Notes under the pieces: model-generated
What the model saw: only the letters and a program-made list of their open reading frames with translations
Databases searched by the model: none
What the model was told of the DNA's origin: nothing
Program-made: the position numbers and the translations under genes
Origin: a virus
Direction: 5' to 3' (one strand)
IMG/VR virus record: IMGVR_UViG_3300034190_002280
Coordinates: 1-37,473 of that record
DNA length: 37,473 bases
Shown: piece after piece, positions 1 through 37,473 of the stretch
Numbering within the stretch: the stretch's first letter is position 1
How the letters are laid out: each line of letters starts with the position of its first letter

Positions 1-522
1 GTTTACGCGCTTGAAGAAAATACCACAGGGGCTTATAACGTTGCAATAGGAAAAGAAGCACTTGAAGCGAATACAACTGGCTCGTCCAACGTTGCTGTTG
101 GTTATCAAGCTCTGACCGCAAACACTACTGGTCAATACAACATTGCGATTGGTTATCGATCGCTTTATAACGTTGGAACTGTCAGCCAAAATATTGCCAT
201 TGGTCATCAAGCTGGAGATTCGATTACAACTGGTACCAATAACATTATTATTGGATACACCGCAGACGCAAGCTCAGCGACTGTCTCTAACGAAATCACT
301 TTGGGTAACAGCAGCGTTACCAAGCTGCGTGTTCCAGGCTTAAACGTTGTCGCCCAAGCTGAGTCATTTGCGATTGGTGGAGCGATTTACGAAAACGCTC
401 AAAGCATCAGTGCCGACTATTCCATCACTTCAGGTAACAACGCCATGAGTGCTGGGCCGATCACAATCGACTCAGGCGTCACAGTCACGGTAACCTCAGG
501 TTGTACTTGGACGGTTGTCTGA
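1..522 (+). CDS. Tail fibre protein, C-terminal part (truncated by window start)
   Basis: The reading frame is open from base 1 and ends at TGA 520-522 (173 residues visible), so the N-terminus is missing. Residues 1 to about 95 are repeats of the pattern N-x-A-x-G-x-x-A (for example YNVAIGKEAL, SNVAVGYQAL, YNIAIGYRSL), typical of YadA-head-like left-handed beta-roll adhesins and of many marine cyanophage fibres. The protein ends in a cap reading NAMSAGPI-x-I-x-SGVTVTV-x-SG-x-TWTVV, which recurs at the end of the fibre gene at 36300-36923. Inferred role: host receptor contact at the tail tip. The stop overlaps the next start (TGATG), so the downstream gene is probably translationally coupled. 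Confidence 0.8.
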   Translation, partial: VYALEENTTGAYNVAIGKEALEANTTGSSNVAVGYQALTANTTGQYNIAIGYRSLYNVGTVSQNIAIGHQAGDSITTGTNNIIIGYTADASSATVSNEITLGNSSVTKLRVPGLNVVAQAESFAIGGAIYENAQSISADYSITSGNNAMSAGPITIDSGVTVTVTSGCTWTVV

Positions 523-734
523 TGCCAACAGCAGAAGAGATTGCACAGCATTATTCCGCTGCAATGGACAGCGTGAACCTTATTAACGATCTGATGGCTC
601 AAGACAGCCGTGACGATGAAGAGCAGGACACGGTGTCTCGCAACGTTGAGCACCTGCAGATTATGGTCGCCAAGGATTTTTGGACGACTGAGGACTTGAC
701 TCCTCTGAACAACGCCATCACTGCTGGATCCTGA
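522..734 (+). CDS. Hypothetical protein downstream of tail fibre (70 aa)
   Basis: The ATG at 522 overlaps the fibre stop as TGATG; an in-frame TTG at 501 would lie inside the fibre gene and is less likely. The product is acidic and probably helical (starts MPTAEEIAQHYSAAMDSV), with no membrane segment or signal peptide. Its own stop overlaps the next start (TGATG at 732-736), so three genes form a coupled run behind the fibre. I recall similar short proteins behind cyanophage fibre genes, which suggests a fibre-associated or chaperone-like role, but no function can be read from the sequence. Confidence 0.7.
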   Translation: MPTAEEIAQHYSAAMDSVNLINDLMAQDSRDDEEQDTVSRNVEHLQIMVAKDFWTTEDLTPLNNAITAGS

Positions 735-919
735 TGCAACGCCCTGACCCGATGATCGCCGCTAAGCCTGGAGCGGAGGACGTACAGGCCATGGCAGCTA
801 GAACGCTATGGCTCGAAGAGTTGTATTTCCTTGATGGCCGAGACCAGATCAGTCATCCGCAGTATGGACTGTTTACCGGACTGGCTCTTAAGTATCAAAG
901 CTTGCAATCAACTGACTGA
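734..919 (+). CDS. Hypothetical protein (61 aa)
   Basis: ATG at 734 overlaps the preceding stop. The protein is 61 residues, with the central part reading ARTLWLEELYFLDGRD and then HPQYGLFTGLALKYQ. I do not recognise a domain. Tight coupling on both sides (its TGA overlaps the ATG at 919) supports it as a real gene of the fibre-adjacent operon. It has no signal peptide or transmembrane segment. Confidence 0.65.
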   Translation: MQRPDPMIAAKPGAEDVQAMAARTLWLEELYFLDGRDQISHPQYGLFTGLALKYQSLQSTD

Positions 920-1044
920 TGGCTAAGTCACTTAACGGACAAAATTTTGTCCCTAGCAAGCCAAAAAAGACACGTCAAGGGAATGGATCACATTCAAAAC
1001 CGTCCCATGGACGGAAGAAGTATCGTGGCCAAGGAAAACGTTAA
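919..1044 (+). CDS. Small highly basic protein (41 aa)
   Basis: ATG 919 overlaps the previous TGA; stop TAA at 1042-1044. The product starts MAKSLNGQNFVPSKPKK and ends GRKKYRGQGKR, and is very rich in Lys, Arg, Gly and Ser. Short Lys/Arg-rich proteins with this ending occur, as I recall, in many marine cyanophages; a nucleic-acid-binding role is plausible but only inferred from charge. It is the fourth gene in a chain of 1-nt overlaps starting at the fibre gene. Confidence 0.6.
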   Translation: MAKSLNGQNFVPSKPKKTRQGNGSHSKPSHGRKKYRGQGKR

Positions 1045-1055
1045 TCCTCTTTCCA

Positions 1056-1415
1056 ATGTTCAAACTTCTCATTGCGAGTGGTGTCGCCGTTTCAGCAGCT
1101 GCGCTGGCATCTCCTGCTCAAGCCGACGGTTTCTACCTGAACCCTGAGTTCAACGCTGGTTGGTCTGGCTCAGACTTCACCGGATCTGTTTTTGAAGGTC
1201 ATGTGGGCTGGGAAAAGGAAGGCTTTTATGTACAGGGCGGACCTGCCGTTGCTCAGCCTGATGCTGGTGATGTTGAGGTGGGCCTTTCAGGCAAAATGGG
1301 CATTGGCGCTTCTGTCTCTGAATCCTTTGGCATCTACGGCGAGGTTTCTGCGGCCAAATTTGATGACGCAGATGCTGGCTTTGGTCTGAAGGTTGGCGGC
1401 AAGTACAAGTTCTGA
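1056..1415 (+). CDS. Secreted outer-membrane beta-barrel-like protein
   Basis: The 119-residue product begins with a clear Sec signal peptide (MFKLLIASGVAVSAAALASPAQA, about 23 residues, AQA-DG cleavage pattern). The mature part is Gly- and aromatic-rich with alternating hydrophobic residues (GHVGWEKEGFYVQGGPAV, FGIYGEVSAAKF) and ends in the aromatic KYKF expected of outer-membrane barrels. At about 96 mature residues it is short for a full porin, so it could be a half-barrel or a small OmpA-like barrel. It sits behind the fibre-gene run and is closed by a terminator at 1445. Possible roles are altering the host surface or superinfection exclusion; neither is shown by sequence. Confidence 0.65.
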   Translation: MFKLLIASGVAVSAAALASPAQADGFYLNPEFNAGWSGSDFTGSVFEGHVGWEKEGFYVQGGPAVAQPDAGDVEVGLSGKMGIGASVSESFGIYGEVSAAKFDDADAGFGLKVGGKYKF

Positions 1416-1444
1416 GCTAGCTTGAGTCTGCAGAGACGCAAACG

Positions 1445-1479
1445 CCCCTTCTTCTCCTCACACAGGGAAGGGGTTTTTT
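1445..1479 (+). terminator. Rho-independent terminator after the beta-barrel gene
   Basis: CCCCTTC (1445-1451) pairs with GAAGGGG (1467-1473) across a 15-nt loop and is followed by six T (1474-1479). It lies 30 nt after the stop of the 119-aa gene and probably ends the fibre transcription unit. Confidence 0.8.
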
Positions 1480-1492
1480 CTTGTCAACCATC

Positions 1493-1723
1493 ATGCAAAA
1501 GCTTTTCAACGTGATGACCGTCGCATCTTTTGCGATGTCAGGATCATTGGTTGCTGGAACGGTAGTGCTTTACACGCGCATTCCATCAATGGTTGAGAAC
1601 TACGTCAGCAAGGTGAAGTCAACGCTGACGGAATCAATCTTGAAGCAAGTGCCCGTCCCAGAAATGCCTGAGATGCCAAAGCTGCCAACGGAGACAGGCC
1701 CTGCAATCACGTCACCATTTTAG
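1493..1723 (+). CDS. Small membrane-anchored proline-rich protein (76 aa)
   Basis: I choose ATG 1493; the in-frame TTG at 1481 follows the terminator T-run too closely. Residues 1 to about 32 hold one hydrophobic segment (FNVMTVASFAMSGSLVAGTVVLY), followed by a hydrophilic helix and a Pro-rich tail (VPVPEMPEMPKLP). Inferred topology is an N-terminal signal anchor. The 3' end overlaps the convergent gene 1707-2021 by 17 nt. The VP/MP-rich tail resembles in composition the larger Pro-rich membrane protein at 2020-2538, so the two may share a location or partner. Function unknown. Confidence 0.6.
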   Translation: MQKLFNVMTVASFAMSGSLVAGTVVLYTRIPSMVENYVSKVKSTLTESILKQVPVPEMPEMPKLPTETGPAITSPF

Positions 1724-2021
1724 TGTTGGCGGTTGGATCGTCGTCATGAGCTTCAGGCCCGAAACCTTCAGCCTTGATTTTTGCCATATCAAGTTCTGGC
1801 GCGGGTGCTTGAGGCTTCTGCTCAAACGACGCTAACCATTCGCGTAAAGCATCACCAGTGGGTGTGCCTTTGGGCCATTTGACCCACTTGAGGATTGCTT
1901 TTGGATCGGTGAATGGTCTGGCAGATTTGCCGCACAGTACGGTGTAGACGACAGGCGGTCCTTCACGTCTGCGGTTACGTTCAATCCAAAGTTGACCTGC
2001 TGTAAACCGCTCTGACTTCAT
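1707..2021 (-). CDS. Hypothetical protein (104 aa)
   Basis: I use the internal ATG at 2021 (MKSERFTAGQLWIERNRRR); the longer ORF back to 2105 runs into the divergent gene. The start shares the palindrome CATG with the + strand gene at 2020, so the two genes diverge from overlapping start codons. The product is soluble, basic in the first half (GPPVVYTVLCGKSARPF, WVKWPKGTPTGDALREWL) and acidic and Pro/Ala-rich at the end. I do not recognise a domain. The 3' end overlaps the convergent gene at 1707-1723. Confidence 0.6.
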   Translation of the reverse strand: MKSERFTAGQLWIERNRRREGPPVVYTVLCGKSARPFTDPKAILKWVKWPKGTPTGDALREWLASFEQKPQAPAPELDMAKIKAEGFGPEAHDDDPTANTKMVT

Positions 2022-2538
2022 GGAGATCCGAGAGATCGTCGTGCCTGAGGTTAACTCGTCTGTTGATCTGCCACAGGTTGCAATACCGCAAGCGCCACCG
2101 ATCACACTAGAGATTGGTGTTCCTGTGATTGATCTGCCAACGTTTGAGCCGTTGGATATGGAGCCGGAAGTTGAACCTCCAGAGGTTGTTTTACCAAAAC
2201 GGCCAGCACCTCCACCGCCGCAAATTCCACCGGTAAAACTGCCAAAAAAGGAAGAGCCAGCACCACCAGCACCAGAAGAGATACCGGAACCAAAGGTTGA
2301 GGTGAAATCGCTGCCGCAGCAAATTGTGGAGGCGATACCAACTATTCCTCAGGCAACAGCAGTGGCTGCATCATCAGTAATTGGCGTTTCAGCTGCTTTG
2401 GCCACCCCTTTCTTGCTGAAGCTGATCAAGCCGACCATTAAGAAGGTGGCGAAGAAACTTCAAAAGGCACTGGGTAAGAAGGTCAAGGTTGAGAGTGTCT
2501 ATGAGCGGCGGAAGTTCCAGAGGTCGTTACGGAGATAG
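2020..2538 (+). CDS. Proline-rich membrane-associated protein (172 aa)
   Basis: Starts MEIREIVVPEVNSSVDLP. Residues 1-115 are dominated by repeated Pro-Glu, Pro-Pro and Lys-Pro motifs (RPAPPPPQIPP, EEPAPPAPEEIPEPK), an extended spacer-like region. Residues about 122-142 form a hydrophobic segment (AVAASSVIGVSAALATPFLL), followed by a very basic tail (KLIKPTIKKVAKKLQKALGKK). The layout of extended Pro-rich arm, membrane segment and cationic tail recalls envelope-spanning proteins such as TonB or spanins, but no specific family is recognised. Its 3' 56 nt overlap the convergent gene ending at 2483. Confidence 0.6.
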   Translation: MEIREIVVPEVNSSVDLPQVAIPQAPPITLEIGVPVIDLPTFEPLDMEPEVEPPEVVLPKRPAPPPPQIPPVKLPKKEEPAPPAPEEIPEPKVEVKSLPQQIVEAIPTIPQATAVAASSVIGVSAALATPFLLKLIKPTIKKVAKKLQKALGKKVKVESVYERRKFQRSLRR

Positions 2539-3164
2539 AATGAGTGTGTGGAACGGGCCGGTGAACGAGCACGTCGCGGCAGACCTTTTCGTAAGGGCTG
2601 TTTTTGGCGAAGCGAATGCCTTTCATCTTCAGCTCACCGCAGTGCTTTAGTCGGCTGATCTCAAAGTCGAGCCGCTTATTGGCGAGGTGTTGCTTCTGGA
2701 TCGCAATCTGCGTATCGACTGCATCTTTGCAACGGCGTTGCAGGCTTTGGTCTAACGGAATAGTTGCTTGAACAGACAAGCCCATATTCCAGTTGTGGTT
2801 GTCCTTCTGTCCAGTGCGTGTGTCCTTGTAGAAGAGCACGTCACCTGGATTGTCTAGCACTCCATTGTCGTCCAAATCAGAGAGGTCATAGACAGGATCG
2901 TCATAGCTGTACTCGTAGGGCAAACCCCATGATTTGGTGCGGTTGAGGTATGGCGTGACAGTCAATGTTGGACCTTGGCACTGAATGTTGCCGCCATAGG
3001 TGTTGGTGATTGCTGAGCCCTGAAGGATCTGCACAGCCTGATTGCTCACCGATCCAGACGATGTGGCAGTTGGAGATGCGGTTGCAGAAATACCACCAAC
3101 ATCTTGAGCGTTGACTGGAGCGGCGGCGATTATTCCGAGAAGGAGGAAACCGTATCGGTAACAC
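2483..3164 (-). CDS. Secreted protein; apparent +1 frameshift near its start
   Basis: The main frame, open from 3295 to 2483, encodes a probable signal peptide (FLLLGIIAAAPVNAQ-DVGG) but has no ATG, GTG or TTG near it; the only in-frame start (3295) lies 165 nt inside the upstream gene. A GTG at 3164 in another frame reads MLPIRF up to TTT at 3149-3147; skipping one base (C at 3146) joins it to LLLGIIAAAP and gives a textbook signal peptide. The site reads TTT-C, where tRNA-Phe can re-pair after a +1 slip; a sequencing indel is equally possible. The mature part is Ser/Thr/Gly-rich and then Lys/Cys-containing (QRRCKDAVDTQIAIQKQHLANKRLDFEISRLKHCGE is its helical section, given here by positions about 150-185 only as a guide). 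It is last in a minus-strand run of envelope genes. Function unknown. Confidence 0.55.
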
Positions 3165-3519
3165 TTGTGATTTCGGTGGTGCGTTGAATGGTGGTGACGT
3201 TCGACAAGCCTGGTCCCTTCAGGCTTTCGACGAACTGAAAGGCTTCTCCAGGTGTGACGATTGACCAGTTTGGTCGTTCTCCTAAGGAGGTCCATCCGTT
3301 GACCGTTGTGGTGGAGACGGGGTTGATTGGTCCGTCTGGTGTGATGTTTACACCGCTAGCACTGTATTCAAACCCCGTTGAATAGTTCTCACTGACAATC
3401 GTCTCAGTGACCTTGCTGGTTGTTTCTGTATGCGAGGTCATCGTGCCCTGCGTAAAGCTAGGGACGATTGGTGCTGCCGTTGCTGGAGCGGATAACAACA
3501 GCAGCGCTAACCAACGCAT
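3130..3519 (-). CDS. Secreted Ser/Thr-rich protein (129 aa)
   Basis: Signal peptide MRWLALLLLSAPATA followed by APIVP; the mature part is about 114 residues, rich in Thr, Ser and Val (TSHTETTSKVTETIVSEN) and probably beta-stranded. Its ATG overlaps the stop of the upstream gene as TGATG at 3519, so translation is coupled. No enzymatic motif is visible. With the two flanking secreted proteins it forms a three-gene exported module; a virion surface or periplasmic role is an inference from the signal peptides alone. Confidence 0.65.
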   Translation of the reverse strand: MRWLALLLLSAPATAAPIVPSFTQGTMTSHTETTSKVTETIVSENYSTGFEYSASGVNITPDGPINPVSTTTVNGWTSLGERPNWSIVTPGEAFQFVESLKGPGLSNVTTIQRTTEITSVTDTVSSFSE

Positions 3520-4010
3520 CAGTCAATTTCCAGACTGAGAACCACCTGTCCGGTCGCCGTAGTACCGGCTCCACCAGCAGTAATGGTCATTGCACCATCA
3601 GAGGCAATCGTGCCAGCAAGGCTTCCAGCCACACCGCCTGAAGTTGTTGTGGTGTTGCCCAGCATGGGAAGTGAGGTGACAACACCGCTGCTCACCGAGG
3701 TGGCAGTTGGGGTTGCATCGCCTTCGATGTAGGACTCGCTGTAAGAGAAGGCGTCTCCGGCTGTTGTAATGCTGTATGCACCCGGTGTATAGCCCACAGC
3801 ACTACCAGCTGTGAGAGTACCGAGAACAGGAGCGGTATCGAGGCTGATATTAGAACCAGAGACAGCCAACGTGGAACCGATCCTTGATGCTTGTGATGCT
3901 GCCCCATCGACTTGGAGTTGCACGGAGGACTGAATCTTGTGGGTGATGTCTGCTTTAGCAGGCAATGCAGCTGCCAAAGTGATGCCTAATACCAAAAGTG
4001 CGCGGGTCAT
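3519..4010 (-). CDS. Secreted Gly/Ser/Thr-rich protein (163 aa)
   Basis: Signal peptide MTRALLVLGITLAAALPAKA followed by DITHKIQSSVQLQVDGAAS. The mature part is low in charge, with many Gly, Ser and Thr (GGVAGSLAGTIASDGAMTITAGGAG), suggesting a beta-structured surface protein. I recall similar ADITHKIQSSVQL proteins in other cyanophages, next to each other in a movable cluster, but could not search. The start overlaps the stop of the upstream membrane gene as ATGA (4007-4010). Confidence 0.65.
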   Translation of the reverse strand: MTRALLVLGITLAAALPAKADITHKIQSSVQLQVDGAASQASRIGSTLAVSGSNISLDTAPVLGTLTAGSAVGYTPGAYSITTAGDAFSYSESYIEGDATPTATSVSSGVVTSLPMLGNTTTTSGGVAGSLAGTIASDGAMTITAGGAGTTATGQVVLSLEID

Positions 4011-4273
4011 TTGATGCCAGCTTTGGTGTCTTTGTTGTCAACGATAGTCGGCTTCTTGTTGCTATTGCCATTGGCCTTGCGTTCGATGCCAAACGAAGCC
4101 ATCGCACCAGTAAGAAGTGAAGCAACGAACGTGTTGTCCATCTTCATGGCTGGATAGATCCCCAGGTACGAGATCGTTAGCAGTGTGGCGCTCCAAGCAA
4201 GGACAGCGCACTTGACGACATCAGCAACGCAGATGCCTTCCTTTTCGTGCTGCTCTTCGGGGTTGTTGGCCAT
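4007..4273 (-). CDS. Small membrane protein, possible holin (88 aa)
   Basis: First gene of the minus-strand run 4273 to 2483. Residues about 16-42 form one hydrophobic segment (DVVKCAVLAWSATLLTISYLGIY) and residues about 49-63 a weaker second one (TFVASLLTGAMASFGI), followed by a basic hydrophilic tail with NSNKK. Size, one or two transmembrane helices and a charged C-terminus fit a holin, and the C39-like peptidase gene lies just across the divergent gap. However, many unrelated phage membrane proteins look the same, so the lysis role is only a suggestion. Confidence 0.6.
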   Translation of the reverse strand: MANNPEEQHEKEGICVADVVKCAVLAWSATLLTISYLGIYPAMKMDNTFVASLLTGAMASFGIERKANGNSNKKPTIVDNKDTKAGIK

Positions 4274-4315
4274 GACGCAACAGAGCTACCGTTACAGCGT
4301 AACTAGGTCAATCCA

Positions 4316-4489
4316 ATGCTTCTAGTTCTTAAGCCTCTGGTCATGACGATGTGGCGCTCCAGAGCGTTCAAGGAGTTGATTGTGGCGATGCTCGAAAAGA
4401 TCGTCACTCGTACTGACAACGATTTGGATGATTTGGCTGTGAAGCATCTCAAGGATTTGCTGTTGCCTGACACCAGAGTTGAAAAGTAG
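4316..4489 (+). CDS. Small protein upstream of C39-like peptidase (57 aa)
   Basis: ATG 4316 to TAG 4487-4489. The product begins MLLVLKPLVMTMWRSRAFK and continues as an amphipathic, partly acidic helix (LVVAML-like core, then TRTDNDLDDLAVKHLKDLLL). The next gene starts with GTG directly after the stop, with no gap, so the two are probably translated together. I recall close relatives in cyanophages, often next to peptidase or lysis-type genes. Function unknown; a membrane-peripheral helper is possible given the hydrophobic N-terminus. Confidence 0.6.
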   Translation: MLLVLKPLVMTMWRSRAFKELIVAMLEKIVTRTDNDLDDLAVKHLKDLLLPDTRVEK

Positions 4490-5239
4490 GTGGCATCCGG
4501 CATTATCCAAGTGACCTTGCTGCTGCTGGCCATGGGTCTTGCCCTACTGCCGTTTTTCCAGTTTTTTCGTGGCACGCCCCACCAGCTGGCTGCAATTAAA
4601 CAACTTGAGGAGTCAATGCCAGCTGAGTTACTGGAGGAGCACGAAGCTGATTGGTTTCAGGCGTGGAAGGAAAGTGGATATGACCAGCAGATCTTCATGC
4701 CTTACTTCAAGCAGCTCGACAACGAGACTGGAACGGGATACCGCGAGTGTTTCAGTTCAGCGGCTGCGATGGTGGCGGCGTATTACAAGAAGGTTCGTAC
4801 GGATGATGAGTACAACAAGATCCGTGCCAGGTACGGAGACACCACATCGGTAGAGGCGCAGATTGCAGCGTTGGAGAGCCTTGGCTTAAAAGCTGAGTTC
4901 CGTAAAGACGGTGACGCTGACATGGTGGAGCTAGAGATCGAAGCTGGCAGACCAGTGTTGGTTGGCTGGTTGCACGCCGGAAACATGCTTCGTGGCGAAC
5001 CACCAATGTGCAATGGCCTTGGCTGTGGGCATTGGAGCGTTATCAGCGGTTACGCGGGCAAGAACAGCAATGATCCGGAGTGGATCATGCAAGACCCTCG
5101 TGGCTACCCCGAAATGGAGAAGGGTGGTCATAGCAATCCGCATTTGGGGCGTAACGTCCGCGTGAGGCAGGCAGCGTTTTACCAGCGTTGGCAGGCTGAA
5201 GGACCTGGAACGGGATGGGTGATCCTCGTTAATGAGTGA
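4490..5239 (+). CDS. Membrane-anchored C39-like cysteine peptidase (putative lysin)
   Basis: GTG start at 4490 abuts the previous stop. Residues about 3-27 are an N-terminal hydrophobic anchor (IIQVTLLLLAMGLALLPFF). The catalytic region fits the papain-like peptidase C39 type: FKQLDNE (Gln75 as oxyanion Gln), YRECFSSAAAM (Cys87 nucleophile), GHWSVISGY (His181) and MQDPRGY (Asp202). In phages of Gram-negative hosts such proteins are candidates for murein peptide cleavage or protein maturation. The signal-anchor, small membrane protein genes on either side and a position away from the head genes favour a lysis role; this is inference. The 3' end overlaps the next gene by 8 nt. Confidence 0.75.
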   Translation: MASGIIQVTLLLLAMGLALLPFFQFFRGTPHQLAAIKQLEESMPAELLEEHEADWFQAWKESGYDQQIFMPYFKQLDNETGTGYRECFSSAAAMVAAYYKKVRTDDEYNKIRARYGDTTSVEAQIAALESLGLKAEFRKDGDADMVELEIEAGRPVLVGWLHAGNMLRGEPPMCNGLGCGHWSVISGYAGKNSNDPEWIMQDPRGYPEMEKGGHSNPHLGRNVRVRQAAFYQRWQAEGPGTGWVILVNE

Positions 5240-5429
5240 CCTGTACTGGATCTGGGCGTTTATCAGTGCGTTCTGGACGACTGTTGTGGTGCAGTGCGCC
5301 AAGCCTGTGAACTGGGATCAGTGTTCACGAGTGAATGATTGGCTGGTGCCTTGGGTGCGAGACATGACTGAGATGTACCAAAAAGGTGCGTATCACAGTG
5401 AGAAGAAGATTTTGAGGCAAGATCAGTAG
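5232..5429 (+). CDS. Small single-pass membrane protein (65 aa)
   Basis: ATG 5232 overlaps the end of the peptidase gene. Residues about 5-24 form one aromatic-rich transmembrane segment (WIWAFISAFWTTVVVQCA), followed by a soluble 40-residue tail with charged residues. It could be a holin, spanin component or other envelope protein; the position right after the lysin candidate favours lysis. No lipobox in the usual place, so it does not look like an o-spanin. Confidence 0.55.
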   Translation: MSDLYWIWAFISAFWTTVVVQCAKPVNWDQCSRVNDWLVPWVRDMTEMYQKGAYHSEKKILRQDQ

Positions 5430-5451
5430 GATTGATTTTTGCGTCCTTCGG

Positions 5452-5970
5452 ATGGCAGTTCTGTGTGATTGGGAGATTTTGGCTCGGTGCCGGAAGAGCC
5501 AGATGGTTGTCCCATTCGACGAAGAGCTGCTGAATCCAGCCAGTCTTGATTTGCGGCTGGGTGACTATCTGATGGTGGAGAGCATTTATAGCCCTGAGCT
5601 GGTGCGTATCAACATCGCGGACAAGACAGAAGATGACCCGTTCATGCTTCAGTCCGGCGAGTTTTGCCTGGCTGAGACACTTGAGCTGTTTAACCTTCCC
5701 GACGACATCAGCTGCCAATTTGTACTCAAATCAAGCCGTGCAAGAGATGGCCTTAATCACCTTCTCGCTGGCTGGTGCGATCCAGGCTGGAACGGAAGCA
5801 AGCTCACGCTCGAATTGAAGAACGAACGGCTGCATCATGCTTTGCCGTTGTGGCCTGGCTTGAAGATTGGTCAAATGGTGTTTCACATGATGTCCAACGT
5901 CCCAATGAAAAGCTATGCAGAGACAGGCCATTACAACGGACACTTGACAGTCATGCCGTCCGTGGCATGA
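5452..5970 (+). CDS. dcd: dCTP deaminase (dUTPase-fold)
   Basis: The 172-residue product matches the dCTP deaminase / dUTPase family: NPASLDLRLGD (29-38), VLKSSRARDGL (91-101), DPGWNG (110-115) and LTLELKN (118-124). The E. coli enzyme uses Ser111, Arg115 and Glu138; here Ser94, Arg98 and Glu121 keep exactly those spacings (4 and 23). Reaction: dCTP + water to dUTP + ammonia, feeding dTTP synthesis; a bifunctional deaminase/dUTPase is also possible. No thymidylate synthase or ribonucleotide reductase is visible here, so the phage may depend on the host for later steps. It lies between the lysis-like genes and the replication block. Confidence 0.85.
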   Translation: MAVLCDWEILARCRKSQMVVPFDEELLNPASLDLRLGDYLMVESIYSPELVRINIADKTEDDPFMLQSGEFCLAETLELFNLPDDISCQFVLKSSRARDGLNHLLAGWCDPGWNGSKLTLELKNERLHHALPLWPGLKIGQMVFHMMSNVPMKSYAETGHYNGHLTVMPSVA

Positions 5971-5992
5971 ATTGATAAGAATCTTCAGGGCT

Positions 5993-6208
5993 ATGGGCTG
6001 GGCTGACTGGATGGTCGTCAACCAAAGCCTCGAAGAGGAGCTGGAGTTGGAAAAGAACGTGCGAGACGTTCAGGGCTGCACTGACGAAGATGCCCTGAAG
6101 TCGTTATGCGTGTCACTGGTACGGACCAACTGGCATCAAGCCAAGCTGCTTCGCCAAGCAGTGGGCCACATCGGCGAGCTAGACGCAATCAATGTAGGAC
6201 AGGAATAA
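5993..6208 (+). CDS. Hypothetical acidic helical protein (71 aa)
   Basis: I use ATG 5993 (MGWADWMVVNQSLEEELELEK) rather than the TTG at 5972 close behind the deaminase stop. The product looks all-helical and amphipathic, with heptad-like charge spacing and the tail KLLRQAVGHIGELDA. No known domain recognised. Its last 20 nt overlap the convergent gene at 6189-6374, and it ends the + strand unit that begins at 4316. Confidence 0.6.
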   Translation: MGWADWMVVNQSLEEELELEKNVRDVQGCTDEDALKSLCVSLVRTNWHQAKLLRQAVGHIGELDAINVGQE

Positions 6209-6374
6209 TCTCTACTTGCCTATCTGACAAACTCGCCGCGTCTTTGGCGCGTTCCAGGCTGCTGTAACTGCAAGCATCGTCTGCTCTCTTGGTCCAGTAG
6301 ATGTCGCCTGAACCCATGTAGAGCGCAGAAACAAACAACGGCTCTGTCTGAGCCGCCTTGAGAGCAAAACGCAT
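6189..6374 (-). CDS. Hypothetical protein (61 aa), end of replication-strand unit
   Basis: ATG at 6374; starts MRFALKAAQTEPLFVSALY. Small, mixed charge, no transmembrane helix or recognised motif (contains GSGDIYWTKRADDACSYSSLERAKDAA). It is the last gene of the long minus-strand unit that starts with the primase at 12042 and is 8 nt from the stop of the RHH-like gene upstream. Its 3' end overlaps the convergent gene by 20 nt; no clear terminator is seen between the two units. Confidence 0.5.
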   Translation of the reverse strand: MRFALKAAQTEPLFVSALYMGSGDIYWTKRADDACSYSSLERAKDAASLSDRQVEIIPVLH

Positions 6375-6382
6375 GGAACGAT

Positions 6383-6634
6383 TTAATCGTTGTTTTGTTT
6401 GGTCCGGCCCTCAACCTGCTTACGGACGGACTGCCGCCATCGAGCAAGATCCTGGGCTTCGGCCTCGCTGTAAACGGTAGGCGAAGTAATGCGCTTCAAC
6501 TCCGAATACACAGCTTCTCTTATCCAAGCTGTCGCACGCTGCTTGTTCTTGGCAGCCTCTTGCTGAACCAGCTCTGCTCGATTGGGGTCAAGCAGGATCT
6601 GAAAGTACTGCTTATTGCCGTGCCGAATCGCCAT
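6383..6634 (-). CDS. Ribbon-helix-helix-like DNA-binding protein (83 aa)
   Basis: I use the ATG at 6634 (MAIRHGNKQYFQILLDP); an in-frame start at 6655 adds seven residues. The segment QYFQILLDPNRAELV-QQEAAKNKQRATAWIREAV fits a beta strand followed by two helices, as in Arc/MetJ/CopG proteins, and is followed by a charged tail. Inferred role: transcriptional repressor or antitoxin-like regulator. A second RHH-like protein lies upstream at 9133-9387. Confidence 0.55.
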   Translation of the reverse strand: MAIRHGNKQYFQILLDPNRAELVQQEAAKNKQRATAWIREAVYSELKRITSPTVYSEAEAQDLARWRQSVRKQVEGRTKQNND

Positions 6635-6658
6635 AACGTTTAATGTGCTACACACACA

Positions 6659-6835
6659 TTACCATGTGATAGAAGAATCGACCTTCTTTTTCCACGCATT
6701 GGCCTGAGCACGACGAGCTTGGGCGCGCTGATTCGTACAGCCCGCCCGCACTTCGCGTGCCCCCTCTAAGAACATCGCAGCTCGATGCAAATCACCCGTG
6801 GTTGCTGTCTGAATCGCTTTGTTTAGGCGCTCCAT
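6659..6835 (-). CDS. Hypothetical basic protein (58 aa)
   Basis: Start uncertain: ATG 6835 gives MERLNKAIQTATTGDLHRAA, while ATG 6862 adds nine residues; both overlap the 3' end of the upstream gene (6792-6950). The product is helical and Arg/Ala-rich (REVRAGCTNQRAQARRAQANAW), with no recognised domain. Its place in the coupled minus-strand block supports it being real. Confidence 0.45.
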   Translation of the reverse strand: MERLNKAIQTATTGDLHRAAMFLEGAREVRAGCTNQRAQARRAQANAWKKKVDSSITW

Positions 6836-6950
6836 CACGAGTTGCCTGCCTGTACGCGGCATCCATCGCCTCTCGGAAGTCTTGGTGGTACGTTATCGCC
6901 CCTCCAAAGTTTGAGTACCAGCCTTGATCAGTGCGATAGATGCTGATCAT
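6792..6950 (-). CDS. Hypothetical protein coupled to DNA polymerase (52 aa)
   Basis: ATG at 6950-6948 overlaps the DNA polymerase stop as TGATG, which argues for coupled translation. The product starts MISIYRTDQGWYSNFGG and continues AITYHQDFREAMDAAYRQA, then a polar tail; stop at 6794-6792. No known domain. It could be missed in annotation because of its size, but the exact stop-start overlap with polA is good evidence. Confidence 0.55.
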   Translation of the reverse strand: MISIYRTDQGWYSNFGGAITYHQDFREAMDAAYRQATRDGAPKQSDSDSNHG

Positions 6951-8773
6951 CAGTGGGTCTCCTGCCAGGTTTTGCCGAAAGACACCTCAGCCAAAGCAGG
7001 GATCTCGCCCAACCATTTGGCTTCTGCCTCTTCCATCACCTGTTTTAGGGTCGCCGCCCACTCTTCAGCTGCATCTTCCCTAACAAGCAACAGAATTTCG
7101 TCATGCACCGCAGCGGCAATACGCACCGTGTCTTCACCCGCTGCTTTGACCTTCGGCCAGAGGTTCCCCAAAGCGCACTTAAGGATGGCCGCACCAGCTC
7201 CCTGGATCGGCGTGTTGCACCTGACAGTCAGCCGATTCATGTCGCCCTGGAGATAGCGCCGCATTCCTGAAAGCGGGATCCTGGTCTCCGCCCACTTGTC
7301 GTACTTCGTCCGATCTGCGGCTGCAGCATTGTTCCGCTGCCACTCGGCCACCCCCTGGAACGCACCAAGCCATTCATCCCTGATCTCTGCTGCACGCTCT
7401 TGCGTCATGGTGATGCCCATACCGCCTGCGTAGTTACGCAGACCTGCGGGACCAGAGCCATACAGCAAACCAAAGTTAGCTGACTTTGCAGTCTGCCGAT
7501 CACAGCCGATGGCTTCTGCCGTAACGGTGTGCGGATCTTCCCCAGCCTGGAACGCAGCAATCATCCGCTCATCATTTGCGACTGCCGCAGCGAGGCGCAG
7601 CTCCATTTGACCGAAGTCCGCGTCAACCAGCAGCCAGCCTTCAGGCGCTTCAACGCAACTGCGAAACTGCTTGTCACGCGGGATCTGCTGGTTGTTGGGC
7701 TTGATGCAGGACATACGGCCTGACTCCGCCCCCAACTGCATGTAGCTGGCACGCACGAAGCCGGTGTCGTCCATCTTTTCCTGGATCGACTCGATCATTT
7801 GGCGGCGTTTTTCACACCTTTTCCACTCCAGGTAAATCTGAATAACTTCGTGATCTGCGGCGTAAGAACGCAGTGCCTGCCTGGACGCACTGGGCTTGCC
7901 ATTGGCATCACGAGGCGGCTCACCGCCCAGCAACACGGTGAGTTTTTCCACAAGCTGCTTTGGACTGTTGATGTTGAAGCCTGCGTATTTCTTGGTGCCG
8001 TCCCGCACTTTGCCCTCATCTTTAGCGCGCAGGTTGAAGCTGCCATCTTCATCACGCGGCAGCTTGTGCTCTTCAGGCATCGCAGCATCCAGCTGCAGCA
8101 CGAAGTCTTTGGCCAGACCCTTGATGTCGTGCTCGTAATCGATCTTGCGCTGCTGCAGGTTTTCGGCGTTCCAGGGCAGACCTGTGCGCCACATCTGCGC
8201 CATCGCGGGCAGCGCGCGGCACTCAAGCTTGAAAGCTGGTCCGAGCCTGTCGCGACTAATCCGGTGCTCCAAGATTGCGTCAAGCTCCATCAGAGCAGCA
8301 ACGTCGTTGGCCGCGTAATCCAGCTGTTCTTTACTGAGATCGCCGCCCCAGTTAGAGCGCTGCTGCTCTTTTGACAGCTCTTTTTTCAGGTAGCGCTTTA
8401 CAACGCTGTCGAGACCATGCTTCGTATTAGGCAGGCCATTGGTGAGAAGTCGGCTGGCCAACATGGAGCAACGGACCCACCCAGCCGGATAGATGTTGTG
8501 CTCCTGGAGCCAACCAAGGTCGAAGACAGCGTTATGGGCCAGCCAGAATCGGTTTGGAGAGCGGAAGAACTGGCGGAGATCAGCCCAGTCGCCTTTATCA
8601 AGCTGAAAACAGTCGATCAGAACGATAGTGTCGCGATCCCGCGCACCTAACTGCAAGAGCCGCAACCTGCCGCGCTCAGGCTGTAACTGGAGCGTTTCTG
8701 TGTCAAAGCAAAGGGACTGAGCTGTGCTGATCTTGCTCAGGTGCTCAATGCCCTGAAGAACTTGAGGAGACAT
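6950..8773 (-). CDS. polA: Family A DNA polymerase with 3'-5' exonuclease
   Basis: I use ATG 8773 (MSPQVLQGIEHL), giving 607 residues; an upstream GTG at 8806 adds 11. The exonuclease domain carries CFDTET (Asp24, Glu26), WLAHNAVFDLGWL and YAANDVAALMELD. Polymerase motif A is LLVDADFGQMELRLAA, motif B KSANFGLLYGSG, motif C AAVHDEILLLV. No 5'-3' exonuclease domain is present, as usual for phage PolA. The residue equivalent to E. coli Phe762 is Phe (K-S-A-N-F), a state usually linked to virulent phages in marine surveys. It replicates the phage genome with the primase-helicase at 9631-12042. The stop overlaps the start of a 52-aa gene. Confidence 0.95.
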   Translation of the reverse strand: MSPQVLQGIEHLSKISTAQSLCFDTETLQLQPERGRLRLLQLGARDRDTIVLIDCFQLDKGDWADLRQFFRSPNRFWLAHNAVFDLGWLQEHNIYPAGWVRCSMLASRLLTNGLPNTKHGLDSVVKRYLKKELSKEQQRSNWGGDLSKEQLDYAANDVAALMELDAILEHRISRDRLGPAFKLECRALPAMAQMWRTGLPWNAENLQQRKIDYEHDIKGLAKDFVLQLDAAMPEEHKLPRDEDGSFNLRAKDEGKVRDGTKKYAGFNINSPKQLVEKLTVLLGGEPPRDANGKPSASRQALRSYAADHEVIQIYLEWKRCEKRRQMIESIQEKMDDTGFVRASYMQLGAESGRMSCIKPNNQQIPRDKQFRSCVEAPEGWLLVDADFGQMELRLAAAVANDERMIAAFQAGEDPHTVTAEAIGCDRQTAKSANFGLLYGSGPAGLRNYAGGMGITMTQERAAEIRDEWLGAFQGVAEWQRNNAAAADRTKYDKWAETRIPLSGMRRYLQGDMNRLTVRCNTPIQGAGAAILKCALGNLWPKVKAAGEDTVRIAAAVHDEILLLVREDAAEEWAATLKQVMEEAEAKWLGEIPALAEVSFGKTWQETH

Positions 8774-8795
8774 GGGTGGTGTCGTTGACGCACAC

Positions 8796-8806
8796 CAATG
8801 TAGCAC
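8796..8806 (-). promoter_or_regulatory. Extended -10-like element TGTGCTACATT upstream of polA
   Basis: On the minus strand TGTGCTACATT reads as an extended -10 (TG-C-TACATT) about 25 nt before the chosen polA start. No convincing -35 is visible. It matches the element found at 12145-12153 and 17179-17189, which supports a shared promoter type, but overlap with an alternative GTG start leaves doubt. Confidence 0.35.
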
Positions 8807-8807
8807 A

Positions 8808-9071
8808 TCAAGAGCTTACAAGGCTTTCAATCAGCGGAAAATAATCCAGGTCATACGCCGTCATCACAGCCACATCAATCCCACAGTCCAGGGCAGCAGC
8901 CACCTGAACTTCAAAGTCCTGGTGCCCCATGCGGTTGTCCTGGTACGTGACCTGTTCGACAGCTAGGGCTCTGTCGTCGTTGTCGTAACTGGTAAAGCGC
9001 ACCAGGGCCAAAGCGTCTGCGCTAGCAGGCGATTCAACCTTGCAGTACTGGAATTGAACCTGGTGCGTCAT
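8808..9071 (-). CDS. Hypothetical protein (87 aa)
   Basis: The long ORF back to 9335 overlaps the RHH gene, so I use the ATG at 9071 (MTHQVQFQYCKVESPASAD). The product is acidic, probably alpha/beta (ALALVRFTSYDNDDRALAVEQ, QDFEVQVAAALDCGIDVAVM). No domain recognised. It lies directly upstream of the DNA polymerase in the replication unit; the gap between them holds a TGTGCTACATT element on the minus strand. Confidence 0.6.
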   Translation of the reverse strand: MTHQVQFQYCKVESPASADALALVRFTSYDNDDRALAVEQVTYQDNRMGHQDFEVQVAAALDCGIDVAVMTAYDLDYFPLIESLVSS

Positions 9072-9132
9072 GTTGGCTACTCGCCTGAAAGGAGTATGGC
9101 TCCGCTTGCGTATAAGCAACCGAACCAGTCGT

Positions 9133-9387
9133 TTAACTAGCCAATTCACTGAAAACAAACGCAACGATGCCTTCGACCTGACGCCGGTCCATTCCCTGAC
9201 CTGCCCTGCGGCGAGTGCGTTCCACCAAGCTGTGGTACTCCAAAGGCGAAAAAAGTTTGTCTGTTTTGACCGGGGTGCGAGTAACGCGGTCACGAAGCAA
9301 ATCAGAGCGCGAAATGCCCAGCTGATCCGCCTCAAGCTTCAGACGATCCGCATCAGCGTCGTCCACCGTGATTTCAATCCTTTTCAT
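9133..9387 (-). CDS. Ribbon-helix-helix (CopG/MetJ-like) regulator (84 aa)
   Basis: ATG 9387 gives MKRIEITVDDADADRLKLEA. The pattern is short strand (MKRIEITV), helix (DADADRLKLEADQLG), turn and second helix (SRSDLLRDRVTR), characteristic of RHH DNA-binding proteins. The C-terminal half is helical (YHSLVERTRRRAGQGMDRRQVE). Probably a dimeric repressor, perhaps acting on the replication unit. The start lies 3 nt beyond the stop of the upstream gene. Confidence 0.65.
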   Translation of the reverse strand: MKRIEITVDDADADRLKLEADQLGISRSDLLRDRVTRTPVKTDKLFSPLEYHSLVERTRRRAGQGMDRRQVEGIVAFVFSELAS

Positions 9388-9389
9388 GC

Positions 9390-9608
9390 TCAAAGGTATT
9401 CGTTGTAAAAGGCGCTGCCTGGTCCGTACTTAGCAACGATTTCTGGAAAAGCATCCAGAACGCGGTCGCGATTACGGGGGTCAGCGCTTAAAGCAGCCTC
9501 AGCAACTTTGCTGAGAAACGACCCACCGTAATGGTGGGCCGTCTTCACAGTGGCCTGGATCTGTTTTTCGGTCACAGCTCGGTAAACCCTATGCACAAAG
9601 TAGCACAT
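9390..9608 (-). CDS. Hypothetical protein (72 aa)
   Basis: I use ATG 9608 (MCYFVHRVYRAVTEKQIQA), since the upstream extension overlaps the primase-helicase gene. Helical, with QATVKTAHHYGGSFLSKVAEAALSADPRNRDRVLDAF as its core in residues about 17-53, ending in GPGSAFYNEYL. No recognised domain. It sits between the primase-helicase and the RHH regulator with gaps of about 20 and 3 nt. Confidence 0.55.
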   Translation of the reverse strand: MCYFVHRVYRAVTEKQIQATVKTAHHYGGSFLSKVAEAALSADPRNRDRVLDAFPEIVAKYGPGSAFYNEYL

Positions 9609-9630
9609 TGACAGGTCCTTGCCTAGTGGG

Positions 9631-12042
9631 TCAGTCCCACATATTCCAGTCATCCGCGCCAGGTTCGACACCCTTATGTCTCTGATTATCCGCGTTAAAA
9701 AGCGGATCCCTTGCGGCGGAAGGGTTCTTACCAACAATCGGTTTTGTTAAAAGTTCTGGTTTTGTTAAAAGTCCCTCGTCCGGACTTTTGACAATTTCGG
9801 ACTTTTGACAATCCACTTTGTTGTTTAGATCCGTTCCAGGGGAAGGGGTTTGATTTTTAACAGGGGGTTTCACGGACCTTTCACGCGCGCGAGAGGAAAA
9901 TGCACCTGGAACGTCTGTACCAACCGCTTCGTAGAAAGCAGGCGGCCGGCCCTTACCCGTCCAACTCGCCGGAGTAGCACACCGTTCGATCAGTTTCTGC
10001 CCCTCCAGCTTGTCCAGGCTGTACTTGATCGCGCGTTTCTTGTGGATGCCACCCAGCAGGTCGTGATCCACAAAGTCCTGGACCGTCCAAGGTGCGCGCG
10101 TGCGCCGCATCTCCTTGAGCATGTCCAGCATCTGCCGCGTCGGCCCATTCACTTTGTTCTCCTTCTCAGGCACCGGCCCGATCTGGTACGTGTAATCCGG
10201 CAGCAGGGAGAAGGCCATTTCCTGCCCTTCACGGTCATCGCGTGATTTCTCAACGGTCACGACCCTGGTGTTGTCGCTGAGGCTCAGCTCAGCCAGCTGC
10301 TTGTTGTCCAACCGCTGCATGTTCCACGTCTCATCCACAGCAGCCCTGATGGCGCTGGTGCCACGGAAGCTGCCGTTTCTGTTGTTGTGGTGAATCACGA
10401 TGATGGTGCAGGCCCCAAAATCCTCACCATTGCGCCGCGCAAGCTTCTTCAGGGGCAGCGCGTACTCCCTGCGGTTCTCCTCATAGGGGTTGGAGTCGTT
10501 GCATCCGTCCAGGCTGTCAATCACCACCAGGTCATAGTTCGGCGCTTCCTTTGGTCCCTGAAGCTTTTTGAAGCGGCTGTACCAGGACATGTCCCACTCA
10601 CCCACAACATCGACACCAGTGGTGACGCCGATCAGATCAAACTGACGCCGCACGATGCGCTCGCTCTGGTCTCCGTTCAACCAAAGGCAACGGCCTTTCG
10701 GCACATTGACCAAACCGCCGTGAACATTGAACGACCGCCCCTGGCTGATGTGCTTGCACAGCGTCTGACACATCGCTGACTTACCGGTGCCCCCATCCGC
10801 GTGAATCAGCAGCAACCAAGGTTTGGGCAGCAAGCCCGGAATCAAGTAATCGAACGATGCGTCGTCCAGCTCGCTCACAGCCCTGGGACGAAATTCCTTG
10901 TTCCGCTCAAACGTCAGGTGGGCGTCGAGCATCCGGTCAATCGCCGCTGCTCCTTCTTTGTGCCGCCCAGCCTCTTGGGCTAGCTGAGTTTTGGCCTGAT
11001 CAAGCAGCGCCGGGTTTTCGATGCTGTCCTCTAGCTCCAGCCCCCGCGCGATGACCTCTTCACCGCTGAGTAGGTCGAGCTTGTACTTGAGCGGGAGCGC
11101 TTCGATCTCCTCCACCAATCGTGCAAGACCGTCCCTTTGAAATCGTGTCCGCTCACGATCCACCAGATCGGCCTGACGAATCAACGAGCCGAAGCCCAGC
11201 CCACCGCTCCTGAAACCGTTCTGCCATCGCTCAGCGCAAGGGTTTTTACCGCCCTCCCAATCGTCGGCATACTCGTTATCGCGACGGCTCCACTCTTCCC
11301 ACAGCTTCAAGCCGTCCTCATTGGGCAGCTCGCTGTGGATCATTGCCCCGATTTCCCACCAGAACTGCTCGCTGTTTGCACCGCGAGGCTCAATAACACT
11401 CAGACAACTCCGAGCAATCTCGATCTTCTCCTCCCTGGAACGATTGGAGTACCGGCTGTCGCGAAGTTTGCGGCTGTCTTTCCGCTCATTCAGCTCGCGG
11501 TATTGCTCCCGCATCCGCTCCAACAACCATTCAGGAGCGGTGGGAATGTTGTTTACATCACCAGTAAAGGTGTACTCACCTTCATCTTTGTAAGCACCAA
11601 AAAGCAGACCCTGCCTGCCCCACAGCACTTCCCAGCCTTCATGCCCCGCAGCAGCGTGGCTGAGATCAGAAACAGTCAGGCGATCCTCTTCAGGAACAAC
11701 AAACAGAAACTTCGCCGCATTCTTTTTCGGTGAAGTAATCCGTGGAGCGTTCTCTAGATCCTTGCCCCACTTCTCTTCAATAGCCCCAAGGTTGGCGTCA
11801 ACGTCAAAGATGACGAGCCCTTCAGAGCGAGCGCCGCTGTAAACACCGACAGCCTTGAACTCCTCGGGATATTTTTCGATGTGCTGGGCCGTGAACTCAG
11901 GCGAGAGCTTTTCGTGAGGAGCGCGCCCCAGCGGAGACTTGCCGCAAGCTGCTTTGCCGTTGGGCATCTTCGCGCCCTTGGCGTAGATCGGCGCAGTGGC
12001 CCAATGCTTGGGCAGGCTGCGAACGAAACTGACGAGATCCAT
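9631..12042 (-). CDS. Primase-helicase: AEP prim-pol, PriCT-like and RepA-like ATPase domains
   Basis: An 803-residue protein. Residues 1 to about 180 fit an archaeo-eukaryotic-type primase/polymerase, with VIFDVDANLG (Asp80, Asp82) as the metal-binding pair and WEVLWGRQGLLFGAY after it. Residues about 205-292 fit a PriCT-2-like linker (FWWEIGAMIHSELPNEDG, WEEWSRRD, FGSLIRQAD). Residues about 400-640 are a RecA-fold AAA_25/RepA-like ATPase with Walker A HADGGTGKSAM (414-424) and Walker B LVVIDS (505-510), then IIVIHHNN. A winged-helix-like segment and a low-complexity tail follow. Predicted to unwind and prime DNA for the PolA at 6950-8773. It heads the minus-strand replication unit. Confidence 0.85.
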   Translation of the reverse strand: MDLVSFVRSLPKHWATAPIYAKGAKMPNGKAACGKSPLGRAPHEKLSPEFTAQHIEKYPEEFKAVGVYSGARSEGLVIFDVDANLGAIEEKWGKDLENAPRITSPKKNAAKFLFVVPEEDRLTVSDLSHAAAGHEGWEVLWGRQGLLFGAYKDEGEYTFTGDVNNIPTAPEWLLERMREQYRELNERKDSRKLRDSRYSNRSREEKIEIARSCLSVIEPRGANSEQFWWEIGAMIHSELPNEDGLKLWEEWSRRDNEYADDWEGGKNPCAERWQNGFRSGGLGFGSLIRQADLVDRERTRFQRDGLARLVEEIEALPLKYKLDLLSGEEVIARGLELEDSIENPALLDQAKTQLAQEAGRHKEGAAAIDRMLDAHLTFERNKEFRPRAVSELDDASFDYLIPGLLPKPWLLLIHADGGTGKSAMCQTLCKHISQGRSFNVHGGLVNVPKGRCLWLNGDQSERIVRRQFDLIGVTTGVDVVGEWDMSWYSRFKKLQGPKEAPNYDLVVIDSLDGCNDSNPYEENRREYALPLKKLARRNGEDFGACTIIVIHHNNRNGSFRGTSAIRAAVDETWNMQRLDNKQLAELSLSDNTRVVTVEKSRDDREGQEMAFSLLPDYTYQIGPVPEKENKVNGPTRQMLDMLKEMRRTRAPWTVQDFVDHDLLGGIHKKRAIKYSLDKLEGQKLIERCATPASWTGKGRPPAFYEAVGTDVPGAFSSRARERSVKPPVKNQTPSPGTDLNNKVDCQKSEIVKSPDEGLLTKPELLTKPIVGKNPSAARDPLFNADNQRHKGVEPGADDWNMWD
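9744..9811. repeat. Iteron-like inverted repeats in the primase 3' end
   Basis: TTGTTAAAAGT occurs at 9744-9754 and 9762-9772; its near inverse ACTTTTGACAA (one mismatch) occurs at 9784-9794 and 9801-9811. Two direct copies face two inverted copies around a centre near 9778, with starts spaced 18, 22 and 17 bp. The first pair encodes an in-frame LLTKPE/LLTKP repeat, but the second pair is spaced by 17 nt and so is out of phase with codons. Possible origin iterons or protein-binding sites; they could also fold as hairpins. Confidence 0.6.
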
Positions 12043-12043
12043 T

Positions 12044-12052
12044 TGCTACAGT
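12044..12052 (+). promoter_or_regulatory. Extended -10-like TGCTACAGT (+) near the primase start
   Basis: TGCTACAGT lies just beyond the primase start codon and points right. It is followed by a complete terminator at 12078-12111, so a transcript from it would be about 50-60 nt. No clear -35 is visible. It resembles the better promoter at 12126-12153. Confidence 0.35.
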
Positions 12053-12077
12053 GTGATCGTGGAATGTTTGACCATTG

Positions 12078-12111
12078 CCCCTGGGTGCTTCTCCGGCTCC
12101 CAGGGGTTTTT
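12078..12111 (+). terminator. Terminator hairpin between divergent primase and ssDNA-binding genes
   Basis: CCCCTGGG (12078-12085) pairs perfectly with CCCAGGGG (12099-12106) across a 13-nt loop and is followed by TTTTT (12107-12111). It works only in the + direction (no T-run on the other strand), yet no + strand gene lies upstream of it; the upstream neighbour is the primase gene on the other strand. It therefore ends either a short RNA, a leader, or antisense transcription. Confidence 0.7.
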
Positions 12112-12125
12112 CCATTCTATAGCAG

Positions 12126-12153
12126 TTGCAAACCCCCCACGCTTTGCTACATT
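12126..12153 (+). promoter_or_regulatory. Promoter of the ssDNA-binding protein gene
   Basis: TTGCAA (12126-12131, 4 of 6 match to TTGACA), 16-nt spacer, then an extended -10 TG-C-TACATT (12145-12153). It is 40 nt upstream of the ATG at 12193 and just after the terminator, so it probably drives the 194-aa gene. Confidence 0.6.
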
Positions 12154-12192
12154 GTTGAGGCACCGGGCAATGCGCCCACAGCAAAGGACCCC

Positions 12193-12777
12193 ATGGGCTT
12201 CATCTCATCCAAGAACAAGTCAGCCATTACTGCCGGTTCCGGCGGCGGCTACCTCAACCCCTCCAAGATTCAGAGCGGCGGCAGCGTCCGCTTCGCTCTC
12301 CTGGAAGATCAACCCCTTGAATTCTTCGAATGCTGGGGCGAGTCATCTGAAGGCGGCGTCAAGCCTTTCCGTTTCAGCGACGATCCCAGCCCTGAGGACA
12401 TCGACGAAGAAATGGGACCTGAGTTCACCCGTCGTATGAACCGCGAGGGCACCGCTCCCGAGAAGGTCAAGTTCGCCATCGCTGTGCCCGTATATAACTA
12501 CGAGTCCAGCAGCGTCCAGATCATGCAGCTATCCCAGAAGAGCCTGCAAAACGAACTGGACGACATCTCCCAAATGGAGGACTACGCCAACCTGTTGGAG
12601 TGGGACTTCGTTCTGGGCAAAGAAGGCAACGGTCTCGAAACTCGTTACAGCCTGCGCCCAGTGCCGCGTAAGAAAGGCACTCAGGACAGCATCGAATCCG
12701 CCTGGACCGATGCACGCGCCGCTGGCTTCGACATTGGCCGCCTGCTGACCGGCGAAAACCCATTCAAAGCCGAGTGA
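12193..12777 (+). CDS. Putative single-stranded DNA-binding protein (194 aa)
   Basis: ATG 12193 (MGFISSKNKSAITAGSGGGY); the ORF is open further upstream but crosses the promoter and terminator. The N-terminal third carries SGGSVRFALLEDQPLEFF and the aromatic KPFRFSDDPSPEDIDEE; the middle has strand-rich VKFAIAVPVYNYESSSVQIM and the later part WDFVLGKEGNGLETRYSL, which look like the basic and aromatic strands of an OB fold. I recall similar phage proteins annotated as ssDNA-binding. Position beside the primase-helicase and exonuclease supports a replication role. It is followed by a strong terminator. No Walker or nuclease motif is visible. Confidence 0.55.
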   Translation: MGFISSKNKSAITAGSGGGYLNPSKIQSGGSVRFALLEDQPLEFFECWGESSEGGVKPFRFSDDPSPEDIDEEMGPEFTRRMNREGTAPEKVKFAIAVPVYNYESSSVQIMQLSQKSLQNELDDISQMEDYANLLEWDFVLGKEGNGLETRYSLRPVPRKKGTQDSIESAWTDARAAGFDIGRLLTGENPFKAE

Positions 12778-12798
12778 CACAAACCGGCTACTGACTCG

Positions 12799-12827
12799 GG
12801 GGTACACCATGTGTGTACCCCTTTTTT
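12799..12827 (+). terminator. Strong Rho-independent terminator
   Basis: GGGGTACAC (12799-12807) pairs perfectly with GTGTACCCC (12813-12821) over a 5-nt loop, followed by six T (12822-12827). It closes the single-gene unit of the ssDNA-binding protein, 21 nt after its stop. Confidence 0.9.
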
Positions 12828-12851
12828 ATTGATTACTTCTCTCATTTGTTG

Positions 12852-12888
12852 CCCAAGATTTACCCTCTGTACCCAAGAGTGACCCTCT
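12852..12888. repeat. Tandem 17-bp direct repeat, possible operator
   Basis: CCCAAGATTTACCCTCT (12852-12868) and CCCAAGAGTGACCCTCT (12872-12888) differ at two positions and are spaced 20 bp apart, about two helical turns, as expected for a protein binding the same DNA face twice. They lie in the intergenic region between the terminator and the KilA-N gene, upstream of a TATAGT -10-like box at about 12960. A plausible operator for the KilA-N gene. Confidence 0.55.
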
Positions 12889-12987
12889 AGGGCTATCAAC
12901 AACCTTGGGACATTAGATCTTGGTAAGAATGTCATACAAGCTAAATCTCTGTGATAGAGGTATAGTTTGAGGACTGCGAGGAAGCCG

Positions 12988-13734
12988 ATGCACGGACACC
13001 TTCAAACCCGCTCCTGGAACGGAACCGCAATCCCCCGCCGCACCTCTGATGGCTACATAAACGCGACTGCTATGGCCAAAGCCAGCGGTAAGCAGTGGAA
13101 TAACTATTTTCAAACCGATCGCACTACCATCTACATGGAGGCTTTGTCAAGAAACCTGGGAATCCAGGTAACTTCCCTTTACACCGCCAAGCCTGGAGAG
13201 GGGACGTGGATTCACGAACGCTTGGCGGTGGATTTTGCTCGTTGGATTAGTGCTGATTTTGCGGTGTGGATGGACGCCTGGTTTTTGGAGGAGGTGAAGG
13301 GCCTATCTCAAGTGCAAAACACTCAGCCTGTTCTGGCTCCCACGGTGCTGGATACCGTTGATCGCAGCATCAATTTGCTGGAGCGTCTTGGCGGAGTAGA
13401 CGAGCGGGCTCAGATGTTGCTGCGTGATGTCGTGCTCAACACCGCAATGAAATCAGCGGGCGGCACTGCTCCCGCACTCGAACCCGCCAAAGAACTAACG
13501 CTTTCAGAAAAGTTGATCGAGCTGGGCTGTCCTTCGCATAAAGCAACCCCATTAGCCGCAAAAATCGGCAAGGAAATTAAGGGGTTGTACCGAAGAAAGA
13601 ACGGCAGGGAGCCCAAAAGCCAAGATCAGCTAGTTAATGGCCGTCGCTGTTCTGTTGCGCTTTATGAGAGGGACTTCTTGGCCTGGCTTGAATCCGATTT
13701 TCAGGAGTGTATTAAAGAGTTTTGCGCCTCGTAA
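12988..13734 (+). CDS. KilA-N domain protein (antirepressor-like)
   Basis: ATG 12988 (MHGHLQTRSWNGTAIPRR); an in-frame TTG at 12967 is possible. Residues about 15-105 form a KilA-N domain: RRTSDGYINATAMAKASGK, WNNYFQTDRT, and GTWIHERLAVDFARWISADFAVWMDAW. This domain binds DNA and occurs in phage antirepressors and large DNA viruses. The C-terminal region (ELTLSEKLIELGCPSH, LYRRKNGREPKSQDQLVNGR, YERDFLAWLESDF) is a second domain, perhaps binding DNA or a partner. In lytic phages the role is unclear; no repressor gene is visible. It starts the + strand unit with the exonuclease. Confidence 0.8.
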   Translation: MHGHLQTRSWNGTAIPRRTSDGYINATAMAKASGKQWNNYFQTDRTTIYMEALSRNLGIQVTSLYTAKPGEGTWIHERLAVDFARWISADFAVWMDAWFLEEVKGLSQVQNTQPVLAPTVLDTVDRSINLLERLGGVDERAQMLLRDVVLNTAMKSAGGTAPALEPAKELTLSEKLIELGCPSHKATPLAAKIGKEIKGLYRRKNGREPKSQDQLVNGRRCSVALYERDFLAWLESDFQECIKEFCAS

Positions 13735-13738
13735 AAGC

Positions 13739-13924
13739 ATGAGCGGTCACCTGGAGCGGGTCATGCCCGAAGTAGTCACAACAGTTCTCGAAGATGGCTG
13801 CATCTGCATTTCAGTGGGAGACTTCACTGGGGTGGTCAGTTCAATGCACCTAATCGAGCCCAAAGCTCATCAATTACAGAGTGCCTGGTTGGCACGTGAA
13901 GCCGAACTAGCTGATGCCCGCTGA
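13739..13924 (+). CDS. Hypothetical protein (61 aa)
   Basis: ATG 13739 lies 4 nt after the KilA-N stop; starts MSGHLERVMPEVVTTVLEDG. Beta-rich N-terminal half (CICISVGDFTGVVSSMHLIE) and a helical tail. No domain recognised. Its last 11 nt overlap the exonuclease start at 13914, so all genes from 12988 to 14896 look like one unit. Confidence 0.6.
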   Translation: MSGHLERVMPEVVTTVLEDGCICISVGDFTGVVSSMHLIEPKAHQLQSAWLAREAELADAR

Positions 13925-14714
13925 TACACAAAACGCCCTCGCCGGACTCCGCCGCTGGAGCCTGGTCCGTGATGACTCCGGCCCGCACCGCGTTTATCGC
14001 GACGAACTAGGCAACACCTACGCCTCAGTCACCCACATCCTCAAGGAAACCTCACCGCAATGGCAAAAAGATGCTCTTGATCGATGGATTCAAAAACCAG
14101 GATCTGCCCTGGAGCGTGATATTGCCTGCCAGCGCGGGACTCTGGCTCACGATCACGCGGAGTACGTCCTCAAAACAGCAGCGAAACTCGCGCGTAATAG
14201 CGCTAACAAGCGAGGAAGCTGGAGGACTGGAGATGACGGCCTGGAACGTGCCCCCAAGGGAATCACTACCTGGGCCATCGAAAAAGCCATTCAGGGGGCT
14301 CCTAGGGTCTCCTGGAGCGCCTCTGGCTACGCCCGAGGTCTACGGACTTGGATCGGAGAGAACGTAACCGCCATTCACGCCATCGAGTTCTCCGTGCATG
14401 ACCCACGAGGCTGGGCTGGAACGGCTGACGCTTTGCTGGACGTAGACGGCGCGTTATGTATTGCGGACTGGAAAACCAGCGTGAATGCACGTAGCGAGGA
14501 CATGCTGGCTAATTACATCTGCCAGGCTGGAGCGTATTCGCTGGGACTCCAGACCCTGACTGGGATCAAGCCAAAGACCGGAGCCATTGTGGTGGCACGC
14601 CGCAGCGGAGCACCGCAAGTGCGCTTGCTTAGTGAGTTAGAATTACGTGGGGCGGAGTGTCAATGGCTAGAGAGAATGGATATATGGAACGCTCAGCAAG
14701 CTCTCAAGAACTAG
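13914..14714 (+). CDS. PD-(D/E)XK exonuclease (RecB/lambda-exo-like)
   Basis: 266 residues with the family's signature: RGTLAHDHAEYVL (74-86), Glu158 in HAIEFSV, GWAGTADALLDVDG (167-179), the core IADWKTS with Asp185 and Lys187, and YICQAGAYSLG (201-211) as the Q-x-x-x-Y motif. These fit the Cas4/RecB/lambda-exonuclease group, which digest DNA ends for recombination or recycle nucleotides from host DNA. No Cys ligands for an Fe-S cluster are evident, so it is not Cas4-like in that respect. No recombinase partner (Beta/RecT) is recognised nearby. The gene carries an unusually dense set of TGGARCG motifs in all three frames. Confidence 0.85.
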   Translation: MPADTQNALAGLRRWSLVRDDSGPHRVYRDELGNTYASVTHILKETSPQWQKDALDRWIQKPGSALERDIACQRGTLAHDHAEYVLKTAAKLARNSANKRGSWRTGDDGLERAPKGITTWAIEKAIQGAPRVSWSASGYARGLRTWIGENVTAIHAIEFSVHDPRGWAGTADALLDVDGALCIADWKTSVNARSEDMLANYICQAGAYSLGLQTLTGIKPKTGAIVVARRSGAPQVRLLSELELRGAECQWLERMDIWNAQQALKN

Positions 14715-14896
14715 AAGAAGCCCTAGACCGTCTCTACAAAGGGACTACCAATGTGGCGCTACAGGCTGCGGATCTAGGGATAAGCCTGGAACGTTTGAAG
14801 CAGCTGTTCCGCGAGTACGTCGCCGCCAGGCCCATCGACATCAACGATGAAGACGTATGGCTAGGCGATACCACCATGTGTTGGCCGTATGCCTAG
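14663..14896 (+). CDS. Putative small helix-turn-helix protein (77 aa)
   Basis: Starts at ATG 14663 (MARENGYMERSASS) or 14684 (MERSASSQELEEAL); both overlap the exonuclease 3' end. The stretch TNVALQAADLGISLERLKQLF fits a helix-turn-helix of the resolvase or sigma type. The tail (DEDVWLGDTTMCWPYA) is acidic. A regulatory role is inferred from the HTH pattern only. It ends the + strand unit and faces the minus-strand block. Confidence 0.55.
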   Translation: MARENGYMERSASSQELEEALDRLYKGTTNVALQAADLGISLERLKQLFREYVAARPIDINDEDVWLGDTTMCWPYA

Positions 14897-14907
14897 CCCT
14901 GGAACGT

Positions 14908-15204
14908 TCAGGGATAGATCCGCGACACGTCGTCTTGGAAGTCGATGTCACGCTTACCGCGTAGGAACTCACCGCCGCCAACCATGCCCCCAACAATGGG
15001 AAGGTTCCTAGTACCCCAGGAGTTGAGATCCCCTGGTCCGTACTTTCTCCTGGCACGTGTCACGGCTTCATTGAGGGACGCCGCCAACGTTTGACAGCGC
15101 ATGATGCCCAACATGTTTGATCTATAGGTGAGATACACGAGTCTCACCTCTTGGGGTTGCCACGAGGGCTTGGCGTTTGCCTGGAGCGTTTCAAGCTTGG
15201 TCAT
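14908..15204 (-). CDS. Hypothetical protein (98 aa)
   Basis: ATG 15204 overlaps the upstream stop (ATGA). Starts MTKLETLQANAKPSWQPQE; soluble, basic, with CQTLAASLNEAVTRARRKYG and a Gly-rich turn (GTRNLPIVGGMVGGGEFLRG). No domain recognised. Last gene of the eight-gene minus-strand block; it ends 12 nt from the convergent + strand gene. Confidence 0.6.
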   Translation of the reverse strand: MTKLETLQANAKPSWQPQEVRLVYLTYRSNMLGIMRCQTLAASLNEAVTRARRKYGPGDLNSWGTRNLPIVGGMVGGGEFLRGKRDIDFQDDVSRIYP

Positions 15205-15497
15205 ACGAGGTCTGCCCGTTCTTTGTAGTACCCGGAAGAATCCAAGTAGTTGTGGATGCGGTCTTGGATTGCCTGGAGCGTTTTAGATCGTGGCGTGTCT
15301 TGCCACTGTGCACGACCTAAGAACTCCATCTCCCAAAACACAGAGTCTGCTAACAGGGCTAGTTCGTGGTCTGTGAAGGTGATTTTGTTCATACGGCGAA
15401 CTCGTTTGAGCCACTCTCGTTGTTGTTCAGGGGTGGGACGTGGGTCGTCCGGCTGGTTCGCCAGAAACCCACGTGCTGTGTCAGATAGGAAGGCCAT
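15201..15497 (-). CDS. Hypothetical protein (98 aa)
   Basis: I use ATG 15497, which overlaps the upstream stop (TGATG), instead of the ORF start at 15515. Helical, starts MAFLSDTARGFLANQPDDP, with EQQREWLKRVRRMNKITF and HELALLADSVFWEMEFLG. No domain recognised. Coupled on both sides. Confidence 0.6.
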   Translation of the reverse strand: MAFLSDTARGFLANQPDDPRPTPEQQREWLKRVRRMNKITFTDHELALLADSVFWEMEFLGRAQWQDTPRSKTLQAIQDRIHNYLDSSGYYKERADLV

Positions 15498-15811
15498 CAG
15501 TCTGTGAAGTGCCAAATAGGCTTGGGAAGCTGCTCCAGGTATTTGATGAGTCCCTGGAACGTGATTGGGTACGGGGCGTCATGCTCGGTGTGGACGAAGC
15601 AGTCTTCCTCGCTGTAAATCATCACGATGGATTTCTGTCCGTACTGCTCCCATAGCTGGATCAGGATGTGCGGTTCTGGGCCGCCGGGGCTTGGAGCCTC
15701 TGGAACGGGACCCGCAGCCCATCCAGGGATTACGGAGTCGAAGGCATCCAACTGCTCTGCAAGATGCAGAAGGGTTGGAGCGTATTTAGCGGTGAGGTCG
15801 GAGCAGCTCAT
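15497..15811 (-). CDS. Hypothetical protein (104 aa)
   Basis: ATG 15811 overlaps the stop of the 48-aa gene (ATGA). Starts MSCSDLTAKYAPTLLHLAE; Pro-rich centre (PVPEAPSPGGPEP), then ILIQLWEQYGQKSIVMIYSEEDCF. Soluble alpha/beta with no recognised motif. Part of the coupled minus-strand block. Confidence 0.6.
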   Translation of the reverse strand: MSCSDLTAKYAPTLLHLAEQLDAFDSVIPGWAAGPVPEAPSPGGPEPHILIQLWEQYGQKSIVMIYSEEDCFVHTEHDAPYPITFQGLIKYLEQLPKPIWHFTD

Positions 15812-15954
15812 TTGAGGTTCGGATTACGGTCAGCAGGGGTTGGGATGGAGCGTTCCCAGTCGTCTTGCTCCTGTTCGATCTGCATCTCCTCTAGTTCCTC
15901 TTCGGTGTAAAGCTCGAAGGGGAGTGGAGCGTCGTCGATGTCGGGGTAGTTCAT
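15808..15954 (-). CDS. Small very acidic protein (48 aa)
   Basis: ATG 15954 overlaps the stop of the TerS-like gene (ATGA), so I reject the longer start at 16029. Starts MNYPDIDDAPLPFELYTEE, continues ELEEMQIEQEQDDWE. Strongly acidic, which could mimic DNA or bind a basic protein; this is only suggested by composition, a feature shared by several small phage inhibitors of host enzymes. Confidence 0.55.
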   Translation of the reverse strand: MNYPDIDDAPLPFELYTEEELEEMQIEQEQDDWERSIPTPADRNPNLK

Positions 15955-16307
15955 GCGAAGGGTGAAACGGATTGCGTGTTGTAGCCCTGCCATTTTTTGG
16001 CGGTGTCCATGGCCTTGATGAGCTGGCACGTTTGCTTGTCATCGCCGGTCGCAATGGCGATCTCTAAGCGGTGCTGAAGCATTGCCAGCACTCCCGCAGG
16101 GTTGCAGGGTTCCATCTCTTCGAAGGCTGGGCCGTCGTCGGATTGTTGGATCTCCTGCTCTGCTGCGGTGATGTCTGTGTAGGCCGTGGAGCGTGAAACG
16201 AAGTAGCGCGCGCTTAAAAGCGTTGCGACTGAAGCCACGGGGATGCCGCGTTCAAGCATCGCCCGCGCGTAGCTAAGGCGATGCTGGATTTCTGCCTGGG
16301 ACGCCAT
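15951..16307 (-). CDS. TerS-like helix-turn-helix protein (118 aa)
   Basis: I use ATG 16307, overlapping the upstream stop as TGATG. N-terminal region MASQAEIQHRLSYARAMLE, then SARYFVSRSTAYTDITAAE, and a C-terminal helical part LQHRLEIAIATGDDKQTCQ. The order and spacing of R-[YF]-x-V-S-x-x-T-A-x-x-D, followed by a Leu-rich helical pair, parallel the TerS candidate at 17275-17715 (SRFNVSLRTAHDDY). It may therefore be a second TerS-type DNA-binding protein or a regulator from the same fold. Its setting among small coupled genes, on the opposite strand to TerL, argues against it being the working packaging subunit. Confidence 0.5.
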   Translation of the reverse strand: MASQAEIQHRLSYARAMLERGIPVASVATLLSARYFVSRSTAYTDITAAEQEIQQSDDGPAFEEMEPCNPAGVLAMLQHRLEIAIATGDDKQTCQLIKAMDTAKKWQGYNTQSVSPFA

Positions 16308-16585
16308 CACTTAAGCCCCGAAGTTTCGGTGTACTCCAGACCCATCGCGCCAGCGAAGCGCTGCAATAGTTCGATGTCTTCCCTGGAGCGATAACCGGAC
16401 TCGTGAAGGCTGGCGATGAAATCGACAACAGCGTTAGAGATGATGCCAGGCTCAGGGCTGATCTGGACCGTTGTTTTTTCGGTGGCTTCCCAATCACTGT
16501 GTCCGGTGATGAGATGCCGCGTGATTGTGACGCGGGGAACGTCGGCGAAGGTGTGGAGCTTTTCGGTTTGTGCGGAATAGTTCAT
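16307..16585 (-). CDS. Hypothetical protein (92 aa)
   Basis: ATG 16585, starts MNYSAQTEKLHTFADVPRV; N-terminal beta-rich part (VTITRHLITGHSDWEATEK) and a helical C-terminal part (VVDFIASLHESGYRSREDI). No domain recognised. A 34-nt gap separates it from the upstream gene, the largest gap in this block. Confidence 0.6.
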   Translation of the reverse strand: MNYSAQTEKLHTFADVPRVTITRHLITGHSDWEATEKTTVQISPEPGIISNAVVDFIASLHESGYRSREDIELLQRFAGAMGLEYTETSGLK

Positions 16586-16619
16586 GGGCGAAACTGGATT
16601 TCCTGGAAAGTTGGACGAA

Positions 16620-16850
16620 TCAGCGCTTAGGCGCTGTGCTGTGAAGGCCGCAGTGATTCACCACAAGTTGGCGGTAAATCTCGCGGGCGTTTTCTTCCAA
16701 ATCGCGGGGATCACACAGGGAAGGGCTGGGACGAAACCGCAGCCGCTCCAGTTGTGCGAACTTCTGATAGATGGGGCAGCCCATGCCGCTATGCCAGAGC
16801 ATGGCGAACATGTAATGGGCTTCACAGATGTCGAATCGGTCGAAGTTCAT
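16620..16850 (-). CDS. Hypothetical protein (76 aa)
   Basis: ATG 16850 overlaps the upstream stop (TGATG). Starts MNFDRFDICEAHYMFAMLWH and continues GCPIYQKFAQLERLRFRPSPS. Aromatic- and Cys-containing; no Zn-binding pattern is clear. I recall the phrase CEAHYMFAMLWHSGM in hypothetical phage proteins, without known function. Second gene of the minus-strand block. Confidence 0.6.
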   Translation of the reverse strand: MNFDRFDICEAHYMFAMLWHSGMGCPIYQKFAQLERLRFRPSPSLCDPRDLEENAREIYRQLVVNHCGLHSTAPKR

Positions 16851-17152
16851 CAGTCCCAAAAGTTGCCGAGCTTGAATTCGTGAACCCAGGAACGGGCGAT
16901 TGATTCCGCAGCTTCCAAGCGAACAGGCTTAGGGAAGATGTCGTGCCAAGCGTCGGACATGCTGCCGTTCTCGCGGTGGTACTGCTTCGCCGCAGGGGTT
17001 AGGCAATACTTTTCGATTGAGTGGATCGCGAGATCCAGGGAAAAGTTGCCGCGCTTCCAATGTTTGGAAAGGTTTTTGATAGTTGGCGCGTACCAGACTT
17101 CAACGTTGGTCGCGTACAGCTCAAGCTCGCGGGCTGTGTCTGAGAGGTTCAT
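16850..17152 (-). CDS. Hypothetical protein, first of the minus-strand block (100 aa)
   Basis: I use ATG 17152 (MNLSDTARELELYATNVEVW), since the upstream extension to 17209 crosses the promoter. Helical, soluble; contains HWKRGNFSLDLAIHSIEKYC and a C-terminal AAESIARSWVHEFKLG. No domain recognised. It follows the promoter at 17179-17209 by 27 nt. Confidence 0.65.
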   Translation of the reverse strand: MNLSDTARELELYATNVEVWYAPTIKNLSKHWKRGNFSLDLAIHSIEKYCLTPAAKQYHRENGSMSDAWHDIFPKPVRLEAAESIARSWVHEFKLGNFWD

Positions 17153-17178
17153 GGGTGGTTCCTCTGGTGTACTTGGAC

Positions 17179-17209
17179 AATGTAGCACAATATGGGAGAT
17201 ATGTGTCAA
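17179..17209 (-). promoter_or_regulatory. Promoter for the minus-strand block
   Basis: On the minus strand: TTGACA (17209-17204), 19-nt spacer, then TG-C-TACATT with -10 at 17184-17179, inside TGTGCTACATT. The perfect -35 and extended -10 make this the best candidate promoter for genes 17152 to 14908, though the spacer is 2 nt longer than ideal. Confidence 0.65.
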
Positions 17210-17274
17210 GTGTTAGCGCCTAGCTAGTTCCCTTGGGCCGGTTAGTATCAGGGAAGGTCTACGAATGCCAGCCC

Positions 17275-17715
17275 GTGGCTGATAACAACACTGAAGAAAA
17301 GAAGACCAGCGTCGCTGATGATGAGTCGAAGCGGTGGCGCAAGGGCAAAGGCGCAGCCCATCGCGTAGAGGAGAGGGCACAGGCTGCTTATGCCTACATT
17401 TTGGAAGGTGGCACGAGAATTCAGATTGCCGAAAAAATCGTTTCTCGGTTCAATGTCTCTTTACGCACTGCTCACGACGACTACAAGCGCGCAATGCAGC
17501 TTCTGCGTGAGGAGCAGACGGGAACGCGCGAGGAATTGTTGAACCAATTACAGGCTCTTCGCCTCGCAACGGTTCAGAAGGCGCTGAAGCGCGGCCACTT
17601 CCAGACCGTTGCGACACTGCTAGGCGATATGGGCCGCGTGATTGGCGAGGCAGCGCCGGAGCAACTAGCGCTACAGGTTCCCACTCTCGACATTCGCATC
17701 GAAGGCAAGGACTAG
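17275..17715 (+). CDS. Terminase small subunit (putative)
   Basis: I choose GTG 17275 (reads MADNNTEEKKTSVADDES); a TTG at 17233 is possible. After a charged N-terminus, residues about 30-75 fit a helix-turn-helix (AAYAYILEGGTRIQIAEKI, SRFNVSLRTAHDDYKRAM), followed by long helices for oligomerisation (EELLNQLQALRLATVQKAL, RGHFQTVATLLGDMGRVIG). This matches the layout of TerS proteins that bind pac or cos DNA and hand it to TerL. The TerL gene lies 790 nt downstream across a repeat-rich region, which may contain the packaging site. Confidence 0.65.
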   Translation: MADNNTEEKKTSVADDESKRWRKGKGAAHRVEERAQAAYAYILEGGTRIQIAEKIVSRFNVSLRTAHDDYKRAMQLLREEQTGTREELLNQLQALRLATVQKALKRGHFQTVATLLGDMGRVIGEAAPEQLALQVPTLDIRIEGKD

Positions 17716-17796
17716 GCCCATTCAAGGGCCATTCATGGGAAGGGTTTTCTATGCCTGCCTGCCTGGAGCGTCTTACCCCTTCTCCATAGGTACTGA

Positions 17797-17948
17797 TGTA
17801 CTATAACATTTTTGCCGAAAAGTTTCCGCAAAAAATATTTTTTGAAAATAAATTGTCGAGGTTCGATATTATAATACACGTGTACTATAATATTTAGTAA
17901 GCAAATATTCCTTACTAAGTATTACAATACGTATGTACTATAATATTT
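17797..17948 (+). repeat. TGTACTATAAT direct repeats with palindromes
   Basis: Two 28-bp direct repeats (17868-17895 and 17921-17948) match at 24 positions and share TGTACTATAATATTT; a third partial copy (17797-17813) reads TGTACTATAAC. A perfect 8-bp inverted repeat, TTAGTAAG (17894-17901) and CTTACTAA (17911-17918), sits between the long copies, and a 14-bp palindrome (A6-T-A-T6) spans 17830-17843. TATAAT boxes make them promoter-like, but no good -35 is seen. Possible early or middle promoters, operator array, origin or packaging region. Confidence 0.7.
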
Positions 17949-17961
17949 TGGGTACAAAAAT

Positions 17962-17992
17962 ACCCCACAGAGTGTAGTTAACTCTGTAGGGT
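17962..17992 (-). terminator. Terminator of the small minus-strand membrane gene
   Basis: ACAGAGT (17967-17973) pairs with ACTCTGT (17981-17987), extended by ACCC (17962-17965) with GGGT (17989-17992) beyond one mismatch. On the minus strand the stem is followed by TATTTTTGT, a T-rich tail; on the + strand there is no T-run of note. It lies 12 nt beyond the stop at 18004, so it probably ends the 61-aa gene. Confidence 0.65.
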
Positions 17993-18003
17993 GTTTGTGT
18001 TAC

Positions 18004-18189
18004 TCAGCGACCGTAAATAATTAGTGCACATTCGTCTGCAGATGTTTTCTCACGTTGTACACATTCGCGAAAAGTTTCAGCGTCTTCGACTGCAAAAACT
18101 AGAGCAAATGTTGCACAGGCAGCGAGTAAACAAGAGCAGACAGAAACGACAACTAAAGTATCAGAAACTGGGGAAGAATTGTTGGACAT
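18004..18189 (-). CDS. Small single-pass membrane protein (61 aa), tentative
   Basis: ATG 18189 (MSNNSSPVSDTLVVV); an in-frame start at 18255 overlaps a TATAAT box. Residues about 11-34 form one transmembrane helix (TLVVVSVCSCLLAACATFALVFAV), followed by a charged 27-residue tail with two Cys. It is the only plausible gene in the 17716-18507 region, with a TATAAT box upstream (about 18247-18252, minus strand) and a terminator downstream. An opposite-strand ORF at 18024-18212 is Lys/Arg/Gln-rich and looks like its shadow. Confidence 0.5.
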   Translation of the reverse strand: MSNNSSPVSDTLVVVSVCSCLLAACATFALVFAVEDAETFRECVQREKTSADECALIIYGR

Positions 18190-18507
18190 TTGTGTTAGTA
18201 ACTCTTGGGTGAAGTTAGTGACAACAACTGTGTTGCTGCTAAATATATTATACACAGAAATCTGCAGTGCTACAGTTTACTGTGCCACTTCCGCAGCTGT
18301 CACACGCTCCGAAAATTCTGATTTTTCGCGAAATTTTTTAGTAAATCTGTACTACTGTGTGCGGTCAGCACACTGGCACAGGGGGTGGGGTTGCAACCAG
18401 TACGGCTGTACTACAAGCGCGGGGAACTTACTGATACATCTGAGATTATTTGATTGTACTACACCCACCCGGGGGTAGGGGTTGAAAAAGCAGTTAATGT
18501 AATACCC
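18190..18507. other. Non-coding region upstream of TerL with TGTACTAC repeats
   Basis: No convincing gene. It holds three more + oriented TGTACTA copies (18348-18354, 18407-18413, 18455-18461, each followed by C), a TTTCGCGAAA palindrome (18324-18333), and a GC-rich imperfect inverted repeat just before the TerL start (CACCCACCC then GGGGTAGGGG, about 18463-18483). The region is distinctly AT-rich at 17800-17960 and GC-rich at 18380-18480. Candidate regulatory or packaging-initiation region; no cos or pac consensus is recognised. Confidence 0.5.
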
Positions 18508-19764
18508 ATGGCCGTACAAAATGCACCCCCACTTAGTCTCCGCTGGGCACAGGGGCAAGTATTCACCGACGAACACAGATTCCGCGTCCTAGTTGCAGGC
18601 CGCCGTTTCGGAAAGTCATACCTTTCCTGCGTCGAACTTTTGCGTGGAGCGATCAATAACCCCGGCGAAACCTTCTTCTACTGCGCCCCCACCTACCGGA
18701 TGGCGAAAGATATTGCCTGGAAAGTGCTCAAAAAGCTCGTTCCAAAGCCTTGGATCAAAACTAAGAACGAAACCGACCTGAAATTAGAGCTAGTCAACGG
18801 CTCAACCATCGAATTAAAGGGCACAGAGAACGCAATGGCCCTTCGTGGCCGCAGTTTGTCCGGCGTCGTGCTCGACGAAGCCGCATTTATGGACGCCGAG
18901 GTCTGGTTTGAGGTCATCCGACCCGCCTTGGCCGACAAACAAGGCTGGGCGTTGTTCATTTCGACCCCGGATGGAACGGCCAGCTGGTTCTATGACCTTT
19001 GGTGCTACTGCGAAGATGACCCAACCAACGAATGGAAGCGCTGGTGTTACACCACCATCGAAGGCGGAAACGTCCCAGCCGACGAAGTTGAGGCAGCCCG
19101 CGCTCAACTTGACCCGCGCACGTTCCGCCAGGAATTCGAAGCGTCGTTCGAGAACCTCACCGGCCTCGTAGCCATCAGCTTCTCCGACGACAACATCTCC
19201 ACCGACGCCAAAGACATCTCTATCCAGCCCCTTCTCCTGGGCGTGGACTTCAACGTGGACCCCATGAGCGGCATATGCGCCGTAAAAGACAAAGACACCC
19301 TCTACGTCTTTGACGAAATCATGCTCACAGGCGGCGCAACCACCTGGGACTTCGCAGAAGAAGTCACCCGCCGCTACGGCGTAGACCGCCGCGTCATCGC
19401 CTGCCCCGACCCCACGGGTGGAGCGCGCAAAACCAGCGGCGTCGGCGTCACCGACCACGCAATCCTCCGCCGCAGCGGCTTCACCGTCCAATCACCCCGC
19501 TCTCCCTGGAAAATCCGCGACAAAATCACCGCGATCAACACTGGCCTGATGGACGCATCCGGCGCTCGCCGCGTAAAAATCCACCCCCGCTGCAAAGAGC
19601 TAATCAAATCCCTACGCACCCTCACCTACGCCCCTGGAACGGGCCTACCTAACAAAAATCTTGGGGTAGACCACGCTTTCGACGCCTTCGGGTATCTTGT
19701 GCTGCAGCAGTTCAACTTGGCCAAGCCTGAGGCCATGGGAACTACGTCATACCGCCTGTATTAA
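18508..19764 (+). CDS. terL: Terminase large subunit
   Basis: I use ATG 18508 (MAVQNAPPLSLRWAQGQ), 418 residues, near the typical length. Walker A AGRRFGKS (30-37), Walker B VVLDE (120-124, catalytic Glu124), coupling motif FISTPDG (150-156). The RNase-H-like nuclease has GVDFNVDP (Asp247), YVFDE (Asp269/Glu270), DPTG (Asp301) and the final LGVDHAFDAFGY (Asp388, Asp392). It pumps DNA into the prohead at the portal (21720-23171) and cuts concatemers. It heads the long structural unit; the GC-rich inverted repeat lies right before it. Confidence 0.95.
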   Translation: MAVQNAPPLSLRWAQGQVFTDEHRFRVLVAGRRFGKSYLSCVELLRGAINNPGETFFYCAPTYRMAKDIAWKVLKKLVPKPWIKTKNETDLKLELVNGSTIELKGTENAMALRGRSLSGVVLDEAAFMDAEVWFEVIRPALADKQGWALFISTPDGTASWFYDLWCYCEDDPTNEWKRWCYTTIEGGNVPADEVEAARAQLDPRTFRQEFEASFENLTGLVAISFSDDNISTDAKDISIQPLLLGVDFNVDPMSGICAVKDKDTLYVFDEIMLTGGATTWDFAEEVTRRYGVDRRVIACPDPTGGARKTSGVGVTDHAILRRSGFTVQSPRSPWKIRDKITAINTGLMDASGARRVKIHPRCKELIKSLRTLTYAPGTGLPNKNLGVDHAFDAFGYLVLQQFNLAKPEAMGTTSYRLY

Positions 19765-19766
19765 GG

Positions 19767-20021
19767 ATGTTTCGTCCGCTCAACGCGCCTTGTTGTCCGA
19801 AATGTGGATCAGAAGAATCAAAGGTGCTGGGACGCTACACATCACAGGAAAACGATTGTGTGCGTGAGCGTCGTTGTTTGGACTGCGACCACCGTTGGAA
19901 GACGCTGCAATCGCCCGAAGAACCACTGGATCCATCAATCCGCGTCAAATTTTCTCGCTGGAACACACCAAAAGGCAGCAAGCGCCGCGTAACCCTGGAA
20001 TACGCATCTAAGGCTGGTTAA
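19767..20021 (+). CDS. Zinc-ribbon protein resembling the NrdR N-terminus (84 aa)
   Basis: Starts 3 nt after TerL. CPKCG (Cys10, Cys13) and CLDCDHRW (Cys37, Cys40), with RERR between, follow the NrdR zinc ribbon (C-x-x-C, then RRRR-x-C-x-x-C). The ATP-cone of full NrdR is missing, and the protein ends in a basic tail (KGSKRRVTLEYASKAG). It could bind DNA as a small regulator or assist packaging next to TerL. Not enough to call it NrdR. Confidence 0.65.
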   Translation: MFRPLNAPCCPKCGSEESKVLGRYTSQENDCVRERRCLDCDHRWKTLQSPEEPLDPSIRVKFSRWNTPKGSKRRVTLEYASKAG

Positions 20022-20049
20022 ACTAAAAGCACCCCATCACCTAGTTGTC

Positions 20050-20157
20050 ATGCCTAAGGGCCCTGGAACTTACGGCACACAAAAAGGCCGTCCGCCCAAG
20101 AAGAAGAAGGGCATGAAGAAAGGCAGTAAGAAGATGCGGTGTAGCTGTGGCCAGTGA
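20050..20157 (+). CDS. Very small Lys-rich protein (35 aa)
   Basis: ATG 20050 to TGA 20155-20157; starts MPKGPGTYGTQKGRPPKKKK and ends KKMRCSCGQ. Strongly basic and with two Cys. I recall MPKGPGTYG-type small proteins in cyanophage structural regions. It overlaps the next gene by 11 nt. Possibly a DNA-condensing or virion protein. Confidence 0.5.
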   Translation: MPKGPGTYGTQKGRPPKKKKGMKKGSKKMRCSCGQ

Positions 20158-20347
20158 AAACGTCCCAGTAAACAAGGCGCTTTACAGCCGCGTAAAGGCT
20201 GAGGCCAAGCGCAAGTTCGCGGTTTATCCAAGCGCGTATGCAAATGCGTGGCTGGTACGCGAATATAAGAAGCGTGGCGGCACCTACAAGAAGGTAACCA
20301 GTGGCGGAACGAAAAAAACCACGAAAACCCGCAAAACCAAAAAGTAA
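20147..20347 (+). CDS. Small basic protein, DUF5872-like (66 aa)
   Basis: GTG 20147, reads MASENVPVNKALYSRVKAEA, then KRKFAVYPSAYANAWLVREYKKRGGTY and a Lys/Thr tail. The core A-K-x-K-F-x-V-Y-P-S-A-Y-A-N is a conserved basic module known from phages and large DNA viruses (DUF5872-like by recall). Overlaps the previous gene by 11 nt and the next by 47 nt. Confidence 0.6.
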   Translation: MASENVPVNKALYSRVKAEAKRKFAVYPSAYANAWLVREYKKRGGTYKKVTSGGTKKTTKTRKTKK

Positions 20348-20600
20348 AGGCCGTGGTGGCCTTGGCCGATGGTTTGACGAGAAATGGGTCGATATAAAGA
20401 CCGGGAAGCCTTGTGGGCGCTCCAAAGGCGAAAAGCGGGACTATCCGGCGTGCCGACCGTCAAAACGAGTGTCGGACAAAACACCAAAGACGACTAAAGA
20501 GATGAGTCCTTCAGAAAAAGCCCGATTTAAGCGTGAAAAAACGGGCTCGAAGAAGATAAGCTATCAGCATCGGCGTCGTAAACCCAAGGGTAAAAGCTAA
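20301..20600 (+). CDS. Basic DUF5872-like protein (99 aa)
   Basis: GTG 20301, reads MAERKKPRKPAKPKSKGRGG, then LGRWFDEKWVDIKTGKPCGR, KGEKRDYPACRPSKRVSD and MSPSEKARFKREKTGSKK. The W-V-D-x-x-T-G-K-P-C-G-R and Y-P-A-C-R-P motifs define a basic module also seen in nucleocytoplasmic large DNA viruses. It overlaps the preceding gene in another frame by 47 nt (20301-20347). Likely a DNA-binding virion or packaging-associated protein; function unproven. Confidence 0.65.
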   Translation: MAERKKPRKPAKPKSKGRGGLGRWFDEKWVDIKTGKPCGRSKGEKRDYPACRPSKRVSDKTPKTTKEMSPSEKARFKREKTGSKKISYQHRRRKPKGKS

Positions 20601-20941
20601 TGGCCACCACCGTCAAACGCTTCTCAAACACTGTTGAGCACCGCGAGTCCACGGCGTTGGCAGCAGCTGATGACGCCTTTGAGGTCGATTGTAAGTCTGA
20701 CACTTACACCTTCTTGTTGACTACAACTGGTAGCGCTAACTATGTAGTTGCTCTTGAAATGAGCACTGCAAACGCTCCAACAGAGTACTTTGCTATTGAT
20801 ACAAACAAGACGCTAAGCTCTGCTGGCAACTACGATTATTCGTACACCGGCATTCCAGCAAGTCGCGTTCGCGTTCGCATTGTGTCAATTACGTCTGGCA
20901 CGCCCAACGTTACGCCGCAAATCATCGTTCATAAAAGCTGA
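20600..20941 (+). CDS. Hypothetical beta-rich protein, possible virion component (113 aa)
   Basis: ATG 20600 overlaps the previous stop (TAATG). Starts MATTVKRFSNTVEHRESTAL; the pattern of alternating hydrophobic and Ser/Thr residues (YTFLLTTTGSANYVVALEM, RVRVRIVSITSGTPNV) suggests an all-beta fold such as a decoration or tail protein. No family recognised. It sits between the basic proteins and the tail tube gene. Confidence 0.6.
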   Translation: MATTVKRFSNTVEHRESTALAAADDAFEVDCKSDTYTFLLTTTGSANYVVALEMSTANAPTEYFAIDTNKTLSSAGNYDYSYTGIPASRVRVRIVSITSGTPNVTPQIIVHKS

Positions 20942-21004
20942 TTGCGTGGCTTGACAGGCATAAAGAGTTAGACTCGAAGGCATAGACCCTTCCTATGTCT
21001 ACTC

Positions 21005-21427
21005 ATGGCTGTTCTTCGCGGAGAGCAAGGCGCAGTCCAGTTTGAAACCGGCTCAGGCAGCCTTGCCACTGTTGTCGGTACCCGCAGCTGGACGCTGAAC
21101 ATCACCAAAGACACGCTGGACACTACTGTTCACGGAAACACCTTCCGTCAGTTTGTTGGCAGCTTGATCAGCGGTTCTGGCACTGTTGAGCTGGTTTACG
21201 ACCCTGATGCAACCGGCCAAGCCGGAATGATCGAAGACGTAATTAAGGCAAACGATGGTGCTGACGCATCATTTGAGCTGTTTACAACTGGTACCAGCAG
21301 CGGCACTGATTCAGTGGCTTTTGGCGGCATCATCACCAGCATGGACATTGCGTCTACTGCAGGCGATTTGGTTGTTGCTACCTGCAACTTCATCACCAGC
21401 AGCACCATCACTTCCAACCTTGAATAA
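21005..21427 (+). CDS. Major tail tube protein (putative)
   Basis: 140 residues, ATG 21005 (MAVLRGEQGAVQFETGSGSL). Features of siphovirus tube proteins: ATVVGTRSWTLNITKDTLDTT near the start, FRQFVGSLISGSGTVELVYD, and FGGIITSMDIAST with a C-terminal strand. Similar short tube proteins recur in phages with lambda-like tail tips. It is placed before the portal gene, whereas most siphoviruses carry it after the neck genes and before the chaperones. A TTGACA at 20952-20957 lies upstream with no clear -10. Confidence 0.65.
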   Translation: MAVLRGEQGAVQFETGSGSLATVVGTRSWTLNITKDTLDTTVHGNTFRQFVGSLISGSGTVELVYDPDATGQAGMIEDVIKANDGADASFELFTTGTSSGTDSVAFGGIITSMDIASTAGDLVVATCNFITSSTITSNLE

Positions 21428-21438
21428 GGGTTAGGACG

Positions 21439-21699
21439 ATGGCAGAGCGCAAAAAGCGTAAGCGTGGTCCCAACCTTAGTGTTGGCCGTGGCGAGAAGCT
21501 GCCTGCTAGTAAAGGTGCTGGCCTGACCGCTAAAGGTCGGGCTAAGTACAACCGGGAAACAGGTTCTAATTTGAAACCGCCGGTTACAGGCAAGCCCAAG
21601 ACAAAGGAAGAAGCTGCCCGTAAGCGTTCTTTCTGCGCTCGAAGTCGTAATTGGACTGGTGAACGGGGTAAAGCAGCCCGTCGTCGATGGGGCTGTTAA
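21439..21699 (+). CDS. Basic protein, DUF6321-like (86 aa)
   Basis: ATG 21439, reads MAERKKRKRGPNLSVGRGEK, then LPASKGAGLTAKGRAKYNRE, TGSNLKPPVTGKPK, KRSFCARSRNW and the ending RRRWGC. This is a conserved short basic module (DUF6321-like by recall) in marine phages and some large viruses. The tail tube stop lies 12 nt upstream, the portal start 20 nt downstream. Probably virion- or DNA-associated. Confidence 0.65.
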   Translation: MAERKKRKRGPNLSVGRGEKLPASKGAGLTAKGRAKYNRETGSNLKPPVTGKPKTKEEAARKRSFCARSRNWTGERGKAARRRWGC

Positions 21700-21719
21700 T
21701 AGCTCAACTCTGAGGTGTC

Positions 21720-23171
21720 ATGACTTACTCCGTTCCTGGTCTCGTTAGAACGCATCTCGTCAGCAGTTCCTATATGGGCACTGTTGACAGTCCGTTCGTG
21801 CGGACACGGGCCGTGATCGACCAGATGAAGGGCTGGGAGATCATGAAGGCCGTGACTTCTGGGACGGAGTATTTACGTGAAAACTGTGAGACATTCCTGC
21901 CTCTAGAGCCTCGTGAGGACTACTCCGCGTACTTATCACGGGTAAATCGCTCTGTTTTTACGCCTTACACGCAACGTTTGTTGCGGGCAGCCGCTGGGTT
22001 AATCCTGCGAAAACCAATTAGTGTCCAAGGTGATCCCTATTGGACAGATGTATTCAACAAAGACGTTGATGGTTGCGGTTCAGACTTAGATGAATACGCT
22101 CGACGACTCTTGATTTGTGCCCTGACGTATGGGCACTGTCACACGCTGGTTGATTTTCCTGCGCCTTCGGGCGCGAGAAGTCTTGCAGAGGAGCGTGCTC
22201 TTAATCGTCGGCCCTATTGGATTGAGGTGGATCCAACCAACGTCTACGGTTGGCGACTGGACCGCGAAGCCAATTATGGAAACCTTACGCAAGTTCGGAT
22301 TGGCGAAAAAGCAGTAGTCCCTGACGGCGAGTTCGGCGAAAAAGTCTATGACCAAGTACGTGTCATCGAGCCAGGTCGTTATCGCATCTTCCGGCAAGAA
22401 GAGCAAAAGACAGAGATGCAAGGGCCATTCCCATACCCCGCTTCGTTCGATCAATCCGACGCTACGTCGGAGTACGAGTTGGTTGAATCAGGTGATTTCT
22501 CGCTTGGTCAAATCCCACTGGTAACGATCTACGCAAACAAAACCGATACGTTGACCAGTAAGCCACCGCTACTGGACATTGCTCATCTCAATCTGGCCCA
22601 CTATCAACGGCAAGCGGATCTTATCCACAGTCTCCACATCGCTTCGCAACCGATGCTCGTCCTTGAGGGCTGGGACGACCAAACGAAAGACATGGCTATC
22701 AGCGTTAATTACGCGATGGCGACCCAGCCGGGTAACAAGGTCTATTACGTGGAGCCTGCGGCAAGCGCGTTTGAAGCGCAATCGGCAGAAATCAAAGAGC
22801 TACAGCAGCAGATGGCGACACTCGGTATCAGCACGTTGAGCCAACAAAAGTTTGTTGCTGAATCTGCGGATGCACGCCGTCTGGATCGGATTGACACCAA
22901 CTCGATGTTGTCGATGGTGTCGATGGATTTGGAGTCTGGCTTGCAGAAGGCTTACAACATGGCTGCTGATTACTTGGGCCTTGAGCCGCCTGAAGTGAAG
23001 ATCAGCCGTGACTTCGACCTTCAACGCCTGATTGGTCAAGACATTGCAGCGATGGCACAGCTGTTTGAGGACAAGGTGATTGATCGCGAAGAGTTTCGCG
23101 ACATGCTGGTGCAGGGTGAAATCCTGCCTACAGCAGCTGAGTCGCCAGATTCCGCACCAGAGTTACAGTAG
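21720..23171 (+). CDS. Portal protein (DUF4055-type)
   Basis: 483 residues, the usual size for a portal. N-terminal part YLRENCETFLPLEPREDYSA and FTPYTQRLLRAAAGLILRKP match DUF4055 portals of cyanophages as I recall them; the centre has LLDIAHLNLAHYQRQADLIH and the C-terminal part a long helical stem and crown (LEPPEVKISRDFDLQRLIGQ). It forms the 12-subunit ring through which TerL drives DNA. Followed by the scaffold and capsid genes in the normal order. Confidence 0.85.
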   Translation: MTYSVPGLVRTHLVSSSYMGTVDSPFVRTRAVIDQMKGWEIMKAVTSGTEYLRENCETFLPLEPREDYSAYLSRVNRSVFTPYTQRLLRAAAGLILRKPISVQGDPYWTDVFNKDVDGCGSDLDEYARRLLICALTYGHCHTLVDFPAPSGARSLAEERALNRRPYWIEVDPTNVYGWRLDREANYGNLTQVRIGEKAVVPDGEFGEKVYDQVRVIEPGRYRIFRQEEQKTEMQGPFPYPASFDQSDATSEYELVESGDFSLGQIPLVTIYANKTDTLTSKPPLLDIAHLNLAHYQRQADLIHSLHIASQPMLVLEGWDDQTKDMAISVNYAMATQPGNKVYYVEPAASAFEAQSAEIKELQQQMATLGISTLSQQKFVAESADARRLDRIDTNSMLSMVSMDLESGLQKAYNMAADYLGLEPPEVKISRDFDLQRLIGQDIAAMAQLFEDKVIDREEFRDMLVQGEILPTAAESPDSAPELQ

Positions 23172-23192
23172 AGCTATTGCTGCTACTTACTC

Positions 23193-23357
23193 ATGGCCAA
23201 GTCTCTCGACAAGGTATTGCAGGCTGACGGTTCCTACAAATGGGAACTTGTTGATTCTTGGGATCCATCTTCCGAGACATCTGCAAAGCCTGCTGCAAAA
23301 CCCGCAGCTAAAGCAAAAACAACCAGAAAAACAAAAGCTAGTAAGGTAGAAGAGTAA
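23193..23357 (+). CDS. Small Ala/Lys-rich protein (54 aa)
   Basis: ATG 23193 to TAA 23355-23357. Starts MAKSLDKVLQADGSYKWELV, then a low-complexity Ala-Lys-Pro tail (AKPAAKPAAKAKTTRKTKAS). It lies between portal and scaffold with short gaps. The tail recalls histone-H1-like or linker sequences; function unknown. Confidence 0.55.
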   Translation: MAKSLDKVLQADGSYKWELVDSWDPSSETSAKPAAKPAAKAKTTRKTKASKVEE

Positions 23358-23371
23358 ATTCTTTTCTACTA

Positions 23372-24082
23372 ATGGAAGAGCAAGTCATTCAGGAGACGCC
23401 CGTGGCGTCCTCTGAGCAGCCCGTGGCTGAGACGACAGGCACCGTCAACATCGTTGATACCGCTGCTTACGAGCAGCAAATTCAAGCGTTGCAACAGCGT
23501 GCCGCTGAAGCTGAGGAGAAGTTCCAAGGTATCAAAGGCAAGCTCGACGACGTTTACAAAAAACAAGACGAGCAACGCCGTAAAACACTGGAAGACCAAG
23601 GCCAGTGGAAGGATCTCTGGGAAGAGGCCAACAAAACTGCTCAGACTAAAGATCAACAGATCGCCGATCTGGAGCGACAACTAGCGGATCTTCGTGCTTC
23701 TAACGAAACCGCTGCGATGAAGACCTCTGCGCTGTCTGCAATTAGCCAAGCTGGTGCGATTAACGCTGAACAGATGCTGCAGCTTGTTCAAAGCAATCTG
23801 AAAAAATCAGATGACGGCAGTGTCAAAGTTCTCAACGGTGGCGTCGAAGAAGACATCAATGTCTATCTCGGCAAGCTAAAAAATCCTGGCTCTGGTTATG
23901 AGCATCACTTCAAGCCAAGTGCTCAAGCTGGAATGGGTGCTAAGCCAACGACTGGAACTGCTGGTGCCGCAGGTATCGCTAATCCTTGGTTGGAAGGTAG
24001 TATTAACTTAACCAGGCAAATGGCCTTGGAAGCTACCGATCCTGACCTTGCAGCTGTGCTCAAGCGAGAGGCCGGTAAATAG
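23372..24082 (+). CDS. Head scaffolding protein (putative)
   Basis: 236 residues, directly before the capsid gene. An acidic start (MEEQVIQETPVASSEQPVAE), a long coiled coil from about 28 to 115 (YEQQIQALQQRAAEAEEKFQ, KDQQIADLERQLADLRASNE), then ISQAGAINAEQMLQLVQSNL and a Gly/Ala-rich C-terminal region. This is the usual composition of siphovirus scaffolds. No protease domain is visible, so the scaffold may be removed intact or cleaved by a host enzyme. Confidence 0.75.
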   Translation: MEEQVIQETPVASSEQPVAETTGTVNIVDTAAYEQQIQALQQRAAEAEEKFQGIKGKLDDVYKKQDEQRRKTLEDQGQWKDLWEEANKTAQTKDQQIADLERQLADLRASNETAAMKTSALSAISQAGAINAEQMLQLVQSNLKKSDDGSVKVLNGGVEEDINVYLGKLKNPGSGYEHHFKPSAQAGMGAKPTTGTAGAAGIANPWLEGSINLTRQMALEATDPDLAAVLKREAGK

Positions 24083-24117
24083 TCCCTGTGGGACACCACC
24101 TCAAGTCCGTGACTTGA
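24082..24117 (+). other. Two tandem hairpins between scaffold and capsid genes
   Basis: GTCCC (24082-24086) pairs with GGGAC (24090-24094) over a 3-nt loop, and TCAAGTC (24101-24107) pairs with GACTTGA (24111-24117) over a 3-nt loop. Neither is followed by a T-run, so they are not terminators. They may mark an mRNA processing site or protect the 5' end of a capsid mRNA. Confidence 0.55.
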
Positions 24118-24146
24118 ACCCCGCAAACCTCAATCCCGAATAAGAA

Positions 24147-25229
24147 ATGGCTGCTCCATTTCAGAATTATTCCGGCGGTGTCCTTCTGGCGGACATCGTA
24201 AAAAGGAATAATCTCAGCACCTATGTGTCTGAGGCAATCAAAGAACGCTCCATGCTGCTGAAGAGCGGCGCTGTGGTGCGTAATGCTCTTCTGGATGCCC
24301 GCGAAGGCGGCACCCGGATTCAGGTTCCTGAATTCAACCCCGTTGCACCGACCGAAGAGATCTTCGACGGCACCGCAACTTGGGGCACCAGTGGTGCTGG
24401 TTACCTGACCCCTCAAAAGGTCGGCACCGGAACCCAGATTGCATCCATCGTTCACCGTGGCTTCGCCTACGCCGTGGATGACGTTGCAGTCTTGGCTGCT
24501 GGTGAAGATCCGATGCTTCACATCCGCAACCAGCTGGCTGACGCCATCAACAAGCTGAATGCAACCCGTCTGTTCGAGCAACTGACTGGTCTGTTCCACA
24601 CTGCCCTCAATGGCCACCGCCTTGAGAAGCAACTGGGCGGCTCCGGCTCTACCGCTGAAGCCAACTACCTGACTGCTTCCACGATGGCAGAAGCCCGCTC
24701 CCTGCTGGGTGAGCGTGGTGAAGAGCTGGACACTCTGATTGTCCACCCCTCCGTCGCTTACTACCTGTATCAGGTGGGAATGCTGACTTTCTCCACTTCA
24801 GCACTGGCCGCTTCTGGCGCGGTGACCTGGGGTGGCGGTGGTGTTGGCATCGGCGCTCGTGAGGTTGGTGAGTTTGCTGGTTGCCGAGTCATTGTTGACT
24901 CCCTGTGCAACATCAACGACCCGACCTCTACTGGCAACCGCCAAGAGTTCCGTTGCTACCTCGTGAAGTCCGGCACCATCCTTGAGGGTGTGCAGCAGGA
25001 TCTTCGCATCGAAGCTGACCGTAACGTGCTGTCCAAGCAGGACGTGCTGTCTGTGGACTACCACGGTGCTTATCACATCATGGGCACCAAGTGGACCTCC
25101 GCTTCTGACAACCCCACCAACGCAAACCTGCGTACCGGCAGCAACTGGTCTGCCACCTACGACATCGACCTCATCCCTGCGGTTGAGATCTTCGTCAACT
25201 CTCCTCTGGACAACGGCCTCAAGTCCTGA
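24147..25229 (+). CDS. Major capsid protein
   Basis: 360 residues. Starts MAAPFQNYSGGVLLADIVKR; contains SGAVVRNALLDAREGGTRIQ, GYLTPQKVGTGTQIASIVHR, a long spine-like helix region (DPMLHIRNQLADAINKLNAT) and LDTLIVHPSVAYYLYQVGM, as in HK97-fold coat proteins of the P22-coat-like group. Position after portal and scaffold and a strong terminator after the gene fit the most highly expressed head gene. It would form the icosahedral shell. Confidence 0.85.
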   Translation: MAAPFQNYSGGVLLADIVKRNNLSTYVSEAIKERSMLLKSGAVVRNALLDAREGGTRIQVPEFNPVAPTEEIFDGTATWGTSGAGYLTPQKVGTGTQIASIVHRGFAYAVDDVAVLAAGEDPMLHIRNQLADAINKLNATRLFEQLTGLFHTALNGHRLEKQLGGSGSTAEANYLTASTMAEARSLLGERGEELDTLIVHPSVAYYLYQVGMLTFSTSALAASGAVTWGGGGVGIGAREVGEFAGCRVIVDSLCNINDPTSTGNRQEFRCYLVKSGTILEGVQQDLRIEADRNVLSKQDVLSVDYHGAYHIMGTKWTSASDNPTNANLRTGSNWSATYDIDLIPAVEIFVNSPLDNGLKS

Positions 25230-25245
25230 TCCTGACGAGACAAAT

Positions 25246-25276
25246 GGCCCTACCATTAGGTGGGGCCTTCTTCTTT
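25246..25276 (+). terminator. Terminator after the capsid gene
   Basis: GGCCCTACC (25246-25254) pairs with GGTGGGGCC (25259-25267) over the loop ATTA with one T-G wobble, followed by TTCTTCTTT. It probably reduces, rather than fully stops, transcription into the connector genes, as is common after capsid genes. Confidence 0.75.
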
Positions 25277-25283
25277 CTGCGCT

Positions 25284-25814
25284 ATGGCTGCCACAATCAC
25301 CGCCACACTGAAGAGCGAGACAGCCAACAGCTTTGTGACGCTGGCAGAAGCCAACACGTATTTTGAAACCGTTCCAGACAGCACCGACTGGGACAACAAG
25401 ACTGACGATCAGAAGAATCGTGCATTGATCTCAGCCACACGCTGGATCGACACGTTGAATTTCTACGGTGATCGTTGCGATGACAACCAAGCGCTGAGCT
25501 GGCCTCGCAACAACTACCACGTGGATCGCGTGGAGCTAGTTTGCACCAGCATCCCAAACGACATTAAATACGCTACTTATGAGTTAGCCAACGCACTGGC
25601 TAATGACACGAGTTCGATTACAGGGTCTACCGGCGATACGGGATTGTACGAATCCGTCAAACTCGGGGAAATGGAGGTCAAGTACAACACTTCTAGTCAG
25701 GCTACTGGAACTGTTAATAACGTATTCGACGTTTATCCTTGGCTTCAGTCTTATCTCGGCGCTTATTGTCTGGGTGGCAGTGGCTCGTATTCTCTCCGCG
25801 TTGTGAGGGGTTGA
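25284..25814 (+). CDS. Head-tail connector / adaptor protein (gp6-like, DnaT-like)
   Basis: I use ATG 25284 (MAATITATLKSETANSFVTL); the ORF start at 25260 lies inside the terminator. TLAEANTYFETVPDSTDWDN and ALISATRWIDTLNFYGDRCD, followed by ALSWPR, are hallmarks of the DnaT-like/gp6-like adaptor group that sits below the portal. 176 residues. First of four genes forming the neck (25284-27176). Confidence 0.75.
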   Translation: MAATITATLKSETANSFVTLAEANTYFETVPDSTDWDNKTDDQKNRALISATRWIDTLNFYGDRCDDNQALSWPRNNYHVDRVELVCTSIPNDIKYATYELANALANDTSSITGSTGDTGLYESVKLGEMEVKYNTSSQATGTVNNVFDVYPWLQSYLGAYCLGGSGSYSLRVVRG

Positions 25815-25815
25815 T

Positions 25816-26202
25816 ATGCCAGGCGCACTTGACAAGGTTTTTAAGGAAGCAGCCAAGGCAATTGTTGCGGACCTTGGCGACGGCCTAGACACCAAGATTG
25901 ACTACACCCGCAAGTTTGATGGGACGTATGACACAGCCAAGGGCACGTTCACAACATTCGACCGCCCGTACTTCAATTTGAAGTGTCCGGTCGAGTTTGT
26001 GCGATCAGAGGAAGAAGAAGGGCGTGAAGAACGAGAAGCACGCATTTACATCTCTCCTGATCAAATCGGGGGTAATCAACCCACAATGCAGGACGAGATC
26101 ACTTTGAAATTTGCGGGCGCAAGTCGTGCTGCCCAGATCACAGACGTTAATACCTACCGTGGCGGCCAAGAGTACCTCTACATCTTGCGCGTGAGGTTCT
26201 GA
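25816..26202 (+). CDS. Head completion / stopper-like protein (128 aa)
   Basis: Starts MPGALDKVFKEAAKAIVADL, then FDGTYDTAKGTFTTFDRPYF and VEFVRSEEEEGREEREARIY, ending ITDVNTYRGGQEYLYILRVRF-like strands. Short beta-rich protein placed between the adaptor and the gp10-like gene, where head-closure proteins sit. Identification is by order and size more than by motif. Its stop overlaps the next start. Confidence 0.6.
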   Translation: MPGALDKVFKEAAKAIVADLGDGLDTKIDYTRKFDGTYDTAKGTFTTFDRPYFNLKCPVEFVRSEEEEGREEREARIYISPDQIGGNQPTMQDEITLKFAGASRAAQITDVNTYRGGQEYLYILRVRF

Positions 26203-26744
26203 TGGCCAGAAAGAAAAAAGGTCTTGGCCAAATCTTCACCGACCTGGAACGCAACATAAATGACGACTACAACGCTCTAATTCAGCTGACTGCCGAGGGT
26301 TTGGCGACAAAAGAGAACAGTCCCGTGGATACAGGGTTTTTTGCATCTAGTTGGAAGGCGTCAACCCAAAAAGTTCGTGCTGAAGACAAGCGCGAAGATC
26401 ACGCTCCATGGTCAAAAATTTACGAGACTCGTCAACCGGGCGGGCAGACCAGCTGGAGCAGTATCGGCAACCAACGAGTCCACACGAGCAAAAAACCTGT
26501 GGGTAGCCAGATAAAACCCCGTTTTCCTGTTCCAGAATTCAACTACAAGCGCCAACCTACGGTCTACATCGGTAATACCGCTGAGTATGCGGGTTATGCC
26601 CTTGAGTCTCCGAAAGTGGCAAACTTTATTCAAGGCGAAATGCGTTCTCTAGTCCAGGAAGCTTTTGGAGACAAACGTCCTGGCCGCATTTTTGTCAGAA
26701 CCGGATCCAACAGCAGTGTGTTCGGATCTTATACCAAGCTCTAA
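26202..26744 (+). CDS. Neck protein, HK97 gp10-like (180 aa)
   Basis: ATG 26202 overlaps the previous TGA. Contains LTAEGLATKENSPVDTGFFA and SSWKAS, the N-terminal pattern of HK97 gp10-like tail-completion proteins (helix, then SPVDTG-x-x-x-x-S-W), and later VYIGNTAEYAGYALE, the family's second signature. C-terminus basic. Acts in joining head to tail. Confidence 0.75.
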   Translation: MARKKKGLGQIFTDLERNINDDYNALIQLTAEGLATKENSPVDTGFFASSWKASTQKVRAEDKREDHAPWSKIYETRQPGGQTSWSSIGNQRVHTSKKPVGSQIKPRFPVPEFNYKRQPTVYIGNTAEYAGYALESPKVANFIQGEMRSLVQEAFGDKRPGRIFVRTGSNSSVFGSYTKL

Positions 26745-26747
26745 ACC

Positions 26748-27176
26748 ATGACTCTCGTAAAAGCCCGCGCCGCCTTTGAAAAAGCAGTCACTGACGCTGT
26801 TTCTACAGCTGACAGCACGGTGCTTATGGTTTACGACAACGTTCGCTACACCACACCAGGCAAAACCAAAAAATACATCCTGATGACGGTGAACTTCAAC
26901 CGTTCCACCATCCAAAACCAAGGCGCAGCCCAGGACTACTACTCCGGTGTCATCCAGTGCAACATCTACGTTCCAAAGGCTGCTGGAACGTCAGTCCTTT
27001 CCTCTCTAAGTGAAGCTGTGATCGACGGCCTTACATCCGTAAACGCTTCTGACTACACCGATACCTTCAGCGTTGCACCTCGCGTTTCTGACATTTCCGG
27101 ACCAACCCCGTTAGAGCTAGAGGATCGCTCGCACTTCATCGGCATTGTTTCTTGTCAGTTCACAGCAGTTGTGTAG
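26748..27176 (+). CDS. Tail terminator protein (lambda U-like)
   Basis: 142 residues. Starts MTLVKARAAFEKAVTDAVST; the beta-rich remainder (KKYILMTVNFNRSTIQNQG, YYSGVIQCNIYVPKAAGTS, HFIGIVSCQFTAVV) with an aromatic N-x-Y-x-V strand resembles tail terminators (DUF4128-type). Position after the gp10-like gene fits. It would cap the tail tube at the head side. Confidence 0.65.
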   Translation: MTLVKARAAFEKAVTDAVSTADSTVLMVYDNVRYTTPGKTKKYILMTVNFNRSTIQNQGAAQDYYSGVIQCNIYVPKAAGTSVLSSLSEAVIDGLTSVNASDYTDTFSVAPRVSDISGPTPLELEDRSHFIGIVSCQFTAVV

Positions 27177-27202
27177 TATATTGAGGCAAACGGTACTACT
27201 TT

Positions 27203-27553
27203 ATGCGCGCCTCTGAACTGCTTCGCAATAGGTTCGGCGTTAGCCAGCTTTACAAGTACGAAGTCAAAGACGGCGAGGAAACAGTGCTTGAGATTTACTG
27301 GCACCCGCTTACCATTGCAGAACGCGAGGCCATCCAAAAGAAAGTCGGTTCTACCGATGCCAACGATTTTGCTCTTGGCATGATGCTTCACAAATCATTA
27401 GACGAAAATGGTAAGCGTCTTTTCCAGGATGGGGAAAAAGCCGTTTTAGAGAACGCTATTGAGGCAGCGGTGCTCCAAGAAATCCAGCTTGCAATGCTGA
27501 CATCTGGCGCAGAAAACAAGGTGGAGGAAGCGAAAGCAGATCTCAAAAGCTAA
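27203..27553 (+). CDS. Tail assembly chaperone, G-like N-terminal product
   Basis: 116 residues: MRASELLRNRFGVSQLYKYE, IYWHPLTIAEREAIQKKVG, FALGMMLHKSLDENGKRLF and an acidic end. Such proteins bind the tape measure during tail assembly. The region after its stop continues open in the +1 frame as GDWLFMFFLAKELGM, typical of the GT extension. A four-A run (CTC-AAA-A-GC) two codons before the TAA permits Lys-tRNA to re-pair after a +1 slip. A TATATT box with TGTAG before it (27174-27184) could be a promoter. Confidence 0.7.
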   Translation: MRASELLRNRFGVSQLYKYEVKDGEETVLEIYWHPLTIAEREAIQKKVGSTDANDFALGMMLHKSLDENGKRLFQDGEKAVLENAIEAAVLQEIQLAMLTSGAENKVEEAKADLKS

Positions 27554-27569
27554 TGGCGACTGGCTGTTC

Positions 27570-27743
27570 ATGTTTTTCTTAGCCAAAGAGCTAGGCATGA
27601 CACTTGCTGAATTAACTGAGCGCCTTACACAGGAGGAGCTTGTCGGCTGGGCAGCCTTTTATGAAATAAGAAGCGAAGACCAGCAAGCAGCCTTGGACCG
27701 TAGCCGCACGTCTAGAGGGGCGCAAACTATGACGGCGCGTTAA
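27570..27743 (+). CDS. Tail assembly chaperone, T-like extension (frameshifted or separate)
   Basis: From ATG 27570 it encodes 57 residues (MFFLAKELGMTLAELTERLT, QEELVGWAAFYEIRSEDQQA); without a start codon the same frame runs upstream to about 27502 and would fuse to the G-like product by a +1 (or -2) shift at 27546-27552. The L-A-K-E-L-G-M-T-x-x-E-L then E-E-L-x-x-W-x-A-F-Y pattern is that of GpGT chaperones. Most phages use a -1 shift here. The stop is 29 nt before the tape measure start. Confidence 0.65.
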   Translation: MFFLAKELGMTLAELTERLTQEELVGWAAFYEIRSEDQQAALDRSRTSRGAQTMTAR

Positions 27744-27772
27744 AGTGTAGTGACCCCTCTCTACGTTCCCCC

Positions 27773-30253
27773 GTGGCCCAGTACGACGTAGATATTAACC
27801 TTGCCCTCAAAGGGACTAGAGAGCTAAAACTATTCGATGATCGGCTCAAGCAACTAACTGCCAAACTTGAAGAGCTGGATAGAGTACAGAATGATATAGG
27901 AAAAAGAAACCCTTATAGTGCCGCTGGAAAAAGGGTTACTCAGTTCGGTAAAGAAATAGACGAAGCAAGGGAAATTGTAGAGTTTTTTGCTCAATCAAAC
28001 AGAGACGCTGCTGCGTCTATGGATGATCTACTTAGAAAGCAAAGTAGTTTCAACAACTTTTTCAAGCAGGCAGCAGACGTTCGTCAAGCAATACAAGCTG
28101 CAAATAAAGCGGATCAACAGGCTGCACGTCAGCAGAGAATGCGGACTTTAGGCAACGCAACAAGTAGTGCTCTTATTGGTGGTGGTTTTCCGTTACTGTT
28201 TGGTCAAGGGGGTGCCGCAGCAGCGGGCGGCGCATTAGGCGGTCTTGCCGGTGGAGCGGTTGGGGGTGGCTTTGGGTTTGCTCTGTCAATTGTCGGCACA
28301 GCATTAGGCCAAGCGATAGCAGATGCTGAAGAATTTAACAGCACCATTGTTAACCTAAATTCCGGGCTTGACGGTACGGCAACTAACGCGTCTATTACGT
28401 CTGCAGAAATTAGTGAACTTGCTAGTCAAATGGGGCTCGCAAAAGACGAGACCGTTGAGTTACTTACAGGTTTTAAGAACCTTGGAGCGAATACAGACGA
28501 AGTTCTAGCACTAGCTCAAGTTTTTGGTGATGACGCTTCTACGGTAAAAAATCTTGCTGCAGCTAAAAAACTTAGTCAAGTTGGCGAAGCTATTTTTGCA
28601 AATGTCGGAAAAATAACCCGAGATAAAGCGCTACAACTTATCAACGAACTGAAGATAAAAGATGCTCAAGTTGTTCAACTTGGTTTGATTGAAGCGCTTG
28701 CAGAGGCGGAAGAGAGGCGTGAGGTGTCTCAAGCCAGGCAGGTTAAATTTACGGACCGTCTCACTGCAAGCTTTTTAATAATGGGCGCGGGTGCGGAGGG
28801 AGCAGCGCTAGCACCGATTTTAACTGCAGAAGACATTGCAAATCAACGCGCAGATAAGCTTCAAGGTGAGCTGGAAGAAGCAAGAAACGAAAGGCTTAAA
28901 AACGCTGCAGAGTTTATCAAAAAACTTAGAGAAGTATTTAGCACAATAGAAGGTCTTGATCCTGACAAGCCTAAAAAGCCCAAGGGGGACCCAACTATTA
29001 ACCTACAAAAACGTCTTAATATACTTAATAAACAAATCACCTCTGAAGAAAAATTTGTTGGGGTTAGCTCTCAAGGAGCTGCAATTATTAGGCGTAAACT
29101 TGCGCTTGAATCAAAAATCGCAAAAATACAAGAGGCTGGCACAGCAGAGCGCAAGCGTTTAACAGATCAGGAAGATATTAGCCTCAGTAAATCCATTCAA
29201 GATAAAGCCATCAAGCTTGAAAATCTTAAGTTTGAAAGAGAAGCAACTGCTCTTATCGAACGTCAAAACAAAGCTGGTGAAAGGCTGTTGGAGCCGTTGC
29301 AGAGAAAAATAGACGCAATAAGAGATCGCAACGCATTTGAAAAAGAATATGGCGATCTAATCATGAAAGGCTCTACGCCTGCTGCTGCTAAGCAGGTGAT
29401 TGAAGCCCAGAAGCAAAAGAAAGAAATTGATCGACTGGTAGAGAAGCAGCTTGAAAGCAACGAGATTTTAATCGCAAATCTGCGAATTAAGGTTGCTGAA
29501 ACGGAAGGAACCAAGGCTCACACTGCTGCCGTTAATGCCCTTAACGATGCATTGGAGCGGCGGAATAAGATCGAAGAAAAAGGCCGTGTTGCCAAGGGAG
29601 AAATTAAAGGAGAAAAGACTCCCGCTGAAAGATTTGAAGACGAGATAAAAGCAATTCAAGGAATAATCAATGAGTTGAACGACCCCGTGCGGCAAGCAAT
29701 CGAGTTGTCGCGGACTTTAGGCAGTGCCTTCAGCGAGTCCTTTAGAGGCATTGTGTCGGGCAGCATGACTGCTCAGCAGGCGTTGGCCAACCTGTTCCAA
29801 CGCACAGCGGATCACTTCCTTGATATGGCTGCACAGATGATTGCGGCTCAATTAAGGATGCAAGCGGTGAAGCTGTTCATGAGCTTCTTCCCCAGCACAG
29901 GAATTCCTGCTTCAGGAAGTGCAAATCCTTTCCCAGGGCATCCAACGCACGACAATGTGCCGATTCCTCCCCTCCCGCCTCTTCCCGGCAAAGCACTTGG
30001 TGGAGCGGTTGGCGCTGGCCGTCCTTACATGGTTGGCGAGCGTGGCCCTGAGTTATTTGTCCCTGGAGCGCAGGGCAACATCGTTCCAAACAACGCAATG
30101 GGCGGCTCTAGCATTGTGGTAAACGTGGATGCTTCTGGTTCGTCTGTCGAAGGCGATTCTGAGCAAGCCGCACAACTTGGCAAGATGCTTGGCGCTGCAG
30201 TCCAGGCTGAGCTAATCAAGCAAAAACGTCCTGGCGGTCTCCTCGCAAGCTGA
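27773..30253 (+). CDS. Tail tape measure protein
   Basis: GTG 27773, 826 residues. N-terminal coiled coil (QLTAKLEELDRVQNDIGKRN), a Gly/Ala-rich membrane-like stretch at about 135-180 (GGGFPLLFGQGGAAAAGG, GGFGFALSIVGTALGQ), long charged helices from about 300 to 640 and a C-terminal part with LAGGAVGAGRPYMVGERGPE-type motif (GERGPELFVPGAQGNIV), a common ending of lambda-like tape measures. If 0.15 nm per residue holds, the tail would be about 125 nm; this is inference. Its stop overlaps the M-like gene (TGATG). Confidence 0.9.
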   Translation: MAQYDVDINLALKGTRELKLFDDRLKQLTAKLEELDRVQNDIGKRNPYSAAGKRVTQFGKEIDEAREIVEFFAQSNRDAAASMDDLLRKQSSFNNFFKQAADVRQAIQAANKADQQAARQQRMRTLGNATSSALIGGGFPLLFGQGGAAAAGGALGGLAGGAVGGGFGFALSIVGTALGQAIADAEEFNSTIVNLNSGLDGTATNASITSAEISELASQMGLAKDETVELLTGFKNLGANTDEVLALAQVFGDDASTVKNLAAAKKLSQVGEAIFANVGKITRDKALQLINELKIKDAQVVQLGLIEALAEAEERREVSQARQVKFTDRLTASFLIMGAGAEGAALAPILTAEDIANQRADKLQGELEEARNERLKNAAEFIKKLREVFSTIEGLDPDKPKKPKGDPTINLQKRLNILNKQITSEEKFVGVSSQGAAIIRRKLALESKIAKIQEAGTAERKRLTDQEDISLSKSIQDKAIKLENLKFEREATALIERQNKAGERLLEPLQRKIDAIRDRNAFEKEYGDLIMKGSTPAAAKQVIEAQKQKKEIDRLVEKQLESNEILIANLRIKVAETEGTKAHTAAVNALNDALERRNKIEEKGRVAKGEIKGEKTPAERFEDEIKAIQGIINELNDPVRQAIELSRTLGSAFSESFRGIVSGSMTAQQALANLFQRTADHFLDMAAQMIAAQLRMQAVKLFMSFFPSTGIPASGSANPFPGHPTHDNVPIPPLPPLPGKALGGAVGAGRPYMVGERGPELFVPGAQGNIVPNNAMGGSSIVVNVDASGSSVEGDSEQAAQLGKMLGAAVQAELIKQKRPGGLLAS

Positions 30254-30594
30254 TGGCTACTTTCCCTTCAATCACGCCAACTTATGGGCTTCAAAAACGT
30301 AGCTCTCCGGTGGTGCGGACAGTGCGCTTCGGTGACGGCTACGAACAACGCACAAGTCTTGGCTTAAATCAAAATCCAAAGGTCTACAACCTGACTTTTA
30401 ATGTGTCAGAAACCGATGCCGACACCATCGAAACGTTTCTCGATGCTCGTGCAGCGGACAATGCAAGTTTCGACTTCACGCCACCAGGTGAAGGCAGCAG
30501 CTCTAAATTTGTTTGTGAAGACTGGAGTAAATCGATTCCTTATTTGAACCGTGCCAGTATTCAGGCAACGTTTCGCGAAGTCTTTGAACCCTGA
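30253..30594 (+). CDS. Minor tail protein, lambda M-like
   Basis: 113 residues: MATFPSITPTYGLQKRSSPV, RTVRFGDGYEQRTSLGLNQN and ETDADTIETFLDARAADNAS. The VRFGDGYEQR motif is diagnostic of gpM-type proteins at the tail tip. It overlaps neighbours by one nucleotide on both sides (TGATG). Confidence 0.85.
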   Translation: MATFPSITPTYGLQKRSSPVVRTVRFGDGYEQRTSLGLNQNPKVYNLTFNVSETDADTIETFLDARAADNASFDFTPPGEGSSSKFVCEDWSKSIPYLNRASIQATFREVFEP

Positions 30595-31616
30595 TGGCTT
30601 ATACCGCTTGGTCTGCTAGCACCGCGTTTGCTGTTGGTGACGTTCGACGCGCCACGACATCCCAAAACAATGGCGTAGTTTTTGAGTGCATTGGAGCTGG
30701 AACATCAGGCAGCACAGAGCCTACGTGGCCTACAAGTCTTTTCAATGTAGACAGCACTGTTGATACAGACGATGCGGATGCGGTTGCTGGAAACTGTCTG
30801 CTTGTTTTTAACGATCAGTGCGTAACAGCTGGTGCAGTTGTTGATGGAACGGTTACATGGAAAGCAATCAGTTCAATCTATGCAGACCTCTCAACACTCG
30901 CTGTAGACGCGATTATCGAGCTGTTTGAGCTGCATTACGACAACACGCTGCATGGCAGCACAGACATTTTGCGTTGGCACGCAGGATCTAACGCTGATGT
31001 AACGGGCAATATCACTTGGAATAGCAACGATTACATCCGTCTGCCTGTGCAGGCTGAGGGTTTTGAGTACACAAACGGCGGCACGTTACCTCGTCCAACC
31101 TTGTCAGTTGCCAACCTTGATGGAGCGGTAACAGCACTGCTGCTGGGTGTAAACCTGACAACTCCAGGCAACGACCTGACAGGTGCAAAGGTCAAGCGCA
31201 TAAGGACTTTAAAAAAGTTTCTTGATGGCGAGTCAGCTGCTGATCCTTACGCAACTTTTCCTATTGAGGAGTGGTTTATTGATCGCAAGGCCACTGAATC
31301 ACGAGATGTTGTCAGCTTTGAGCTAGCCAGCAAGTTTGACCTTTCCAACAAGGAACTGCCTAACCGTCAAGTTGTTGCAAACATTTGTCAGTGGGAATAT
31401 AAGGGAGCAAGTGGTGAGTGCCCTTACGATCCTGATACCGGCCCAGGCAAAACTGTTGACGGCGTAAATTACAGGTTTTTTGATGTAAACGATGAACCTC
31501 AAACAGTTGAGGCTAATGATGTTTGCGGCAAGCGTCTTTCTAGTTGCAAATGTCGCTTTGGTGAGAACAATGAACTACCGTTTGGCTCGTTTCCTGGAGC
31601 AGGTTTGATCCGATGA
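30594..31616 (+). CDS. Minor tail protein, lambda L-like, with cysteine cluster
   Basis: 340 residues, longer than lambda gpL (232) because of an N-terminal extension of about 95 residues (AWSASTAFAVGDVRRATTSQ, EPTWPT) resembling a small carbohydrate-binding-like module. The gpL part begins near LSTLAVDAIIELFELHYDNT. The C-terminal Cys cluster, NICQWEYKGASGECPYD and then VCGKRLSSCKCRFG, fits the Fe-S-binding cysteines of gpL. It overlaps the K-like gene by 4 nt. Confidence 0.85.
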   Translation: MAYTAWSASTAFAVGDVRRATTSQNNGVVFECIGAGTSGSTEPTWPTSLFNVDSTVDTDDADAVAGNCLLVFNDQCVTAGAVVDGTVTWKAISSIYADLSTLAVDAIIELFELHYDNTLHGSTDILRWHAGSNADVTGNITWNSNDYIRLPVQAEGFEYTNGGTLPRPTLSVANLDGAVTALLLGVNLTTPGNDLTGAKVKRIRTLKKFLDGESAADPYATFPIEEWFIDRKATESRDVVSFELASKFDLSNKELPNRQVVANICQWEYKGASGECPYDPDTGPGKTVDGVNYRFFDVNDEPQTVEANDVCGKRLSSCKCRFGENNELPFGSFPGAGLIR

Positions 31617-32326
31617 TGTTGCCACCTTCAGTTATGAGTCTAATAATGACTCATGCAAAGGAAGACAGCCCTAAAGAGTGCTGTGGCCTAGTTGCTGTGG
31701 TCAAGGGCAAGCGTCGTTATTTTCCTTGCAAAAACTTGGCTGACACACCAGACGAGCATTTTGTGCTCGATCCAGCCGACTATGCGGCGGTGGAGGATAA
31801 AGGCGAAATTGTTGCTGTAGTCCACAGCCATCCATTTACGAGCCACAACCCCTCACCGGCGGATCGCGTCGCTTGCGAGCAGAGCGGTTTGCCTTGGCAT
31901 ATCGTCAATCCAGACACTGAAAACTGGGGCTACTGCGAGCCTGAAGGCTTTGAGTTGCCTTATGTGGGGCGGGAGTTCTCGCATGGCGTAGTGGACTGCT
32001 ACAGCCTTTGCCGTGACTGGTATAGACGTGAGTTTGGGCTTGAGCTGCGCAACTACCCACGTCGGGACAAATGGTGGGAGCACGGCCAAAACCTCTACCT
32101 AGAGAACTTTGAAAAGGAAGGGTTCAGGCGGATTCCGATTGCCGAGCTAAAGCGTGGTGATGCGTTATTGATGCAACTAGCGTCTCCCGTGCCAAACCAT
32201 GCAGCGATTTACCTAGGCGATCAGCGGGTATTGCATCACGTACAGGGGCGGCTGTCTAGCAGGGACGTTTACGGCGGGTATTATTTGAAGAACACTGCCT
32301 GTGCCTTGAGGCATGAAAGTCGTTAA
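31613..32326 (+). CDS. Tail assembly protein, lambda K-like (JAMM + NlpC/P60)
   Basis: 237 residues with two peptidase domains. The JAMM domain has ECCGLVAVV (Glu22) and HSHPFTSHNPSPADR (His71, His73, Asp84, the H-x-H-x10-D spacing). The NlpC/P60 domain has GVVDCYSLCRDWY (Cys129) and PVPNHAAIYLGD (His196). All key residues are present, so the protein may cut peptidoglycan during DNA entry or process a tail protein. Overlaps the I-like gene by 14 nt. Confidence 0.9.
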   Translation: MMLPPSVMSLIMTHAKEDSPKECCGLVAVVKGKRRYFPCKNLADTPDEHFVLDPADYAAVEDKGEIVAVVHSHPFTSHNPSPADRVACEQSGLPWHIVNPDTENWGYCEPEGFELPYVGREFSHGVVDCYSLCRDWYRREFGLELRNYPRRDKWWEHGQNLYLENFEKEGFRRIPIAELKRGDALLMQLASPVPNHAAIYLGDQRVLHHVQGRLSSRDVYGGYYLKNTACALRHESR

Positions 32327-32966
32327 GGTCTACGGCGCTTTGCGCGAACTGCTAGGCAGGACTCGATTTGAGTTTGTGGCGGACACACCTGCCCAGGCCA
32401 TGCGTGCATTGTTAGTCAATTTTCCTGAGCTGCAGCAATGGCTGATTGATAGCGAGAAAAATGGTGTTGCTTATCGAGTAACAGTCGGAAAGCAAAAAAT
32501 ACATAACGACGATGTATCAGGGCTGTTTTCCCCTTGGAGCGAACGCGAAGTATTTAGTATTACGCCGGTTGTGACAGGTGCTGGTCGGGGAGCTGGGATG
32601 ATTTTGATGGGAGCGGTTTTGATAGGACTTTCTTTTGTAACTTTTGGGGGTAGTGCAGCTTTTGCTGGGGGCGCAGGCGGCTTGTTTGCAAAGGGTGGGG
32701 TCGGACTTCTTGGGATGTACGCAGGCGCTGGATCGGCTGCATTAGGTGCTTTAGGTTTTGGTTTAGTTCTCACTGGCGTTGCTCAAATGCTTTCGCCTGT
32801 GCCAAAGCCGCCCGGCATTGGCGAAGCGCCGACACAGCTAGAGTCAAATAGCTTTAGCGGCGTCGAAAATACCTCTCGTCAAGGCGTTCCCGTGCCAATA
32901 GTCTATGGACGGGTGTTTGTTGGTTCGGCAGTTATATCTGCTGGCCTTGACGTTGATCAGGTTTGA
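32313..32966 (+). CDS. Tail assembly protein, lambda I-like
   Basis: 217 residues. N-terminal ubiquitin-like part (KVYGALRELLGRTRFEFVAD, MRALLVNFPELQQWLID) then a Gly/Ala-rich hydrophobic stretch (AGMILMGAVLIGLSFVTFGG, GALGFGLVLTGVAQML) and the conserved ending SRQGVPVPIVYGRVFVGSA. This is the layout of gpI proteins, which help fold or place J. The stop is 2 nt before the J-like ATG. Confidence 0.85.
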   Translation: MKVVKVYGALRELLGRTRFEFVADTPAQAMRALLVNFPELQQWLIDSEKNGVAYRVTVGKQKIHNDDVSGLFSPWSEREVFSITPVVTGAGRGAGMILMGAVLIGLSFVTFGGSAAFAGGAGGLFAKGGVGLLGMYAGAGSAALGALGFGLVLTGVAQMLSPVPKPPGIGEAPTQLESNSFSGVENTSRQGVPVPIVYGRVFVGSAVISAGLDVDQV

Positions 32967-32968
32967 CC

Positions 32969-35900
32969 ATGACGCAATCAAAGTACATTGCAGGCGCTGG
33001 CGGCGGCGGTGGCGGCAAAGGTGGCGGCGGATCCAGTAAAACGCCAACTGAGTCAGATGACTCGCTGCAGTCAAAACAGTTTGCGAACGTTCTTGATCTA
33101 ATCAGCGAAGGGGAGATCGAAGGTTTAGACGATGGCAACAAAAGCATTTTTCTTGATGGAACGCCAGTAAAAAGCGCTAGCGGTGGCAATAATTTCAAAG
33201 GTTTTACTATTAAAACCAGGAATGGCACGCAATCACAGACTTATATTCCAGGTGTTTTTTCTAATGTAGAGAGTGAAACGGCTGTTGGTGTAGAAGTTAC
33301 AAACACATCACCAGTTACAAGGCAAATAACAGATTCAGACGTTGATCGTGTTCGTGTAACAATTCAACTTCCTGCACTGCAAAGAATTGAAGACGATGGA
33401 GACATCGTTGGAGCGCAGGTTCAAATCAGAATTGAAGTTCGCTACAGTGGCGGCAGTTTTCAAGCGGTAAAAACTGACACAATTAAAGGTAAAAGTAGTG
33501 GATCGTACCAGAGAGATTACCTTGTAACTCTCAATGGCGCGTTTCCTGTTGATATTAGGGTGAAGCGTCTTTCAGATGACAGCAGCTCAACAAGGCTTTC
33601 AAATAAAACCTTTTGGCAAAGCTTTACGTCGATTATTGACGCAAAATTAGCTTATCCAAACAGCGCATTAGTTGGACTTCGTTTTGATTCAAGCGACTTT
33701 TCAAACATTCCACAACGCAAATACTTGATTCGCGGTATCAAGGTTGCGATTCCAAGCAATGCGACCGTAGATACCACAACACACTTGGGGCGGATCACGT
33801 ATTCCGGTGTGTGGGACGGAACGTTTGCTGCAGCAACTTGGACAAACGATCCGGCTTGGTGTTTGTGGGATTTACTTACGAATGAAAGGTACGGAGCGGG
33901 CATTCCTGAATCTTCACTAGATCGCTACGATTTTCTTGCAATTAGTCAATACTGTAACCAACTTGTCGAAGACGGTAACGGCGGAGAAGAGCCGCGTTTT
34001 AGCTGCAACCTGTTAATCAATCAGCGCAAAGAGGTTTACAACGTCATCCAAGAAATGAGCAGCATTTTTAGAGGCATCTCTTTTTACGGCGCTGGTTCGC
34101 TAGTGCTGATGCAAGACAAGCCTACTGATGCTCAATACACGCTTGGCCCAGCCAACGTTGTTGATGGCGTATTTTCGTACTCTGGATCATCGCTTCGCAG
34201 TCGTCACACTTGTGCGACTGTTGCGTACCAAAGCTACGAAGAGCAGGGCGAGGTATCGTTTGAATACGTTGAAGACGCTAATGCTGTTGCTAAGTATGGC
34301 GTCAACAACAAGGAAATAAAAGCAGTCGGCTGCTATTCACAGGGTCAAGCCAACAGACTGGGCAAGTGGACGCTGTTAAGCGAGCAAGACCTTTACGAGA
34401 CGTGCAATTTTGCCATCGGTATTGACTCAGGCATTGTTGTGCGCCCTGGCATGGTGGTGGACATTGCCGATCCCTTGCGCGGTGGAACGAGGAGAAACGG
34501 ACGTGTTTCCTCAGCAACAACGCTTCAGATCACTATTGATAGCACTACTGAGCTATCGGTCAACATAGGTAACGGCCCAACAATTTCAGTGGTCTTGCCC
34601 AACGGCCTTGTTGAAACAAGAAATATCGACACGATCAGTGGAACGGCAGTCAACGTTACGGAAGCATTTAGCCAAGCCCCAGCTGCTAACGCCCCATGGT
34701 TGATTCAAACTACTGACATCCAATCCCAACAGTTTCGCGTCATTAGTGTTGCTGAAAACGGTGATGGAGTTTTTGGCGTAGCCGCCATCAAGTACAACGA
34801 AAGCATTTACAACGCGGTTGAGCAAGACCTCCAGCTGACGCAACGTGACATAACCAATGTTTCTGCAACGCCAGCAGAAATAACAGGCCTTTCCGCTACT
34901 GAGTTTTTGTATGAAGAGGGTGGAACTGTCAAAACAGGTGTTGACATCAACTGGGCAAGCCCTGTCAATCAAGTTACAGATGCAGAAGGCAATGCAACAA
35001 CCGTTACAGATCCTAACGTTAATGATTTTGTTGTTCGTTACCGTTTGGACGACAATAATTTTGAAAAAATTGTAACTGAAACTTCCTCGACTCAAATTAA
35101 GGGGTTGAAGTCTGGATCGCTAGAGGTTCAAGTTTCAGCACGCAGTTTTATCGGTAAAACCGGGCCTGTTACAAGTCAAACCTTTGAACTCGCAGGAAAG
35201 ACAGCAATCCCAGGCAATGTTCAAAACTTGACCCTAGAGCCTTTGAATTACAACAGCGCACGACTGCGTTGGGACGAAACAGTCGATCTTGACGTGAAGG
35301 TTAGCGGCAAGGTTCATATCCGACACAGCAATCTGACTGACGGCAGCGCAACGTGGTCAAACAGCACTGACCTCATTGCAGCAGTTTCAGGCAGCTCAAC
35401 TGAAGCGACTGTGCCTCTCTTGGAAGGCGAGTATCTGGTCAAGTTTGAAGACGACGGTCTGCGTAAGAGCGCAACAGAAACCACCATCGTTGTTGACCAA
35501 CCAGTTTCGCAAACGTTCTTTGGTGTCAAAACCCAACGTGAGGATCAGCTTTCAACACCGTTTGACGGCAGCAAGACTGATACCACTTACAACTCAACCT
35601 ATGACGCCTTAATTCTTGATAGTGATGGGCTGACTGCAGGCACTGGCGAATACACCTTTGACAGCACGCTTGACTTGGAAGCGGTCTATAGCCTGGACCT
35701 GGAGCGTCGGCTTGTTGCTCGCGGCATTTACCCAACTGATCTTTGGGACAGCCGAACGGACAACATTGACACTTGGCAGGACATTGATGGCGGTGTTGTC
35801 GATCAGGTCAATGCTGAGGTTTACGTGCGAAAGACCAACGACGATCCGTCTGGGACGCCGACTTACAGCGACTGGCAGCCATTGGCAAATGGTGTGTTGA

Positions 35901-36271
35901 AAGCTCGTGCGTTCCAGTTCAAGGCTGTGCTGACCTCATCTGATTCGGCGCAAAACATCCTTGTGGACGAGCTGGGCTACAAAGCACAACTGCAGCAGCG
36001 CACTGAGCAGAGCACAGCAACGATTGCTAGCGGCACATCAGCCAAAGCTGTTACGTTTACCAATGCGTTTTTCACAGGCACTAGCAGCCTTGGTGGAGCA
36101 AACAGCGCATTGCCAACCATCGGCATCACACCGTTGAACATGGCAACTGGTGACTTTTTCGAGCTGTCCAGCATCTCAAGGACTGGCTTTACTGTCACGT
36201 TCAAAAACAGCAGTGGCACGATCGTTGACCGCAATTTCAACTACATGGCAACGGGCTTTGGCAAGTCGTAA
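32969..36271 (+). CDS. Tail tip / host specificity protein, lambda J-like
   Basis: ATG 32969 (MTQSKYIAGAGGGGGGKGGG), 1100 residues, similar to J (1132). QSKQFANVLDLISEGEIEGL and the early IFLDGTPV motif are typical of J. Further in are ATWTNDPAWCLWDLLTNERYG and FSYSGSSLRSRHTCATVAYQ. A fibronectin-III-like module starts near 750 (VQNLTLEPLNYNSARLRWDE). The C-terminal third probably connects to fibres encoded next. Forms the central tail tip and contacts the host receptor. Confidence 0.9.
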   Translation: MTQSKYIAGAGGGGGGKGGGGSSKTPTESDDSLQSKQFANVLDLISEGEIEGLDDGNKSIFLDGTPVKSASGGNNFKGFTIKTRNGTQSQTYIPGVFSNVESETAVGVEVTNTSPVTRQITDSDVDRVRVTIQLPALQRIEDDGDIVGAQVQIRIEVRYSGGSFQAVKTDTIKGKSSGSYQRDYLVTLNGAFPVDIRVKRLSDDSSSTRLSNKTFWQSFTSIIDAKLAYPNSALVGLRFDSSDFSNIPQRKYLIRGIKVAIPSNATVDTTTHLGRITYSGVWDGTFAAATWTNDPAWCLWDLLTNERYGAGIPESSLDRYDFLAISQYCNQLVEDGNGGEEPRFSCNLLINQRKEVYNVIQEMSSIFRGISFYGAGSLVLMQDKPTDAQYTLGPANVVDGVFSYSGSSLRSRHTCATVAYQSYEEQGEVSFEYVEDANAVAKYGVNNKEIKAVGCYSQGQANRLGKWTLLSEQDLYETCNFAIGIDSGIVVRPGMVVDIADPLRGGTRRNGRVSSATTLQITIDSTTELSVNIGNGPTISVVLPNGLVETRNIDTISGTAVNVTEAFSQAPAANAPWLIQTTDIQSQQFRVISVAENGDGVFGVAAIKYNESIYNAVEQDLQLTQRDITNVSATPAEITGLSATEFLYEEGGTVKTGVDINWASPVNQVTDAEGNATTVTDPNVNDFVVRYRLDDNNFEKIVTETSSTQIKGLKSGSLEVQVSARSFIGKTGPVTSQTFELAGKTAIPGNVQNLTLEPLNYNSARLRWDETVDLDVKVSGKVHIRHSNLTDGSATWSNSTDLIAAVSGSSTEATVPLLEGEYLVKFEDDGLRKSATETTIVVDQPVSQTFFGVKTQREDQLSTPFDGSKTDTTYNSTYDALILDSDGLTAGTGEYTFDSTLDLEAVYSLDLERRLVARGIYPTDLWDSRTDNIDTWQDIDGGVVDQVNAEVYVRKTNDDPSGTPTYSDWQPLANGVLKARAFQFKAVLTSSDSAQNILVDELGYKAQLQQRTEQSTATIASGTSAKAVTFTNAFFTGTSSLGGANSALPTIGITPLNMATGDFFELSSISRTGFTVTFKNSSGTIVDRNFNYMATGFGKS

Positions 36272-36299
36272 ACTGTCAGCAATAGTGCGCTAAGGCTTT

Positions 36300-36923
36300 G
36301 TGGCGACTCACGACTATTCCTTAGCGGATCAAAGCGGTGCCAGCTTTCGTGGTGACCTGAATAACGCCCTGGAAGCGATTGCGCGAAACAACGACAACAG
36401 CGGTGACCCTTCAACCACGTTCCCGTTCCAGTGGCACGTTGATACAACCGGAAGCCAAGCGACTCTCAAGATTAGAGACGGAGCTAACAACGCATATATC
36501 CAGGTCGGGGCTACGGGAGCGCTTCAAGGCTCTGGAACGGCCAACCTTGGCCTAGCCCTTGCGGCATCGCCGTCATTCACAGGAACTGCCACGTTTGCTG
36601 GCAACATCCTGATGTCAGGCACTGGAACGCTTGACCTGCCAGTCGGAACAACAGCTGAGCGTCCGGGCACCCCTAATAACGGGATGATCCGGTATAACTC
36701 AACGTTGTCCAGATACGAGGGGTATAGCGGTTCCGCTTGGTCGCAGATTGGTGGCGGCGCAACTGGCGGTGGAACGGATCAGGTGTTCTACACCAACGAT
36801 CAATCGGTCAGCACAGACTTCACTTTGAGCGGATCTCTGAACGCAATGTCAGCGGGGCCGATAAGTATTGCCAGTGGGGTTACAGTAACGGTAAGTTCTG
36901 GCGCCACTTGGACGGTGGTCTGA
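36300..36923 (+). CDS. Tail fibre protein (207 aa)
   Basis: GTG 36300, reads MATHDYSLADQSGASFRGDL, NNALEAIARNNDNSGDPSTT, the usual N-terminal attachment region of cyanophage fibres. The middle has TTAERPGTPNNGMIRYNSTL and YEGYSGSAWSQIGGG, the trimeric fibre shaft or head module. The C-terminal cap NAMSAGPI-x-I-x-SGVTVTV-x-SG-x-TWTVV is shared with the fibre at 1-522 although the DNA differs. Followed within 1 nt by the next gene. Confidence 0.8.
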   Translation: MATHDYSLADQSGASFRGDLNNALEAIARNNDNSGDPSTTFPFQWHVDTTGSQATLKIRDGANNAYIQVGATGALQGSGTANLGLALAASPSFTGTATFAGNILMSGTGTLDLPVGTTAERPGTPNNGMIRYNSTLSRYEGYSGSAWSQIGGGATGGGTDQVFYTNDQSVSTDFTLSGSLNAMSAGPISIASGVTVTVSSGATWTVV

Positions 36924-36924
36924 C

Positions 36925-37317
36925 ATGAGCACAGTAAAGGCAGCCAACCTGCAGAACACGGGGAGTGGTGCTCCAGTGTTTAAAAACAGCTCCGGAACGG
37001 AGATTGGCACGCTCTGCAGAGCCTGGGTGAACTTTAACGGCACTGGAACGGTTTCTATTCGAGACGACTTTAACGTCAGCTCAATTACTGATAACGGCAC
37101 GGGCGATTATACAGTTACTTTTACCAACTCGATGTCCAGTGTTAATTACGCCGTCACAACTGGTTATATGACATCTCAGTCAAGCACAAACGTAAGCAGA
37201 GTGAAAAACGGAACTATGGCAACTACTGGTTTTGGCATACAAGCAGGGGGTTTTCAGCAGGGCGCAACTAACGTTAACAAAGATCACGAAGCCTGCATGG
37301 CTGCAGTCTTCATCTAA
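36925..37317 (+). CDS. Fibre-tip / receptor-binding-like protein (130 aa)
   Basis: Starts MSTVKAANLQNTGSGAPVFK, then CRAWVNFNGTGTVSIRDDFN, VSSITDNGTGDYTVTFTNSM. The W-V-N-F-x-G-T-G-x-V-x-I-R-D-x-x-N motif with SSITDNGTGDYT is a known beta-structured tip domain in cyanophage fibres. A paralogue begins 16 nt downstream. Possibly alternative or stacked tip proteins. Confidence 0.7.
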   Translation: MSTVKAANLQNTGSGAPVFKNSSGTEIGTLCRAWVNFNGTGTVSIRDDFNVSSITDNGTGDYTVTFTNSMSSVNYAVTTGYMTSQSSTNVSRVKNGTMATTGFGIQAGGFQQGATNVNKDHEACMAAVFI

Positions 37318-37332
37318 CCCTGACATAGAACC

Positions 37333-37473
37333 ATGAGCACACTTAAGGTCGCCACTATCCAAGACACGTCGGGCAACAACAGCTCGACACCATCCGAAGT
37401 TGCTCAGGGCAGAGCAAAGGCGTGGGCCAACTTCAATGGCACTGGAACGGTTGCTATAAGAGATGATTACAAT
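37333..37473 (+). CDS. Fibre-tip-like protein, N-terminal part (cut by window end)
   Basis: 47 residues visible: MSTLKVATIQDTSGNNSSTP, SEVAQGRAKAWANFNGTG, TVAIRDDYN. It parallels the preceding gene from the first residue (MST-[VL]-K-x-A) and at AW-[VA]-NFNGTGTV-[SA]-IRDD-[FY]-N, so the two are tandem paralogues. By analogy it should continue with the SSITDNGTGDYT segment and, beyond that, may carry the repeat-rich part seen at 1-522. Confidence 0.7.
   Translation, partial: MSTLKVATIQDTSGNNSSTPSEVAQGRAKAWANFNGTGTVAIRDDYN

Follow-up and report, generated by a model that had tools for sequence, protein, structure and literature searches.

Polar distribution of the word TGGARCG in a cyanophage genome and its relatives suggests a possible Chi-like control site

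The cyanophage genome IMGVR_UViG_3300034190_002280, analysed over its whole length of 37,473 nucleotides (the window), raises the question of whether a short word repeated mainly on one strand is a signal read with direction, and by which protein. As of 2023, a Chi sequence was not known from any cyanobacterium (PMC10269773). The word TGGARCG occurs 63 times on the + strand (31 TGGAACG, 32 TGGAGCG), at a mean distance of about 600 bases, and 20 times on the - strand (binomial P = 2e-6). Its extended form CCTGGARCG occurs 22 and 3 times, respectively (P = 2e-4), with the three - copies at 6250, 8167 and 9832. All of these counts and positions are identical to those given in an earlier note on this DNA, but the chance figure given there, 4.6 copies per strand, was too low: an order-3 Markov model predicts 17.7 copies on both strands summed against 83 observed, and synonymous-codon shuffles give 18.1 ± 2.4 copies on the + strand, or 26.2 ± 2.5 with codon junctions preserved. 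On the - strand the codon-shuffle expectation is 9.5-14.6 against 20 observed. Base composition was rejected or disfavoured as the cause of the excess, and after codon control the + excess in the window genome is about 2.4-3.5-fold, which bears out the earlier claim that codon use is insufficient. Two further claims also held, namely that polarity is independent of gene strand (19 + against 8 - copies inside regions of minus-strand genes) and that the word is read in three frames within the exonuclease gene (as Leu-Glu-Arg, Trp-Ser-Ala and Ala-Gly-Thr). An orientation effect of type III/ISP restriction was considered and set aside; it would account for the orientation of the copies but leave their enrichment unexplained, and the scan of window proteins turned up no methyltransferase.

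The placement of the copies is revealing of a second property (Table 1). The interval 13.0-17.8 kb holds 21 of the 63 + copies (P = 2e-5) and 12 of the 22 + nine-mers (P = 4e-6). This peak falls after the replication genes and before the terminase, as it does in the relatives, and about 5-7 kb from the proposed DNA end rather than adjoining it. Copies inside the exonuclease gene are spaced about 100 bases apart, and in the relatives the first kb of this gene carries 7.5 + copies per kb. Neither the clustering at 13.0-17.8 kb nor the loss or reversal of polarity at about 20-27 kb appears in the earlier note. The closest match of the exonuclease fold is MGME1, and the AdnAB and AddAB nucleases were also matched. 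The SSB-like protein, for which a sequence search of the PDB gave no match, could be an annealing protein (gp2.5-like). No Pfam family was found for the small protein adjoining the exonuclease, and a family search with the candidate terminase small subunit gave no match.

Table 1. Motif sites, genes and regions of the 37,473-nucleotide window.
Feature	Positions	Strand	Remarks
Polar TGGARCG set	378..37449	+	63 copies on +, 20 more on -
CCTGGARCG + sites, part 1	767, 5204, 7354, 7546, 9905, 11434, 13013, 13750, 14108, 14240, 14311	+	
CCTGGARCG + sites, part 2	14785, 14898, 15180, 15272, 15553, 16382, 17762, 19633, 26243, 30062, 35698	+	
Family A DNA polymerase with 3'-5' exonuclease domain	6950..8806	-	
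PriCT_2/AAA primase-helicase	9631..12042	-	
Single-strand DNA-binding-like protein (SSB-like)	12082..12777	+	phrog_1607, weak match
Densest + cluster	13750..16390	+	In the exonuclease gene and to its right, before the terminase genes; 13.7-16.4 kb holds 18 of 63
Exonuclease, PD-(D/E)XK fold, MGME1-like	13914..14714	+	6 motif copies in three frames
Small conserved protein adjoining the exonuclease, same module	14657..14896	+	Present in 9 of 9 relatives with the module region covered
Terminase small subunit, candidate	17233..17715	+	From position; homologues adjoin terL in relatives
Terminase large subunit	18454..19764	+	
Terminase-portal gap	19765..21719	.	Target of copies from both sides; putative DNA end (pac or cos), from the flip position
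Zone of lost or reversed polarity	20000..27000	-	3 + : 7 -; starts in the terminase-portal gap
Portal protein (DUF4055)	21720..23171	+	Anchor of the family profile

A polar excess of TGGARCG was present in 20 of 20 longer related contigs tested, and an unbiased word scan of 11 near-complete genomes ranked TGGAACG and TGGAGCG as the two top + strand 7-mers in most of them. The individual copies turn over, occupying 16 alignment columns in three frames across 17 exonuclease genes. Of the two tests by which the earlier note could have been refuted, codon shuffles and a look at related phages, neither went against it. All relatives share the core TGGARCG; TGGTRCG and TGGGACG are its weaker forms, and the CC prefix is preferred in the window genome and a few relatives. 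Within the primase-helicase gene of the relatives, antisense copies (those on the genome + strand) are 12-fold above codon prediction. Motif-bearing phages span 36-57% GC, and low-GC phages having the exonuclease still bear TGGARCG. A different polar word was sought in the low-GC relatives, where TGGTG-type words are skewed but lack the flip geometry of the motif. TGGARCG is a short asymmetric word, over-represented in these phages beyond the expectation from codons and composition.

The family as a whole shows a flip of polarity roughly 1 kb before the portal gene. Copies in unique context are distributed 396:67 (+ to -) on the left and 43:71 on the right (Fisher P = 1e-23). The flip takes the form of one sharp switch in the terminase-portal gap, after which polarity returns gradually 4-6 kb to the right, and the two arms around the convergence point are very unequal. 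The copies on either side aim at the gap, and the phage DNA end (pac or cos) may lie at or near it. Contig ends differ among the relatives, and therefore no fixed virion end is readable from the assemblies.

The motif follows the replication module (primase-helicase, SSB and MGME1-like exonuclease) and not the packaging genes, a linkage seen across two structural backgrounds. The primase-helicase is found in all motif-bearing relatives covered and is missing from the motif-less relative, a phage with a Prochlorococcus-type genome whose TerL is 79% identical. In reciprocal fashion, phages with an unrelated terminase and the same replication module bear the motif, which does not travel with the terminase but with the primase gene. 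Motif-poor siblings, in which the word is scarce or absent, encode the annealing recombinase RecT, Sak or ERF; phage S-H1, which infects WH7803, encodes RecT and lacks the motif. Searches for RecT, ERF and Sak in the records of motif-bearing phages gave no match; in the records searched, the word is associated with the lack of a phage recombinase. In E. coli phages, Chi is over-represented where the phage's own recombinase is absent and scarce where it is present, and in lambdoid phages Chi peaks in the interval that separates the replication genes from the terminase (PMC3784561). Among the genomes compared here, the absence of a recombinase is confounded with the presence of the phage replisome.

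By behaviour, the pattern appears closest to Chi, which the earlier note had set aside on the ground that it did not recognise the letters. Because the word is polar, independent of codons and family-wide, its copies turn over, its arms converge at the flip, a cluster precedes the terminase and no annealing recombinase was found in the motif-bearing records searched, TGGARCG may be a Chi-like, one-way, end-facing nuclease and recombination control site, a reading that is given an even chance. An enzyme of the RecBCD, AddAB or AdnAB kind, or its functional equal, would enter at a double-strand end (pac or cos) at or near the terminase-portal gap and run leftwards to the replication genes, meeting dense and correctly oriented copies at which degradation would give way to recombination or protection. 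In this way a phage that has no annealing recombinase of its own would retain the concatemer end left unpackaged and be able to recombine. Under the rule known from E. coli, the orientation of the motif is the one that RecBCD would read when coming from that end. The reader would be a DNA-end-processing enzyme whose reading protects DNA, and it may belong to the host, as RecBCD, or be encoded by the phage module.

One version of this best explanation, possible although doubtful, is that TGGARCG is the strict host Chi of RecBCD in a picocyanobacterial host. Nearly every genome of the host family encodes a full-length RecB, recBCD is present in marine Synechococcus and Prochlorococcus (PMC5101192), and a single motif is shared by phages across the whole GC range given above. 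Against this version, the WH7803 chromosome carries TGGARCG 221:216 on leading versus lagging strands, with neither bias nor over-representation (O/E 0.97), and S-H1, which infects this strain, is without the motif, though it encodes RecT. In 800 kb of SynAce01 there was no replichore polarity and no over-representation worth naming; the comparison with host genomes proposed at the outset, run on these two, gave the same skew in neither. Scans for TGGARCG in 201 genomes and for CTGGAACG in 400 revealed no host whose excess stood out decisively; GC-rich genomes show a mild excess, at the level that codon use would give, and the reversed-word control was of little use as a standard in these scans. 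The same leading-strand test applied to E. coli Chi in 100 kb gave 12:2 leading. Chi O/E is only 1.26 in E. coli itself against 7.0 in phage P1, and weak host enrichment is therefore not decisive. TGGARCG is not demonstrated as a host Chi because the WH7803 chromosome lacks a leading-strand bias of the motif. In the other version of the best explanation, which seems rather unlikely, TGGARCG is read directionally by a protein of the phage itself, either the exonuclease with its MGME1/AddAB fold, the primase-helicase or one of their neighbours, and resection or recombination is controlled thereby. It would account for the tight linkage to the module in two structural backgrounds, the exonuclease gene itself being a hot spot, the fold matches to AdnAB and AddAB, and the lack of a counterpart in the host chromosomes tested. 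However, MGME1 is a single-strand exonuclease with no recognition site known, and Chi is recognised by the RecC/AddB part of RecBCD/AddAB enzymes, which has no counterpart in the phage module; to our knowledge, no phage nuclease has a genome-wide polar recognition site. That the module carries its own Chi-like system, with the exonuclease, primase-helicase or small neighbour as reader, and moves between unrelated phages with selection for the sign, is a tentative proposal on the unlikely side.

The readings outside recombination fare variously. The copies might instead be lagging-strand priming or helicase-loading sites of the primase-helicase, with mainly unidirectional replication and the exonuclease cluster near the origin. 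The co-occurrence of motif and primase-helicase among the relatives covered, the average spacing of + copies and the fact that replication origins often lie inside replication genes are consistent with such a replication signal. It is nevertheless judged improbable, as known phage primase recognition sites (3-5 bases) are much shorter, the copies in the exonuclease gene are clustered far more closely, and the flip would put the terminus in the terminase-portal gap and the origin among the capsid genes, where an origin is not to be expected. A packaging signal read by the terminase would fit a flip that adjoins terL, but it is very improbable given the motif-less relative with the similar TerL and the motif-bearing phages with unrelated terminases. 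Of the earlier reading, a genome-wide, polar word beyond codon use that behaves as if read with direction stands, while the terminase is disfavoured among its proposed readers; the primase and the exonuclease are still candidates because they are part of the module that tracks the motif. It is hardly credible that codon use explains the pattern, or that the word is a chromosome-orienting signal (KOPS/AIMS) taken over from the host: Leu-Glu-Arg codons do yield some sense-strand copies, but codon-preserving controls fell short of the observed copies by factors of 2.4-13, and the host chromosomes tested show no polarity.

If the host RecBCD reads the motif, phage genomes would reveal the host Chi, and recombination and phage restriction would become directly testable in marine Synechococcus and Prochlorococcus, which have recBCD and are among the most abundant phototrophs of the ocean (PMC5101192). 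If a phage protein reads it, the motif would represent a new sort of phage recombination code, independent of host Chi. With either reader, the E. coli rule that recombinase-less phages bear Chi-like signs would also hold for marine phages; the method that follows is to infer a hidden signal from the polar words of recombinase-less phages.

Among known systems, HIP1 (GCGATCGC) of cyanobacteria is also an over-represented word (PMC5101192), but it is a palindrome and cannot be polar, whereas TGGARCG is polar. KOPS/FtsK-orienting sequences are likewise polar, aimed at one place from both sides and denser near it; they are defined by the host chromosome, however, while the motif shows no polarity on the host chromosomes tested and the phage arms are very unequal. 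The Chi of AddAB organisms (AGCGG in Bacillus subtilis) is another short polar word read by a helicase-nuclease (PMC5101192), although the host family here is of the RecBCD type and no host signature was found. Phage primase sites of the T7 and T4 type are strand-specific, as is TGGARCG, which travels with the primase gene; those sites have 3-5 bases, in contrast to 7 or more, clustered, for TGGARCG. The Chi of E. coli differs in its letters and in density (63 + copies in 37 kb here against 50 in 95 kb of P1), and unlike it TGGARCG is strongest inside one gene, with no host-chromosome bias found. In P1, Chi left of the mapped pac is + biased 14:5 within 30 kb and is densest adjoining pac. As with the Chi (GCTGGTGG) of E. 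coli lambdoid, P1-like and T5-like phages, TGGARCG is a short, asymmetric, polar word with a TGG core, would by its orientation be met from the putative packaging end, and is over-represented in phages without recombinases, most strongly in the stretch that runs from the replication genes to the terminase (PMC3784561).

TGGARCG (TGGAACG or TGGAGCG) is a genuine polar motif under strong selection that belongs to a cyanophage replication module, which in the window comprises the genes for the primase-helicase, the SSB-like protein, the exonuclease (exo) and a small protein starting at 14657. Exact counting gave 63 copies on the + strand and 20 on the - strand, and 22 and 3 of the longer form CCTGGARCG, precisely as the earlier note had reported. 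Even where genes lie on the minus strand, + copies outnumber - copies (19 versus 8). When synonymous codons were permuted inside the approximately 55 called genes of the window, 18.1 +/- 2.4 copies were expected on the + strand, or 26.2 +/- 2.5 with codon junctions kept, and 9.5-14.6 on the - strand. The + excess thus survives the shuffling of codons that the earlier note had proposed, although by a smaller factor than it had claimed.

The same note had proposed looking for the motif in related phages, and it is found there. Among 80 viral contigs selected by portal, TGGARCG occurs 708:253 (+:-) against 92 expected per strand, and its polarity relative to the portal is the same in all 20 longer records. 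In an unbiased ranking of + strand 7-mers (order-3 Markov expectation), TGGAACG and TGGAGCG came first and second in most of 11 near-complete genomes, followed by TGGTGCG, TGGTACG and TGGGACG; pooled, these genomes hold 633 + copies (111 expected) and 195 - copies (53 expected). The consensus starts with TGG, continues with A (much commoner than T, G or C) and a purine, and ends in CG, with C favored before it and G or T after it; the preference for a CC prefix is local to the window and some few other genomes.

Selection acts on the letters of the motif rather than on the encoded protein. With codons drawn from the usage of each group itself, exo genes carry 5.8 copies where 2.0 are expected (3.5 versus 0.49 in phages of 36% GC) and terL genes 2.8 versus 0.24, while the antisense, genome + strand carries 4.5 versus 0.36 in the minus-strand primase gene and 2.0 versus 0.15 in the polymerase gene. 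Across 17 exo genes, copies spread over 16 alignment columns and all three frames (LER, WSA/WNA, AGT/AGA and others) with 3-8 retained per gene. Individual copies in exo come and go, with their number maintained.

The window is the complete record of an uncultured virus. Matches of its small protein at 1056 are confined to marine cyanophages (440 of 444 named Synechococcus phage, Prochlorococcus phage or cyanophage), those of its exonuclease are mostly cyanophage exonucleases, and cyanophage S-2L is among the best matches of its TerL and portal.

Features of the window and their coordinates
Feature	Position	Strand	Remarks
Small protein	1056-1415		
Peptidase	4490-5239		C39/C70 papain-like; matches phage endolysin family phrog_10051
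Family A polymerase			
Primase-helicase	9631-12042	-	PriCT_2/AAA
SSB-like protein	12082-12777	+	
KilA-N protein			
Small ORF	13740-13924		Out of frame in shuffled gene list; no bearing on outcome
Exonuclease	13914-14714	+	
Small 14657 gene	14657-14896	+	
TerS candidate	17233-17715	+	
TerS-terL interval	17780-18450		AT-rich, repeated TACTATAATATT-like words, few long ORFs; perhaps promoters or origin
TerL	18454-19764	+	
Terminase-portal gap	19765-21719		
Portal	21720-23171	+	DUF4055

Anchored on terL, + density climbs across the genes for tail and replication proteins and reaches about 3/kb at 6-2 kb before the gene, where - copies are nearly nil (57:1 and 62:3), and falls to 0.05/kb at 2-4 kb past its start. 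Anchored on the portal (80 loci), the switch of polarity is sharp, from 2.6/kb + and 0.1-0.2 - at -7 to -5 kb to 0.04-0.4 + and 0.3-0.5 - at -1 to +4 kb (controls about 0.1). With unique sequence contexts counted once, the left side holds 396:67 and the right 43:71 (Fisher P = 1e-23), the right-side reversal taken alone being modest (P = 0.01). Copies therefore point at the terminase-portal gap from both sides, the left arm being long and the right one short. Density peaks within exo, whose first kilobase holds 362:1 in relatives of high GC, 129:0 in those with another terminase and 52:0 in those of low GC, counts that are not independent since many copies are common to closely related sequences.

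The distribution of the motif among relatives is revealing of what it travels with. A 41.3 kb contig inside a Synechococcus/Prochlorococcus-family genome of low GC (labeled here Prochlorococcus-type from its GC and size) retains the window's terminase (79%), portal (74%) and capsid (73%); the genes for primase, SSB, exonuclease and the 14657 protein are missing from it, and the motif excess is absent (6:5 in 41 kb). This contig resembles a near-whole relative of the window phage, from an infected cell or a co-sorted virus. Reciprocally, 17 contigs carry the replication module (exo 86-89%) next to a terminase and portal that share only 23-36% identity with those of the window, and all 17 possess the motif. 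The terminase, which the earlier note had named as a possible reader, is thereby disfavored. In a representative of the 17, terminase and portal match those of cultured KBS-S-2A, S-H1, MED4-117 and MED4-184 at 60-76%; cultured phages of this type without the module have few or no copies (S-H1 5:6, MED4-184 3:1, KBS-S-2A 15:5). As one module precedes two unrelated terminase/portal modules, cyanosiphovirus genomes swap halves just past the motif cluster.

Motif-poor phages encode recombinases, each paired with an exonuclease: Sak in KBS-S-2A, RecT in S-H1 and ERF in the Prochlorococcus-type relative, with a similar pair in MED4-184, where the Sak-like protein is identified only via its resemblance to KBS-S-2A Sak. 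RecT, ERF and Sak were looked for in the window and in a set of motif-bearing records, and none turned up in those searched. Recombinase absence and phage replisome presence coincide here and are inseparable as correlates of the motif. In KBS-S-2A, 9 of the 15 + copies lie at positions 1-7200, perhaps a faint form of the pattern, here in a Sak-encoding phage. In Synechococcus phage P60 the motif is rarer than composition predicts (2:2 versus 6.4 per strand; one genome), as expected if a RecBCD-blocking phage avoided such sites.

It is possible that host RecBCD reads TGGARCG, as marine Synechococcus and Prochlorococcus possess recBCD (PMC5101192); up to 2023 no Chi had been recognized in a cyanobacterium (PMC10269773). 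Against this, the chromosome of WH7803, which may not be the host of the window phage, exhibits neither enrichment (O/E 0.97) nor leading bias (221:216), with replichores clearly marked by GC skew. The same analysis of 100 kb of E. coli gave 12:2 leading for Chi and an O/E of only 1.26, compared with 7.0 in P1; absent over-representation in a host thus says little, and absent polarity says more. A host among clades other than those tested could nevertheless carry the signature. A phage-encoded protein must be taken seriously as an alternative reader. Since the chromosomes tested did not show the feature that Chi has in its host, TGGARCG is not filed as Chi but said to work like one, and the chances of such a function are about even. 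The earlier note's observation of a polar motif stands, while its doubt about Chi touches the letters and not the behavior. Separately, GTTGGTGG is leading-biased in WH7803 (64:21 in an 800 kb sample) and shares GGTGG with E. coli Chi; it is a possible candidate for a host Chi, but the bias may come from general G/T skew.

From the geometry of the copies we infer that, most likely, cutting at the terminase-portal gap or close to it would send one end into the capsid and expose the other. An end-processing helicase-nuclease loading at the exposed left end would approach + copies from the 3' side, the direction in which E. coli RecBCD encounters Chi, and would change mode before the concatemer is destroyed; the right side would usually be consumed by packaging, so that few - copies would be needed. 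The window exonuclease is closest to human mitochondrial MGME1 by profile (E ~1e-11) and predicted fold (Foldseek E 4e-12), with further matches to the nuclease domains of AdnAB and AddAB. Since it is MGME1-like and human MGME1 acts on single strands, end resection need not be its role. In phage P1, which has 50 Chi sites and whose pac is mapped, Chi is biased 14:5 left of pac within 30 kb and densest adjoining it, the same bias as that of the cyanophage motif left of the gap. E. coli phages without recombinases over-represent Chi, concentrated between replication genes and terminase (PMC3784561), a pattern of recombinase absence and motif placement to which that of the cyanophages is closely alike.

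Follow-up and report, generated by a model that had tools for sequence, protein, structure and literature searches.

Introduction

Oriented recombination and processing signals are known features of cells. The KOPS and other architecture-imparting sequences of bacterial chromosomes are oriented, strand-biased and irregularly spaced octamer-like words, while the known Chi sequences are, to our knowledge, host signals read by RecBCD or AddAB, and we know of no precedent for a Chi owned by a phage. Phages may nevertheless carry the Chi of their host: lambda red gam mutants and P1 accumulate E. coli Chi sites, and in lambda chi mutants and in P1 these sites are oriented relative to the packaging end. 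The Chi sequence is GCTGGTGG in E. coli and GCTGGCGC in P. syringae (PMC5959072), and at the level of a phage enzyme, lambda exonuclease has a pause motif, GGCGA, near the left cos (Perkins et al. 2003, reviewed in PMC7496540). Here we describe a polar word in a stretch of viral DNA of 37,473 nt, the whole of which is referred to as the window, and in its relatives.

Results

The preliminary description had left its motif unspelled, and its coordinates were matched to TGGARCG, for which the family consensus is YTGGARCG. The window holds 63 copies on the + strand and 20 on the − strand, against an expected 5.9 + copies and a maximum of 16 in order-1 simulation (300 runs). The reported 18 + copies without an inverse one between 13752 and 16390 were recovered from the TGGARCG positions, and their spacing is indeed irregular and non-tandem, with copy-to-copy distances of 70–358 bp. 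The fullest 2.64-kb segment of the simulated sequences held at most five copies, versus these 18, and 18 of the 63 copies within one such segment has P = 5e-5 under uniform placement. The density thus described stays above background after correction for composition, and also after codon correction. Flanks of the copies share only a pyrimidine preference at −1, and single-step neighbours of TGGARCG are rare. Translations agreed with the antisense readings given earlier for the − strand genes, i.e., Thr-Leu-Gln (15182, 15274), Val-Pro (15701), Ala-Pro (15776) and Arg-Ser (16187, 16384). The copies at 15846 and 15925 lie within an ORF of less than 80 aa. The peak zone and its copies are as follows:

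13752..16390, + strand: peak zone, 18 TGGARCG copies, no inverse copy
13752..13758, + strand: TGGAGCG copy
14110..14116, + strand: TGGAGCG within exo, read as Leu-Glu-Arg; conserved in 33 of 45 aligned relatives
14242..14248, + strand: TGGAACG within exo, read as Leu-Glu-Arg; conserved in 39 of 48 aligned relatives
14313..14319, + strand: TGGAGCG within exo; conserved in 30 of 47 aligned relatives
14417..14423, + strand: TGGAACG within exo; conserved in 42 of 45 aligned relatives
14528..14534, + strand: TGGAGCG within exo; conserved in 21 of 37 aligned relatives
14685..14691, + strand: TGGAACG copy at the 3' end of exo; kept in 2 of 26 aligned relatives
14787..14793, + strand: TGGAACG within the small ORF that follows exo; conserved in 24 of 25 aligned relatives
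14900..14906, + strand: TGGAACG copy between convergent genes
15182..15188, + strand: TGGAGCG copy, antisense in a − strand gene, Thr-Leu-Gln
15274..15280, + strand: TGGAGCG copy, antisense in a − strand gene, Thr-Leu-Gln
15555..15561, + strand: TGGAACG copy, antisense in a − strand gene
15701..15707, + strand: TGGAACG copy, antisense in a − strand gene, Val-Pro
15776..15782, + strand: TGGAGCG copy, antisense in a − strand gene, Ala-Pro
15846..15852, + strand: TGGAGCG copy, conserved in 8 of 8 aligned relatives
15925..15931, + strand: TGGAGCG copy, conserved in 6 of 8 aligned relatives
16187..16193, + strand: TGGAGCG copy, antisense in a − strand gene, Arg-Ser; conserved in 6 of 8 aligned relatives
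16384..16390, + strand: TGGAGCG copy, antisense in a − strand gene, Arg-Ser; conserved in 5 of 8 aligned relatives

The motif peak is centred on exo, which was found in all 21 motif-rich relatives compared (21/21); its structural matches are MGME1 in the PDB, by sequence and fold, then RecE, AdnAB and AddAB. Exo lies between a KilA-N gene and a small ORF that is conserved, and the genes to which we refer below are:

9631..12042, − strand: fusion of a PrimPol (PriCT-2) with an AAA helicase, present in 21/21 motif-rich relatives
11881..12777, + strand: ORF with an SSB-like protein, in 21/21 motif-rich relatives; the true protein is likely shorter, with a start further downstream
12967..13734, + strand: KilA-N domain regulator
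13914..14714, + strand: exo, a stand-alone RecB-family PD-(D/E)XK nuclease, MGME1-like (PHROG 298, PF12705)
14908..16585, − strand: small genes of unassigned function, crossed by + motifs
17233..17715, + strand: probable TerS-like gene, its name inferred by position, as divergent homologues precede terL
18454..19764, + strand: terL, just after which + motif density collapses

A search for RNA families and tRNAs found none, and megablast of 13.7–25.0 kb against isolate phages gave no match. The TGTACTATAATATT repeat cluster at 17791–17972 was considered as a conserved origin and rejected, the cluster not being kept in most relatives.

Among the relatives, TGGARCG is first or near-first in the 7-mer list of nearly all, from 33% to 57% GC. 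In the records compared, + copies number 563 in + genes versus 116 in synonymous-codon shuffles (about fivefold) and 231 in − genes versus 23 (about tenfold), and the non-coding DNA of the same records has 132 + versus 41 − copies. Low-GC exo phages show 252 + copies versus 39.5 under the codon null, and inside exo alone 120 versus 13.3; − copies are likewise two to four times above the codon null in several regions. In aligned relatives the copies are conserved above control 7-mers. Extra copies in these alignments, which the preliminary description had proposed as a means of separating substitution from insertion, differ by substitution in 382 cases versus 43 by insertion or deletion.

The polarity has a boundary at terL. 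In low-GC relatives TGGADCG occurs 267 times on the + strand versus twice on the − strand at 2–7 kb left of terL, and inside exo the + density is 4.3/kb, with a − density of 0.00/kb at the exo peak. Just right of terL the + density is 0.04/kb. Over terL and the head genes it collapses or the orientation reverses; from terL rightward the − copies of low-GC phages roughly match or outnumber the + copies, and in the head genes − copies exceed the codon null four- to sixfold. One motif orientation spans most of the circle, and copies on either side of the terS/terL region tend to face it. Mean GC skew of the relatives is positive around nearly the whole circle, with no turning point; in the window the signal is mixed, the skew being negative at 6–13.5 kb, where the motif is still +. 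Of the suggestion that the zone marks an origin, entry or loading zone, the + peak stood as real, conserved, anchored on exo and ending at terL by collapse or change of orientation, while as a candidate origin it lacked a clear GC-skew turning point near 14–17 kb.

The motif goes with the phage module, neither with the host genome nor with TerL. Relatives of the same GC whose TerL is 79–80% identical carry an ERF recombination module in place of the exonuclease/PrimPol/SSB module and show no excess (6 vs 3.6 and 7 vs 4.1), a contrast that may reflect one or two module swaps only. Conversely, the phage G170 retains both motif and peak with a TerL that is very different (about 25%), and the word is unchanged while PrimPol is only 34–40% identical in most divergent relatives. 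It is still present in the few PrimPol-positive loci in which exo was not detected, mostly short or truncated contigs, and it is not enriched in other cyanophages. Of the two outcomes that the preliminary description had named as counting against its proposal, namely the same bases in homologous genes of phages otherwise lacking the motif, and a density falling to background, neither occurred: relatives with a swapped module are without the motif, and the density withstands the corrections for composition and codons. Because exo, PrimPol and SSB co-occur, and no phage with only one of them was obtained, they are inseparable as candidate readers.

In three Cyanobiaceae host genomes TGGARCG is near or below the codon null, whereas E. 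coli Chi, used as a positive control, passes the same test (19 vs 6.8); the chromosomal over-representation that characterizes Chi in its host was thus not found for TGGARCG in the presumed host. GCTGGTG, which exceeds the codon null in each of the three, is a better host-Chi candidate. No consistent leading-strand bias of TGGARCG was found in the hosts: a role as host Chi or KOPS was rejected with the host genomes at the codon null and with a low-GC host bias of 34:10 that shrank to 53:33, rank 121 of 840, with doubled data. The hosts encode RecB, RecC and RecD homologues, mostly below curated cut-offs and full length in most genomes searched.

Discussion

With its polarity, its selection, its conserved peak, its lack of host enrichment and its link to a module, the word is well supported as a signal. 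Like Chi-type sequences it is short, non-palindromic, oriented and over-represented beyond codon usage. Our leading explanation, tentative at a probability of roughly 0.4, is that YTGGARCG may be a phage-lineage-specific, orientation-dependent Chi-like signal for the phage's own recombination module, used in resection from an end near terS/terL. An end-processing enzyme would enter at a double-strand end made near terS/terL, likely the packaging cut, and travel leftward, meeting + copies from their 3' side; over exo, where copies are densest, it would stop or alter degradation and so leave recombinogenic DNA. The reader would be part of, or dependent on, the phage early module (the RecB-family nuclease exo, the PrimPol-helicase and SSB), which we take as most likely because the motif tracks this module and not the host genome or TerL. 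Direction of travel, reader and biochemical effect are what we infer from the pattern, as is the position of the cut, which is assumed, since contig ends are spread, with no pile-up at one place and no cos signal. The excess of − copies in several regions and the lack of a known precedent also count against this explanation, as does the fact that MGME1-like nucleases act on ssDNA, none being known to us with sequence-specific arrest. An end-processing signal of this kind fits the geometry of the peak at least as well as an origin, entry or loading zone, a view that the data partly support. That the lineage owns a Chi system, with a word invariant at 33–57% GC, read by a phage RecB-family nuclease/helicase module and lost on the ERF swap, is possible but somewhat doubtful.

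The closest competitor is that the motif is the picocyanobacterial host Chi, accumulated by phages that have no ERF/Red-type system and use host RecBCD. The RecB, RecC and RecD homologues of the hosts, the likeness of the word to RecBCD-type Chi in its TGG/CTGG core, its presence in exo phages and absence in ERF phages, and an orientation around terS/terL compatible with the Chi rule all speak for it; even so we regard it as unlikely, given host counts at or below the codon null in a test that E. coli Chi passes, the inconsistent leading-strand bias, the enrichment of GCTGGTG and the other cyanophages that show none for TGGARCG. Copies could instead be priming or helicase-assembly sites for the PrimPol-helicase on the lagging-strand template, under a rolling-circle-like mode of replication that runs mostly in one direction, with the peak as start zone. 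The fusion is present in every motif-rich relative, and both the single orientation around most of the circle and the positive mean skew would suit such sites, but such sites should be evenly spaced, without a peak on exo and near absence over the head genes, the word is constant where PrimPol has diverged, the window has negative skew under + motifs, and a change of orientation at terL would require a terminus there; known primase sites are also shorter than the motif. We consider this rather improbable, and slightly more so the binding of another directional protein of the module, such as the KilA-N regulator, the product of the small ORF that follows exo, or a factor for DNA condensation or segregation: the first two flank exo and the motif tracks the module, yet plain binding would not call for a common polarity across 40 kb, and we know of no protein of this kind that reads sites with such polarity.

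A packaging signal read by terminase would account for the shift of density and orientation at terL. It is very improbable nonetheless, with the motif missing from ERF-module phages of nearly the same TerL, present in a phage with a very different one, and repeated in dozens of copies genome-wide; a pac or cos signal tracking terminase was rejected on the module swaps. TerS itself is divergent, so that for TerS the rejection is less than complete. It is scarcely credible that the motif arose as a by-product of codon usage, of amino-acid content or GC skew, or from a mobile short repeat. Many exo copies do encode Leu-Glu-Arg, and the + strand of relatives is G-rich on average, but codon nulls are exceeded five- to tenfold, most in antisense genes, and low-GC genomes also carry the motif. 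That a mobile short element has spread recently, as had been proposed, finds no support either: copies were gained by substitution, their flanks are unshared beyond the −1 preference, single-step neighbours are rare and the polarity is common to phages of 33 to 57% GC.

One strongly selected polar word is characteristic of an entire group of marine cyanophages (uncultured viruses of marine cyanobacteria), whatever the gene strand, codon usage and base composition, and it accompanies a replication/recombination module that can be swapped. With phage proteins as its readers, it would constitute a virus-owned Chi system, and one word with one small module offers a direct assay for DNA protection and recombination in phages without a Red/ERF annealing protein. 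If it were the host Chi instead, it would give a lead to the Chi of Prochlorococcus and Synechococcus, where we know of no earlier one.

Among known systems, the motif resembles RecBCD-type Chi in being short, non-palindromic and oriented, with a TGG core, in its dispersal through coding DNA whatever the gene strand, in an orientation that tends toward a presumed DNA end, as around a break, and in accompanying the recombination system in use. It differs in that it is not enriched in the presumed hosts and belongs to one phage lineage and a phage module, its Chi-like activity being putative, and at about one copy per 145 bp its peak is far denser than Chi in bacterial genomes. Phage-carried Chi sites, as in lambda chi mutants and P1, are similarly oriented relative to the packaging end, but there the word is the host's Chi, whereas the hosts examined here appear to make no use of TGGARCG. 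The GGCGA of lambda exonuclease is likewise a strand-specific sequence that slows a phage nuclease near a genome end, as is proposed here, although word and nuclease subfamily are different and GGCGA is a pause near cos, the motif being a genome-wide polar set. With KOPS it shares orientation, strand bias, irregular spacing and octamer-like length; unlike KOPS, it occupies a phage genome of about 40 kb, with a peak on one gene in place of a symmetric origin/terminus pattern.

Results

The 7-mer TGGARCG accounts for the copies located in the preliminary description and occurs 63 times on the window strand (+) and 20 times inversely (-) in the window. The dense peak claimed there was recovered, all 18 of its copies being + oriented; no stretch of this length had more than five copies in order-1 simulations of the window, and when the 63 observed copies were placed uniformly, a stretch with 18 had P = 5e-5. 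The features concerned are:

3519-4010, PHROG 564 protein
4490-5239, C39-like cysteine peptidase gene (PF13529)
13752-16390, motif peak
13914-14714, +, RecB-family nuclease gene (exo)
17233-17715, +, terS-like gene (named by position)
17716-18453, 740 bp, non-coding stretch separating the terS-like gene from terL
17791-17972, repeats within that stretch
18454-19764, +, terL

Across 17 related records the word is sharp, since counts are at least 5 times, and at most about 36 times, lower when T0, G1, G2, C5 or G6 is changed. Position 3 partly tolerates other bases, A or G (in part also T) stands at position 4, and about three-quarters of copies are preceded by C or T. The consensus is YTGGARCG, to which low-GC relatives add TGGATCG.

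The motif peak is conserved and seated on exo. When relatives with GC of at least 42% were anchored on terL, + density (TGGADCG) reached 4-5/kb at 2-4 kb to its left, and the interval -5 to -2 kb contained 599 + and 15 - copies; low-GC relatives had 267 + and 2 - copies from -7 to -2 kb. Anchored on exo, the low-GC phages carry 4.29 + and 0.00 - copies per kb in this gene (120 copies inside it, codon null 13.3, i.e., the count expected after synonymous-codon shuffling). Right of terL, + density drops to 0.04/kb, then climbs gradually across the tail genes and along the rest of the circle to a new peak at exo. The head genes carry - copies at 4-6 times the codon null and + copies near that null, and in low-GC phages - copies about equal or exceed + copies from just upstream of terL onward, so that copies flanking the terS/terL region tend to face it from both sides. 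Many low-GC exo phages also keep two - copies near the PolA/PrimPol junction (9998 and 10124 in locus L568, with equivalents in others), and no other strong - cluster lies to the left of exo. The window's repeats, three TGTACTATAATATTT-like copies plus a palindrome, resemble tandem promoters or a cluster of iterons; the relative G166 has similar ones, and most relatives do not.

The word is selected, not compositional. In 20 records, which like all those compared are metagenomic and related, so that counts cannot be treated as independent (where so stated, the sets were non-redundant), + genes (scripted longest-ORF calls) held 563 + copies against 116 predicted by shuffling synonymous codons within genomes, and - genes 231 against 23; the excess thus survived the codon correction at a 5- to 10-fold scale, with no fall to background. 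Non-coding DNA held 132 + and 41 - copies, and the word is used in all reading frames on both strands. Ranked by order-1 z-score, TGGAACG or TGGAGCG came first among 7-mers in nearly every motif-positive record, and exact retention of + copies in aligned relatives (65-97% identity) was 1.4 to 3 times that of control 7-mers. The suggested spread of a mobile short element fared poorly in these alignments, extra copies reflecting substitution in 382 cases and gaps in 43. Seven other cyanophages (S-CBS3, KBS-S-2A, P-SS2, P-SSP7, S-TIM5, S-2L and an Oinezvirus) showed no clear excess over the codon null. Averaged over the relatives, GC skew is positive along almost the entire circle. The motif is not simply tied to skew, because in the window skew is negative at 6-13.5 kb (6001-13500) and the motif is still + there.

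Exo, a PrimPol-helicase and an SSB-like protein were present in 21/21 motif-rich relatives, and PolA in 11/21. One phage whose TerL is 79% and portal 75% identical lacks all three; it carries an ERF-family protein, recognized by visual inspection of the sequence, and shows no polar enrichment, its record containing 6 + and 5 - copies. Nine non-redundant low-GC ERF-type loci combined gave 6 vs 3.6 (+) and 7 vs 4.1 (-) against the codon null, whereas 30 low-GC exo loci gave 252 vs 39.5 and 124 vs 37. No searched contig held exo and ERF together. Several loci (L364, L290 and L289 on contig C13 of G392, and L376-L392) keep the same head genes and a 79-80% identical TerL, while exo, PrimPol and PolA are replaced by an ERF-like protein and another PD-(D/E)XK-like nuclease, in a natural module swap. 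The concern that phages otherwise lacking the motif might carry its bases was not borne out, as the module-swapped ERF relatives lack polar enrichment.

The virus is an uncultured IMG/VR record with lambda-like tail genes, portal, terL, PolA, PrimPol-helicase and exonuclease, plus three small proteins of PHROGs 848, 650 and 564. We infer marine picocyanobacterial hosts because matches to the PHROG 564 protein fall among phages of marine Synechococcus and Prochlorococcus and among marine virus records, and because portal relatives (69-75% identity) occur in 2/400 genomes of the Cyanobiaceae-type family searched, one being a phage contig also present as a virus record. The large cyanophages S-TIM5 and S-TIM54 encode proteins sharing 68-71% identity with the PHROG 564 protein, which suggests exchange between unrelated cyanophage types. 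The peptidase gene is 90-95% identical in several relatives, its adjoining genes being far more divergent.

Discussion

Terminase and host identity are disfavored as the cause of the motif, because ERF-type phages with similar TerL lack it and the relative G170, with TerL only about 25% identical, has both motif and exo peak. The module link leaves exo, PrimPol and SSB undistinguished and may come down to one or two swaps. A search of open-access literature yielded no paper on this motif. From this established oriented, selected and module-linked signal we infer every later step, the Chi-like role and the reader alike. The word would serve as a Chi-like signal for resection from a presumed DNA end near terS/terL, as suggested by its polarity regardless of gene strand, its density maximum a few kb left of terS/terL with inverse copies near absent there, its change of orientation at terL, and its absence where the ERF module replaces the other. 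Contig ends of the compared records did not pile up at one place.

Reading by host RecBCD is unlikely: host genomes encode RecB, RecC and RecD homologues, but TGGARCG is not a host word, its counts in samples of three host-family genomes being near or below the codon null (137 vs 132 sense and 67 vs 56 antisense; 58 vs 66 and 30 vs 39; 39 vs 53 and 18 vs 31), while the same method found E. coli Chi at 19 vs 6.8 and 7 vs 1.9 in 100 kb. GCTGGTG, above this null in 3/3 Cyanobiaceae host samples (G010, G032 and G026), is a better candidate for the Chi of picocyanobacterial RecBCD. Two further roles, each about as unlikely as reading by host RecBCD, are priming by PrimPol, whose gene accompanies the motif as constantly as exo does, and binding by a further protein of that module. 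A phage-encoded reader, favored over host RecBCD since the word is not one that host genomes use, is put tentatively at about 40%. Exo itself is, by sequence and predicted fold, a stand-alone RecB-family nuclease: its sequence matches human MGME1 (E ~1e-7), and its AlphaFold2 model (mean pLDDT 90) best fits the MGME1 fold, followed by RecE and the nuclease domains of AdnAB and AddAB. The Chi-like reading also draws on likeness to known systems, the motif resembling RecBCD-type Chi sequences of E. coli (GCTGGTGG) and P. syringae (GCTGGCGC) (PMC5959072), and lambda exonuclease, slowed at GGCGA, provides a precedent for a sequence-slowed phage nuclease (PMC7496540).
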